Assembly: GCA_944412525.1 (NCBI GenBank)
Contig: CALYBM010000033.1
Span: forward strand, 1 to 43,782
Source: an uncultured Ruminococcus sp.
GTDB lineage: Bacteria; Bacillota; Clostridia; Oscillospirales; Acutalibacteraceae
Length of the DNA: 43,782 nucleotides
Reading direction: 5' to 3'
The notes beneath the pieces were generated by a model that did not search any database, had not been told where the DNA came from, and was given only the letters and a program-made list of their open reading frames with translations. Of the stretch, positions 1 to 43,782 are shown one piece after another; the first letter of the stretch is position 1, and each line of letters opens with the position of its first letter. Made by a program: the position numbers and the translations under genes.

Positions 1-67
1 TTTTTTGCCTGCTGATATTATTAGCACCGGAAATAACAGCATCTTTTAATAGTTTTCCGTTAATCAT
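1..67 (-). CDS. fakA: Fatty acid kinase A / DAK2-domain protein (YloV-like), 5' end only
   Basis: Only the first 22 codons lie in the window. The peptide begins MINGKLLKDAVISGANNISR, which matches the conserved N-terminus of the YloV/FakA family (KxLKDAxISGANN before the DAK kinase domain). FakA phosphorylates FakB-bound fatty acids for phospholipid synthesis. An AAGGA ribosome site lies about 11 nt upstream of the ATG at 67, and a good minus-strand promoter lies at 120-148. The call rests on a short stretch, so the family is likely but the exact function is inferred. Confidence 0.6.
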   Translation of the reverse strand, partial: MINGKLLKDAVISGANNISRQK

Positions 68-119
68 AAAATAGCACATCCTTTTTAATGTACAAACTTA
101 TTACACAATTAATATGTTT

Positions 120-148
120 ATTATATCGTCTTTACAATATTTTTGCAA
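120..148 (-). promoter_or_regulatory. Sigma-A promoter for the fakA-like gene
   Basis: On the minus strand TTGCAA (148-143) is separated by exactly 17 bp from TATAAT (125-120). It points at the fakA-like start at 67. Confidence 0.6.
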
Positions 149-178
149 TAGAAAAAACAGATTTATACCATATCAGAA

Positions 179-952
179 TTATTCAATTCTCATTGCCTCA
201 CAGGATACGCACTTGCCGCTGCTGTCGTCAATATCAAATACAGCACATTCCATTTTACATTCTCCTTTTGCAAGGTCAAAACGAGCGGGAAGTTTTGTTT
301 TGAGCTTTTCGATAATGATTTCGCTTTTTACACCCAAAACAGAGTGAACGGTTCCTGTCATACCGACATCTGTTATATATCCCGTTCCGCTTGGCAGTAT
401 CTGACAGTCCGAGGTCTGAACATGAGTATGCGTCCCGAAAACAACGGACACTCTTCCGTCAAGATAATATCCCATGGCACGCTTTTCGCTTGTAGTTTCC
501 GCATGAAAGTCTACAATTATTATTTTTCCGTCCGCCTTTTTAAGCATTTTGTCCACAGCTTCAAACGCACAATCAAGATAGTTATCCATACACATATTGC
601 CCATAACATTGATAACCGTAATTATTCTTCTGCCGGTATCAATATTTAGTATGCCCGTTCCGGGCGTAGTTTTTTCGGGAAAATTTGCAGGACGGGCAAC
701 AAACGGATTTTCGTCAATATATTCATACGCTTCTTTTCTGCGAAAGGTATGATTTCCGAGCGTTATTGCGTTTACTCCGCTGTCAAACAAAAATCTTGCC
801 GAAGCGGGAGTTATTCCGTTTCCGTCGGAGGAATTTTCACCGTTGCAGATTACAAAATCTATCGCATATGTTTTCTTTATTGTCGGAAGCGTTTTGCGGA
901 GAAAATCGCAGCCGATTCCCCCCACAACATCACCTATACACAGTATTCTCAT
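179..952 (-). CDS. ymdB: YmdB-family metallophosphoesterase (cyclic nucleotide phosphodiesterase)
   Basis: A 257-aa protein of the TIGR00282/YmdB family, close to the usual 260-265 aa. It starts MRILCIGDVVGG, the family's first metal-binding block. It continues with NGENSSDGNGI, the GNHTF metal motif, VDFHAETTSEK and GTHTHVQT, and ends with DVGMTG..SVLGV. YmdB hydrolyses cAMP-type cyclic nucleotides and affects biofilm and motility decisions in Bacillus. I chose the ATG at 952 because AGGAATTGATT precedes it; an in-frame ATG at 973 would place the ribosome site inside the gene. It lies downstream of yqfC and yqfD on the same strand and belongs to the chromosomal flank. Confidence 0.9.
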   Translation of the reverse strand: MRILCIGDVVGGIGCDFLRKTLPTIKKTYAIDFVICNGENSSDGNGITPASARFLFDSGVNAITLGNHTFRRKEAYEYIDENPFVARPANFPEKTTPGTGILNIDTGRRIITVINVMGNMCMDNYLDCAFEAVDKMLKKADGKIIIVDFHAETTSEKRAMGYYLDGRVSVVFGTHTHVQTSDCQILPSGTGYITDVGMTGTVHSVLGVKSEIIIEKLKTKLPARFDLAKGECKMECAVFDIDDSSGKCVSCEAMRIE

Positions 953-1004
953 ATAATCAATTCCTAATTGCAAATAATATTACTATAATTTTATCATATC
1001 TTAT

Positions 1005-2183
1005 TTAATCTGTCACGCTGAATTCTTCACTGTAGGCTATGTTTTCGTTAAAAACATAGCTTGCCTTACACAAAAATTCATCATTTTTTTGAGTAACTGT
1101 CGTATTTTTGCTTACTACCCTGCTGTCTTTCATTTCAAAAGCCTCGTAGAGCAATAAATCATTCATAAAAATCTTTTCCGCATCGGACTTTTGCGGCGAT
1201 TTTTTTACGGTTATAAGATTTGACTGCGTGCTTGTTTTAATTCCGATAGGCAAAATTGTATCGTTGCAGATTATATTTTCGGATTTTTCACTGAAAATTG
1301 AATTATCATACGAAGAAAACGATAAACTTACAGGCACTTCAAACCAAAGCAAAAATCCTCTTTTACGAAAAGTTTCTTCGCCGTTTGGAAATGTGTATTC
1401 ATAATCCCGCTTTATTGAAATAGTTTTTTCATAGGCTACATCCGCATACACATCCGCATCCGCCCGAACATATTGTATAGTGTTCATTTTTGTTTCAATT
1501 ATACCGCTTACAAGCAAATCACCCTTTGTAACTCCGCTTCCTTTTTGAAGCTGTACTTCTCCGTTTTTTGCATTAATTTTTGTAATTACTCCGTCCGCCT
1601 TTGCTTTTATGTTACACGGCACCGTGCTTGTTTTTATTTCGGGTTTTTGGGCTTTTTCTTTAATTTCAACCGATGCAATATTTCCCGTAATATTTACGCT
1701 CATCCAGCCTATTTCACTGATTTCAAGCATTATATCCCGTTCAACCTTTTGAACATCAATGTTATTCTTATACGCACCTGTTTTTACCCCGTTGTCTTCC
1801 AGCACCTGTATAATTTTAGTGTCACTTACATTTTCGGCACCCTTTACACTCACCGACCAAATAAAATTTGACAGCACTATAATAAGCATTACTCCCGCCG
1901 CCGCACCTATGGGGATTCCTATTCTTCCCTTGTATTTTTGCACGGTAAACGGTATTCCGTGCTTTGACTTGATTTTGGTTTTTACTCCCGCTTTTTTTGC
2001 CGCAAATCGTATTTTTCGGTAATCGCTGAGATACATTGATGCTTCTATGCAGTTTTGTGAAGGCTGTGCATTCCACAAATTTATACCGTAGCGTGCCGTA
2101 ATATTCAAAAAACGCTCTGGAAATTTTCCTTTTGCGGTAAAATCAACATATCCGCGGAAAAATCTGATAAACTCTACTAACAC
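1005..2183 (-). CDS. yqfD: Sporulation protein YqfD
   Basis: A 392-aa protein with the YqfD layout: a soluble N-terminal part, one transmembrane segment near residues 90-112 (IGIPIGAAAGVMLIIVLSNF), then an extracytoplasmic beta-rich part starting SVSVKGAENVSDTKI and containing WMSVNITGNIASVEIKE. YqfD is a conserved sporulation protein of the mother-cell programme and is found next to yqfC. The start is a GTG at 2183, preceded by GAGGTGATTAT; the ATG just before it would stop after two codons. The ribosome site overlaps the end of yqfC, so the two are probably translationally coupled. Confidence 0.85.
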   Translation of the reverse strand: MLVEFIRFFRGYVDFTAKGKFPERFLNITARYGINLWNAQPSQNCIEASMYLSDYRKIRFAAKKAGVKTKIKSKHGIPFTVQKYKGRIGIPIGAAAGVMLIIVLSNFIWSVSVKGAENVSDTKIIQVLEDNGVKTGAYKNNIDVQKVERDIMLEISEIGWMSVNITGNIASVEIKEKAQKPEIKTSTVPCNIKAKADGVITKINAKNGEVQLQKGSGVTKGDLLVSGIIETKMNTIQYVRADADVYADVAYEKTISIKRDYEYTFPNGEETFRKRGFLLWFEVPVSLSFSSYDNSIFSEKSENIICNDTILPIGIKTSTQSNLITVKKSPQKSDAEKIFMNDLLLYEAFEMKDSRVVSKNTTVTQKNDEFLCKASYVFNENIAYSEEFSVTD

Positions 2184-2192
2184 ATAATCACC

Positions 2193-2462
2193 TCAGGTTA
2201 AAAACTCTATTTTAGTAATAAACCCCTCTATTTCAACGCAGGAACAGGAAATACATCTGACGCACAGACCTCTTCCGCAAAACGATACAATCATTTTGTT
2301 AGTATTAATTTTTATATTGTCACTTTCATAAAGCAAAATTCCCGTTGAACCCTCAAGCGTTATGCTTCTGTTTCCGAGCATTTCAATTGTGGGCATACCG
2401 CCCATATCAAGCCCTAAAGGAGCATAGCCGCCCCAATTGTTTTTTTCCTTATTTTTTTGCAA
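2193..2462 (-). CDS. yqfC: YabP/YqfC-family sporulation protein
   Basis: A small protein of about 89 aa. Its centre, PTIEMLGNRSITLEGSTGILLYESDNIKINT, matches the YabP/YqfC family, where the phrase on the importance of E-G and Y is conserved. It lies directly upstream of yqfD, the usual order. The TTG at 2462 is preferred because GGGAG lies 8 nt before it; the upstream ATG at 2477 lacks a ribosome site and would add five residues. It is transcribed divergently from ylbJ. Confidence 0.75.
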   Translation of the reverse strand: MQKNKEKNNWGGYAPLGLDMGGMPTIEMLGNRSITLEGSTGILLYESDNIKINTNKMIVSFCGRGLCVRCISCSCVEIEGFITKIEFLT

Positions 2463-2535
2463 AAAAATCTCTCCCATTTATCAGTATCATTTAATTTTTA
2501 TGCAAATCAGGTCATATATATTATTGGTGATTGAT

Positions 2536-3606
2536 ATGTATATTAATGCGAATATAGGAAAAGCAAAAACAGCCGCGGTCGCTTTGGCAACCGCAGCTGT
2601 GTGCACCTCAATTATTGTTTTTCAGCAAAGCTGTTCAAGGGGGGCGTTAAAAGGAATCAGTCTTTGCCTTAATGTTTTGGTTCCGTCGCTTTTTCCGTTT
2701 ATGGCGGCATCGACTTTTATTGTCAAAAGCGGTTTGGCGCAAAAAGCAGGCAAACCTTTGAGTAAAATTACAAAAGTACTCTTTGGTCTTTCGGGGAGTT
2801 TTGCACCGGTAATATTTTTGAGTATGCTGGGCGGATATCCTGTCGGAGCAAAGGGAATTTCACAGCTTTACGAAAGCAAAACCGCTTGCGAAAGAGAGTG
2901 CAAAAGAGCGGCAATGTTTGCAGTTTGTGCGGGACCTGGGTTTATTATAAGCTTTGTCGGAGCATCTCTGTATAACAGCAGTGCTGTCGGGCTTATTATT
3001 TTCGGTTCTCAGATTATTTCCGTTATTTTTACGGGATTAATTCTCAAACTTTTTGCTAAATCTCACGAATACAGCGACACTTGGGAAAAAACATCCTTTA
3101 AACCCGTTTCGGTTTCGTCCGCAATAGTAGAAAGTGCGGCGGAGGGGGCAAAGGGTATTTTGAGCGTTTGTGCCTTTGTGGTTTTATTTTCGGCATTTAC
3201 GGAAATAATTTCTCAGGTTATAAGCGATAATTTTGCAAAAGGGGCGGTTTACTGCCTGCTTGAGGTCTGCTCTGCCGTCAATTTTTTGTCAGGTGAATCA
3301 ACTCTTGAGATGAGTTCATTTGCAATAGGGTTCGGAGGGCTGTGCGTTCATTTTCAAATTTTCTCGGCTCTCGGAAAGCTTAAAATTAACAAGGCTTTAT
3401 TTTTCTCAATAAGAATTATACAGGGAATTATAACCGCTTTACTTGTTTATTCGGGGACAAAACTTTTTCCTGTAAGCACGCAGGTATTTTCAACATCTGC
3501 AGTAGAATCCCCGGAAATATACGGAGGAACCGTAATTTCAGCCGCGGCGTTAATAGGTGCATCCATATGTTTTTTATATTCCATAAAATCAATCAAACAA
3601 AAATAA
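2536..3606 (+). CDS. ylbJ: Sporulation integral membrane protein YlbJ
   Basis: A 356-aa polytopic membrane protein with about eight hydrophobic segments. Family blocks include LNVLVPSLFPFMAAS, a GGYPVGAKGISQLYE motif, FAVCAGPGFIISFVG and the late FAIGFGGLCVHFQ, all typical of YlbJ (nucleoside-recognition/gate fold). YlbJ is needed for spore cortex formation in Bacillus. I chose the ATG at 2536, preceded by GGTGATTGAT; the open frame continues 99 nt upstream without a good start. It runs divergently from yqfC/yqfD, so three sporulation genes cluster here. Confidence 0.85.
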   Translation: MYINANIGKAKTAAVALATAAVCTSIIVFQQSCSRGALKGISLCLNVLVPSLFPFMAASTFIVKSGLAQKAGKPLSKITKVLFGLSGSFAPVIFLSMLGGYPVGAKGISQLYESKTACERECKRAAMFAVCAGPGFIISFVGASLYNSSAVGLIIFGSQIISVIFTGLILKLFAKSHEYSDTWEKTSFKPVSVSSAIVESAAEGAKGILSVCAFVVLFSAFTEIISQVISDNFAKGAVYCLLEVCSAVNFLSGESTLEMSSFAIGFGGLCVHFQIFSALGKLKINKALFFSIRIIQGIITALLVYSGTKLFPVSTQVFSTSAVESPEIYGGTVISAAALIGASICFLYSIKSIKQK

Positions 3607-3619
3607 CGGAGGTAATTTT

Positions 3620-5452
3620 ATGTGCGGAATAGCAGGCTGGGTAGAGCGTGACGCCGATATGAGCATGCGAATTAAGCTGCTTAATAATATGTCGCAAACG
3701 CTTGAAAAACGAGGTCCTGACGAAAACGGTATTTACATCAACAAGAACACTGCTCTCATACACAGACGGCTTGTTGTAATTGACCGCGAAAACGGGAAGC
3801 AGCCTATGGCTGTCAGCCACGAGGGAAAGACCTATGTAATTGTATATAACGGCGAGCTTTACAACACAAATGAGCTCAGAGAAGAACTTAGAGCAGACGG
3901 TTTTCATTTCAGAGGACACAGCGACACAGAGGTTGTGCTGAAAATGTATATAAAATACGGAGAAAGCTGTGCAGACAGGCTAAACGGTATTTTTGCATTT
4001 GCCGTGTTTAATTCGTCTGACAGGTCAATTTTTCTTTGCCGAGATAAGATAGGCGTAAAACCGCTTTTTTATTATGAATACAGCGGAGGACTTATTTTCG
4101 GCTCTGAAATAAAAGCTCTGCTTGCGAGCAAAATCGTAAAACCGAGGGTAGATGAGCAGGGCTTGAATGAAATCTTTTTTCTCGGTCCCTCCAGGACTCC
4201 GTCATGCGGTGTTTTCAAGGGAGTAAAAGAGCTCAAGCCGGGAGAATGTGCAATTTACAAGAACGGATTTTTATACAGAAAGCAATATTATTCGGTAGAG
4301 GCAAAAGAGCACAGCGACACAGAAAGCGAAACAATAGAAAAAACAAGAGTATTGCTCAAAGACGCTATTACCCGCCAGCTTATAAGCGATGTTCCTATGT
4401 GCTATTTTCTGTCGGGCGGTCTTGACAGCAGTATAATAGTAAAAACCGCATCGGACTTCTACAAAGAAAAGAAGTTCGGCAAAATAAACACCTATTCGGT
4501 TGAATACCGCGACAACCAAAAATACTTTAAAACAAGCAAGTTCCAGCCAAACGCAGACTATGAGTATATCTCAACCATGTCTGATTTCGCCGACACACGC
4601 CACAGAGAAGTTATTCTCGATAACAAGGCTCTTGTAGACGCCCTGTACGAAAGCGTAGAAGCAAGAGATTTGCCGGGATATGTTGATGTTGATTCATCAC
4701 TGCTTCTGTTTTGCCGAGAGGTAAAACAAAATTATACCGTGGCGTTATCGGGAGAATGTGCCGACGAATTGTTTGGCGGTTATCCGTGGTACCACGACAA
4801 AAACATACTTTTTGACGACTGTTTCCCATGGTCAAAAAGCCAGGATATAAGACGCTTTATTTTAAACGACGGTTTACTCAAAAGCGGCGAAGAATATGTG
4901 CGTCAAAAATATTTAGACACTATAAACGCTGCACCTAAGCTAAAAACCGACAGTAAGCTTGACAGCCGTATGCGTGAAATGTTTTATCTTAACTTTTACT
5001 GGTTTATGCAGTGCCTGCTTGAACGCAAGGACAGATGCTCAATGTTCAGCGGACTTGAGGTGAGAGTGCCTTTCTGTGACTACAGACTTGTGGAATACGC
5101 CTACAATATGCCATGGAGCTTAAAGGCATATAACGGAAGAGAAAAAGGAATTGTAAGAAAGGCGTTTGAGGATATTTTGCCAAAAGAAATTTGCTGGCGC
5201 AAAAAAAGTCCATATCCCAAAACGCACAATCCTATATATTTTGATGAATGTGCAAAGCGAGTTAATTTGATTCTCGAGAAAAAAACTCCGCTGACCGAAA
5301 TGCTTAACAAAAATTCAATTCAAACTATTATCGAAAACCCCGACGCAATAACCGATCCTTGGTACGGACAGCTTATGAAAGCACCGCAAATCCTTGCGTA
5401 TATAATTGAACTTGATTATTGGTTTGAAAAATACAATGTTGAAATAGTTTAA
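3620..5452 (+). CDS. asnB: Asparagine synthase (glutamine-hydrolysing)
   Basis: A 610-aa two-domain enzyme that makes asparagine from aspartate, ATP and glutamine. After Met removal the N-terminal Cys (MCGIAGW) is the class II glutaminase nucleophile, followed by RGPDENG, NGELYN and HSDTE. The synthetase half has the PP-loop SGGLDSS near residues 265-271, SGECADELFGGYPWY, and ERKDRCSMFSGLEVRVPF. The length is that of the AsnB type. The start has an ideal GGAGG site (GGAGGTAATTTTATG). It follows ylbJ by 13 nt but is not obviously related in function. Confidence 0.95.
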   Translation: MCGIAGWVERDADMSMRIKLLNNMSQTLEKRGPDENGIYINKNTALIHRRLVVIDRENGKQPMAVSHEGKTYVIVYNGELYNTNELREELRADGFHFRGHSDTEVVLKMYIKYGESCADRLNGIFAFAVFNSSDRSIFLCRDKIGVKPLFYYEYSGGLIFGSEIKALLASKIVKPRVDEQGLNEIFFLGPSRTPSCGVFKGVKELKPGECAIYKNGFLYRKQYYSVEAKEHSDTESETIEKTRVLLKDAITRQLISDVPMCYFLSGGLDSSIIVKTASDFYKEKKFGKINTYSVEYRDNQKYFKTSKFQPNADYEYISTMSDFADTRHREVILDNKALVDALYESVEARDLPGYVDVDSSLLLFCREVKQNYTVALSGECADELFGGYPWYHDKNILFDDCFPWSKSQDIRRFILNDGLLKSGEEYVRQKYLDTINAAPKLKTDSKLDSRMREMFYLNFYWFMQCLLERKDRCSMFSGLEVRVPFCDYRLVEYAYNMPWSLKAYNGREKGIVRKAFEDILPKEICWRKKSPYPKTHNPIYFDECAKRVNLILEKKTPLTEMLNKNSIQTIIENPDAITDPWYGQLMKAPQILAYIIELDYWFEKYNVEIV

Positions 5453-5509
5453 AGGCTGTGTTAAAATCTAAATAAATAAACGGCTGAACAGAAAACACGA
5501 AAATCGGAG

Positions 5510-6013
5510 ATGTTTAATATTACAAAAAAGAATTATAAAATAATCACTGACTTTTTCAAAAATCATCAATACGCAAAATTTGCACTGAAAATCTGTTACA
5601 GCCTACTCCCCCTGTTTATCTTTATAGGCTATCCTGTATTAATTTTATATGTGCTGTTTACATCACCCTATGAGCTTGTCAGAATAATTCTCATACCTCT
5701 CGGTGTGTTTGTGACGGTAACTGTTTTGCGAAAACTAATTTGCAGGGAACGCCCGTATGAAAAATACAAAACGGAGTCGGTCTTTTGCAAAACAACAAAA
5801 GGTCAAAGCATGCCGAGCAGGCATACGGCAAGTGCGTTTATAATATCAATGGCAATGCTGTATGTTAATTTTGATTTTGGGGTATTATCGCTCTCGGTTT
5901 CCGTTATGATAATGCTCTCAAGGGTTTTGGCAGGAGTGCATTTTTTGAGCGATGTACTTGTGGGAATGTGTATAAGCGTAATTGCGGGAATCATATTTTT
6001 CTTTTTAATTTAA
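5510..6013 (+). CDS. PAP2-superfamily membrane phosphatase
   Basis: A 167-aa integral membrane protein with the three phosphatase motifs: K75-x5-R81-P82 (KLICRERPY), PSRH at 102-105 in place of the usual PSGH, and S137-R138 with H144 and D148 (SRVLAGVHFLSDV). Such enzymes act on undecaprenyl pyrophosphate or phosphatidate-type lipids; the substrate cannot be read from the sequence. The only GGAG lies immediately against the ATG, so translation may be weak or the start slightly different. It lies 57 nt after asnB and is the last chromosomal gene before the ICE. Confidence 0.8.
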   Translation: MFNITKKNYKIITDFFKNHQYAKFALKICYSLLPLFIFIGYPVLILYVLFTSPYELVRIILIPLGVFVTVTVLRKLICRERPYEKYKTESVFCKTTKGQSMPSRHTASAFIISMAMLYVNFDFGVLSLSVSVMIMLSRVLAGVHFLSDVLVGMCISVIAGIIFFFLI

Positions 6014-6030
6014 TTTTTATAACAAAATTT

Positions 6031-6062
6031 AAGCGACGGTGTTATGCCGCCGCTTATTTTTT
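6031..6062 (+). terminator. Rho-independent terminator after the PAP2 gene
   Basis: Arms AAGCGACGG and CCGCCGCTT (one G-T pair) flank a short loop and are followed by a T-rich stretch. Confidence 0.75.
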
Positions 6063-6152
6063 CAAATTTTACACATAGCTCGTTTTTACCGCTGCACAAA
6101 ATGCAACAAGCCAAGATTTATAGTAAATTATCGTTTTTTCGGATTTTCGGGC

Positions 6153-6185
6153 AAAAAAATGTCCCTTGCCTAAAAAGCAAGGGAC
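6153..6185 (-). terminator. Original terminator of the tRNA-Arg gene, now stranded at attL
   Basis: Perfect 9-bp arms (6161-6169 and 6177-6185) are followed on the minus strand by ATTTTTTT. It abuts the 3' end of the tRNA fragment in attL. It was therefore the terminator of the intact tRNA before the element inserted. Confidence 0.7.
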
Positions 6186-6231
6186 TTGGCGCGCCGGAAG
6201 AGACTCGAACTCCCGACCTTCTGATTCGTAG
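6186..6231. repeat. attL, 46-bp direct repeat (3' part of tRNA-Arg)
   Basis: The 46 bp are identical to 43636-43681. In minus-strand terms the repeat runs from just 5' of the anticodon through the T arm, the acceptor stem and the encoded CCA. The similarity stops abruptly at 6232. This is the displaced tRNA 3' end left when the element integrated. The distance between the repeat copies gives an excised element of 37,450 bp. Confidence 0.92.
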
Positions 6232-6295
6232 AAATCGCCATTTTTTGACATTTTATTGTATAATAATATTTCAAATAATTTAAAAGGAGATTTGT

Positions 6296-7348
6296 ATGAA
6301 CAGAAAATTTGAGGATGTATCAAATATCTGGTTAGAAAATGAATGTTACAGCAAAGATTACACCTATAAAAAAGAGTTAAAAAGTGCAGTTAAACATCTT
6401 AACCGATATTTTGGAGAAATGATTTGTGATAACATCAAGGGGTTAAATGTCGAGAACTTTATTCGTTATAACTACGAACACAACAATCCGAATACCGATA
6501 AACCTTTTTCAAAACGATTATTAAAGGATTTAGTTTCGGTAGGTTTCAGAATTTTTGAATTTGCTCTTGACAACGAACTAATCGGCAATGTGAGAAATCC
6601 ATTCACGGGCAAGAAGAAAAAAATCCCAAAAGACACACCTGTTAATGAAAGAAAGCCCATTGACGATACGCAAAAGGAACTTATTTTAAGCGTTGCACAC
6701 AGAAGTCAAATAGCCGCTCTTATAATGCTTTACTGCGGATTAAGAAAAGGCGAGATTATCGCTTTGGAATGGGCTGACATTGACTTTAAAGAAAAAATCA
6801 TATCAGTTACAAAAAGTGCCGTTCGCAAAGACAGTAATCACTATAAAATCACTCCGCATACCAAAAACGGAAAAGACAGGTATATTCCTATTCCCGATAA
6901 TTTACTCTCATTTCTTAAAATCTTAAAATACAATATAAAAAGTGAAAAATATGTTTATCCACAGAAAAACGGCGACATTCAATCCGTTACAAGTTGGAGT
7001 AAAACTTGGAACAGCTATATAACCCACTTAAATTACAGATATTATTACAATACATGTAAATCATACGGACAAATTCCCAAAGCTTTTAATGCTCCTTCTG
7101 GAATACCAAAAATGATTGAACGATTTACTGCTCATCAGTTACGCCATACATATTGTACGATGTTATATATGGCGGGTGTAGATATGCTTACAACAAGTAA
7201 ACTTATGGGGCATTCAAGCGTACAAATAACGCTTGAAATTTATACTCATCTCGATGAAAAATACAAAAAACTAAACATATCTAAATTTAACGAATATATC
7301 CGTACGGACAGGAGCAATAATATCGTCTTTCTAAACAATGTTATTTAA
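6296..7348 (+). CDS. int: Tyrosine-family integrase of the ICE
   Basis: A 350-aa site-specific recombinase that should join attP to the tRNA-Arg 3' end. The N-terminal 110 residues form a SAM-like core-binding domain. The catalytic domain shows R150 (CGLRKGE), H280-x-x-R283 (AHQLRHTY), H306 (MGHSS) and nucleophile Y316 (EIYTHL). A strong site (AAAAGGAGATTTGT) precedes the ATG. The gene lies 65 bp inside attL and reads inward, the usual ICE arrangement. TATAAT at 6259-6264 could be a -10, but I see no well-spaced -35. Confidence 0.93.
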   Translation: MNRKFEDVSNIWLENECYSKDYTYKKELKSAVKHLNRYFGEMICDNIKGLNVENFIRYNYEHNNPNTDKPFSKRLLKDLVSVGFRIFEFALDNELIGNVRNPFTGKKKKIPKDTPVNERKPIDDTQKELILSVAHRSQIAALIMLYCGLRKGEIIALEWADIDFKEKIISVTKSAVRKDSNHYKITPHTKNGKDRYIPIPDNLLSFLKILKYNIKSEKYVYPQKNGDIQSVTSWSKTWNSYITHLNYRYYYNTCKSYGQIPKAFNAPSGIPKMIERFTAHQLRHTYCTMLYMAGVDMLTTSKLMGHSSVQITLEIYTHLDEKYKKLNISKFNEYIRTDRSNNIVFLNNVI

Positions 7349-7357
7349 AACGAACAC

Positions 7358-7385
7358 AACCGATTGCAATTGCAGTCGGTTTTTA
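7358..7385 (+). terminator. Terminator after the integrase gene
   Basis: Arms ACCGATTGC and GCAGTCGGT (one G-T pair) are followed by TTTTTAT. Confidence 0.75.
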
Positions 7386-7395
7386 TATTAACAAC

Positions 7396-7412
7396 TGTCC
7401 CTCCGAGGGACA
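7396..7412. repeat. Dispersed palindrome, copy 1
   Basis: Core TGTCCCTCCGAGGGACA. It sits between the integrase terminator and the ribosome site of the 76-aa gene. Confidence 0.9.
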
Positions 7413-7437
7413 CATAAAACTTAAGGAGGATTTTAAT

Positions 7438-7668
7438 ATGAGTAGATTTAGTTATGAAACTCCGTATGTTGATAATACGGTTGTAGGGTACCACGGCGAC
7501 CGGGTAATTGTCAAGCAGGATGACGGAGCATTGTTTTACTGTGATGTTCCCTCAAATCTTATAATGCTCGGCGAAACAATGTCACCCAGAGATTTAACAA
7601 GCATTTCAGAGCTACCAATTGATGAGCAGGAAAAAATAAAAAAACAGTATGCAGAATGTGAGGTGTAA
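7438..7668 (+). CDS. Conserved-looking hypothetical protein, 76 aa
   Basis: I do not recognise this family. It is a small acidic soluble protein with a beta-rich N-terminal half (NTVVGYHGDRVIVKQDDGALFYCDV) and a charged helical tail ending EQEKIKKQYAECEV. AAGGAGGATTTTAAT gives it a very strong start. It ends 2 nt before the ArdC-like gene, so the two form an operon, and a linked role is possible but not shown. Confidence 0.7.
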   Translation: MSRFSYETPYVDNTVVGYHGDRVIVKQDDGALFYCDVPSNLIMLGETMSPRDLTSISELPIDEQEKIKKQYAECEV

Positions 7669-7670
7669 AA

Positions 7671-8714
7671 ATGGCTTATAACTTTGATGCTTCTAAATCA
7701 GAAGAGCGAAAAAGTGAAATGCAAAAAGAGGTAATTAACCTTGCTGAAAGTTTTAAAGAAAAACCTCAGAATTTTGCAGAATACTTAAAGTTTTCATCGC
7801 AATTTTATAATTACAGTGCAAGAAACTCAATGCTCATCTATACGCAAAACAGAGGTGCAAGATACTGCAACAGCTTTAAAGCTTTTAAAGATATGGGATA
7901 TTCAGTTAAGAGCGGTGAACATGGTATGAAAATTCTTGTACCAACCGTAAAAACATATCTGCATATCGGCGATAACCTTATACCTTTGAGCAAAGCAACA
8001 ACCGAACAAAAAAACGCATATAAGCTTCAGCAAGTACAGTCTGAACAAAAGCTTTATTTCAAAATCGGAACGGTTTTTGATATTACTCAAACTAATTGCC
8101 CGAAAGAAGATTATCCAAAATATCTTGACTTAGGCTATTCATCAAAGCAGCACGCTCAAATTTACGATTCAATAAAAAAATTCTGCGAAGAAAAATTAAA
8201 TTGTCCTGTTTACGAAAACGCTTTCAGCTCTGTTAATATGCGTGGATATTATGAACCAACCGTAAATTCAATTTCAATAAGCGGAAATTTTGAAGATTCA
8301 ACAAAGCTGTCAATTCTCAGCCACGAGGCGGCACACGCTATGCTGCACAATGATAAAGAAATGAGACTGACAAAACGCCCCGAGGCACAGGTTGAATTTG
8401 AAGCCGATGCAACATCAGTTATGCTTCAGTCATACTTTGGCATTGAAGTCGCAGAAAGCAGATTAAGGCATTTATCATACTGCTATAAAGAAATGCTGTC
8501 ATCTAAAGACATTACAAGTAAAGATGTAATAAATTCACTTGACAGAGCACACAAGGCTTTTAAAACTATAGTTAACAATGTAAATTATAAATTACGACCG
8601 GATTTAGTTCAATCTCAAACACAATCTCAATCGCCGCAAAACTTACCACATCAGACAGTCCTGCCCAATCAGATACCTAATATGGGAATTAGCGGAATGA
8701 GCTTTGGAATGTAA
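7671..8714 (+). CDS. ArdC-like anti-restriction protein with zincin metallopeptidase domain
   Basis: A 347-aa protein. Residues about 15-115 match the ArdC N-terminal ssDNA-binding domain (NFAEYLKFSSQFYNYSARNSMLIYTQN, then GARYCNSFKAFKDMGYSV and KSGEHGMKILVP). The later half is an IrrE/ImmA-like zincin with HEAAH at about 217-221 and a downstream EFEADA metal ligand. ArdC proteins protect incoming single-stranded plasmid DNA from restriction in the recipient. A place near the leading end of an ICE fits that role. The C-terminal 30 residues are a Q/S/P-rich tail. Confidence 0.8.
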   Translation: MAYNFDASKSEERKSEMQKEVINLAESFKEKPQNFAEYLKFSSQFYNYSARNSMLIYTQNRGARYCNSFKAFKDMGYSVKSGEHGMKILVPTVKTYLHIGDNLIPLSKATTEQKNAYKLQQVQSEQKLYFKIGTVFDITQTNCPKEDYPKYLDLGYSSKQHAQIYDSIKKFCEEKLNCPVYENAFSSVNMRGYYEPTVNSISISGNFEDSTKLSILSHEAAHAMLHNDKEMRLTKRPEAQVEFEADATSVMLQSYFGIEVAESRLRHLSYCYKEMLSSKDITSKDVINSLDRAHKAFKTIVNNVNYKLRPDLVQSQTQSQSPQNLPHQTVLPNQIPNMGISGMSFGM

Positions 8715-8721
8715 AACTTTT

Positions 8722-8744
8722 GACTGCAATAGGCAGTCTTTTTT
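8722..8744 (+). terminator. Terminator after the ArdC-like gene
   Basis: GACTGC and GCAGTC arms with a 5-nt loop are followed by six T residues. Confidence 0.7.
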
Positions 8745-8757
8745 ATTATCATAAAAA

Positions 8758-8784
8758 GCAAGTGTCCCTCGGAGGGACACTTGC
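8758..8784. repeat. Dispersed palindrome, copy 2 (27-bp form)
   Basis: Core TGTCCCTCGGAGGGACA at 8763-8779, extended by GCAAG and CTTGC to perfect 13-nt arms around one central G. It lies just after the ArdC operon terminator. Confidence 0.92.
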
Positions 8785-8805
8785 CGTGAAAGGATGTGAT
8801 TTGAA

Positions 8806-9000
8806 TTGAGTAATGTTGGATATGGAAAACTTAGTGATATTCTTGCTAATTCAACTCAAATAAAAGTAAAATCAATAGCGTTATTTCACTATATGAATTC
8901 GGAGAAATTGTTTTTAAAGAATTCATTATATGATAAGCAAAGTTCTGATACATCAAGATTATTTTCTTCTAATGCTTTCCGGCATTTGCGTAAACAATGA
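8806..9000 (+). CDS. Possible small protein or gene remnant, 64 aa
   Basis: A weak call. A TTG codon at 8806 follows AAAGGA by 11 nt and opens SNVGYGKLSDILANSTQIKV, which looks protein-like. The last 37 codons run antisense through the 3' end of a better-supported minus-strand gene. It may be the 5' stump of a gene truncated when the neighbour was inserted. I recognise no family. Confidence 0.25.
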   Translation: MSNVGYGKLSDILANSTQIKVKSIALFHYMNSEKLFLKNSLYDKQSSDTSRLFSSNAFRHLRKQ

Positions 9001-9254
9001 TTTACACCCTTATAATTTAAGAGTAAATTCTCATCATTGATTTTGGAATTGTACAAATACTTTTCGATAGTTTGTTTAAAGCATTTAAGATACAAATATA
9101 AAAACTCGATTTCTTCTGTGTAGAACTGGTTTTCATTTAACAGAAGTTTATTTTTCAGAGGAAAATCAGTCATATTATTATCTGACATAAATTTATTTAA
9201 AATTTGTATTAAAAAGTCAGCTTCAATATCAGTAAAATTTACATTCAGTTTCAT
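8889..9254 (-). CDS. Hypothetical helical protein, 121 aa
   Basis: Unrecognised. It starts MKLNVNFTDIEADFLIQILN and is mostly alpha-helical and rich in Asn, Leu and Lys, with no membrane segment or signal. The ATG at 9254 follows AAAGGAGTGATCTT, a strong site, and a minus-strand promoter lies just upstream (9276-9305). It is one of few ICE genes in this half that face the integrase end. It is single and monocistronic, between palindrome copies 2 and 3, so it forms its own cargo module. Confidence 0.65.
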   Translation of the reverse strand: MKLNVNFTDIEADFLIQILNKFMSDNNMTDFPLKNKLLLNENQFYTEEIEFLYLYLKCFKQTIEKYLYNSKINDENLLLNYKGVNHCLRKCRKALEENNLDVSELCLSYNEFFKNNFSEFI

Positions 9255-9275
9255 AAGATCACTCCTTTGAAAAAT

Positions 9276-9305
9276 ATTATACACAATAATATTAACAATT
9301 GTAAA
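9276..9305 (-). promoter_or_regulatory. Promoter for the 121-aa minus-strand gene
   Basis: TTTACA (9305-9300) is followed by an 18-bp spacer and TATAAT (9281-9276), leading to the start at 9254. Confidence 0.55.
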
Positions 9306-9328
9306 GTATAATGTTTATCTATTACAGC

Positions 9329-9345
9329 TGTCCCTCGGAGGGACA
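9329..9345. repeat. Dispersed palindrome, copy 3
   Basis: Core TGTCCCTCGGAGGGACA, 40 bp upstream of the parA start. Confidence 0.9.
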
Positions 9346-9385
9346 CTTACAAAAAACAAATAATAATAATTCGGGGGAATTAAAA

Positions 9386-10198
9386 ATGACAAAAACAAAG
9401 AACGAAAACAAAAAAGCAATTAAAATCGCAGTATCAAATCAAAAAGGCGGCGTAGGTAAAACAACAACGGTTTTAAATATAGGAGCTGCACTTGCCATGC
9501 AAAAAAGAAAAGTTCTTCTTGTTGACTGCGACCCGCAACATCACCTTTCAAACTGGCTTGATTTTTCGCCAGACGGTAAACCTACAACATCAGATATGAT
9601 TTTCAGTACGGTTACAAACCAACCGATTGATTTTAAAAACTGCATACGCCGCAACGAGCAAGAAAACTTTGATTTTATTCCGTCAATTAATGTGCTAGCC
9701 GGTATGCTTGGAATTATAGCAGCTGATGATAATAGTTCAAATGTTATATCAAGAATCTTTGAAAATGACTATTTTAACGCTAACTATGATTACATAATTT
9801 TCGATTGTCAAACAGCACTTGACCTGCTTGTTACAAATGTACTCAAAGCCTGCGATAAATTACTTATTCCCGTTCAGGCAGATTTACTGAGTTATGAAGG
9901 TGTGGAACAAATGACAGATACATTTATGCGTGTTAAAAACGATACAGATATAAGTAAATACTTAATCGGAATGTTGGTAACAATGTATCAGACAAACACA
10001 AAACACTCCGCAACAATTTTCAATGCACTTAAAGAAAGCTACGGAGATTTAGTTTTTAATACATACATATCTTTCAGAACAGAAACTAAAAACTCGGTTG
10101 GTTATCACCGCAGCAGTGTTTCCGATCACAAATCGGTTGTAGGAGCTCAATATATGGAAGTTTCTCATAAAATAATGGAGGTGTGTGAGAATGCCTGA
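9386..10198 (+). CDS. parA: ParA-family partition ATPase
   Basis: A 270-aa P-loop ATPase of the ParA/Soj/MinD class. Deviant Walker A KGGVGKTT lies at 20-27, followed by LLVDCDPQHHLSNWL (Walker A') and YIIFDCQTALDLL (Walker B). It should position or stabilise the excised element by binding nucleoid DNA with ParB. I chose the ATG at 9386, preceded by CGGGGGAATTAAAA; the open frame extends upstream through the palindrome, where coding is unlikely. Its stop overlaps the start of the parB-like gene, so the two are coupled. Confidence 0.9.
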   Translation: MTKTKNENKKAIKIAVSNQKGGVGKTTTVLNIGAALAMQKRKVLLVDCDPQHHLSNWLDFSPDGKPTTSDMIFSTVTNQPIDFKNCIRRNEQENFDFIPSINVLAGMLGIIAADDNSSNVISRIFENDYFNANYDYIIFDCQTALDLLVTNVLKACDKLLIPVQADLLSYEGVEQMTDTFMRVKNDTDISKYLIGMLVTMYQTNTKHSATIFNALKESYGDLVFNTYISFRTETKNSVGYHRSSVSDHKSVVGAQYMEVSHKIMEVCENA

Positions 10199-11423
10199 AT
10201 TTTTTAAACCGAAAAAACAAGTTCTCAAAACGCCTGAACAAGCTTATGCAGAATTGCTGGGGAACAGCTCTGAAAATCAAATTATTGAAATTCCGATTGA
10301 CTTGACAGATGAAATTGACGATCAGCCTCAAAAAATACATGAGGATAAAATTGACCGAATTGTTGAAAGCATGAAAATAGTCGGACAGCTTGATCCGATT
10401 ATTGTTGTTACAAATCCTAAAAAGGAAGGTAGATACCTTCTTATCGCAGGACGTCACCGGAGGCGTGCTTGTATAAAGCTTGGCTTGCAAAAAGTAAAGG
10501 CTATTATTAAAAAGGAGACAAACCCTGACAAGCAGCGTCTTATGCTCCTTTCAACAAACAATGACCGCAATACAGATTATTTACCGTCAGAACTTGCATT
10601 TTCATATCTTGAACAAATGAAACTGCTTCAAAAACTCGGCAGTAAATCTACAGCAAGTCAGATTGCACAGGAAAACAACACAAATCGTAAAACTGTTCAT
10701 AAATACATTCAACTCACAAAGCTTATCCCCCCTCTGCTCTCCAGAGTTGACAGCAATGCAATTACAGTCGGTGCGGGGTATGAGCTCGCATTCCTATCAG
10801 AATCAGAGCAAGCAAAAGTTTTCAATTTTCTTCTTAATCACTCTGATTGCCATGTAACCAAAGAAAATGCAAGAGAAATCAGACTTGCACCTGATGACTT
10901 GCAAAATATTTTTTATCCCCTTGTAGATAAACCCACATTGTTTGACGACGAGGAAGAAATTGAAACTACAGAAGAGCCGAAAGCAGAGAAAAAAATAAAT
11001 ATTGATATTTCGGAACCCATAAGCTCATCAGTATCATCGGAAAAACAACAAAAAAATTCTCAAGTGCTAATGACCGTTGCATACATTATTCAAAAAGAAG
11101 CTTATTCAATTTTATCTTATATCATTTCGTGTTTCCCAACATCAAAGGAAGTTATTGAGCTTATAAATACTAAATATGTATCTAACGAAATTTCTTTTAA
11201 AGGCACATTAGATGAAGATAAAAAAACTTCTTTCATGCCGGCTTGTGTTCAATACTCGGTCAGCTTCAAAAAAAAGCTCACGATTACTTTTACATCAAAC
11301 ACAAAAACAAAAGAAAATTATAAAATATCTTATGAAGAACTTGACTGTATATTAAGAATATTTCTTCGAAAATATGTTACCATAGAAGATAAAATTTTAG
11401 CTATTAAAGAAGCTCAAAAATAA
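10191..11423 (+). CDS. parB: ParB-like DNA-binding partition protein
   Basis: A 410-aa protein. Residues about 35-110 form the ParB/Srx N-terminal domain, including GQLDPIIVV and the CTP-binding motif GRHRRRA. The next region holds a helix-turn-helix (STASQIAQENNTNRKTVHKYIQL, about 150-180). The remaining 200 residues are acidic then unfamiliar and probably dimerise. The start at 10191 has GGAGG 9 nt upstream and overlaps parA by 8 nt. A ParB needs palindromic parS sites; none of the canonical Bacillus type is evident nearby, but the ICE has many copies of another palindrome. Confidence 0.85.
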   Translation: MPEFFKPKKQVLKTPEQAYAELLGNSSENQIIEIPIDLTDEIDDQPQKIHEDKIDRIVESMKIVGQLDPIIVVTNPKKEGRYLLIAGRHRRRACIKLGLQKVKAIIKKETNPDKQRLMLLSTNNDRNTDYLPSELAFSYLEQMKLLQKLGSKSTASQIAQENNTNRKTVHKYIQLTKLIPPLLSRVDSNAITVGAGYELAFLSESEQAKVFNFLLNHSDCHVTKENAREIRLAPDDLQNIFYPLVDKPTLFDDEEEIETTEEPKAEKKINIDISEPISSSVSSEKQQKNSQVLMTVAYIIQKEAYSILSYIISCFPTSKEVIELINTKYVSNEISFKGTLDEDKKTSFMPACVQYSVSFKKKLTITFTSNTKTKENYKISYEELDCILRIFLRKYVTIEDKILAIKEAQK

Positions 11424-11467
11424 TCGCTAACAACTGAACATTCCCCCAAATGTTCTTTGTCAAAGGG

Positions 11468-11489
11468 GCTTGCACAATTCTGTGCAAGC
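11468..11489 (+). other. Intercistronic hairpin after parB
   Basis: A perfect 8-bp stem (GCTTGCAC/GTGCAAGC) with a 6-nt loop between parB and the dockerin gene. It is not followed by T residues, so it is more likely a processing or stability element than a terminator. Confidence 0.5.
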
Positions 11490-11515
11490 TCCTAAATAAT
11501 ATAAAGGAGTAAAAA

Positions 11516-12115
11516 ATGAAACATTTTAAATTTATTTCAACAATATTAATTATTACTACTGCTTTTGTTGCTTTAAATCTTTATACAAACACTTGTGTAG
11601 AGGCATCAACAATACAAACAGGAGATGTCAACCGTGACGGAGTAATAAATATTGCGGATGCAACATTGATACAAAAATATTTGTCAGGAATAAAAACAGA
11701 TAAAGAATTTTACAGTCAGTATGCTGATTTTGACCGTTCGGGAAAAATCAATGTCGCAGATGCAACATTGATACAGAAATATTGTATAGGCACTATATGT
11801 GTTTATGGTGATTACTTAATCTCCGTTAATAACGGTACAGCGGCAATTTATAAGTATTTTGGCTCAAACAACAGAATAACCATACCTTCAAAATTATACG
11901 GAAACAGCTATGAAATAACAAGCATAAGCAGTAATGCTTTTTATAATAATAAAAACCTTGTTATTGTAAATTTGCCCGAAAACATTAAGACAATAGAAAA
12001 TTACGCTTTTTATAACTGTTCAGAATTAACGACCATTTATTCATATAATAAAAATTTGCGTTGGGGAAATTCTTTTGTTAATTGTCCAAAATTTCAGTCC
12101 ATTAAGTTCAAGTAA
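11516..12115 (+). CDS. Secreted dockerin-domain protein with a BspA-like leucine-rich repeat
   Basis: A 199-aa secreted protein. A signal peptide covers residues 1-30 (cleavage near CVEA-S). A type I dockerin follows with two calcium-binding repeats: GDVNRDGVINIADATLIQKY at about 36-55 and DFDRSGKINVADATLIQKY at about 71-89. The C-terminal half contains a BspA/LRR_5-like unit (ITSISSNAFYNNKNLVIVNLPENIKTIENYAF). Dockerins dock onto cohesins in cellulosome-like complexes of Ruminococcus and Clostridium. There is no catalytic domain, so it may tether an adhesin-like repeat. AAGGAGTAAAAA precedes the ATG. Confidence 0.85.
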   Translation: MKHFKFISTILIITTAFVALNLYTNTCVEASTIQTGDVNRDGVINIADATLIQKYLSGIKTDKEFYSQYADFDRSGKINVADATLIQKYCIGTICVYGDYLISVNNGTAAIYKYFGSNNRITIPSKLYGNSYEITSISSNAFYNNKNLVIVNLPENIKTIENYAFYNCSELTTIYSYNKNLRWGNSFVNCPKFQSIKFK

Positions 12116-12143
12116 TACTCAATGTTATGTTAGGAGTTTTGAT

Positions 12144-12713
12144 ATGAAAAAGACAATTATAATTTTAACATTAATTATTCTAATTTTATTAGTTGCAACA
12201 GGTTGTAATAATATTGACCTTGACAATATATCCGAAGATACATTTAATACTTCTTATATTGATACAACAGAATATAAAGTTACAAGGGTAGTTGACGGCG
12301 ATACGCTCGTAGTAAAAATAAATGATGAAGAAACAAAAGTACGATTAATTGGAATAGATACTCCGGAGAGTGTACATTCCGATGAAAGTAAAAATTGCAG
12401 TTTCGGAAAGACTGTTTCCGACTACACAAAAAAACTGCTTTCTGACGAAAGTGTAACTCTTGAATACGATGTAGAGCAATATGATACATACGGAAGGCTT
12501 CTTGCTTATGTTTATCTCGATGACAATATGATTAATTATGATCTTGTCCTTAACGGCTATGCCGTTGCAAAAGAATATCCGCCAAATGTAAAATACGCTG
12601 ACAAATTTACCGAAGCACAAATCGAAGCCGAAAAGTCCAAAAGCGGTATGTGGTCTGATAATGTGAGTAATTCGGAATGTAATTTGAAAGATCAATACTT
12701 TATAAATTATTAA
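12144..12713 (+). CDS. Thermonuclease-family (SNase) lipoprotein
   Basis: A 189-aa exported nuclease. The N-terminus is a lipoprotein signal with a lipobox-like ending VATGC. The SNase domain shows VTRVVDGDTLVVKI, VRLIGIDTPES (catalytic Arg and Glu), and YGRLLAYVYL (the second catalytic Arg), ending with AEKSKSGMW. Micrococcal-type nucleases cut DNA or RNA with calcium. On an ICE it could process extracellular DNA or act in entry, which is inference. The ATG at 12144 follows TAGGAGTTTTGAT. It lies 28 nt after the dockerin gene. Confidence 0.88.
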   Translation: MKKTIIILTLIILILLVATGCNNIDLDNISEDTFNTSYIDTTEYKVTRVVDGDTLVVKINDEETKVRLIGIDTPESVHSDESKNCSFGKTVSDYTKKLLSDESVTLEYDVEQYDTYGRLLAYVYLDDNMINYDLVLNGYAVAKEYPPNVKYADKFTEAQIEAEKSKSGMWSDNVSNSECNLKDQYFINY

Positions 12714-12715
12714 AG

Positions 12716-12732
12716 TGTCCCTCGAAGGGACA
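12716..12732. repeat. Dispersed palindrome, copy 4
   Basis: Core TGTCCCTCGAAGGGACA, directly after the nuclease stop codon. Confidence 0.88.
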
Positions 12733-12744
12733 CCTTAATAAGGC

Positions 12745-12918
12745 TTAAACTTTGGCAGAGCTGCTTTCGCAAATACTTCTTTGTGCTGCAATAGTCGTAA
12801 GCGTATCGCCTAATTGGCAAAACACAGAACCTAAAATATTTAGTTCATCAATAGATAAATTACAGGACAACATATTTGAAATCGCTGTAATAGATGCAGT
12901 CAATTCGCATGGATTCAT
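12745..12918 (-). CDS. Small DUF6774-like protein, 57 aa
   Basis: A short minus-strand gene below common ORF size limits. It encodes MNPCELTASITAISNMLSCN, then LSIDELNILGSVFCQLGDTL and TTIAAQRSICE. This pattern of a small helical protein with ELTA, SxDEL and FxQLGDTLxTIAAQR is one I associate with the DUF6774 family, often seen in Firmicute mobile elements; its function is unknown. AAAGAGGTGATGAA gives a strong ribosome site before the ATG at 12918. It faces opposite to its neighbours. Confidence 0.7.
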   Translation of the reverse strand: MNPCELTASITAISNMLSCNLSIDELNILGSVFCQLGDTLTTIAAQRSICESSSAKV

Positions 12919-12965
12919 TTCATCACCTCTTTATATAAATATGTTTCATACCATAACAAAGTAAC

Positions 12966-12981
12966 TGTCTCTCAAGGAAAA
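12966..12981. repeat. Degenerate half-palindrome
   Basis: CTGTCTCTCAAGG resembles the left arm of the dispersed palindrome, with the right arm lost. It lies between the DUF6774-like gene and the 44-aa gene. Confidence 0.35.
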
Positions 12982-13003
12982 AAACAAATTAAAGGAGTAA
13001 ATT

Positions 13004-13138
13004 ATGATTTACATTATATTATCTGTATTAATATTATTTAGTGTTTTTGATTTAACGGCAGTATATTGCTATTGCGTGGCGGCAGGTCAATCAGATGAAT
13101 ATTTATATTCAATATCTTATAATGAAGAAAGGAATTAG
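13004..13138 (+). CDS. Small membrane protein, 44 aa
   Basis: A 44-codon gene starting MIYIILSVLILFSVFDLTAV and ending with YCVAAGQSDEYLYSISYNEERN. One hydrophobic segment fills residues 1-25 and a short acidic tail follows. AAAGGAGTAAATT before the ATG argues that it is translated. Small single-pass proteins with a CVAAGxxDE-like tail are common next to conjugation genes of Firmicutes, but I cannot name a function. Confidence 0.55.
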   Translation: MIYIILSVLILFSVFDLTAVYCYCVAAGQSDEYLYSISYNEERN

Positions 13139-13144
13139 TGTTAA

Positions 13145-14773
13145 ATGAAAAATAAAATAAAAATAATAACAATCATTTTATCGGCAGTAACACTCATCAG
13201 TGTTGCTGCTTTTTCAGTATCCGCTTCAGCTTTTGAATATACTGTTAAAAATGTAACAGATATGCAAAAGCACATAGCCGGCATTATTGTTCTTTCCGAA
13301 GAAAAGCAAAAGGAATATGATTTTAACAACGACGGTAAAATAAATATTTCTGATACTACATATTTACAAAAATTAATTGCTCAAAACTCGATTCAAGAAA
13401 CAACACAGCCGATAACAGAGGCAACCGAACCTACAACAATTATTTATCCGTCAAGTCTTGAATTAAACAAAACAAGTCTTACACTCGGAATCGGCGAAAA
13501 ATATACGTTTGTTAAAGATACGGATATTCCCGAATTTCCCTTCGTTTTTACTTCGAGCAATTCAAAAATAGCAACAGTTGACAGCAACGGAACTGTAACA
13601 GCAGTATCTTGCGGAACAGTAACAATAACCTGCTCAACAGGAAATGGACTAAAGGCGAGCTGTAATGTTACTGTCGGAGAAATGGCACAAAGCATTACAC
13701 TCAACAAAACAAATCTGACATTAGGTGTCGGTGAAGAATTTGACCTCAATAGCTACATATCTGAAAACACATTTGCATATTTCAGATGGTATTCTTCGAG
13801 CAATTCTGATGTTGCTTCTGTTGCAAAAAGCGGAGGATTGGTTACAGCTAAAAAGCAAGGCACAGCAACAATCACTTGTAAACTATATAATGGGTTGACA
13901 GCCACTTGTCAGGTCACAGTTAAAGCTGCTCCTTCGAGCGTTTCATTAAGTGTATCAAATAAAACACTCAAAGTCGGTGAAAATTTCACTATAAGTGAGA
14001 ATACAAATACCGGTAGTTATGCATATGGTTTTACTTGGATCAGCTCAAATAAAAATGTTGCTACCGTTACAAAATCAGTGAGTAACAAAGCAGTAATTTC
14101 TCCTCGTATGCAAGGCACTGCAACAATTACAATCAAAACTTACAATGGTAAAACTGCAACTTGCAAAATAACAGTAAAAGGCAGTGCAGTTAAATGTCTT
14201 GATGTATCGGATTGGCAGTACAGCATTGACTTCAACAAGGTGAAAGCCGATGGTTATGACTATGTCATTATTCGAGCAGGCTATGGCAGAGAAACCTATC
14301 AAAAAGACGTTCGATTTGAGGAAAACTATAAAAAAGCAAAAGCCGCAGGGCTTAAAGTCGGAGCATATTGGTTTTCTTATGCGATGTCGCCTTCAGAAGC
14401 AACAGCAGAAGCTAACGCTTGTCTTTATTGCTTAGGAAACAAAGATTTTGATTTGCCGATATACTATGATATGGAGTACGCACCGGCGATCACAAGTTTA
14501 AGTGTATCTACATATACGAAAATGGCTACAAACTTTTGCTCAGCGATAGAAAAGGCGGGATATAAAGCAGGTGTTTACGCTTCTGCATCGGTTTTCGGTT
14601 ATCCTCTCGATTACGATACTATTTCAAGTAAATATTCTATTTGGAACGCTGAATGGAACAGCTCAAGTACTGTAAAATGTGATATATGGCAATACACTTC
14701 AAATGGCGAAGTAAATGGAATTAATACAAGGGTTGATATGAATTATATCTATAACTTAAATATTTGTGAATAG
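13145..14773 (+). CDS. Secreted GH25 lysozyme with three BIG2-like domains and a dockerin-like module
   Basis: A 542-aa exported peptidoglycan hydrolase. A signal peptide covers 1-28. A dockerin-like region follows at about 35-80, of which only the second calcium loop (DFNNDGKINISDTTYLQKLI) is well formed. A short T/E/P linker leads to three bacterial Ig-like (BIG2) domains, each starting SLxLNKTxLTLGxGE or similar, at about 100-345. The catalytic GH25 domain at about 350-540 has LDVSDWQ near 350 and the acidic pair in YYDMEYA near 440. It could open the wall for mating or act as an antibacterial enzyme. Confidence 0.88.
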   Translation: MKNKIKIITIILSAVTLISVAAFSVSASAFEYTVKNVTDMQKHIAGIIVLSEEKQKEYDFNNDGKINISDTTYLQKLIAQNSIQETTQPITEATEPTTIIYPSSLELNKTSLTLGIGEKYTFVKDTDIPEFPFVFTSSNSKIATVDSNGTVTAVSCGTVTITCSTGNGLKASCNVTVGEMAQSITLNKTNLTLGVGEEFDLNSYISENTFAYFRWYSSSNSDVASVAKSGGLVTAKKQGTATITCKLYNGLTATCQVTVKAAPSSVSLSVSNKTLKVGENFTISENTNTGSYAYGFTWISSNKNVATVTKSVSNKAVISPRMQGTATITIKTYNGKTATCKITVKGSAVKCLDVSDWQYSIDFNKVKADGYDYVIIRAGYGRETYQKDVRFEENYKKAKAAGLKVGAYWFSYAMSPSEATAEANACLYCLGNKDFDLPIYYDMEYAPAITSLSVSTYTKMATNFCSAIEKAGYKAGVYASASVFGYPLDYDTISSKYSIWNAEWNSSSTVKCDIWQYTSNGEVNGINTRVDMNYIYNLNICE

Positions 14774-14783
14774 GAGAAAAACA

Positions 14784-15032
14784 ATGCCAAGAAGAAAAAT
14801 CAAAGAAAAAGCAGATAATACATTCAGCAATAATTTAATTTATTACCGAAAAATAAATGGGCTAACCCAACAACAAGTCGCTGATTATCTTGCCGTAAAC
14901 AGAACTACATATACAAAGTATGAGACAGGAGCCTCAGAACCGAGCTTTTTCATACTCCGAAAAATTGTTGAATTATATAAGGTAGATTTCAACAAAATAT
15001 TTATTTCAAATTACACTAAACAAATAAAGTAA
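14784..15032 (+). CDS. XRE-family transcriptional regulator
   Basis: An 82-aa protein that is nearly all helix-turn-helix: NNLIYYRKINGLTQQQVADY, LAVNRTTYTKYETGASEPSFF and ILRKIVELYKVDFNKIF. Such single-domain Cro/CI-like proteins repress their own and nearby promoters. TAGGAG lies 9 nt before the ATG at 14784, 10 nt after the lysozyme stop. It is a candidate controller of the cargo or of ICE excision, but no operator is evident to me. Confidence 0.85.
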   Translation: MPRRKIKEKADNTFSNNLIYYRKINGLTQQQVADYLAVNRTTYTKYETGASEPSFFILRKIVELYKVDFNKIFISNYTKQIK

Positions 15033-15076
15033 ATATTATTTTAAATAAAAAGATACTTGTAAAAGAAGAGGTTAAA

Positions 15077-15448
15077 ATGAACAAATTAACAAAATGGCAA
15101 AAAATAGAAAAATCGCTCAATCGAAATTATTTAAACTTATTTCTTAAAAAGTATTCATTTGTAAGTTATGCATCAAAAGCTGCCGGTATAAAGGTGAGCG
15201 ATCTTGTAAAAGCAGCAAGTTACTTTTTGAATATTAAAACAATTATCATATGGGATAATGATGATTATAAGCAGATGTCGGATTGGAAATCAAAAAAGAC
15301 AAATTTTACTTTGGCACCTATTTATATAGGAAACAATGAATATCTGCATACAATAAAAGATTTTGATAATTACTACATTAGCAAATATTACTTGCTTAAT
15401 AACCGAAAAGGAGCAACACTTGTAATTATTTGTGACAAGGATAATTAA
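15077..15448 (+). CDS. Hypothetical protein, 123 aa
   Basis: Unrecognised. A basic soluble protein. Residues 25-60 (YSFVSYASKAAGIKVSDLVKA) look helical and the rest mixed alpha/beta, with an aromatic-rich end (FDNYYISKYYLLNNRKGATLVII). AGAGGTTAAA precedes the ATG. It lies 44 nt after the XRE gene and may be cotranscribed. It has no signal peptide or metal motif. Confidence 0.6.
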   Translation: MNKLTKWQKIEKSLNRNYLNLFLKKYSFVSYASKAAGIKVSDLVKAASYFLNIKTIIIWDNDDYKQMSDWKSKKTNFTLAPIYIGNNEYLHTIKDFDNYYISKYYLLNNRKGATLVIICDKDN

Positions 15449-15464
15449 TTGAGGAGAATAACAT

Positions 15465-15506
15465 ATGTATCATATCAGATACAGTTATTCTTTAAAATTT
15501 TACTAA
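15465..15506 (+). CDS. Putative 13-aa leader peptide MYHIRYSYSLKFY
   Basis: A very short open frame with an excellent ribosome site (GAGGAGAATAACAT). Its first five codons (ATGTATCATATCAGA) are identical to those of the short frame at 17525, which also has a strong site. Each precedes a gene for an exported protein. The repetition suggests a true leader peptide or a duplicated 5' region. Confidence 0.4.
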   Translation: MYHIRYSYSLKFY

Positions 15507-15547
15507 AAAACTATTGTATATTTTTTTATTGAAATAACAAATATTTA

Positions 15548-15576
15548 TTGAAACCATAACCTATAAATGGTAGAAT
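15548..15576 (+). promoter_or_regulatory. Promoter for the Ser-rich lipoprotein gene
   Basis: TTGAAA (15548-15553) is separated by 17 bp from TAGAAT (15571-15576), 44 bp before the start codon. Confidence 0.55.
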
Positions 15577-15619
15577 ACAAGTGAAAGATAAGATAAACCA
15601 ACAGCAAAGGAGGATTTTT

Positions 15620-16486
15620 ATGAAAAGAAAATTAGCTGTTATACTATCCGCTCTTATAATAACATCAGCAATGTTTACAGGCTGCGAATGCGAAAACAGG
15701 ACAGCAACGGCTGACGAAGCAGCTATGACAACCGTAACTACCGAAACAAAGCCGCAAACATCTGACACAACAGTTGCTTTAGATGACACGGCACTTGATA
15801 AAGAAGAACAATCTGCCGTGCAGGAAGCCGGACTAAAAGTTGACAGTAAAGGCAATGTTACTGACAAGAACGGCAACAAGGTTGAAGCTAAGGACGGCAA
15901 AGTTGAGATAAAAGATGAAAACGGCGAGACAGTTGAAGTAAGTGTCGATACCATCAAAACGGTAAACAACAATACAGCTTCTGCAAACAAAACAAGCGGA
16001 TCTTCCAATACAAGCAAAAAGCCGAGTTCCTCATCAAGCACAACATCGAAGCCAAACAGCTCATCGAGCAGCTCATCCGGTTCAAGCTCAAAACCGAGCA
16101 GTTCGTCAAACAATCCTGCAAGCTCATCAAGCAGCACAAGCAATAAGACTTGGCACGAAGCAGTTTACAAGACGATAAATCACCCGGCTGAAACCAAAAA
16201 GGTTTGGGTTGTTGACAAAGAAGCTTATACCTATGAAGAACCTGTTTATGAAAAACACGACAGAACCATCTGCAATGAGTGCGGAGCTGATATTACCGAC
16301 AATCTAATTTCTCATATGAAGAATCATATTTTGAACGGGGAAAATGGAAGTTATAGAAACGAATGGGTCAATATTCAAGTCGGAACAAAAACTGTTGAAG
16401 TTCCCGAAGAAGGTCATTGGGAAACCAAAGTTATAAAAGAAGCTTGGACGGAAAAGGTACTTGTCAAAGAAGCAGGATATTACTGA
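15620..16486 (+). CDS. Ser-rich lipoprotein with a zinc-finger-like C-terminal domain
   Basis: A 288-aa exported protein. The lipobox-like segment MFTGC ends the signal near residue 24. An acidic, KG/DG-rich region follows (DSKGNVTDKNGNKVEAKDGK), then a Ser-rich linker at about 120-175. The C-terminal 110 residues begin TWHEAVYKTINHPAETKKVW and contain CNECGADIT..H..H, a likely Cys2His2 metal site, with repeated EEPVYE- and TEKVLVKE-type strands. I have seen this end in many secreted proteins of gut Clostridia, but its role is unknown. The start at 15620 has AAAGGAGG. Confidence 0.75.
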   Translation: MKRKLAVILSALIITSAMFTGCECENRTATADEAAMTTVTTETKPQTSDTTVALDDTALDKEEQSAVQEAGLKVDSKGNVTDKNGNKVEAKDGKVEIKDENGETVEVSVDTIKTVNNNTASANKTSGSSNTSKKPSSSSSTTSKPNSSSSSSSGSSSKPSSSSNNPASSSSSTSNKTWHEAVYKTINHPAETKKVWVVDKEAYTYEEPVYEKHDRTICNECGADITDNLISHMKNHILNGENGSYRNEWVNIQVGTKTVEVPEEGHWETKVIKEAWTEKVLVKEAGYY

Positions 16487-16520
16487 TACACAAGCTATTA
16501 TCATAAATTAAATAATATAA

Positions 16521-16556
16521 CAAAAGGCAGAGTGTAAAACCTCTGCCTTTTGTTAT
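16521..16556 (+). terminator. Terminator after the Ser-rich lipoprotein
   Basis: Arms CAAAAGGCAGAG and CTCTGCCTTTTG around an 8-nt loop. The same hairpin with minor changes recurs at 17430-17460. Confidence 0.7.
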
Positions 16557-16633
16557 AAGAAAATTACTTTTGTAATAATTAAAAGACATTATTTGACAAA
16601 ATATTATAATTATTATAGAATAGAGGTGAAAAA

Positions 16634-17413
16634 ATGAATCTGTTAAGCTTAGCACTTAACTATGTGTTTCTATACTGTATATTTTTACTTTTTGCAGTAT
16701 ATGCAACAAAATATATTATCGCAATACAGGGTATTATAAAGAACAAAAAACCGCCTTTTTTTAAGCTTAATCTACTTGAGCAAATAATAAATATTGAAAT
16801 ACTATTACTTCTACTCTGCATTGCTCTGACTATTTATTTTTATATAAGCAATGAGGTAATTATTTTGGACACGAATTTAGCAAATATTTTAATTAATATC
16901 GGGTGCAGTATAGCGGCTACTGTATTAATGTCAGTGATAGTATACTTTAAATTCTTAAAACATATACCCGATGAAACTAAAAAGCAAATTGACAATTTGC
17001 TAAATGAGCGTTTGGTATATGAAACTACAAATCATAATGCAGTTATACAAAAAAGTGATGATGTTCGGAAGTCCTTATCAGACGAACACGCTGAACTGCG
17101 ACACAATGTTATCTCTGTTACCAAAGAACTCACTTCATTATCAGGAAAATTTGATAATTACAAAGAAATAAAGAGGCTGCAATATGAATATTTAAACTAT
17201 AATGATAAGTCGATAATTGAAAATATCAATAATATCTCCTCATTGGGTGAAGTATTGAAGAGAGTAAATTATGAGAATGTTGAATTAAAAAAGCAATACG
17301 AAACAGTTCAAAAAGAACTTGAAAAGCTAGCCCAAGAAAACGCAGCGCTGAAAGAACAGCTTTCACAATACAGAGATTTGTACCAAAACGACGGTTTCAA
17401 TCTGGGTTTATAA
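16634..17413 (+). CDS. Membrane protein with C-terminal coiled coil, 259 aa
   Basis: Unrecognised family. Three hydrophobic segments lie at about 5-32, 52-75 and 83-110, followed by a cytoplasmic-type charged tail. Residues 120-250 are heptad-rich (KKQYETVQKELEKLAQENAA, then LKEQLSQYRDLYQ), a clear coiled coil. GAGGTGAAAAA precedes the ATG. TTGACA (16593) and TAGAAT (16616) are 17 bp apart but would start RNA almost at the ribosome site, so the real promoter is uncertain. The gene is enclosed by two near-identical terminators. Confidence 0.7.
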   Translation: MNLLSLALNYVFLYCIFLLFAVYATKYIIAIQGIIKNKKPPFFKLNLLEQIINIEILLLLLCIALTIYFYISNEVIILDTNLANILINIGCSIAATVLMSVIVYFKFLKHIPDETKKQIDNLLNERLVYETTNHNAVIQKSDDVRKSLSDEHAELRHNVISVTKELTSLSGKFDNYKEIKRLQYEYLNYNDKSIIENINNISSLGEVLKRVNYENVELKKQYETVQKELEKLAQENAALKEQLSQYRDLYQNDGFNLGL

Positions 17414-17429
17414 ACTACATATTAAAATC

Positions 17430-17460
17430 AAGGCAGAGTGTAAAAGCTCTGCCTTTTGTT
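17430..17460 (+). terminator. Terminator after the coiled-coil gene
   Basis: AGGCAGAG-type arm and CTCTGCCTTTTG arm, nearly identical to the hairpin at 16521-16556. Confidence 0.7.
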
Positions 17461-17469
17461 ATAGACACA

Positions 17470-17498
17470 GCAGTTAAGTTTTACTTGACTGCTTTTTT
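17470..17498 (+). terminator. Second terminator upstream of the pilus genes
   Basis: Arms GCAGTTAAG and CTTGACTGC (one G-T pair) are followed by six T. Since the next open frame begins 27 nt later, it may work as an attenuator or simply insulate the pilus operon. Confidence 0.6.
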
Positions 17499-17524
17499 GT
17501 TAACAGCAGTAAGGAGGAAAATAT

Positions 17525-17599
17525 ATGTATCATATCAGAGACAGACCAAAACAATTAAATTCACATAAAAATAATCAATATCTAAAGGAAGGAGATTAA
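17525..17599 (+). CDS. Putative 24-aa leader peptide upstream of the pilus operon
   Basis: It encodes MYHIRDRPKQLNSHKNNQYL plus KEGD. AAGGAGG lies 8 nt upstream of its ATG. The stop codon overlaps the ribosome site of the large adhesin gene, with one base between stop and ATG, so translation of the leader could couple to the adhesin. It shares its first five codons with the 13-aa frame at 15465. Confidence 0.45.
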   Translation: MYHIRDRPKQLNSHKNNQYLKEGD

Positions 17600-17600
17600 A

Positions 17601-20474
17601 ATGCAAAAAACATTAAAACGACTGCTAATATCTACGCTGTGTGTTCTTATGATTTTTTCTGCATTTCCGATTGCCACTGTATCAGTTGACGCAGCAGGTC
17701 AAACGGCTATTACTCTGAAACAGGAAAAAGAATTTGCATATACAAACAATTGGGATCGAACAGTCGTACAAATGACCGCCGATGGGAAAATGGTTTATTG
17801 TGTTCAACCTGACCTCCCTGCTCCCCCAAACGGCTCTTACCGTACAGATAACGGTAAGTTATCTGAAATTACATCGAGTAATTCTAAATATTCTATGTAT
17901 AGAAAAGCTCTATATTACGGCTATGGCGGAGACGGCTTTAACACATCAAATAATGCATTTAAGACGGACACAAGCAAACATCAGCAGTCAGTAAGCGGAA
18001 ACACGCCAAAAACCTTTTTATCTAATCTCAAGTACAGTCAATACGGATACCCATACACATCATTATCGGGAAATAACTTATATTATATGTTTACGCACTT
18101 GCTCGTATCATATATTTATTACGGTGACAGTACATACAAATCGAAAATGGGTAATTATGTTCCAGAACAAGGCTATTATACCCTCGTCAAAGAGTTTTAT
18201 GCTGCCCTACAGAAAGCACCAACTCCCCCTGTTACAACAAAGCTTTATATGCTGAATGCCGGAAACAGCTATCAAAAAGTAATTGTCATAAGAAACGGAA
18301 TCAAGCTACAATTACAAAAATCTTCATCAAACAGTTCTGTAGAATACAGCCTTGTAGACGCAAGGTACAATATTTATCTTGATAAAAATTGTACAGATTA
18401 CTTCGGATATATAACAACCGATGAATACGGCTTCGGCAAATACGGAGCAGGAGAAAACGGCGTGGATGTTCCCGTACAAACATATTATTGTAAAGAGGTA
18501 GAAGCCCCACCGGGATATGCACTCGATAATACCGTCTACGAGTTTAAAAAAACAAGTTCGTCAGTATCAGGTTCGGTTATATATAAGGCAACCGTTACCG
18601 ATAAACCGCTCATCCACTTGCAGCTTATGAAATCCTCGGCGAATCCTGACATAACAGACGGTAATTCCTGTTACAGTCTTGAGGGTGCAAAGTATAATAT
18701 TTACCTTGATAAGAATTGTACTGATTACTTCGGATACATTACAACTGATAGTAATGGATATGGTAAATATGGAGCAGGAGAAAACGGCGTTGAAGTTCCT
18801 GTGCAAACATACTATTGTAAAGAGGTAGAAGCCCCGAAAGGCTACGACTTGGACGACACTGTCTATACATTCAAGGACAGCGGCTTGGTATCACCAGACG
18901 GAATCAAGATATTCAGAGCATATAACGGAGATAAACAGCCCAAAGACAATCCTATCAATGACCCGATAGGTATCATACTGCAAAAGAAAAACGCAATCAC
19001 GGGTGAAACAACAGGAGTTGGGCTTGAGGGGGCTGTATTTCAAATTCAGTATTACTCCGAATTGATTGATAAGGATTATGATATTTCAAATGGTGATGAA
19101 GTACCGCAGTTAAATGCAGATAACCTTAAAAGAACTTGGTATATTAAAACAGATGAGGACGGTACAGCGTGGCTTCATGAAGATTATTTAGCAGACAACG
19201 AAAGTTATGTTTCAGATGATTTTTATTATTCATCGGTTGAAAATCAAAATCCTTGCATTCCTGTAGGTACAATTGTCATTAAAGAGGTAGAAGCCCCACC
19301 GGGATATACTCTAAGTGACACTACATTTTATCGTCCTATATCAGAGGAGAAAGCTCTTATTGCTCAAGACACAAACACTCCGATTGAAGTACCTATTGAC
19401 GAAATGCCTGCTAACGGCTACATCGGTATCCATAAAATGAATGATTCAAAGCAAGGCGTTGAGGGTGCTGTTTACGGACTGTATTCTGATTCGGCAGCAA
19501 CGGCTTTAGTATCTAAGCTTACGACTGATTCTAACGGAAAAGGTGTTTTTGAGTTTGAAGCGAAAGTTAATCAGACATATTATATCAAGGAAATTACTGC
19601 ACCGACAGGCTATGTTCTTGATACAACTATTTATCCTGTCACCCCAACAGAAAAAAACACAACTGTTGAAAATGCTGTAATTCAAGATGTTTATGAGGAA
19701 ATTGTTAAGGGCAAGCTTCAGATTTTAAAAACTTCCGAAGATAATGAAGTCAAAGATATATGGTTTAAAGTTACATCAACGCTTGGCTATGACTCCAATT
19801 TTGTTACAGACTCCGACGGTTTTACGCCCGTTATAGAGAACTTACCGATTTACGAACCTGCAACACAAGGTAAAACAAAACTGGTTGAGTACACAATAAC
19901 TGAACTGGGCTATCAGAACAGCGACGGAACATACACGCTGCCGTTTAAATATAACACTCCGAAATCTGTTACAGTTACTCTTGACAGCTCAGATACCGTT
20001 AAAACAGTCAGTATCGCAAATACTCTTAAAAAAGGTTCTGTAACGCTGTACAAACAAGATTACAACGGCAAAGCTCTTGCAGGCTCGCAATGGGAATTAT
20101 ATAAATCCGACGGCACAAAACTATCATTTACAGCGACTGGTGTCGGTTCATACTTTCCTGCTTCAACGAGCAATACTACATTATCAACAGATTCAAACGG
20201 CAGACTTTATGTTTATGACTTGACGCAAGGAAGTTATTATTTCATTGAAACAAAAGCTCCGAACGGTACAACAACTTACGGTAAGAAAGTCAGCTTTACA
20301 GTATCGGGAGATGATGAAACAACCCTTGCACCTGTTGTAACAGTAAAAAATAATAAGATTGTTATGTATCAAACAGGCGGTCGTGTTCAGTATCTTTATA
20401 TCACAGGTTTTGTTATGCTGATTATTTCAGTTACTTTACTTTCATATTATTTTAAAAGGAAAAGGAGTAAATAA
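17601..20474 (+). CDS. Large cell-wall adhesin / pilus tip protein with CnaB-type domains
   Basis: A 957-aa surface protein. A signal peptide covers 1-31. Residues about 35-200 resemble a thioester adhesin domain (VYCVQP near 65, YMFTHLLVSYIYYG). At least five CnaB/SpaA-like units follow, several carrying the EVEAPPGY or EITAPTGY signature with the Glu that catalyses isopeptide bonds. The first two, at about 230-330 and 335-430, are near copies of each other. The end has a sortase-like signal YQTGG near 921, a transmembrane segment and KRKRSK. It should be attached by the downstream sortase. AAGGAAGGAG gives a strong start. Confidence 0.85.
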   Translation: MQKTLKRLLISTLCVLMIFSAFPIATVSVDAAGQTAITLKQEKEFAYTNNWDRTVVQMTADGKMVYCVQPDLPAPPNGSYRTDNGKLSEITSSNSKYSMYRKALYYGYGGDGFNTSNNAFKTDTSKHQQSVSGNTPKTFLSNLKYSQYGYPYTSLSGNNLYYMFTHLLVSYIYYGDSTYKSKMGNYVPEQGYYTLVKEFYAALQKAPTPPVTTKLYMLNAGNSYQKVIVIRNGIKLQLQKSSSNSSVEYSLVDARYNIYLDKNCTDYFGYITTDEYGFGKYGAGENGVDVPVQTYYCKEVEAPPGYALDNTVYEFKKTSSSVSGSVIYKATVTDKPLIHLQLMKSSANPDITDGNSCYSLEGAKYNIYLDKNCTDYFGYITTDSNGYGKYGAGENGVEVPVQTYYCKEVEAPKGYDLDDTVYTFKDSGLVSPDGIKIFRAYNGDKQPKDNPINDPIGIILQKKNAITGETTGVGLEGAVFQIQYYSELIDKDYDISNGDEVPQLNADNLKRTWYIKTDEDGTAWLHEDYLADNESYVSDDFYYSSVENQNPCIPVGTIVIKEVEAPPGYTLSDTTFYRPISEEKALIAQDTNTPIEVPIDEMPANGYIGIHKMNDSKQGVEGAVYGLYSDSAATALVSKLTTDSNGKGVFEFEAKVNQTYYIKEITAPTGYVLDTTIYPVTPTEKNTTVENAVIQDVYEEIVKGKLQILKTSEDNEVKDIWFKVTSTLGYDSNFVTDSDGFTPVIENLPIYEPATQGKTKLVEYTITELGYQNSDGTYTLPFKYNTPKSVTVTLDSSDTVKTVSIANTLKKGSVTLYKQDYNGKALAGSQWELYKSDGTKLSFTATGVGSYFPASTSNTTLSTDSNGRLYVYDLTQGSYYFIETKAPNGTTTYGKKVSFTVSGDDETTLAPVVTVKNNKIVMYQTGGRVQYLYITGFVMLIISVTLLSYYFKRKRSK

Positions 20475-20476
20475 AA

Positions 20477-21979
20477 ATGACGAAAACAAGTAAATACAGT
20501 TTCAAGAGAGCAATTATCGCTATAATGATAGTTGCTCTTTTAATTTTCTCAACAATGCCATTTGCTTCAGCTGCCGAGCTTCTTGACAGCTCAAGAAGCG
20601 TATCAATTACACTTGACTGCTCAAAGCCCGGATATACTTTTGAGGTATATCAAGTAGCTTCACTTGAAAGTAATTCCTCAAGCCCGTATGAAACAAAATA
20701 CACACCTCTTGTGACAGAGATCAGTTCAGAAATAAAAGCAGGAAACACAAAAAATATTTTGCTCAAGCTTGACGGACTTTCTCAGCTCCCGGCGACAGCT
20801 GTTTCGTGCGGCACATTTGACAGCTCATCAGCTTCTACAAAAACATTTTCAAACCTTTCACAGGGTATCTACTATGTAAAAGCGATTGCATATCCTGCTG
20901 GTGTAAAGAGCGTTGAAAACTCGGTAGTTGCTCTTCCCTATTTCAGCAATAACAGCTGGGTATATGAAATTGCTCCGATAAACCTCGCAACAAAGGTTGC
21001 TGATGATACGCCGACAACAAATAAAACAATCACAAACAGCACAAAAGGCAATGTAAATTATACAGATGTTTCTCTCGGCGACACGGTAGAATTTATGCTG
21101 AAGAATACAACGGCAGGTTCAAGCTCAATGAAGCTGACGACATACACTGTAAAAGATGAAATGTCAAAAGGCTTAACACTTGATAATAACTCTTTTGCAG
21201 TTTACCTTGCCGATAAAAACGGTTCGAAAATTTCCGACTTGAATGGCACAGATTATGATGTAAATATCACGAATCAGGCTGCAGGCGAAAACACAACTTT
21301 CAATATAGCTCTTACCGAAACATACCTTGCCAAAAATGATTTTTACGAGAGCAATGTTACTTATCTTATTGTGACTTACTCAGCAAAACTTAATAAGTAT
21401 GCAGTAAAAGGTACTGAAGGTAACCCGAACGAAGATATTGAGCTTGAGTACGGTAACAACAGCGGTACAGACAGCGTTCCGGGAAACACTGTATATGTTT
21501 ACACATACGGCATAGGTGTTACAAAACTCAATGAAAAAGGAGAAACGCTTGAGGGTGCAACTTTTGAGTTGTATGTTTCGGAAGAAGATGCAGAGGCAAA
21601 GCAAAACGCTATTGCAAGCGGCACTTCCGATTCAAACGGCGAAGTTGTTTTTTACAACTCAAACGATGAAGAAATCTTACTTGCAAGCGGAGATTACTAT
21701 ATTGTAGAAACAAAAGCCCCCGACGGATATAATGTATACGGCAAAGTTATTCCGATTACAATAGATGTAACATACAACAGCGTATTCACAAACGGTACTT
21801 GGGTTCAAAACGCACCTGAAAACGGAATTGCAACTTGCACCGTAACAGATACAGTAGCAACATTCCCGCAAACAGGCGGTCATGTTCAGTACATATATAT
21901 CGGCGGAGTAACACTCATTATAAGTTCTTTTGTAATTTTACTGTGTACTCGCCGCCGCAGAAAATCAACTGATAAATAA
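20477..21979 (+). CDS. Major (backbone) pilin with isopeptide D2 and CnaB domains
   Basis: A 500-aa surface protein. A signal peptide covers 1-33. An N-terminal pilin domain follows (SITLDCSKPGYTFEVYQVAS). A fimbrial isopeptide-formation D2 domain lies at about 175-345 (GDTVEFMLKNT, YTVKDEMSKGLTLD). A SpaA/CnaB domain at about 355-455 contains EGATFELY and VETKAPDGYNVYG. It ends with FPQTGG near 463, a hydrophobic span and RRRRKSTDK. This is the layout of SpaA-type shaft pilins polymerised by class C sortases. It starts 2 nt after the adhesin gene. Confidence 0.88.
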   Translation: MTKTSKYSFKRAIIAIMIVALLIFSTMPFASAAELLDSSRSVSITLDCSKPGYTFEVYQVASLESNSSSPYETKYTPLVTEISSEIKAGNTKNILLKLDGLSQLPATAVSCGTFDSSSASTKTFSNLSQGIYYVKAIAYPAGVKSVENSVVALPYFSNNSWVYEIAPINLATKVADDTPTTNKTITNSTKGNVNYTDVSLGDTVEFMLKNTTAGSSSMKLTTYTVKDEMSKGLTLDNNSFAVYLADKNGSKISDLNGTDYDVNITNQAAGENTTFNIALTETYLAKNDFYESNVTYLIVTYSAKLNKYAVKGTEGNPNEDIELEYGNNSGTDSVPGNTVYVYTYGIGVTKLNEKGETLEGATFELYVSEEDAEAKQNAIASGTSDSNGEVVFYNSNDEEILLASGDYYIVETKAPDGYNVYGKVIPITIDVTYNSVFTNGTWVQNAPENGIATCTVTDTVATFPQTGGHVQYIYIGGVTLIISSFVILLCTRRRRKSTDK

Positions 21980-21990
21980 TATAATTATTC

Positions 21991-22018
21991 AGAGGGGAGC
22001 AATCCCCTCTGTTATTTT
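21991..22018 (+). terminator. Hairpin between pilin and sortase genes
   Basis: Perfect 7-bp arms AGAGGGG/CCCCTCT with a 6-nt loop, followed by GTTATTTTTA. It is terminator-like and lies just before the sortase start, so it may lower sortase expression relative to pilin. Confidence 0.6.
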
Positions 22019-22022
22019 TACA

Positions 22023-22847
22023 ATGAAAAAAATAATATCTTTATTAATAATCGGATCGCTGTTAACAGCGGGCATTTGCACTGTTCTCTATCCGACAGTC
22101 AGTAATATTATTAACAACATAAATAATGAAAGCACCATAATCGGATATAACAAAAATGTTGATTCATGCTCATCTGAAAAAATTGAAAAAATGTTTTCAG
22201 ATGCACAAAGTTATAATCAAGCATTAGCTGGAAATTATATATCCGGTGACAGTGGTAAATCTCTTGAAATATTGAAAGAATACAACAAAATTCTTGATTT
22301 CGGAGAAGGACTGATTGGATATATAGAGATACCCGATATTAATGTAAATCTTCCTGTTTTTCACGGCGAAAGTGAGGAAGTTTTACAGAAAGGTGCAGCA
22401 CACTTGCAAAACACATCTTTTCCAGTCGGCGGCATCAATACACATACGGTTATTTCAGCCCATTCCGGCTATCCTACCCAAAAATTTTTTGATGATATTG
22501 ATGAGCTGAAAAAAGACAGCTTGATTTATGTTCACACATTAAACCTAACATTAACTTATAAGGTGTGCAGTTCAGAAATTTCAGAACCTGATGACTCAAG
22601 CAAACTCAACATAGCAGAAGGCAAGGATCTAATAACACTTGTGACCTGCTATCCGTATGGTATAAATTCACATAGACTGCTTGTTACGGGAGAACGTATT
22701 AATAATGTTAATACAAGCACCTCCGATGAAACAGCTGAATCAAAAAAACAGATACATTGCTTTCCTTATATCGGTTTAATATGTATTGCTCTTGTGATTA
22801 TATTTTTTATAATCTACAGGATAAAAAGCAAGTTAAATAAACGGTAA
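22023..22847 (+). CDS. srtC: Class C-type pilus sortase
   Basis: A 274-aa membrane transpeptidase that should polymerise the two upstream proteins. An N-terminal membrane anchor covers 1-30. The sortase core (GYIEIPDINVNLPVFHG) has catalytic H147 (VISAHSGYP), C209 (TLVTCYP) and R218 (NSHRLLVTG). A second membrane segment at about 244-268 is typical of class C. No Shine-Dalgarno sequence lies within 15 nt of the ATG, unlike almost all neighbours. Gene order adhesin-pilin-sortase is that of Gram-positive pilus islands. Confidence 0.88.
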   Translation: MKKIISLLIIGSLLTAGICTVLYPTVSNIINNINNESTIIGYNKNVDSCSSEKIEKMFSDAQSYNQALAGNYISGDSGKSLEILKEYNKILDFGEGLIGYIEIPDINVNLPVFHGESEEVLQKGAAHLQNTSFPVGGINTHTVISAHSGYPTQKFFDDIDELKKDSLIYVHTLNLTLTYKVCSSEISEPDDSSKLNIAEGKDLITLVTCYPYGINSHRLLVTGERINNVNTSTSDETAESKKQIHCFPYIGLICIALVIIFFIIYRIKSKLNKR

Positions 22848-22880
22848 TTTACACAGGGATACACGAAAGGAATAATTAAA

Positions 22881-23624
22881 TTGAGAAGAAAAGTAAAAAC
22901 AAAATATATTATATTATTTTCAAGTTTCTGCATTGTTTTCTGTATTGCACTTATTCTTATTAATCTTGTCTTAAACGACCCCCTGACTGCCGAAAGCACC
23001 GCAACCGAACCTGTAAGCAATACATTATCTGTTGAAGAATCGAAATCAGAAACAAAAGCTGAAGAAACGACTTGCAAGGCAACGGAGCAAGCGACAGAAA
23101 AAACCGATAATAAAAAGAAGAACAGCGAAAAGTCCGAAAACAATGAACAGTCCGAAAGCAGAGAAAAATCCGAAAACTATAATAACAGTGATTCTTCAAA
23201 CAGTTATTATAACAATTCGGTCAACAGTTTTCCCGAAACATCGTCGCAAAGCAAAAACGATTCAAGCCAATCATCAAATAAGCCGAATAGCTCATCAAAC
23301 AACACACAAAAGGCAACTAAGCCCACAACAAAGCCCGCAACAAAACCTGAAGCCCAACCTACAACAAAGCCAAAACCCACGGAAGCACAAAGCAACATTC
23401 GTCTTTCCTACAGTTCAATTACTGTAACAAAAGGAGATGTTGTATTTTTAACGCTTAACAACGCTGATAACGGCGTATCGTGGAGTGTAAGCAATTCATC
23501 AGTATTACAAAACTACGGAGGCGGCAATAATCAATGCAGTTTTAAAGCAGTAGGAAAAGGAAGTGCAACAATTACTGCAAATTATAAAGGTAAAAATTAT
23601 TATTGTACCGTTTCAATCACTTAA
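22881..23624 (+). CDS. Membrane-anchored low-complexity protein with a BIG2-like domain
   Basis: A 247-aa protein. One N-terminal transmembrane segment covers about 8-32. A long disordered region (35-165) is rich in E, K, S, N and then T/P/K (KPTTKPATKP). A C-terminal Ig-like domain follows (LSYSSITVTKGDVVFLTLNN, GKGSATITANYKGKNYYCTV). The start is TTG at 22881 with AAAGGAATAATTAAA upstream. The layout suggests a wall-spanning stalk exposing an Ig domain at the cell surface. Its position between sortase and T4SS genes suggests a role in cell contact, which is inference. Confidence 0.65.
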   Translation: MRRKVKTKYIILFSSFCIVFCIALILINLVLNDPLTAESTATEPVSNTLSVEESKSETKAEETTCKATEQATEKTDNKKKNSEKSENNEQSESREKSENYNNSDSSNSYYNNSVNSFPETSSQSKNDSSQSSNKPNSSSNNTQKATKPTTKPATKPEAQPTTKPKPTEAQSNIRLSYSSITVTKGDVVFLTLNNADNGVSWSVSNSSVLQNYGGGNNQCSFKAVGKGSATITANYKGKNYYCTVSIT

Positions 23625-23638
23625 AAGGAGCGTTTTAT

Positions 23639-23986
23639 ATGAATAACAAAAGAAAAGTTTTAAAGAAAATAGCTGCTGTTTCATTAGCGGCAACAGTATT
23701 TATAATTTCTGCTATTCTTCAGGCTAATGCGGCTATTGATTTTTCGGGAGGAGTTACAGAAGTTGCCGATGAAGTTACATCACAAGGAAAAACAATAGCC
23801 GCAACTGCTTTTGGTGCCGTTGCAGTTATAGCTCTTGCATTCACTGCTTCAAAAGGAATAAAAGCGGGACTTACATATCACAGAGGCGAAAATGTTAGTT
23901 TAGGACCCGTCATTGCCGGAGGAATAGGAACAATTGTCGCCGGATTGGCAAGTGCTACTACTTTCTTTGGCTGGTTTGGTTTATAA
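23639..23986 (+). CDS. VirB2/TrbC-like small membrane protein
   Basis: A 115-aa protein. A signal-like N-terminus ends near ILQANA (residue 30). Two hydrophobic stretches follow, at about 50-68 and 85-112, joined by a short polar loop (SKGIKAGLTYHRGENVSLGP). This layout and its position before VirB6- and VirB3-like genes match the T4SS pilin-like subunit of Gram-positive ICEs. AAAAGGAGCGTTTTAT precedes the ATG. Sequence identity to VirB2 itself is not evident. Confidence 0.65.
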   Translation: MNNKRKVLKKIAAVSLAATVFIISAILQANAAIDFSGGVTEVADEVTSQGKTIAATAFGAVAVIALAFTASKGIKAGLTYHRGENVSLGPVIAGGIGTIVAGLASATTFFGWFGL

Positions 23987-23998
23987 AAGGTTTTTATT

Positions 23999-24871
23999 AT
24001 GGATATAGCGACAATACTTGTAGGTTTAATCGCTGCTCTTCTTAATGCTGAAGCAATGAAACCTGTTGTCTCATTTGCTGCTGAATTATCAACAAGCGTA
24101 ATGTTAATGAATAATGATTTTACAACATCTTTGTTTGATAACAGCGTAGTTATAAGCTTTTTGTGGTTTATTTCAATTGTAGGAAGCATTTTCTTTGTTT
24201 TCGGCATAGGATTTGCTTTCTCTGAATGGGCCATAGATTGCAACGAAAACGGAAGTGCTCCAAATATATTATCAACATTTAAAAATTCAATAATAGGATT
24301 TGCTGCTTTAATGAGCTTTGCAACACTGCCTGTTTTGCTTTTAAAATGGATCAACGACATTGCCAATACTCTTTGTTCCGCATTGAGCGGTGCAAATATG
24401 GAAAACACAATGAATAATTTGTGGACTGATATTGAGGATTTAAACTTTTTCTCGGGCTGGGGATCGCCTATATTTTCAATTATAATTCTTATATGCATTG
24501 TTAGGGTGTTTCTTGCAAATCTCAAGCGAGGCGGAATTATGGTAACTCTTATTACGGTAGGTTCGCTTCATATGTTTTCCGTTCCCAGAGGCTATACAGA
24601 CGCATTTTGGAGTTGGTGCAAACAGGTTATAGGACTATGTATCACTTCGTTTATGCAGAACCTGTTATTAATAATAGGAATGATTGTGTATGTTAATTCC
24701 GATATGGATGTTTTTGACCTTGTTCTCGGAGCCGGAGTAATGCTGTCTTCAACTGAAGTTCCGAGAATATTACAGCAATTCGGTCTTGATACATCTATGA
24801 AAGCAAATGTTTCACAGGCAATATACGGTGTAAGCGGAATTATGAGTATAGCATCTGCATTTACGAGATAA
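23999..24871 (+). CDS. VirB6/TrbL-like conjugal transfer membrane protein
   Basis: A 290-aa polytopic membrane protein with about six hydrophobic segments, including WFISIVGSIFFVFGIGFAF, SPIFSIIILICIVRVFLANL and MQNLLLIIGMIVYV. The motif FLANLKRGGIM and the ending VPRILQQFGLDTS are those of the CD0411-like/TrbL group of Gram-positive T4SS (I think DUF6045). It would form the inner-membrane channel. It starts 12 nt after the VirB2-like gene. Confidence 0.75.
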   Translation: MDIATILVGLIAALLNAEAMKPVVSFAAELSTSVMLMNNDFTTSLFDNSVVISFLWFISIVGSIFFVFGIGFAFSEWAIDCNENGSAPNILSTFKNSIIGFAALMSFATLPVLLLKWINDIANTLCSALSGANMENTMNNLWTDIEDLNFFSGWGSPIFSIIILICIVRVFLANLKRGGIMVTLITVGSLHMFSVPRGYTDAFWSWCKQVIGLCITSFMQNLLLIIGMIVYVNSDMDVFDLVLGAGVMLSSTEVPRILQQFGLDTSMKANVSQAIYGVSGIMSIASAFTR

Positions 24872-24873
24872 GA

Positions 24874-24898
24874 GTAAGTGCCCTTTACGGGCACTTAC
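24874..24898 (+). other. Intercistronic hairpin (variant of the dispersed-palindrome position)
   Basis: Perfect 10-bp arms GTAAGTGCCC/GGGCACTTAC with a 5-nt loop, between the VirB6- and VirB3-like genes. It occupies the same place relative to stop and ribosome site as the dispersed palindrome but has a different core. Confidence 0.6.
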
Positions 24899-24911
24899 GG
24901 AAAGGATAAAC

Positions 24912-25190
24912 ATGAAAAAAACATACTATTATCCCGATAATTTAACAGCTAACTCACCTTTTATGAAATATTGGTCGATTTCCGATATAGCAATATTATT
25001 CGGTATTGTTATATTAAGTCTTTTGCTGTTGATTTCAATACGCGTATGGCTCACATTTTTAATTGCAATAATATACGGTTTCTTGTCAATGAAGATAACA
25101 AAAGGCTACTCAATAATTAAATTTATTATTTTATATACCAGATACTTAATTACTGACGAGCTGATCCTTAAATGGAGCGGAGGTAACTGA
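24912..25190 (+). CDS. PrgI/VirB3-like T4SS protein
   Basis: A 92-aa protein with two adjacent transmembrane segments at about 22-66 (ISDIAILFGIVILSLLLLIS, then VWLTFLIAIIYGFLSM). It lies immediately before the VirB4 ATPase, 2 nt apart. PrgI-family proteins are the Gram-positive VirB3 equivalents and recruit VirB4 to the channel. The start has GGAAAGGATAAAC. Confidence 0.75.
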   Translation: MKKTYYYPDNLTANSPFMKYWSISDIAILFGIVILSLLLLISIRVWLTFLIAIIYGFLSMKITKGYSIIKFIILYTRYLITDELILKWSGGN

Positions 25191-25192
25191 AT

Positions 25193-27622
25193 ATGAATAA
25201 AACAAAAAAGGCAGATAAAAAACTACAAAAAAGCATTAAGGCAAACAATGCCAAGGTGCAAACCTTTTTAGAGATAAAGGAGGTAAAAGAAAACTGTTTG
25301 CTGACAACACGGAATGAAGAGCTTTATTTTCTGCAAATCTCACCAAAAAATATTTCAGTCATGTCTAATGCAGGGAAAATAGCTCTCATTTCCGATCTTT
25401 CATCTATAATAAGTAATTTCCCAAAAAGCGAAATTATGTGCCTTAACAGCACACAAAGCTATGAATCTAACAAAAGATATATTAATTCTCTTGCGGAAGA
25501 AGAAACAAATCCTGCTGTTGAATATCTTGACAAAGCGGATGTTGACTTTCTTGACAAAATACGAGTTTCCATGGCTACAAGCCGTACTTTTTTCTTTATA
25601 ATAAGACAAAGTTTAATATCCGACAACGAGCAAAAGCGACTTCAGTACGCATATACGGCCGTGCAAAAATGCAAGGAGCATAATTTTCAGGTAGAAATCA
25701 TAACGAAAGATGCAATAAAAAGGATGCTTGCAATTTACCTTGAACAAAATGTATATCAAGACAATTTACCTGATTATGACGGACAGCAATATACCACGGA
25801 ACTTGAACCCGAAGTTTATGATTTAAAAAATTTTGTGGATATAGTTGCACCGTCAATCATGGACTTTAAACACCCTACATATTACTGTATCGGCAACACT
25901 TACAGAAGGACATGGGCAATACGCGAATATGCAACCGTGACCGAAAAACTTGCTCTGCTTAAAACATTGGGTGAAAAAGACGGAATCACCCTGCACATCT
26001 ACAACAGGATTGTTGCTCCCCTTGAGCAAAATAAAATCTTTAATACGGCATTTAGACGGAACAGGGCAACTCTTTTTAATTCGAGAGATGTTAATGAGCA
26101 GGTACAAGGAAAAGAAAATCTATCAGATATTCAGAAACTCATTTCGGAATCATTCAGAAATAAAGAAGCTTTTTTACATTGTGCTGTCTTCATTGAAATG
26201 ACGGCAAATTCTCTTGATGCTCTTGATGATTTAAGTGTTTTTGTGGAATCTGCTTTGAATGAAGGTAATATAGTACCCGATAAACTGCGTTTACAACAAC
26301 GCGACGGGTTTGTAGCAGCCTCCCCTATAGGATTTAACATATTTAAAAAAGAGTTTGAACGTGTTTTACCGTCATCGAGCGTCGCAAATCTTTTTCCTCT
26401 TTCTTATTCCGGCAAAACCGATGTAAAAGGTTTTTATATCGGAAAAGATGAAAACGGAAGCAATATAATTGTTGATTTTGATAAAAGAGCACCCGATAAA
26501 ACGAACGGTCATATATCAATATTTGGCAACAGCGGTGAGGGTAAATCGTGGCTGATAAAGCTTTTAATATGTATTTTTATACAACAAAGGAAAGCTCTTT
26601 ACTCTCTTGATGTGGACGATGAATATTCATACGAAACAGCAGCACTCGGAGGCACAAACCTTGATATGATGCTTGGTAAGTATTTTATCAATCCTCTTCA
26701 AGTAAAAGTTTTGAAATCAGAAAACGATGAAGAAGACACCGATGCTCCCGATGCTGTTCGCAAAAAAACCGTTTTGTCACAGCATATTGCATATCTATTG
26801 GATTTTTTTAAAGTTTATAAACCTGAAATATCCGACTCTTTGCGTGATATTCTTGAGATAATGCTTGAAGAAACATACAAGCTTTTTCACATTACGGATA
26901 ATACGGACTTTAGCAGCCTCTCCCCTGAAAAGTTCCCCATACTGTCCGACCTGTTTAAAACAGTAGAAACAGAGCTAAATCTTTATGATGATAAAGCACA
27001 TAAGGGCTTGGAAATGGAATATGAAAAAGCGGATTTAAGAAAACTAATGCTTGCTATCAGAAGCATTTGTGTTGGCACCGATTCAAAATTTTTTAACGGT
27101 TTTACAAATATTCCAAACACACAGCATGTCAACTTCTGCATTACCGGATTGCTTGAAACAAATGAAAATCTTAAAAACGCAATGTACTTTAATATATTTT
27201 CTTTTATGCAGCACAAATTTTTCACTGCCGGCAATACGGTAGTCGTCGCCGATGAACTGCACGAAATTATTAAATCCAAAATTGTGGTTACATATATACG
27301 ATCATTTGTAAAGCGTGGCAGAAAAAAGAACAGCGATGTAGTTATTGCATCGCAAAATCTTGATGATTTGATGTTACCGGGCATTATTGAATATACCCGT
27401 CCTCTTTTTGCTATTCCGACTCATTCTTTCCTTGCCTATCCCGGTAAAGTAGATATTAAAACCTTTAAAGAAACGGCGAATATAACAGACACCGAATACA
27501 GTTTAATTGACCGTTCACATCAGGGACATTTTCTTTACTGCTGCGGTTCTGAACGCTACAAGCTTCATGTAATCGCTCCTCCCTATAAAGCGGCTATGTT
27601 CGGTACGGCGGGTGGTCGTTAA
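25193..27622 (+). CDS. virB4: VirB4/TraE-like conjugation ATPase
   Basis: An 809-aa cytoplasmic ATPase. The N-terminal 400 residues are the VirB4 membrane-associated domain (SRTFFFIIRQ). The motor domain has Walker A GNSGEGKS at about 445-452, DVDDEYSYE shortly after, Walker B VVVADELHE near 682-690, and the later SQNLDDLM block. It powers assembly of the secretion channel and pilus-like parts and DNA transfer. The gene overlaps the next by 1 nt, so the T4SS genes form one operon. Confidence 0.92.
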   Translation: MNKTKKADKKLQKSIKANNAKVQTFLEIKEVKENCLLTTRNEELYFLQISPKNISVMSNAGKIALISDLSSIISNFPKSEIMCLNSTQSYESNKRYINSLAEEETNPAVEYLDKADVDFLDKIRVSMATSRTFFFIIRQSLISDNEQKRLQYAYTAVQKCKEHNFQVEIITKDAIKRMLAIYLEQNVYQDNLPDYDGQQYTTELEPEVYDLKNFVDIVAPSIMDFKHPTYYCIGNTYRRTWAIREYATVTEKLALLKTLGEKDGITLHIYNRIVAPLEQNKIFNTAFRRNRATLFNSRDVNEQVQGKENLSDIQKLISESFRNKEAFLHCAVFIEMTANSLDALDDLSVFVESALNEGNIVPDKLRLQQRDGFVAASPIGFNIFKKEFERVLPSSSVANLFPLSYSGKTDVKGFYIGKDENGSNIIVDFDKRAPDKTNGHISIFGNSGEGKSWLIKLLICIFIQQRKALYSLDVDDEYSYETAALGGTNLDMMLGKYFINPLQVKVLKSENDEEDTDAPDAVRKKTVLSQHIAYLLDFFKVYKPEISDSLRDILEIMLEETYKLFHITDNTDFSSLSPEKFPILSDLFKTVETELNLYDDKAHKGLEMEYEKADLRKLMLAIRSICVGTDSKFFNGFTNIPNTQHVNFCITGLLETNENLKNAMYFNIFSFMQHKFFTAGNTVVVADELHEIIKSKIVVTYIRSFVKRGRKKNSDVVIASQNLDDLMLPGIIEYTRPLFAIPTHSFLAYPGKVDIKTFKETANITDTEYSLIDRSHQGHFLYCCGSERYKLHVIAPPYKAAMFGTAGGR

Positions 27623-28968
27623 TGACAACAGCAGCAAAATTTTTTATTATGTTTCTGCAAAATAAAAAAATACGCAATACCTTAATCGGAGTAGTTATTG
27701 GTATTGCGTTGCTTTTTGTAATGCTTATCGGGGGCATTTTCTTTATACAACAGTACAGCAACAGTGCTTCAGGAGCTGCAAATATAGCAGTACGAGAATA
27801 CAATTACTGGCAAAACCACACTCCGACTGACGAGGGACTATCCTGTCAAGGAGAAAAATATTGTACATACTTTAATTCTTCCGTAACCGATTGGTGTTGT
27901 TTTTTCGCAGGATATTGCTACAGAGAGGCTGATATTAATGACAGCGAAAGCGGCTACTCACCTGTAACAAATACTTGGACATCAAACCTTGAGAATATGG
28001 GAAAACTTAAAACCGCAACTTCCGGTTATACTCCGCAAGTTGGTAATCCCGTATTTTTCAACTATGACGGACGTGCTAACTACGATGCTACAAATTTTGT
28101 TGCACATATGGGAATCGTTGTTGATGTAACTGAAGATAGTATAACAGTAATTGCAGGAAATGAGTACAACGGAGAAACTTCAGATTGGGCAAATGTCAGT
28201 TATCTTAATAAGTACACAATATCAAAAGACAATTATACTGTTGCCTGTTACGGAGCTGTTGCCTCGTCTCTCACTGTTTCAACAGGTCTTAATACTACCG
28301 TAAGAAATGTTATAAGTCACAACGAGATCGGAGTTTTGTACGATGAAATAAGCGGAGATAATTACGGTTCTGTAATTGCAAACGACAACGGAGCAATTTC
28401 AATCGGTGTTTACGGTTGGCACGGTAACAAAGCTCTCTCACTTCTTCAAAAAGCGTACTACAACAACATTGCACAAATAACATCTGTTGCCACCTCATAC
28501 TCATCAAGCGGGCAATATGTACTCTCGTCTATCAGAGGAAATGCCGATTGGTCGGGCTATATTCCGAATCAAAGTGTATGCAGATGTATAAGAGCTATGT
28601 TGCTGACAGAAGCTGGAAAGCAGGCACAAGATGATACATCTCTTAAAGATGCTCAACAGTATATAGATATATGTATTGATTACGGACTGACTGATAATAA
28701 AACCATTGTTTATTGCTGTGATATTCTTAATCAATGGGGCACCGCATCGTTTAATGCAAATGTTTACGGAAACGGCAGTAACGGAGTTTTGTACGGAGTT
28801 GCTTTAAACGCCTCCCTTGAAGATGTTTATAACTCAAGGCGGGCTTGGAGCGACAGTAATTACAATTATTACAATCGGCGTACATGGACTTACAATTATC
28901 TTAAAGATTTGCCTGATAATTCCTTTTTAAATGTTCCTAACGAAACAACTTTGCAAATTGATAATTAA
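27622..28968 (+). CDS. T4SS cell-wall hydrolase with CHAP domain
   Basis: A 448-aa membrane-anchored hydrolase, the VirB1 counterpart. A transmembrane segment covers about 18-45. A CHAP-type Cys/His amidase domain at about 60-215 has DWCCFFAGYCYR (Cys near 91) and the His of VAHMGIVVDV near 160. A second domain at about 230-420 (NDNGAISIGVYGWHGNKALSLL) resembles a C-terminal module of clostridial lysins and may be a second glycan-cleaving activity; I cannot name its family. It would open the wall for the channel. Its start overlaps the virB4 stop. Confidence 0.8.
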   Translation: MTTAAKFFIMFLQNKKIRNTLIGVVIGIALLFVMLIGGIFFIQQYSNSASGAANIAVREYNYWQNHTPTDEGLSCQGEKYCTYFNSSVTDWCCFFAGYCYREADINDSESGYSPVTNTWTSNLENMGKLKTATSGYTPQVGNPVFFNYDGRANYDATNFVAHMGIVVDVTEDSITVIAGNEYNGETSDWANVSYLNKYTISKDNYTVACYGAVASSLTVSTGLNTTVRNVISHNEIGVLYDEISGDNYGSVIANDNGAISIGVYGWHGNKALSLLQKAYYNNIAQITSVATSYSSSGQYVLSSIRGNADWSGYIPNQSVCRCIRAMLLTEAGKQAQDDTSLKDAQQYIDICIDYGLTDNKTIVYCCDILNQWGTASFNANVYGNGSNGVLYGVALNASLEDVYNSRRAWSDSNYNYYNRRTWTYNYLKDLPDNSFLNVPNETTLQIDN

Positions 28969-28970
28969 TT

Positions 28971-28997
28971 GCAAGTGTCCCTCCGGGGGACACTTGC
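28971..28997. repeat. Dispersed palindrome, copy 5 (27-bp form)
   Basis: Core TGTCCCTCCGGGGGACA at 28976-28992 with GCAAG/CTTGC flanks, between the hydrolase stop and the ribosome site of the next gene. It is inside an apparent operon, so it cannot be a strong terminator here. Confidence 0.88.
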
Positions 28998-29011
28998 GGA
29001 AAGGAAATAAT

Positions 29012-29560
29012 ATGAGAAAAATAATCAGTATTCTATTCGCAATAGTATTAACTGTTTCAGCGTTTATATTGTCGTCCTGCAACAAAGAAATTAATCAAAC
29101 ACCGAATACTGCTGTTGCTACAATTGACACGGCAGTTAATATTAATGATTTGCAATCTGAATTATCAGAGTTAAAGGACGAGTACAACAATATCATAAGA
29201 ATATATGATGATTCACTTGAAAAATCAATTAATACTTACTGCGAAGAATATCTGTCATTTTCAGGGTCAGCCTCAGATAATATTGAAAAAATAAAATACA
29301 TTGTAACGAATAAGTATTACAACGAACTCATATCGCAGACAGGTCATAATAAATCTAACAAGAAGTATGAGCAGTCAACAGGGCTAGATAAGTTGTATTA
29401 TGACAAAAACTTATCACCGTCTGACAATATAGAAATTATTGCTTTATGCAAACAAACCGTAATATATAATAACAATGTGACTACAAATAATGTGATTTAT
29501 ATTTTCGATATGGTCTACGAAAACGATAAATGGATTATAAACAGTACAGAAATAATATAA
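29012..29560 (+). CDS. Hypothetical lipoprotein, 182 aa
   Basis: Unrecognised. A lipoprotein signal ends at FILSSC (Cys near 23). A helical segment follows (LQSELSELKDEYNNIIRIYD), and the C-terminal half has the alternating strands of an NTF2-like or TcpC/VirB8-like fold (VIYIFDMVYENDKWIINSTEI). The fold suggestion is weak. Context within the T4SS operon suggests an extracytoplasmic part of the mating apparatus. AAAGGAAATAAT precedes the ATG. Confidence 0.6.
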   Translation: MRKIISILFAIVLTVSAFILSSCNKEINQTPNTAVATIDTAVNINDLQSELSELKDEYNNIIRIYDDSLEKSINTYCEEYLSFSGSASDNIEKIKYIVTNKYYNELISQTGHNKSNKKYEQSTGLDKLYYDKNLSPSDNIEIIALCKQTVIYNNNVTTNNVIYIFDMVYENDKWIINSTEII

Positions 29561-29576
29561 AAACGAGGTGATAGAT

Positions 29577-29798
29577 ATGCCAAAAAATATACAGCTATTT
29601 AACAGAGATATTCTCTATAATGACTCTTATCCTCTTGATAAACACTTTCAGGCCTGCGTCTCTCTTTCAAGAAAAGCCTTTGAAAATATTGAGGAAATTT
29701 CCAATATAACCAAAATAGGAAAGCGAAGCAATGTAATTGAAAGTGCACTTGAGCATTATGTAGATTCTTTACGCAATGAACTAAGCAATAAAATATAA
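29577..29798 (+). CDS. Small ribbon-helix-helix-like protein, 73 aa
   Basis: A 73-aa protein with the pattern of an RHH/CopG DNA binder: a short strand, then LSRKAFENIEEISNITKIGK and RSNVIESALEHYVDSL, as in relaxosome accessory factors. GAGGTGATAGAT precedes the ATG at 29577. It sits just before a second RHH protein and the relaxase, so it probably binds the oriT region. Confidence 0.55.
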   Translation: MPKNIQLFNRDILYNDSYPLDKHFQACVSLSRKAFENIEEISNITKIGKRSNVIESALEHYVDSLRNELSNKI

Positions 29799-29820
29799 AC
29801 ATCAAAGGAGTGAAACAGCT

Positions 29821-30207
29821 ATGAAAAAAATACAAATTTCCGTACTATTGCCGGACTCTGCCATTGACAAGCTGGAATCTTTACAAAAACTGGAAAAAAC
29901 ATCTTTAAGCAGAAATCAATTAATTGAACAGGCAATTGATTTTTATTACGGATATAAAACATCAGAGCTTAATCAAGGATATTTATGTTCCGTTGTCGGG
30001 CAAAAAATTGAGGGTGCTCTCAGCAGAGTAACAGACCGAACCGCACGCCTGCAATTCAAAGAGGCTGTAGAAATAAACTTGCTTACACGCCTTATTGCAA
30101 GTCAGTTTGATATTGATAAAATGACTTATGAAAAAATGAGAAAAACCGCTGTGGACGATGTTAAATCTACAAAAGGCATTATTAATATTTATGAGGCACA
30201 AAGATAG
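29821..30207 (+). CDS. RHH-domain relaxosome accessory protein (MobC-like)
   Basis: A 128-aa protein. The N-terminal 50 residues are a ribbon-helix-helix (KIQISVLLPDSAIDKLESLQ, then SLSRNQLIEQAIDFYYGY). The C-terminal part is helical (EAVEINLLTRLIASQFDID). Proteins of this kind bind DNA beside oriT and load the relaxase. It is followed by the relaxase gene after 10 nt. AAAGGAGTGAAACAGCT precedes the ATG. Confidence 0.7.
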   Translation: MKKIQISVLLPDSAIDKLESLQKLEKTSLSRNQLIEQAIDFYYGYKTSELNQGYLCSVVGQKIEGALSRVTDRTARLQFKEAVEINLLTRLIASQFDIDKMTYEKMRKTAVDDVKSTKGIINIYEAQR

Positions 30208-30217
30208 GAGGTAACAT

Positions 30218-33082
30218 ATGTCGGGTGCTAGATTTATTATGAACGCACGTTATTTTCACATTGCAAAGCCGGGAGAAAAATTAAGTAAATACGCCTTATC
30301 CTCAGCACAGGTTGCCAAACTTGTAGATTATTGTGCCACTCGTGAAACAGTTTCTTTGAATATTGCAGAAGACAGAAAAGATTTACCTGCAACTAATAAA
30401 CAAATTGATGTTCTTAATCAATTTTTTGATTTGGTGGAAGATTACAAGGATACACTTGAATATGAAGACTATATCAAAGCTCCGACACGGCAAAATGCGT
30501 CGGAGCTTATTTCTCGTCTTTCAGAATTATTATTTTTTAGTAATTCTGAATTTGACGAAGTTTCAAACCTTGTTGAATATGCTGCAAAACGGCCCGGTGT
30601 AGTTAAGGTCGGTGAACACGGTCTGTTCTCATCTTTTGAAAATGTTGACTTACAAAACGCAATGAATGAGCTTTCCATGCATAAGGGAAATATTTGGACT
30701 GAAATTTATTCTTTGCGGCGTGAGGACGCCGACAAACTCGGATATAATTACCAAAAGCCTTGGCGTAATCTGGTTATGGAAAATATTGATAAAATTGCTA
30801 AAGAACATCGAATAAAACCTGAAAATTTGCATTGGTATGCGGCAATGCATAATACGGCACATCACCCGCATATACACCTTTTTGTTTACTCATCAGACCC
30901 GACAGAAGGATTTTTACACAAAAAAAGTATTGAAAATTTAAAATCTGCATTTGCAACAAAAATATTTAAAAATGAGCTTGAAGAAATTTATCCTAAAAAA
31001 GACTATTACAAAAAACAGCTTAATATTGAAACCAAAAACACATTAAATAAACTGCTTTCAAATCCCGAATTATCATTTGAAGATAAAAAGCTAAATGAAA
31101 TTGCAAATAAAATGCTGACACTCTCACAAAGATATATCGGAAAAGCTGTTTATGGCTTTCAACCAAAAGAAATCAAAGAAATTGTAAATGAAATTGAACA
31201 TTCTCTTGTAAGCGGCAATCCTCTGCTTTCTCAGCTTTACGGCGAGTGGTGTAATCAGCAACTTAATATAGAACGCATTTATATAAACAACCCTAATATA
31301 GATTATCCGATTGAAAAAAATCCCACATTTACAACAATAAAAAATACAATTATGAAACAGGCTGAATTATTGAGAAAGAACGGTGCTGTTCCTGAGCTGC
31401 CTAAAATTGATGAAATTATTGATTGTCTTACACCCGACATTTTTGAAAAATCAAGTGTAAAAAACACACATAGCACCCGTAATTCAGTTAACTTCAATAC
31501 CTTTGATTCGTCCGCACAAATTGTTAAAACAACAGCCAATCAAAATTATTATTTAAGACACGATCCTATTCAAAAATATATAAATAAGTACCCCGAACAG
31601 ATTTTTTATTCTGCCGAACCCGAAAACGAAGATATAAAGCAAATATTAAGTACAAATTTAATCTTCAAATCAGATGCAGAAGCGGTTAAAAATTTTAAAT
31701 CACTGTCAATTCTTGCAAATGATTTATCATCAAGAGACGGCGAAATATGCCGTAAACTTGCAGACTGCTACAATTTTGGGCAAGGGTCGGAAAAAGACTT
31801 TTCTCAAGCTGTTCTTTGGTACGGAATTGCCGCAGATGAATTTCAGGACAGTATGGCATCCTACAGACTAGGTCAAATTTATTTGCACGGCAATGAGCAA
31901 ATTGACATTGATAAAAATCTCGGAAATTATTACTGCAAACAGGCTTTTCTATTATTTAGAGATGAAATTAAAAACAGCTCCTTTTTTTATGACTTGGAAA
32001 GTAGTGATACAGATAAACTCTACTATGAAACCAATGTTCCTAAAGAAGAAGCATACAAAGAATACCTAATGGGACATATGTATCTCAAAGGTGAGGGAGT
32101 TGAGCAAGACTATCTCAAATCATATCAGACATTTCTTCTTGCTGCTGAAAACGGATATAAGCACTCAAATTACTATATAGGAAACCAATATTATTATGGG
32201 TTAGGATTTAATCAAGATTATAAAAAAGCTCTTACCTATTATCAAAAAGCAAGTGAAGCAAATGACAGTTATGCCGATTATCGAATTGCAAAAATGTATG
32301 TAAAGGGTGAGGGGGTAAATGTTAATCTGCAAATTGCAGAAGAATATTTACTTAAAGCCTCTGATAAAGTAACTCTTGCAAGCTACGATCTTGCAAAACT
32401 GTATGAAGATAACCCGGAGCTATTTAAGGCAAGTAATAAAACAATCTTTGATTTATACCACAAAGCACTTAATAAGTTGCTTGAACAAGAGCAAAATGCT
32501 CATGACGCATTTACAGAAATGCGTATTGCAAGCATGTATCTTAACGGCAAAGGTACAGAAATAAATGTGCCATATGCTGTAAATTGGCTTGAAAAATCAG
32601 CAGAGCAAGGCAGTCCCGACGCCGCTTATCAGCTCGGTTACATTTATAAATCAGATATTTACGGCGTAAAAAACGATATGCTTTCAAATAAATATTTTTC
32701 GTTTGCTCTTTCAAACTATATCAATGAATTTAACAAGCATCCGTTTGATGCTGAATTAGCTATGCGTATAGGAACTTTTTATAATTACGGATTAGGCGTT
32801 GAACATGATATAGACCGTGCTGTCTTGTGGTACAAGAAAGCTGTTGAGCTTGGTAATAAAAAAGCTCAAGAAAAAATTGACAATGCAAAACAAACTCAAC
32901 AAATGTCTTTTATGTCTGTTGCTACTACAGCCTGTCATTTAGGACGAATACTGAACACAGAAACAATAGCGGCAGCTAAAAACAGATATACATCAGACAG
33001 TAAAATTTTGAGAAAAGAAAAAATACAAAAAATAAATTCAGGTCAAGCTATTTCAGACAGCGGTCAAAGTTACGATTATTAA
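30218..33082 (+). CDS. MobP3-family relaxase with C-terminal Sel1 repeats
   Basis: A 954-aa protein. Residues 1-260 are the relaxase domain of the MobP3 group: EYEDYIKAPTRQNASELI, VGEHGLFSS, WTEIYSLRREDADKLGY, and the metal-binding histidines in HHPHIHLF near 213-218. The middle is a helical linker. From about 510 to 890 it has at least seven Sel1/TPR-like repeats (LADCYNFGQGSEKDFSQAV, MYLKGEGVEQDYLKSYQTF). It nicks oriT and stays bound to the transferred strand; the repeats probably mediate protein contacts. GGAGGTAACAT gives the start. Confidence 0.88.
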   Translation: MSGARFIMNARYFHIAKPGEKLSKYALSSAQVAKLVDYCATRETVSLNIAEDRKDLPATNKQIDVLNQFFDLVEDYKDTLEYEDYIKAPTRQNASELISRLSELLFFSNSEFDEVSNLVEYAAKRPGVVKVGEHGLFSSFENVDLQNAMNELSMHKGNIWTEIYSLRREDADKLGYNYQKPWRNLVMENIDKIAKEHRIKPENLHWYAAMHNTAHHPHIHLFVYSSDPTEGFLHKKSIENLKSAFATKIFKNELEEIYPKKDYYKKQLNIETKNTLNKLLSNPELSFEDKKLNEIANKMLTLSQRYIGKAVYGFQPKEIKEIVNEIEHSLVSGNPLLSQLYGEWCNQQLNIERIYINNPNIDYPIEKNPTFTTIKNTIMKQAELLRKNGAVPELPKIDEIIDCLTPDIFEKSSVKNTHSTRNSVNFNTFDSSAQIVKTTANQNYYLRHDPIQKYINKYPEQIFYSAEPENEDIKQILSTNLIFKSDAEAVKNFKSLSILANDLSSRDGEICRKLADCYNFGQGSEKDFSQAVLWYGIAADEFQDSMASYRLGQIYLHGNEQIDIDKNLGNYYCKQAFLLFRDEIKNSSFFYDLESSDTDKLYYETNVPKEEAYKEYLMGHMYLKGEGVEQDYLKSYQTFLLAAENGYKHSNYYIGNQYYYGLGFNQDYKKALTYYQKASEANDSYADYRIAKMYVKGEGVNVNLQIAEEYLLKASDKVTLASYDLAKLYEDNPELFKASNKTIFDLYHKALNKLLEQEQNAHDAFTEMRIASMYLNGKGTEINVPYAVNWLEKSAEQGSPDAAYQLGYIYKSDIYGVKNDMLSNKYFSFALSNYINEFNKHPFDAELAMRIGTFYNYGLGVEHDIDRAVLWYKKAVELGNKKAQEKIDNAKQTQQMSFMSVATTACHLGRILNTETIAAAKNRYTSDSKILRKEKIQKINSGQAISDSGQSYDY

Positions 33083-33102
33083 GTATTGAGGAGGTTATAT
33101 TT

Positions 33103-34050
33103 ATGTCACAAAAATTCATTCCTTTCACGGATGAAGAACTTTATCAAGCCGCACACAAGGATATAAAACAATATCTCGAGAGTGTTGGAGAAAAGGTTTT
33201 ACACAGCGGAACAGAATATATGTGGGCAGCTCACGACAGTGTAAAATTCCGAGGTCATGTTTGGTATCAACATTCGACGGGAGCAAAAGGAACTGCCGTT
33301 AATTTTCTTATGGAATTTTTCGGCTTCTCATTTCAAGATGCAGTAATTACATTGCTCAACGGAAAATACACGGCAACAAGAAATACTCGCCCCGAAGACT
33401 TGTGCGGCAGACAGCACGATGAAAAAAAACATAAAAATCATAAAGTAATTGTTCCGCCTAAAAACTCTGATAACAAACGTCTTTATGCCTATCTGTGTAC
33501 TGCACGGTGTATTGATTCCGAAGTAGTAAAATACTTTACATTAAAAAGGCTTATATATGAAGATAAGTATAATCACAATATAGTTTTTATCGGAAAAGAT
33601 AAAAAAGGAATTATCAGATACGCAGGGCTCAAAGGAACCCTCACAAATAAGCCTTTTAAAGGTGAGATAACCGGAAGCAATAAAAAGTATTGTTTCAGAC
33701 ACATCGGCATTTCAGATACTTTGTATGTATTTGAAGCCTTTATAGATTTATTCAGCTATATTACACTTTTCCATTTGGGCTACAAATGGCATAGTTTTAA
33801 TTACATTGCTCTCGGCGGTCTGTATATTGATGTTTTAAAAAATTTCTTATCAGATTATCCGCATATAAAAAATATTATAATTTGCACCGACAACGATTAT
33901 AACAGCTCAGACGGAATTAACCACGGGCAGGAATTTGCAAAAAAGGTTAAATCACAGTTATCATCTGATTTTGATGTGACAATACACACACCAACGCCCA
34001 AAGACTGGAACGAAGTATTAGTAAAAAGAAAGAAGGCTGGAAACATATGA
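33103..34050 (+). CDS. DUF3991/TOPRIM-domain primase-like protein
   Basis: A 315-aa protein. The N-terminal part is CHC2-like in layout but with few cysteines (KFRGHVWYQHSTGAKGTAVNFLMEFFG). The middle matches DUF3991 (GIIRYAGLKGT). The C-terminal half is a TOPRIM-like fold, with LYVFEAFIDLFSY for the acidic strand and IIICTDNDYNSSDGINHG for the DxD motif, then DWNEVL. Such proteins probably prime the complementary strand after transfer. GAGGAGGTTATATTT precedes the ATG, and its end overlaps virD4 by 4 nt. Confidence 0.8.
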   Translation: MSQKFIPFTDEELYQAAHKDIKQYLESVGEKVLHSGTEYMWAAHDSVKFRGHVWYQHSTGAKGTAVNFLMEFFGFSFQDAVITLLNGKYTATRNTRPEDLCGRQHDEKKHKNHKVIVPPKNSDNKRLYAYLCTARCIDSEVVKYFTLKRLIYEDKYNHNIVFIGKDKKGIIRYAGLKGTLTNKPFKGEITGSNKKYCFRHIGISDTLYVFEAFIDLFSYITLFHLGYKWHSFNYIALGGLYIDVLKNFLSDYPHIKNIIICTDNDYNSSDGINHGQEFAKKVKSQLSSDFDVTIHTPTPKDWNEVLVKRKKAGNI

Positions 34051-35816
34051 ATACCGAAATATTCGTAGCTGTTGCAATTATTTTTGCAATTATATTGGTT
34101 GTTTATTTAATTGCCGGAAAAGGCGGCTCGCTTGACAGAATAAAATCTAAAACCGTTGGTGACGGGCAATACGGTACAGCTGCATGGGCTACCAAGGAAG
34201 AATTAAAGAATAATCTTTTGTATATTCCTTTTGAACCGGAATTGTGGAGAAAAGGCGAAAATCTACCGGGGCACGAGGGTATCATACTCGGTGCAGAAAT
34301 ACACGGCAAAAAAGTTACTGCCATTGTTGACTCGTCCGATAACCATACTATGTTTGTAGCAGCTCCCGGAGGAGGAAAAACAACCTCTCTTTTATACCCA
34401 AATATCGAATATTCGGCTGCCTGCGGCATGTCCATTTTTGTAACAGATACAAAAGGATCTATATTCAAGGATTATGTCCCGATTCTTCGAGACTGTTATC
34501 ATATGCACACATTTGTTATAGATATGAGAAATCCTGCAAACAGCGACGGTTATAATCTCTTGTCACTCACAAATAAGTATATAGATCGTTATAAAATCAG
34601 CGGAAATCTTGCCGATAAAGGCAGAGCCGAAAGCTATGCAAAAACTGTAGGTGCTTCCGTTATTAACCTTAATGACAGTACGAAACAAGCAGGATCAAAC
34701 AAATTCTTTTACTTAGCGGCAGAGGGCGTAATTTCAGGCATTACATACCTTGTTTCTGAGATGTGTGAACCTAGCAAACGACATATTGTTTCCGTTTTTA
34801 AAATATGCCGTCAAATCATTGAAATTGACCCTGCTACTATCGGCAGAAAAGATATTATGCCGCAAACTTATTTATCGGAGCTTTACTCTATGCTCCCGGA
34901 AAATCATATTGCAAAGGATCTGCTCTCTGCTGCGGCTACTGCGGGTGAGCTTAAAACTATTGCAAGTATTATTTCAACAGCGGTTTCTCAAATGCTGGCT
35001 TTCCTTGACACAGAAATGGAACAGTTGTTGTGTTTTGATGACGGAATTGACATTGAACAATTTGTTGAGGGCAAAACAGCTATCATTTTTGTTTTCGATG
35101 AATCTTCAAATACCAAAAACATTATAGCAAATCTGCTTATCCGACAGTCTTATAACGAGCTGCTTAAGGCCTCTGAAAAATGCACGGACAACCGTCTTCC
35201 TCACAGAATAGAATACTACCTTGACGAGTTCGGCACTTATACAGCAATTGACGGAGCGCAGCAGTTTTTTTCCGCACGACGTTCAAGAAATCTAATGACG
35301 AACCCGTTTCTTCAGTCTTTGTCACAGCTTGATGAAAAATACGGCAGAGAAACTGCTAAAAATATCAGAGCAAACTGTCAAAATGTAATGTTTGGTTTTC
35401 AGTCTCCGTTGTCCGATGATGCAAAAACCTTTTCCGAATCACTCGGAACTCAAACAGTAATGAGCGGATCTGTATCAAAAAGGTACGGTGCAACAAACAC
35501 GCAAAACTCTACGACCTATCAGATGATAAAAAAGCCTTTGATGTCAGTAGAACAAATAAAGGGTATGAAAAAAGGTGAATGGATTTTAACCCGAACAGGT
35601 ATGAACCCGACTAAAATGAATCTTCCAAAAATGGAAAAATGGAATATAAAAATTGACAAAGAACACCCATACACAATTAAATCTAAAGCGTCAAGAGTTG
35701 TTGAATATGCTGACAGAAATTCTCTGATAGATGCTGTTTATAAAAAATATCACAATACAGCAACAAATATACGCACCGCTCATTCAAAACAATCTGTCTC
35801 AGATGAATACATTTAA
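34047..35816 (+). CDS. virD4: VirD4-type coupling protein (T4CP)
   Basis: A 589-aa membrane ATPase that hands the relaxosome to the channel. A single N-terminal membrane segment covers 5-24, so it is a short-anchor form. Walker A is AAPGGGKT (K111), followed by MSIFVTDTKGSIF. Walker B-like EYYLDEFGTY and the late RRSRNLMTNPFLQSLSQLDE and CQNVMFGFQSP match TraG/VirD4. ATG overlaps the stop of the primase-like gene. A terminator follows directly, closing the conjugation operon. Confidence 0.92.
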   Translation: MNTEIFVAVAIIFAIILVVYLIAGKGGSLDRIKSKTVGDGQYGTAAWATKEELKNNLLYIPFEPELWRKGENLPGHEGIILGAEIHGKKVTAIVDSSDNHTMFVAAPGGGKTTSLLYPNIEYSAACGMSIFVTDTKGSIFKDYVPILRDCYHMHTFVIDMRNPANSDGYNLLSLTNKYIDRYKISGNLADKGRAESYAKTVGASVINLNDSTKQAGSNKFFYLAAEGVISGITYLVSEMCEPSKRHIVSVFKICRQIIEIDPATIGRKDIMPQTYLSELYSMLPENHIAKDLLSAAATAGELKTIASIISTAVSQMLAFLDTEMEQLLCFDDGIDIEQFVEGKTAIIFVFDESSNTKNIIANLLIRQSYNELLKASEKCTDNRLPHRIEYYLDEFGTYTAIDGAQQFFSARRSRNLMTNPFLQSLSQLDEKYGRETAKNIRANCQNVMFGFQSPLSDDAKTFSESLGTQTVMSGSVSKRYGATNTQNSTTYQMIKKPLMSVEQIKGMKKGEWILTRTGMNPTKMNLPKMEKWNIKIDKEHPYTIKSKASRVVEYADRNSLIDAVYKKYHNTATNIRTAHSKQSVSDEYI

Positions 35817-35822
35817 ACATTT

Positions 35823-35852
35823 AAGCTTGCAGTTTTTACTGCAAGCTTTTTT
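35823..35852 (+). terminator. Terminator of the conjugation operon
   Basis: Perfect 11-bp arms AAGCTTGCAGT/ACTGCAAGCTT followed by TTTTTT. Confidence 0.85.
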
Positions 35853-35880
35853 AATTTCTCAATATTTGTTGAGAAATTAA
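35851..35880. other. Second inverted repeat next to the terminator
   Basis: Perfect 12-bp arms TTAATTTCTCAA/TTGAGAAATTAA with a 6-nt spacer. It is AT-rich and lies 44 bp before the initiator gene, so it may be an operator or part of its control region. Confidence 0.5.
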
Positions 35881-35923
35881 AAAAGCTTATAACAGCTCAC
35901 GAAAATTCAGGAGGAATTTTATT

Positions 35924-37210
35924 ATGAATACATACAAAAACAAAATTGAACACATATTGGAAATAGAGGGAGTAAACGCCATAGGCTACGGCATAATTTC
36001 GCAAGCTGCTATGTTTGATCGTGACATTTCTGTTCAGAGTAAAGCAATTTATGCTTATCTCGTTTCATATACGGGCTCAGGACGAACGATTTTCCCAAAA
36101 AGGGAAACTATCCTTGCCGATTTAAAAATGTCTGTAAACACGTTTTATAAGCATTTTAGCCTGTTGGTAAAAAACGGGTACATATCAGTAGCAAAAGCAA
36201 AAGGCTTCATAAATAAAAATGTTTATACCGTATGCAACAATCCCACTAAGATAAACTGTTCAATTGAGAGTCATAAAACAGACAGTTTATTAGCACTTGA
36301 CGGCATTAATGCGAAAGGTTACGGCTTTATACCTAAGCTGATAATGTGCGACAACAGGCTTGATGTAAAAGCAAAGGCACTTATTGCTTTTTTCTACAGC
36401 CTCGTGCAAGCAGGCGGTAGAGCTTTCCCTCACCGTCAAACAATCTGCGTTTATCTCGGACTTTCCAAAAATTCTTATTACAAGGCACTTAATCAGCTAA
36501 TAGACTGCAACTATATTACCGTGAAACAAAGGCACACAAAAAAGGGGCGTTTTACAGTCAACGACTATATTCTAAACAGCAATCCTAAAAAATCACCGTG
36601 TCCCAAAAATTGTGATAATGAAAAATCACTGATAAATACTGATGTTTCACCGTGTCCAAAAAATTGTGACAATACAAAAGCACCGATAAATACTGATGTT
36701 TCACCGTGTCCCAAAAATTGTGACAATACAAATCACCGTGTCTCAAAAATTGAGACATTACCGTGTCCCCAAAATTGCGACAATAATAACATTACCAGTA
36801 TTAACAGTAATAATAATATATCTTCATCTAATCTTGAAGTTAGTTATATACCCTACACCCAAGATGCTGAAAAGATAAAGGATTTGATTTATAAGCTCAC
36901 AAGGTTTGAAGATTATTCATCCTGCAAAGACGACTTTGCAAGAAAATATTGCCGTACAGTTAAAGCTCTCGTTGAAATGCTATGTGTCATAGACCACGCT
37001 AAGTACGGAAACCGATTTATCAAAACACCTGACTTGTTTGATTATCTCAATGACTGCATAGTTGAAGATATTGACGGAGTATCATTGCGTGACTTAATTT
37101 GCCAAACTGTTTGTCATTTTGACCTTTGCTGTGATAAATATGAAATCCGACGTCCTGCCGAATACCTCAAAGCTCTAATATGGGACGAAATTTACAATTT
37201 CGATTTGTAA
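35924..37210 (+). CDS. RepA_N-like replication initiator with two winged-helix domains and intragenic iterons
   Basis: A 428-aa protein. Two similar winged-helix units lie at about 20-95 and 125-200: GYGIISQAAMFDRDISVQSK and GYGFIPKLIMCDNRLDVKAK, each followed by FPxRxTI and YYK- or FYKxxxxLxxxxYI. The middle (about 223-290) is made by 27-bp DNA repeats and reads mostly SPCPKNCDN. The C-terminal part ends with the DUF6017-like EIRRPAEYLKALIWDEIYNF. RepA_N plasmid initiators often bind iterons inside their own gene. It likely starts replication of the excised circle. CAGGAGGAATTTTATT precedes the ATG. Confidence 0.75.
   Translation: MNTYKNKIEHILEIEGVNAIGYGIISQAAMFDRDISVQSKAIYAYLVSYTGSGRTIFPKRETILADLKMSVNTFYKHFSLLVKNGYISVAKAKGFINKNVYTVCNNPTKINCSIESHKTDSLLALDGINAKGYGFIPKLIMCDNRLDVKAKALIAFFYSLVQAGGRAFPHRQTICVYLGLSKNSYYKALNQLIDCNYITVKQRHTKKGRFTVNDYILNSNPKKSPCPKNCDNEKSLINTDVSPCPKNCDNTKAPINTDVSPCPKNCDNTNHRVSKIETLPCPQNCDNNNITSINSNNNISSSNLEVSYIPYTQDAEKIKDLIYKLTRFEDYSSCKDDFARKYCRTVKALVEMLCVIDHAKYGNRFIKTPDLFDYLNDCIVEDIDGVSLRDLICQTVCHFDLCCDKYEIRRPAEYLKALIWDEIYNFDL
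36593..36784 (+). repeat. Five iteron-like repeats inside the initiator gene
   Basis: Unit of about 27 bp beginning TCACCGTGTCCCAAAAATTG at 36593, 36647, 36701, 36733 and 36758 (the last begins TTACC). Spacing is 54, 54, 32 and 25 bp. Unit 4 is in another reading frame (HRVSKIET instead of SPCPKNCD), which indicates selection on DNA rather than protein. Confidence 0.8.
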
Positions 37211-37740
37211 TAACCATTTAAAGTGCTCGTATTGTAGCGAAATTCGCCCTGTGAGCGATTTTTATCGATTTTTAGTATAAATTCTTGTTTAATCGATTTT
37301 CGTTTGTTACAAGCCAAATTTGACGCTAATACAATCTTCTCTCCTGAATTATCAATTTCCTCACGTGTTTTTTGTCAAAATTTATTGTCCGAAATAATAC
37401 CATATTGAAACCAATATTGATAAAAATCAAGTATTTATCGACTAAAAATAAAATCCAACTTAAATGTAATATTTAAGGGAAATCAAATAATACGCATTTT
37501 CATATTGTAAAATTTGCCGACACTGTCGGCAAATGTAAGCGGAGCAATATTGTTTTCAATATTGCTCCTTTATCCTGCTAAATGACACCTATATAAAATC
37601 GTGGCAGAATTTTTGTTTTTTGCCGTCTCTTCTGCGGGAAAATATATGTTTACACTTGACTTTGTTTCTTATAAACGCCTTAAATATTAAACAGTGCAAA
37701 CGAAAAGCCGTTGTAAATCAACAACGGCTTTCTCGATGCG
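37211..37740. other. Noncoding region rich in inverted repeats; candidate origin
   Basis: No gene is visible. It holds an AT-rich stretch with ATCGATTTTT-type repeats (37253-37304), a perfect 11-bp inverted repeat with one central base (ATTTGCCGACA, 37512-37534), a perfect 12-bp hairpin (GGAGCAATATTG, 37541-37568) and a perfect 11-bp hairpin (AAAGCCGTTGT, 37704-37731). The last two could be terminators in either direction. The position after the initiator and conjugation operon makes it a candidate oriT or oriV. Confidence 0.45.
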
Positions 37741-37889
37741 GCAAGTGTCCCTCGGAGGGACACTTGCAAAATATTTAATTCAAGGCTGCACGGTAACAAA
37801 GCTTCCGATTAATTCTTGACAGAGGGGCAAAGCCCACAAAGCAGAGAAAAAAATAAATTTTATAAACTGTCCCTCCGAGGGACACTTGT
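37741..37889. repeat. Long repeat unit A, bounded by two palindromes (copies 6 and 7)
   Basis: About 147 bp that recur at 39131-39276 with only a few substitutions and a 1-bp indel. The palindrome cores lie at 37746-37762 (TGTCCCTCGGAGGGACA, with GCAAG/CTTGC flanks) and 37868-37884 (TGTCCCTCCGAGGGACA). Between them is a noncoding segment containing CAGAGGGGCAAAGCCCAC. Confidence 0.9.
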
Positions 37890-38165
37890 TTAAACAAATT
37901 CAAGTTTTACTCTTTTGCCCATTCCTTCTGCAATGCGTTCAATAGTTTTTAAAGACGGATTTGCACAACCGTTTTCGATCTTGCTTATATCCCCTTGAGC
38001 AATTCCTGTAACTTCTGCAAGCTGCTGCTGAGTCATATTCTTTTCTTTTCTCGCCTCAAGCATTGCATTAATCAACTGATATTCAGGCTCTAATGCTTCG
38101 TATTCCTTTCTAAACTCTTCGTTTTTTAATCTCTCATTTAGAGTATCTCTAAAACTTCTGCTCAT
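37890..38165 (-). CDS. higA: HigA-like antitoxin (XRE family)
   Basis: A 91-aa protein with a helix-turn-helix at about 40-80 (MTQQQLAEVTGIAQGDISKI, ENGCANPSLKTIERIAEG) and a helical N-terminus (RDTLNERLKNEEFRKEYEAL). This is the classic antitoxin of the HigBA type encoded after the toxin. It would neutralise HigB and repress the shared promoter. Its ATG overlaps the toxin stop by 4 nt. Palindrome copies bracket the pair. Confidence 0.85.
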   Translation of the reverse strand: MSRSFRDTLNERLKNEEFRKEYEALEPEYQLINAMLEARKEKNMTQQQLAEVTGIAQGDISKIENGCANPSLKTIERIAEGMGKRVKLEFV

Positions 38166-38530
38166 AGGTTATTCTCCTCTCTGTTTAGATAATCATTTCT
38201 GTATTTTTTAGCAATATCAATTTCACCTTTTGGTGTTCTCTGAGTTTTTTTAACGAATCCGTTTGTAAGGATTATCTTTTCTCCGATTACAAAGAAATAC
38301 AGTACCCTTGTAATATTGTTTCCGATCTTATTTCTTAATTCAAAAATACCGTCCTCTAAGTGTTTTGAATAAGGTTCTCTTAAATTGTTTCCTTTGCTTT
38401 CAAGCAATTCTAAATTTCTAAAAATTTTTGCCTGCATTTTTATATTTTGCGATAGTATAAATTCTTCAGCAGGATATTCTCCGTCTTTACTTTTATAATA
38501 TTCAATTTTAAAAATCTTACTCATCTCCAT
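38162..38530 (-). CDS. higB: HigB-like toxin (RelE superfamily, Gp49-like)
   Basis: A 122-aa protein with the Gp49/HigB pattern: YPAEEFI, LRNKIGNNITRVLYFFVIGE, KIILTNGFVKKTQRTPKGEI and IAKKYRNDYL. RelE-type toxins cut mRNA on the ribosome. The start could be ATG 38530 or, with better spacing from AGG, ATG 38524. It precedes its antitoxin, the usual HigBA order. A consensus promoter with an operator-like palindrome lies directly upstream. Confidence 0.85.
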   Translation of the reverse strand: MEMSKIFKIEYYKSKDGEYPAEEFILSQNIKMQAKIFRNLELLESKGNNLREPYSKHLEDGIFELRNKIGNNITRVLYFFVIGEKIILTNGFVKKTQRTPKGEIDIAKKYRNDYLNREENNL

Positions 38531-38546
38531 TTACCTGTCTGTATAA

Positions 38547-38575
38547 ATTATATAGGATAAATCCTATATTGTCAA
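38547..38575 (-). promoter_or_regulatory. higBA promoter with overlapping palindromic operator
   Basis: Minus-strand TTGACA (38575-38570), a 17-bp spacer and TATAAT (38552-38547). The palindrome ATATAGGAT-AA-ATCCTATAT at 38550-38569 fills the spacer and touches the -10. It is a likely HigA operator. Confidence 0.75.
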
Positions 38576-38581
38576 TATATA

Positions 38582-38604
38582 AACTGTCCCTCGGAGGGAC
38601 AGTT
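38582..38604. repeat. Dispersed palindrome, copy 8 (AACTG...CAGTT form)
   Basis: Core TGTCCCTCGGAGGGACA at 38585-38601. The flanks are C and G instead of G and C, a compensated change that keeps the stem. Confidence 0.92.
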
Positions 38605-38640
38605 ATAAAAATAAAATAATATGTAAAGGAGACAACAAAA

Positions 38641-39123
38641 ATGTTAAACCGAGTAGTATTAATGGGAAGGCTAACCGCAATTCCCGAGCTCAAAACAACC
38701 CCAACAGGCAAAAGCGTTACAAGCTTCAGTGTCGCAGTTGACCGAAACAATGTAAAAGCAGGAAAGAAACGCAAAGCAGATTTTTTCAACATTGTCTGCT
38801 GGAATAATACAGCAGAATTTGTCTGCCGCTATTTTACCAAAGGCAGTCTTGTAGCTCTTGAAGGCAGACTGCAAAGTCGTACATATCAAACAGATGACGG
38901 TAATAACCGATATATAACGGAAGTGGTCGCTGATACGGTATCATTTATCGGAGAACGCAGAGACAATAGTAATGTAAATTATGATACTGCTGCCGATTCA
39001 GTACCATCCGAACAACCGCTAACGTCTGCAAATAAAAATTCTTCTGCCATACCCGAACAACCGCCAATGTCAGCTCACAATGATTTTGAAGATATGCCGA
39101 TTGATGATGATTTACCGTTTTAA
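38641..39123 (+). CDS. ssb: Single-stranded DNA-binding protein
   Basis: A 160-aa SSB. The OB-fold occupies 1-110 (MLNRVVLMGRLTAIPELKTT, SFSVAVDRN, ADFFNIVCWNNTAEFVCRYF, KGSLVALEGRLQSRTY). A disordered linker follows and the acidic tip ends DDDLPF, which binds partner enzymes. It would coat the transferred strand. AAAGGAGACAACAAAA precedes the ATG. It forms a single-gene module between palindrome copies. Confidence 0.95.
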   Translation: MLNRVVLMGRLTAIPELKTTPTGKSVTSFSVAVDRNNVKAGKKRKADFFNIVCWNNTAEFVCRYFTKGSLVALEGRLQSRTYQTDDGNNRYITEVVADTVSFIGERRDNSNVNYDTAADSVPSEQPLTSANKNSSAIPEQPPMSAHNDFEDMPIDDDLPF

Positions 39124-39130
39124 AATTTCA

Positions 39131-39276
39131 GCAAGTGTCCCTCGGAGGGACACTTGCAAAATATTTAATTTAAAGCTGCATGGTAACAAAACTTCCGATT
39201 AATTCTTAACAGAGGGGCAAGCCCACAAAGCAGAGAAAAAAATAAATTTTATAAACTGTCCCTCCGTGGGACAGGT
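39131..39276. repeat. Long repeat unit B, bounded by two palindromes (copies 9 and 10)
   Basis: Second copy of the unit at 37741-37889. The cores lie at 39136-39152 (TGTCCCTCGGAGGGACA) and 39257-39273 (TGTCCCTCCGTGGGACA). The two units enclose higBA and ssb. Confidence 0.9.
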
Positions 39277-39307
39277 AAATAAACATATTTTTAAGGAGCA
39301 AAACATA

Positions 39308-39655
39308 ATGAAGATTAAAATTAAAATAAAAGAACATACTATTGAAAACAATTTACATAAAATTAATTCTATGATATTATGTAATAAAATAAAATTATCT
39401 GACATTTGTCGCTCGCAAAGAATCACTCATAATAGTTTTTATATTATGGCTTTTCGCATATCAAGAGATAGTTACAATTGTGATGAATATATTGATAATC
39501 TTAATGTTTTACTATCAGATATATTTTTATGTGATAACATAAATGAAAGAATTAAACTTATGAATTTACTTGAAAGTTATGTAAATTTTAGCCCATTTAA
39601 CGGAGATAACAAATTTGAGTATTATAAGAAATATCTTTATAAAAAAATACTGTAA
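39308..39655 (+). CDS. Hypothetical protein, 115 aa
   Basis: Unrecognised. A lysine- and isoleucine-rich helical protein starting MKIKIKIKEHTIENNLHKIN. Residues 30-55 (KIKLSDICRSQRITHNSFYI) could be a degenerate helix-turn-helix. AAGGAGCAAAACATA precedes the ATG at 39308. It overlaps the start of the GNAT-like gene by 41 nt, so the two are probably coupled and may be a functional pair such as a toxin-antitoxin system. Confidence 0.6.
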   Translation: MKIKIKIKEHTIENNLHKINSMILCNKIKLSDICRSQRITHNSFYIMAFRISRDSYNCDEYIDNLNVLLSDIFLCDNINERIKLMNLLESYVNFSPFNGDNKFEYYKKYLYKKIL

Positions 39656-40205
39656 AAATTGTGGTCATGTAAAACTGCTTGAATTAACAACACAGCAATT
39701 GCAGAAGGAAAATAGATGTTTACAAAACAGCACTATAAATCTAACTATGTTAAAAAAGCTAATAGTTTTTAATTCTAAATCAGAAAATATAGTGCGAATC
39801 GAAGAAAATGAAAATGGCTATTTCATAATTACTGTTGAAACCTTTTATAAATTTAACGGTGTCCTATCAGAAATAAATTTTTATGGTTATGTCTTAAATG
39901 AACATAAAGAAAGACCTGCTTGTGTTATGAAATTGTTTTCTCATGTTATTTACGACAATAATTTAAATTTTGCAAGTGGATTGTACATTGATGATATTAT
40001 AAGCGAATCAAACAAAGGATACGGCAGTAAATTGTTGACAGAGTTTATACACTACATACATCCTCTTAACGCAAAATACATAAATGGTGAGCTATCTTCT
40101 GTTGATGAAATCGACTTGAATAATAAAGCTCGAAGAAATCACTTTTATAAAAAGTTTGGTTTCAAAATTGACGAAAATCATATATATTTAAAAATAAAGG
40201 AATAA
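39615..40205 (+). CDS. GNAT-like acetyltransferase-fold protein
   Basis: A 196-aa protein. Residues 105-190 show the GNAT core: a strand with LYIDDIISESNKGYGSKLLTEFI for the acetyl-CoA loop (GYGSKLL, in place of R/QxxGxG/A), then NNKARRNHFYKKFGFKID for the last helix and strand. The N-terminal 60 residues are unfamiliar. The start is TTG at 39615 with GGAGATAACAAAT upstream. GNAT proteins paired with a small upstream protein can be tRNA-acetylating toxins, which is a possibility here and not a call. Confidence 0.55.
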   Translation: MSIIRNIFIKKYCKNCGHVKLLELTTQQLQKENRCLQNSTINLTMLKKLIVFNSKSENIVRIEENENGYFIITVETFYKFNGVLSEINFYGYVLNEHKERPACVMKLFSHVIYDNNLNFASGLYIDDIISESNKGYGSKLLTEFIHYIHPLNAKYINGELSSVDEIDLNNKARRNHFYKKFGFKIDENHIYLKIKE

Positions 40206-40211
40206 TCCAAG

Positions 40212-40228
40212 TGTCCCTCGGAGGGACA
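40212..40228. repeat. Dispersed palindrome, copy 11
   Basis: Core TGTCCCTCGGAGGGACA, just after the GNAT-like gene and before the type III TA promoter. Confidence 0.9.
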
Positions 40229-40240
40229 GTTAAAAATCGT

Positions 40241-40269
40241 TTGACATAAAATATTTTAATGTGTATAAT
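40241..40269 (+). promoter_or_regulatory. Promoter of the type III antitoxin RNA
   Basis: Full-consensus TTGACA (40241-40246), 17-bp spacer, TATAAT (40264-40269). Transcription should start near 40276, just before the RNA repeats. Confidence 0.85.
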
Positions 40270-40275
40270 AATAGT

Positions 40276-40420
40276 ACAGGGAGAAATCCCAATGAATAAC
40301 GCTTACCGTTCGGCGTTTCTAAATTGGCGGTTCGAGTGAATATGCCTACCGTTCGGCGTTTCTAAATTGGCGGTTAGAAGAAAACAGCCTCTTACCTATT
40401 GTTTGGTAGGAGGCTTATTT
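40276..40420 (+). ncRNA. Type III antitoxin RNA (CptI/ToxI-like) with two tandem repeats
   Basis: Downstream of the promoter, a 29-nt sequence beginning TACCGTTCGGCGTTTCTAAA is exactly repeated at 40304-40332 and 40347-40375, with a period of 43 nt. A terminator hairpin follows. Tandem repeats between a strong promoter and a leaky terminator ahead of a toxin gene define type III antitoxins. Two repeats of about 45 nt recall the CptIN family. Confidence 0.75.
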
Positions 40421-40422
40421 CT
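40386..40422 (+). terminator. Attenuating terminator between antitoxin RNA and toxin gene
   Basis: Arms AGCCTCTTACC/GGTAGGAGGCT (one G-T pair) with an 8-nt loop, followed by TATTTCTT. In type III systems this hairpin limits read-through into the toxin. Confidence 0.8.
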
Positions 40423-40439
40423 TTAACAAAGGAGTAATT

Positions 40440-40997
40440 ATGAATGAAAACAGTTTTTATTTGATAAAATCAGATTATATAGATTTAATTAAAAGTCTTG
40501 GCGGACGATACTCAGATAATAAACAAAGACCGATATATTGTTGCATAAAAGACCAATATAATGAAAATTTGTATTGGGCTATACCCACAAGCGATATTTC
40601 GCATAGAAGCAAAGAACAAACAGACAAATTCAGCAAATACACACAATTACCTAAAAACGATATTCGTTCTGCATATTACCATATTGGTTATACAAATAAA
40701 CCTGCACTGTATAAAATAAGCAACTGTTTTCCCATAACGGATAAATACATTGATAGAGCATATACCTCAAAAGGCAAGCCTCTTTGCTTAAAAAATAAAC
40801 ACCAAATTGAAACTATACATAAAAAATTGTTGCAAATTTTATCCTATGAGGGACGTTTTCCAAACAAGCTTGAACAACATATAACCGATATAAAAAATTA
40901 TCTTATTAACGAAATGCAATCACAGCTTAGTCAAAATATTTTGCCGAGTCAAATACAGACTTCACAAAATTTCGGTGAATTTACGCTGGGTCGATAA
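40440..40997 (+). CDS. Type III toxin, ToxN/CptN/TenpN-like endoribonuclease
   Basis: A 185-aa protein similar in layout to the ToxN superfamily: an early helix FYLIKSDYIDLIKSLGGRYS, a strand pair RPIYCCIKDQYNENLYWAIP with the ALTS-like turn PTSDISHRSK, then KNDIRSAYYHIGYTNKPALY, and a terminal helix block FPNKLEQHITDIKNYL. ToxN enzymes cut RNA and are held in a complex with the repeat RNA. The preceding RNA locus strongly supports the call. AAAGGAGTAATT lies before the ATG. The C-terminal 30 residues are Q/S-rich, longer than usual. Confidence 0.75.
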   Translation: MNENSFYLIKSDYIDLIKSLGGRYSDNKQRPIYCCIKDQYNENLYWAIPTSDISHRSKEQTDKFSKYTQLPKNDIRSAYYHIGYTNKPALYKISNCFPITDKYIDRAYTSKGKPLCLKNKHQIETIHKKLLQILSYEGRFPNKLEQHITDIKNYLINEMQSQLSQNILPSQIQTSQNFGEFTLGR

Positions 40998-41001
40998 AAC
41001 A

Positions 41002-41028
41002 GCAAGTGTCCCTCGGAGGGACACTTGC
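41002..41028. repeat. Dispersed palindrome, copy 12 (27-bp form)
   Basis: Core TGTCCCTCGGAGGGACA at 41007-41023, immediately after the type III toxin gene. Confidence 0.92.
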
Positions 41029-41071
41029 ATAGAAAAATATTAGTGTTTACAATAATTTCCAATATTATGTG

Positions 41072-41225
41072 TTGACTTTTCCGCTTTATAGGATATAATA
41101 TTAATAGATGATATGTATATATTTATATTCATATTATCTTACACACGAGTATTGAGAATAAATTTTTGAGTATTAACTTTGAGTACAAACAAAAAGGAAG
41201 GTATATTGTACCTTCCTTTTTTGTT
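41072..41225 (+). ncRNA. Putative small RNA convergent with the DUF3825 gene
   Basis: TTGACT (41072) and TATAAT (41094) are 16 bp apart on the plus strand. The predicted transcript starts near 41106 and ends at a strong hairpin (arms AAAGGAAGGTA/TACCTTCCTTT, 41193-41219) followed by TTTTT. No open frame of note lies inside. A related unit lies at 42090-42190. Confidence 0.5.
41191..41223. terminator. Bidirectional terminator between the small RNA and the DUF3825 gene
   Basis: The 11-bp hairpin has A-rich and T-rich sides, so it can end transcripts from both directions. It lies 6 bp from the DUF3825 stop codon. Confidence 0.75.
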
Positions 41226-41228
41226 TTA

Positions 41229-42011
41229 TCATTCAATAAGCCAATTCGATTCAGGTTTCATAAGCAACCTTGCTTTTTCATAAGCCATTTCTTTAGTAAA
41301 AATAGTATTTGCTCGATATTGAGAAGTACTCGTTTTTTCAACAGCCAATGCCATAGTTTCATATTTATCATCGTCAACGGGAATTCTTATAGGAACGAGA
41401 TACATAATTTCACCGCGATAATACTGTGGTACAACTAATCTTAAATTTCTTTTTATTTTCATTTTAGCTTCTTCAAGAACACCTGATAATAATGTTTTTA
41501 CCACCGTCTTGCTTAAATGCAAAGTATTTTCAATTCTGTCCCAGTTATCATCTAAAATGTGATCGGTATTAACAACTATATTATATTCCGGATTAAAATA
41601 CAATTCCTCAAAATTATCAGTATAACTTGCCAATTCCGGTATATCAGAGAATAAATCCATGAATTCACGGTTACATTTATCCTTAAACCCTTTCAATATC
41701 CACGGCTGAACTCCTGAACGACTATTTTTTTCAAACAAAGCAATAATGTCATTACCATTAGGAGTAAGTAACCCTGTGTTAAAACATGAACAATTCTCGT
41801 CTTTGCTTACTAAGATTTTATTTTGTTTATAACATTGGCTAAAAGTATCTCTAATATATTTTTCAAGTAAGCCATTGGGTTCTTCCTCGTTGAAAGTCCA
41901 TTTTTCTTTCTCTGCAATACCCGCAAGATAAGAAATCATTTTTTTATAACCGTCTTTTGTACCACAAAACGCATAATTATATATAAAAGAATAATCAACT
42001 GTATCACTCAT
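41229..42011 (-). CDS. DUF3825-domain protein
   Basis: A 260-aa soluble protein. The core matches DUF3825: SCFNTGLLTPNGNDIIALFE, GVQPWILKGFKDKCNREFMD, VVNTDHILDDNWDRI and RRNLRLVVPQYYRGEIMYLV-like text (here KRNLRLVVPQYYRGEIMYLV). DUF3825 often accompanies OST-HTH/LOTUS or cold-shock domains and has been proposed to act in RNA metabolism; no catalytic activity is proven to my knowledge. AAGGAGGATTTTAAT precedes the ATG. It forms one cargo module with the convergent small RNA, bracketed by palindrome copies 12 and 13. Confidence 0.75.
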   Translation of the reverse strand: MSDTVDYSFIYNYAFCGTKDGYKKMISYLAGIAEKEKWTFNEEEPNGLLEKYIRDTFSQCYKQNKILVSKDENCSCFNTGLLTPNGNDIIALFEKNSRSGVQPWILKGFKDKCNREFMDLFSDIPELASYTDNFEELYFNPEYNIVVNTDHILDDNWDRIENTLHLSKTVVKTLLSGVLEEAKMKIKRNLRLVVPQYYRGEIMYLVPIRIPVDDDKYETMALAVEKTSTSQYRANTIFTKEMAYEKARLLMKPESNWLIE

Positions 42012-42033
42012 ATTAAAATCCTCCTTAAGTTTT

Positions 42034-42056
42034 ATGTGTCCCTCGAAGGGACACTT
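42034..42056. repeat. Dispersed palindrome, copy 13
   Basis: Core TGTCCCTCGAAGGGACA at 42037-42053, in the 5' untranslated region of the DUF3825 gene. Confidence 0.88.
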
Positions 42057-42089
42057 GTTTAAAAATTAGAATTGCAATAATTTTTATTG

Positions 42090-42190
42090 TTGACATTTTC
42101 AGTTTAATGCATATGATAACAGATAATATGTATTTATCACACGCAAGTATTGAGAACAAACAAAAGGGAAGGTTAAACCTTTCTTTTTTA
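42090..42190 (+). ncRNA. Putative small RNA convergent with the Cys-rich gene
   Basis: TTGACA (42090) and TATGAT (42112) are 16 bp apart. The predicted transcript of about 65 nt ends at a short hairpin (AAGGTT/AACCTT near 42169-42181) followed by TCTTTTTTA. It shares several blocks with the unit at 41072-41225, such as AGTATTGAGAA and ACAAACAAAA.GGAAGGT. Confidence 0.45.
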
Positions 42191-42194
42191 TTTT

Positions 42195-42911
42195 CTATAA
42201 GACTATATCTTCTGTTTTCTGTGCTTTTGATAACAAAGTGTTAACTTTGCTTTGGCTTATTTCTAAACTTGCTCGATTTTCAATACCGCTTAACATATGA
42301 GTTAACATGACTGAAATGCTATTGCAAACCTCATCATAACAAGGTAACCTTCCAGAAATCGGCACAATATATTTATTTAAAAATTGTGCGTATTTTAAAG
42401 GTTTTGCATTATTATAACATAATGATGCATAGAAGGAAGTTTCAGGGTATTCGTGCAAATAGTAATCACCTTGAGCAGCACCGCAATGCGAACAATGATT
42501 TAAAAAATAACTATCATTAATTTTCTTTGAATAACCGAATTTATAATTGCAATTATGCTCTAAATATCTTGTGAGTTTTCCGGGGACTCCTTTAAGATAT
42601 GAAAACAACATTAAATCCTCACTATGTCGGACACTTGAATCCTCTACTATAAAACAACTATTAGAGCCAATACAAACACATTTTGTTTCTTTATGACACT
42701 TCCAACAAGTTCTCGTTATCTCGAATAAATATAAATTCTCTGCCAACACATTAAAATCATTTACAGGAATCCAATCTTTAAACTTTAAAACATTATTTAT
42801 ATTTTTCAAATAAAACTTATTTATGTTTGTATCTAACTCTAAATCATTATTTGCTAAAAAGTTTAAATCATCAGTATTAGCTTTTAACAGCAATCTCATT
42901 TCTTTATTCAC
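42195..42911 (-). CDS. Cys-rich hypothetical protein with two CxxC motifs, 238 aa
   Basis: I do not recognise this family. The N-terminal 55 residues contain FKDWIPVN. The centre has CWKCHKETKCVCIG near 70-82, then HCSHCGAAQGDYYLHEYPET near 138-157, suggesting a zinc site built from two CxxC pairs. The C-terminal third is helical. There are no membrane segments. AAAGGGTAGTGA lies before the ATG at 42911. It may be a nucleic-acid-binding or defence protein, but there is no direct evidence. It forms a module bracketed by palindrome copies 13 and 14. Confidence 0.6.
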   Translation of the reverse strand: MNKEMRLLLKANTDDLNFLANNDLELDTNINKFYLKNINNVLKFKDWIPVNDFNVLAENLYLFEITRTCWKCHKETKCVCIGSNSCFIVEDSSVRHSEDLMLFSYLKGVPGKLTRYLEHNCNYKFGYSKKINDSYFLNHCSHCGAAQGDYYLHEYPETSFYASLCYNNAKPLKYAQFLNKYIVPISGRLPCYDEVCNSISVMLTHMLSGIENRASLEISQSKVNTLLSKAQKTEDIVL

Positions 42912-42966
42912 TACCCTTTACCTAAAACCGTTGTTATATATTTTCACTGCTTATAGATTTTTTTAG

Positions 42967-42983
42967 TGCCCCTCCGAGGGACA
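42967..42983. repeat. Dispersed palindrome, copy 14
   Basis: Core TGCCCCTCCGAGGGACA, with one mismatch in the left arm. It is the last copy before the right end of the element. Confidence 0.85.
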
Positions 42984-43060
42984 CTTGTTGTTTTATTATT
43001 TAGTCGATTTATATTATTTTTTAACAATACAAACCCTTAAAATATAATTTAAAATACATA

Positions 43061-43089
43061 TTGACAAAAATTAACATATATTATATAAT
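43061..43089 (+). promoter_or_regulatory. Strong promoter of the right-end noncoding region
   Basis: Full-consensus TTGACA (43061-43066), 17-bp spacer, TATAAT (43084-43089). No open frame lies downstream before the tRNA. Confidence 0.85.
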
Positions 43090-43095
43090 TTTAAT

Positions 43096-43590
43096 GTAAA
43101 AATAAATAAGCCCCACAGCCCGTTCGTTGCGACCAACAACAAACAGGCATACGCACCGAGTAAACACCGTACTCAGAACTTGTGAAGCTTGATATGCGTT
43201 TTATTCTAAACGCTTATTATACTTTTGTCAAGACCTGTACTATTTTACCCGTGGTGCAGGTCTTATTTATTTTACCCAAAACTTAATAATGTAGAACAGA
43301 TGAAGATACGAAGTCAGACCCCGGATACGATAAACCCAAGTATAGGACAATTATCGTAAATCTAAGAGTGCGGTACTCCGATTAAATACGCCATAACCTT
43401 TAGTGCGTTTGCAGCTAAAGCGAGCGAGCCAACACTTCACACCAGTGTTGATACCTGACTGAAAGAACAACGGTGACGTTATTCTGCTAAGATACGCACG
43501 TACAAAAGGAACTCGCATTTAATATCCGAGCTTTTGCCAACAGCAAGGAAAATAATCTGTATAATCTACATCATCACTAAAATACAGCCG
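43096..43590 (+). ncRNA. Candidate large structured noncoding RNA at the ICE right end
   Basis: About 500 nt without a gene, starting at a consensus promoter and less AT-rich than its surroundings. Many local stems fit: 43122-43140, 43196-43213 (GCGTTT/AAACGC), 43230-43264 (AAGACCTGTAC/GTGCAGGTCTT), 43327-43357 (ACGATAA/TTATCGT), 43398-43420 (CTTTAG/CTAAAG), 43430-43450 (CAACACT/AGTGTTG) and 43469-43480 (AACG-GTGA-CGTT, a GNRA loop). AGTCAG/CTGACT (43312/43455) would close a multibranch region. Size and a place beside a tRNA recall ROOL-type large RNAs. The stem at 43230 could instead terminate a shorter RNA of about 175 nt. Confidence 0.5.
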
Positions 43591-43593
43591 AGC

Positions 43594-43623
43594 GATTTAA
43601 ACAGCTTTTCGGCTGCTTAAATC
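43594..43623 (-). terminator. ICE-supplied terminator for the tRNA-Arg gene
   Basis: Arms GATTTAAACAGC and GCTGCTTAAATC (one G-T pair), 14 bp from the tRNA 3' end. On the minus strand a T-rich stretch follows after a short gap. It replaces the terminator left behind at attL. Confidence 0.55.
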
Positions 43624-43635
43624 ACTTTACTGTAG

Positions 43636-43681
43636 TTGGCGCGCCGGAAGAGACTCGAACTCCCGACCTTCTGATTCGTAG
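43636..43681. repeat. attR, 46-bp direct repeat
   Basis: Identical to 6186-6231. It forms the 3' part of the functional tRNA-Arg, so integration restores the gene. Confidence 0.92.
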
Positions 43682-43713
43682 TCAGACACTCTATCCAGCT
43701 GAGCTACCGGCGC
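43637..43713 (-). tRNA. tRNA-Arg (anticodon ACG), CCA encoded
   Basis: A 77-nt cloverleaf on the minus strand. Acceptor GCGCCGG/CCGGCGC, D arm GCTCAGCTGGATAGAGT, anticodon stem CTGAC...ATCAG with ACG at 43679-43677, T arm with GGTTCGAGTC-type loop (GTTCGAGTC), discriminator G, then encoded CCA. Confidence 0.95.
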
Positions 43714-43743
43714 ATATGCGGTTGATTTTCAACCGCAAGCAGT

Positions 43744-43772
43744 ATTATACCACATCAAAAACTAAAAAGCAA
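43744..43772 (-). promoter_or_regulatory. Promoter of tRNA-Arg
   Basis: Minus-strand TTGCTT (43772-43767), 17-bp spacer, TATAAT (43749-43744) preceded by TGG (extended -10). A 9-bp leader hairpin (43717-43737) separates it from the tRNA. Confidence 0.7.
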
Positions 43773-43782
43773 GAACTTTTTA

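Follow-up and report, generated by a model that had tools for sequence, protein, structure and literature searches.

A 17-bp palindrome recurs between the genes of an ICE in an uncultured Ruminococcus sp., and the question arises which function, if any, its copies share. We analyzed a 43,782-nucleotide stretch of DNA, referred to as the window, in which the ICE lies between two 46-bp direct repeats (6186–6231 and 43636–43681); the right-hand repeat overlaps tRNA-Arg (43637–43713, minus strand), and the integrase matches Phage_integrase. We propose, with a probability of roughly two in three, that the palindromes serve as parS- or operator-like binding sites for the ParB that the ICE encodes, predicted to be used in the way KorB is used in the plasmid RK2.

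Distribution of the palindrome

The palindrome TGTCCCTC-N-GAGGGACA was found 14 times in the window, always within the ICE and exactly at the 14 coordinates given in a preliminary description. With the centre base left free, nine copies match without mismatch and five (at 12716, 28976, 39257, 42037, and 42967) with one. Between 0.02 and 0.04 copies are expected by chance in the shuffled window. The entire genome (1,988,221 bases, 126 contigs) was searched allowing ≤2 mismatches; the same 14 sites and no others were obtained, and a reversed-pattern control gave 0 matches. The absence of copies from the chromosomal part initially seen therefore extends to the whole 1.99-Mb genome, and the palindrome is not spread over the host at equal density. 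Dispersal over the host chromosome, a trait of REP elements, was not observed (0 copies outside the ICE in this genome), and its distribution gave no evidence for the REP-like mobilization that had been considered. A known RNA family was also set aside, Rfam at the gathering threshold having returned the tRNA only. An additional "degenerate half" had been listed at 12966; 19 such half-sites (≤1 mismatch) occur outside the palindromes in the window, and this one is thus no evidence of a site.

Gene starts and ends were set by mechanical rules. All 14 copies are intergenic as gene starts were read, in agreement with the earlier claim; a mechanical first-ATG rule places 9329 and 28976 inside 5'-extended ORFs. 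Site 1 (7396–7412) lies between the integrase gene and a 76-aa ORF/ardC, and site 2 (8763–8779), a 27-bp palindrome, downstream of ardC. The orf8889 module (8780–9328, minus strand, family F10) is followed by site 3 (9329–9345), with parA starting 40 bp downstream of it. Site 4 (12716–12732) begins 2 bp after the stop of a nuclease gene; site 5 (28976–28992) occupies a short gap, 7 bp from a CHAP gene and 19 bp from a lipoprotein gene. Further to the right, site 6 (37746–37762) bounds a spacer module of 105 bp on its left, which site 7 (37868–37884) separates from the higBA module (37885–38584, minus strand, family F21). Site 8 (38585–38601) marks the boundary to the ssb module (38602–39135, plus strand, family F0 with 8 members) and lies 9 bp from the −35 box belonging to a consensus promoter that is directed into higBA. 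Site 9 (39136–39152), downstream of ssb, is the left end of a second spacer module, and site 10 (39257–39273) precedes a module of a 115-aa ORF and GNAT (39274–40211, plus strand, family F19). The −35 box of the consensus promoter of the toxin module (40229–41006, plus strand, family F6) is 12 bp off site 11 (40212–40228). This module encodes a CptIN-like type III toxin, a match below the curated cut-off; TRF found no tandem-repeat antitoxin RNA in 40200–43600. Site 12 (41007–41023), again a 27-bp palindrome, is located downstream of the toxin gene. The DUF3825 module (41024–42036, minus strand, family F20) is bounded on the right by site 13 (42037–42053), which lies 25 bp upstream of the minus-strand DUF3825 gene, and site 14 (42967–42983) lies 55 bp upstream of a minus-strand 238-aa ORF.

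Contigs of 13 other Ruminococcus/Clostridia MAGs also carry dispersed sites with this sequence, for the most part in related ICEs. Altogether, 170 sites with ≤2 mismatches were counted in 24 pieces, the window among them, that total 744,863 bases; accepting this many mismatches itself makes the core look conserved. The site statistics exclude 22 of 62 stretches (7 of one Gemmobacter MAG and 15 that occurred singly in other genomes). When 10 scrambled palindromes were searched in the same pieces, each gave 0–2 matches, and chance as the source of the palindromes was set aside on the basis of this control and the shuffled window. A viral collection yielded 5 weak ParB relatives and 6 single palindromes, and no match for the ParB of genome G199.

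ParB as the candidate binding protein

In the window, a ParA ATPase gene (9386–10198, plus strand; AAA_31, Pfam E 7e-40) adjoins parB (10191–11423, plus strand). The product of parB, the candidate binder of the palindromes, comprises ParB_N (E 4e-11) and an HTH and matches TIGR00180 above the cut-off. A site is found 27–44 bp upstream of parA in eight of nine elements, and in the ninth (G305) it precedes the gene upstream of parA. Furthermore, four elements (G295, G298, G300, and G304) carry a site within the parB reading frame, where it encodes CPSEGH or CPSKGH in the ParB linker. A structural model of the window's ParB places the recognition helix at 166–175 and the linker, with low confidence, at 245–288. 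Fold comparison of this model retrieved structures of ParB, Noc, and KorB, some of them in complex with DNA (6t1f, 7ol9, 8qa8, 8qa9; Foldseek 4e-11 for 6t1f and 3e-9 for 8qa9). A GRHRRRA stretch in ParB was noticed by eye.

Comparison of ParB versions suggested a relation between helix and site. The motif [TS]NRK[TS]VH is common to all nine ParBs of the window's type (type I; seven without near-copies). Over the remainder of the core, three of them are just 54–57% identical to the window's ParB. K114, Y197, and the helix residue H170 are fixed in these nine proteins and absent from seven others; Y197 aligns to the parS-contacting R204 of Caulobacter ParB in alignments read by eye. The ParB of L142 has 54% core identity to that of the window, but its helix reads VTTKEVQ and it has its own palindrome, GAGGACANNNTGTCCTC (3 copies). 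Other palindromes are RTGGACANNNTGTCCAY for the ParB of G301:C25 (4 copies), TCGGACANNNTGTCCGA in G199 and G533, and TGGGGCTTNAAGCCCCA in G279, located on C66 (in parB) and on C88. G301 harbors two ICEs whose ParBs differ in their helices, and their palindromes differ, too; the two proteins agree at 93 of 104 C-terminal residues, 91 of 193 core residues, and 4 of 12 helix residues. Five ParB versions have their own palindromes, which co-vary with the helix in few independent cases; in a ParA tree of 14 rows, all of type I falls into a single clade (99/97), and its helix/site match therefore counts as one event.

Other observations fit less neatly. The ICE of G533 contains 11 exact TCGGACANNNTGTCCGA sites and no ParB within the 80 kb read. 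Allowing ≤2 mismatches, whole-genome searches with TCGGACANNNTGTCCGA as compared to a reversed control gave 16 vs 10 matches in G199, 36 vs 29 in G533, and 0 vs 15 in G329; the case for these putative sites rests on the clustering of exact copies. No palindrome was clearly recognized for the ParBs of L144 and G481. No close type-I ParB was seen in five of the 13 related genomes with type-I sites (G296, G299, G303, G306, and G307), four of which carry weaker ParB matches.

Another DNA-binding protein of the ICE, of the HTH_36, RHH, or HTH_3 type, could bind the sites in place of ParB, and HTH_36 and RHH proteins do occur in all eight related genomes with a type-I ParB. On G301:C25, which combines parAB with the same arrangement of sites, no HTH_36 or RHH homologue was detectable, nor was one in the initial 40 kb of C1, possibly the rest of this ICE; the HTH_3 protein was found in a few type-I elements only. 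Binding by one of these proteins thus appears improbable. ParB had been named as a possible binder from the outset, and the position of the sites at parA and parB and the co-variation with the helix, although in few cases, predict from sequence that it is the most likely one.

Promoters and flanking sequences

Strong promoters pointing away from the site were found in 28 of 340 flanks as compared to 2–5 at shifted places, a count that includes near-copies and is set against controls mostly in coding DNA. Promoters pointing toward the site were found in 1 of 340 flanks (2–5 at shifted places). Promoters likewise lead away from KorB operators. ParB would load at many sites scattered over the ICE, frequently ahead of promoters and where genes end, and would control parAB and the cargo modules, presumably by repression or activation. 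Its presence at the sites perhaps serves partition as well.

The palindromes could instead act as RNA hairpins, i.e. terminators, mRNA-end stabilizers, or processing sites, or be REP-like repeats. Predicted hairpins have −8.7 to −22.1 kcal/mol, a stop codon lies 0–14 bp before many sites, several window sites have a terminator-like score, and the G533 ICE has palindromes whose paired arms remain longer. Of 340 flanks, 98 contain a T-rich tract next to the site (107 of 680 shifted), and 87 of 170 sites have one on at least one side; because of this excess, the hairpin is retained as an alternative.

The base pair flanking the core was previously thought to switch between G-C and C-G with the stem kept. 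In the window it is G-C in eight copies and C-G in two, but C.C at 7396, 9329, and 37868 and G.G at 40212; the stem is thus broken in 4 of 14 copies and the statement does not hold. Among 131 related sites, kept after 39 of 170 with similar flanks had been dropped, the flanking pair is paired in 68 as compared to 57.9 expected by shuffling (p 0.03). Pairing of the arms at distances 1, 2, 10, and 11 from the centre equals that of shuffled arms (p 0.18, 0.44, 0.64, and 0.12). Covariation is seen at distance 12 (p <0.001), whether or not the 27-bp class is included, and weakly at distance 9 (p 0.03, or 0.13 once this class is left out); core pairs 3–8 hardly vary and are therefore uninformative. 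At most of the variable positions close to the core, the two arms change independently of each other, so that the hairpin is not clearly a target of selection, contrary to what had been concluded. Some sites lie within parB, and promoters start beyond the site and not before it (28 vs 1), which also argues against RNA hairpins; we consider this explanation very unlikely.

Modules and their possible joints

The preliminary description had the palindrome marking module boundaries throughout the ICE. Of the module families identified between sites, 25 have two or more members, and several of these occur in different orders. Matches of orf7436, whose query had been translated in a wrong frame with stops set to X, reflect similarity of the DNA alone and were excluded. 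Homology breakpoints (≥85% identity, clustered within 15 bp) were determined in 17 of the 24 pieces, those with at least four sites. Within 10 bp of a site lie 35 of 251 breakpoints as compared to 5.1 expected and a maximum of 14 in 1000 shifts; a joint shared by two pieces was usually counted in both. Within 30 bp the number is 44, and the others are found at a distance from sites, many of them within internal repeats. Hence, cargo breakpoints of related elements do fall at palindromes in excess and do not ignore them, as had been anticipated; "throughout" is too wide, most breakpoints being elsewhere. The orf8889 module is present or absent among related elements with the joint at the palindrome and flanks 97–99% identical, and the tandem ssb arrays of G300:C48 have exact joints at sites.

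As many modules share one short sequence at their ends, the sites may double as joints; modules would be gained, lost, duplicated, and reordered among related ICEs. We assume that recombination at these joints would involve either homologous exchange or short-repeat slippage.

The reordered module families, the excess of breakpoints within 10 bp, and the exact joints of the orf8889 module and the ssb arrays would also suit a palindrome that is primarily the cassette-exchange site of a dedicated recombinase, like attC of integrons or pdif of Acinetobacter, with regulation secondary. Sites also occur within parB, ahead of parA, and in the transfer operon, and no second recombinase was recognized among the window proteins scanned. 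Breakpoints occur in 31 of 95 gaps with a site and in 39 of 189 gaps without, and gaps with a site are longer (402 vs 162 bp). Judged by eye, the core consensus, a symmetric 8-1-8 with variable flanks, differs from the 11-6-11 layout of pdif and other Xer sites and lacks the attC core motif GTTRRRY/RYYYAAC. A dedicated recombination site is therefore unlikely, if slightly less so than the hairpin.

Discussion

The predicted ParB operators might be universal joints: a module ending in the site could be traded among ICEs that share a host and would immediately come under ParB control, the cargo zone would be an array of cassettes bounded by operators, and the "dialect" of the ParB lineage would limit trading partners. 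We put this forward tentatively, as a reading somewhat less likely than not. If true, it may explain how ICEs gain cargo already wired into their own control system with regulation unbroken, and it bears on what ICE-borne ParAB systems do. It predicts that site dialects limit cassette exchange and that cargo toxin-antitoxin modules are under ParB control. The palindrome would then provide a sequence tag for this ICE family, and the five putative ParB-site pairs would be material for reading the ParB DNA code. In searches of an open-licence library, no description was seen of this palindrome, nor of ParB sites located where modules of an ICE meet.

In chromosomal ParABS and Noc-NBS systems, few residues set specificity (PMC7383237). 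The two-fold site and, by prediction, the ParB HTH as its reader are common to these systems and the ICE, which differs in its single free centre base and its many sites in one mobile element. The half-site TGTCCCTC matches the parS half, TGTTCCAC, at 6 of 8 positions. In the Acinetobacter pdif modules, short sites likewise bound shuffled accessory modules, often with toxin-antitoxin genes; those are XerCD sites, whereas here the site appears operator-like with no known recombinase. T4-type phages reportedly have mobile regulatory cassettes, in which, as Arbiol is said to have described in 2010, regulatory sequences are joints for module shuffling; these are phage promoters with stem-loops and no ParB. 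On NAH7, ParB-parSNAH repeats lie near conjugation and partition genes and ParB raises transcription (PMC12421886). The repeated sites near partition genes resemble those of the ICE, but NAH7 is proteobacterial and the parts of its account considered here do not mention cassette boundaries (PMC12421886). The model followed here is KorB of RK2, also a ParB-family protein of a conjugative element and a fold match (8qa8/8qa9), whose OB operators precede promoters by either 4–10 bp or 45 bp to >1 kb (PMC11790492). In contrast to RK2, the element studied here is a Firmicutes ICE with another site sequence and a proposed regulation, and its sites are located also at gene ends, in parB, and at module joints.

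Occurrence of the palindrome

The window contains 14 copies of the 17-bp palindrome TGTCCCTC-N-GAGGGACA as compared to 0.02-0.04 in shuffled sequence, and all 14 positions named in the preliminary description proved exact; the degenerate half it reported at 12966 is one of 19 such half-sites (single arms) outside palindromes. At ≤2 mismatches, the own genome (1,988,221 bases) yielded zero copies besides these 14. The ICE is bordered by a 46-bp direct repeat at 6186-6231 (left end) and 43636-43681 (right end), the latter overlapping a tRNA-Arg gene. Two different genes, at 7438 (+) and 42011 (-), are preceded by DNA (7396-7442 and 42007-42053) that is identical from the palindrome up to and including the start codon, with the ribosome-binding site in between, except for one palindrome-core base.

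An exact scan of genome contigs matched 62 stretches, 40 of which, judged by titles, belong to 13 Ruminococcus or 'uncultured Clostridia' MAGs; among 295 genomes sampled from the order, only the own genome had an exact copy. At ≤2 mismatches, 170 sites were found in 23 pieces of these 13 genomes plus the window; ten scrambled palindromes used as controls gave 0-2 sites each. Most of these sites lie within ICEs having core genes in common with the window, namely parA, parB, virB4, MobL relaxase, T4CP, HTH_36 protein and ssb, with 24-86% identity across compared proteins; pieces from three genomes (G299, G303, G307) carry few or none of these core genes. Site positions recur across elements before parA, in the CHAP/lipoprotein gene gap, in the prgI/virB6 gap and around ssb; the prgI/virB6 site is present in several elements and absent from the window. 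The palindromes are dispersed, ICE-bound, conserved half by half and associated with parAB. A Gemmobacter MAG (loci L005, L017, L022, L033, L039, L060, L066) contains the same 17-mer 19 times at ≤1 mismatch with GC-rich flanks, apparently an unrelated repeat.

Pairing of the arms

A selected hairpin or dyad with a kept flanking stem pair had been proposed; this pair is broken in 4 of the 14 copies. Pair formation at 131 non-redundant sites was compared with random dealing. Pairing was no commoner than random at distances 1, 2, 10 and 11 from the centre (p 0.18, 0.44, 0.64 and 0.12); at distance 12, a clear excess (p <0.001) was obtained both with and without the GCAAG...CTTGC class. Excesses at distances 9 (slight, p 0.03) and 13 (p 0.02) changed to p 0.13 and 0.53, respectively, without this class; core pairs 3-8 are near-invariant and uninformative. 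On the whole, the halves are conserved independently, like those of a two-fold protein site; some longer arms nevertheless pair.

ParB and its candidate sites

The parB gene (10191-11423) encodes a protein with ParB_N and HTH domains. Its AlphaFold model (mean pLDDT 77.7, pTM 0.52; residues 245-288 <50) matched ParB, Noc and KorB structures. In 8 of 9 elements, a site is located 27-44 bp upstream of where parA starts; G305 is the exception, its site preceding the gene before parA. Four elements (G300, G304, G298, G295) have a site inside the parB frame, within the linker, read as CPSEGH or CPSKGH. The flank GCAGAGAAAAAAATAAATTT (window 37825-37867, 39214-39256, 10980-11003; also in related loci), found left of many palindromes, also encodes part of the parB linker; flank and palindrome may have moved jointly into or out of parB. 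In the window and related loci, 17 of 30 occurrences of GCAGAGAAAA are ≤70 bp from a site.

All nine ParBs of the window's class (type I) share the recognition-helix motif [TS]NRK[TS]VH, which is absent from 7 other ParBs compared. ParB relatives with different helices have different palindromes: locus L142 has its own three times (two within parB); contig G301:C25 has four copies of another, of which two lie within parB and a third separates parA from int, with additional copies on G301:C1; TCGGACANNNTGTCCGA occurs in 7 exact copies in G199 and 13 in G533; TGGGGCTTNAAGCCCCA lies in parB of G279:C66 with one copy on C88 (reversed control 0). The type-I and C25 ParBs of G301 are identical at 93/104 C-terminal, 91/193 core and 4/12 helix residues. 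In these few cases, the palindrome co-varies with the ParB helix; according to PMC7383237, few HTH residues suffice to change ParB specificity. Locus L199 (G279:C41) has another palindrome, AAGTGGGACTTNAAGTCCCA, its right arm mostly CTT, at 4471, 4778, 5062 and 6002; the copies lie near where small genes end and are arranged like the sites of the window.

Several results stand against assigning the palindromes to ParB. A profile search found no ParB in 80 kb around the G533 ICE (~1.61-1.67 Mb) despite 11 exact TCGGACANNNTGTCCGA sites, and in whole genomes at ≤2 mismatches TCGGACANNNTGTCCGA barely exceeded the reversed control (16/10, 36/29; 0/15 in G329). No close type-I ParB was found in 5 of 13 genomes with type-I sites, no clear palindrome was found for L144 and G481, and the type-I ParBs form a single clade. 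The G533:C1 ICE (L167-L170) belongs to another family; its toxin gene is 58% identical to the window's.

Promoters beside the sites

Strong sigma-70-type promoters starting ≤80 bp from a site and directed away from it were found at 28 of 340 flanks, near-copies from related elements counted in, as compared to 2-5 in six shifts; toward the site, the number was 1 of 340 versus 2-5 (four shifts). Since most shifted positions are within coding DNA, comparing away with toward provides the better control. Two promoters of the window, those of higBA and the toxin gene, match the consensus at 12/12 positions; their -35 boxes are separated from a site by 9 and 12 bp, respectively. The toxin (40229-40997) matched the CptIN type III family with 65.8 bits, below the NCBI cut-off of 90, and TRF detected no tandem-repeat antitoxin RNA upstream.

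Module joints

Inter-site stretches of 60-3500 bp (n = 107) were grouped into families, 25 of which have two or more members; modules including ssb, higBA, toxin, DUF3825, nuclease and 115-aa/GNAT were found again in differing contexts. The nuclease module lies in the right-hand array (G300, G304), next to parA (G295) or in the left part (window), and G298:C14 carries the toxin gene in inverted orientation with respect to the T4CP gene. Whether cargo breakpoints fall at the palindromes had been posed as a check. Among 251 distinct breakpoints (≥85% identity), 32, 35 and 44 were ≤5, ≤10 and ≤30 bp from a site, whereas 1000 shifts of the sites gave 5.1 (maximum 14) for the 10-bp limit and 10.2 (maximum 24) for the 30-bp limit; the remaining 207 breakpoints were >30 bp from any site. 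Breakpoints were held by 31 of 95 gaps with a site versus 39 of 189 without; site-bearing gaps are longer (402 versus 162 bp), and part of the excess is therefore due to the gap itself. The clearest joint was seen between G300:C11 and G304:C33, 97-99% identical on both flanks of the orf8889 module, which G304:C33 lacks; the joint is the palindrome. G300:C48 has two tandem ssb arrays, at whose joints one palindrome flank was kept and the other changed. Both the promoter geometry and the excess of joints at sites are observed.

Comparison with known ParB operators

We consider the palindromes to be binding sites of the ICE ParB with a probability of about two in three (0.68), a value lowered because T-rich flanks occur at 87 of 170 sites. 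ParB would bind the sites, repress or activate transcription, and perhaps act in partition; modules may recombine at the sites, presumably by homologous exchange or slippage at short repeats. Dispersed operators of ParB-family regulators are described for RK2 KorB (PMC11790492) and NAH7 ParB (PMC12421886); the KorB operator OB is found ahead of promoters at distances of either 4-10 bp or 45 bp to more than 1 kb (PMC11790492). No account of ParB-type sites as ICE module joints was found in the literature searched.
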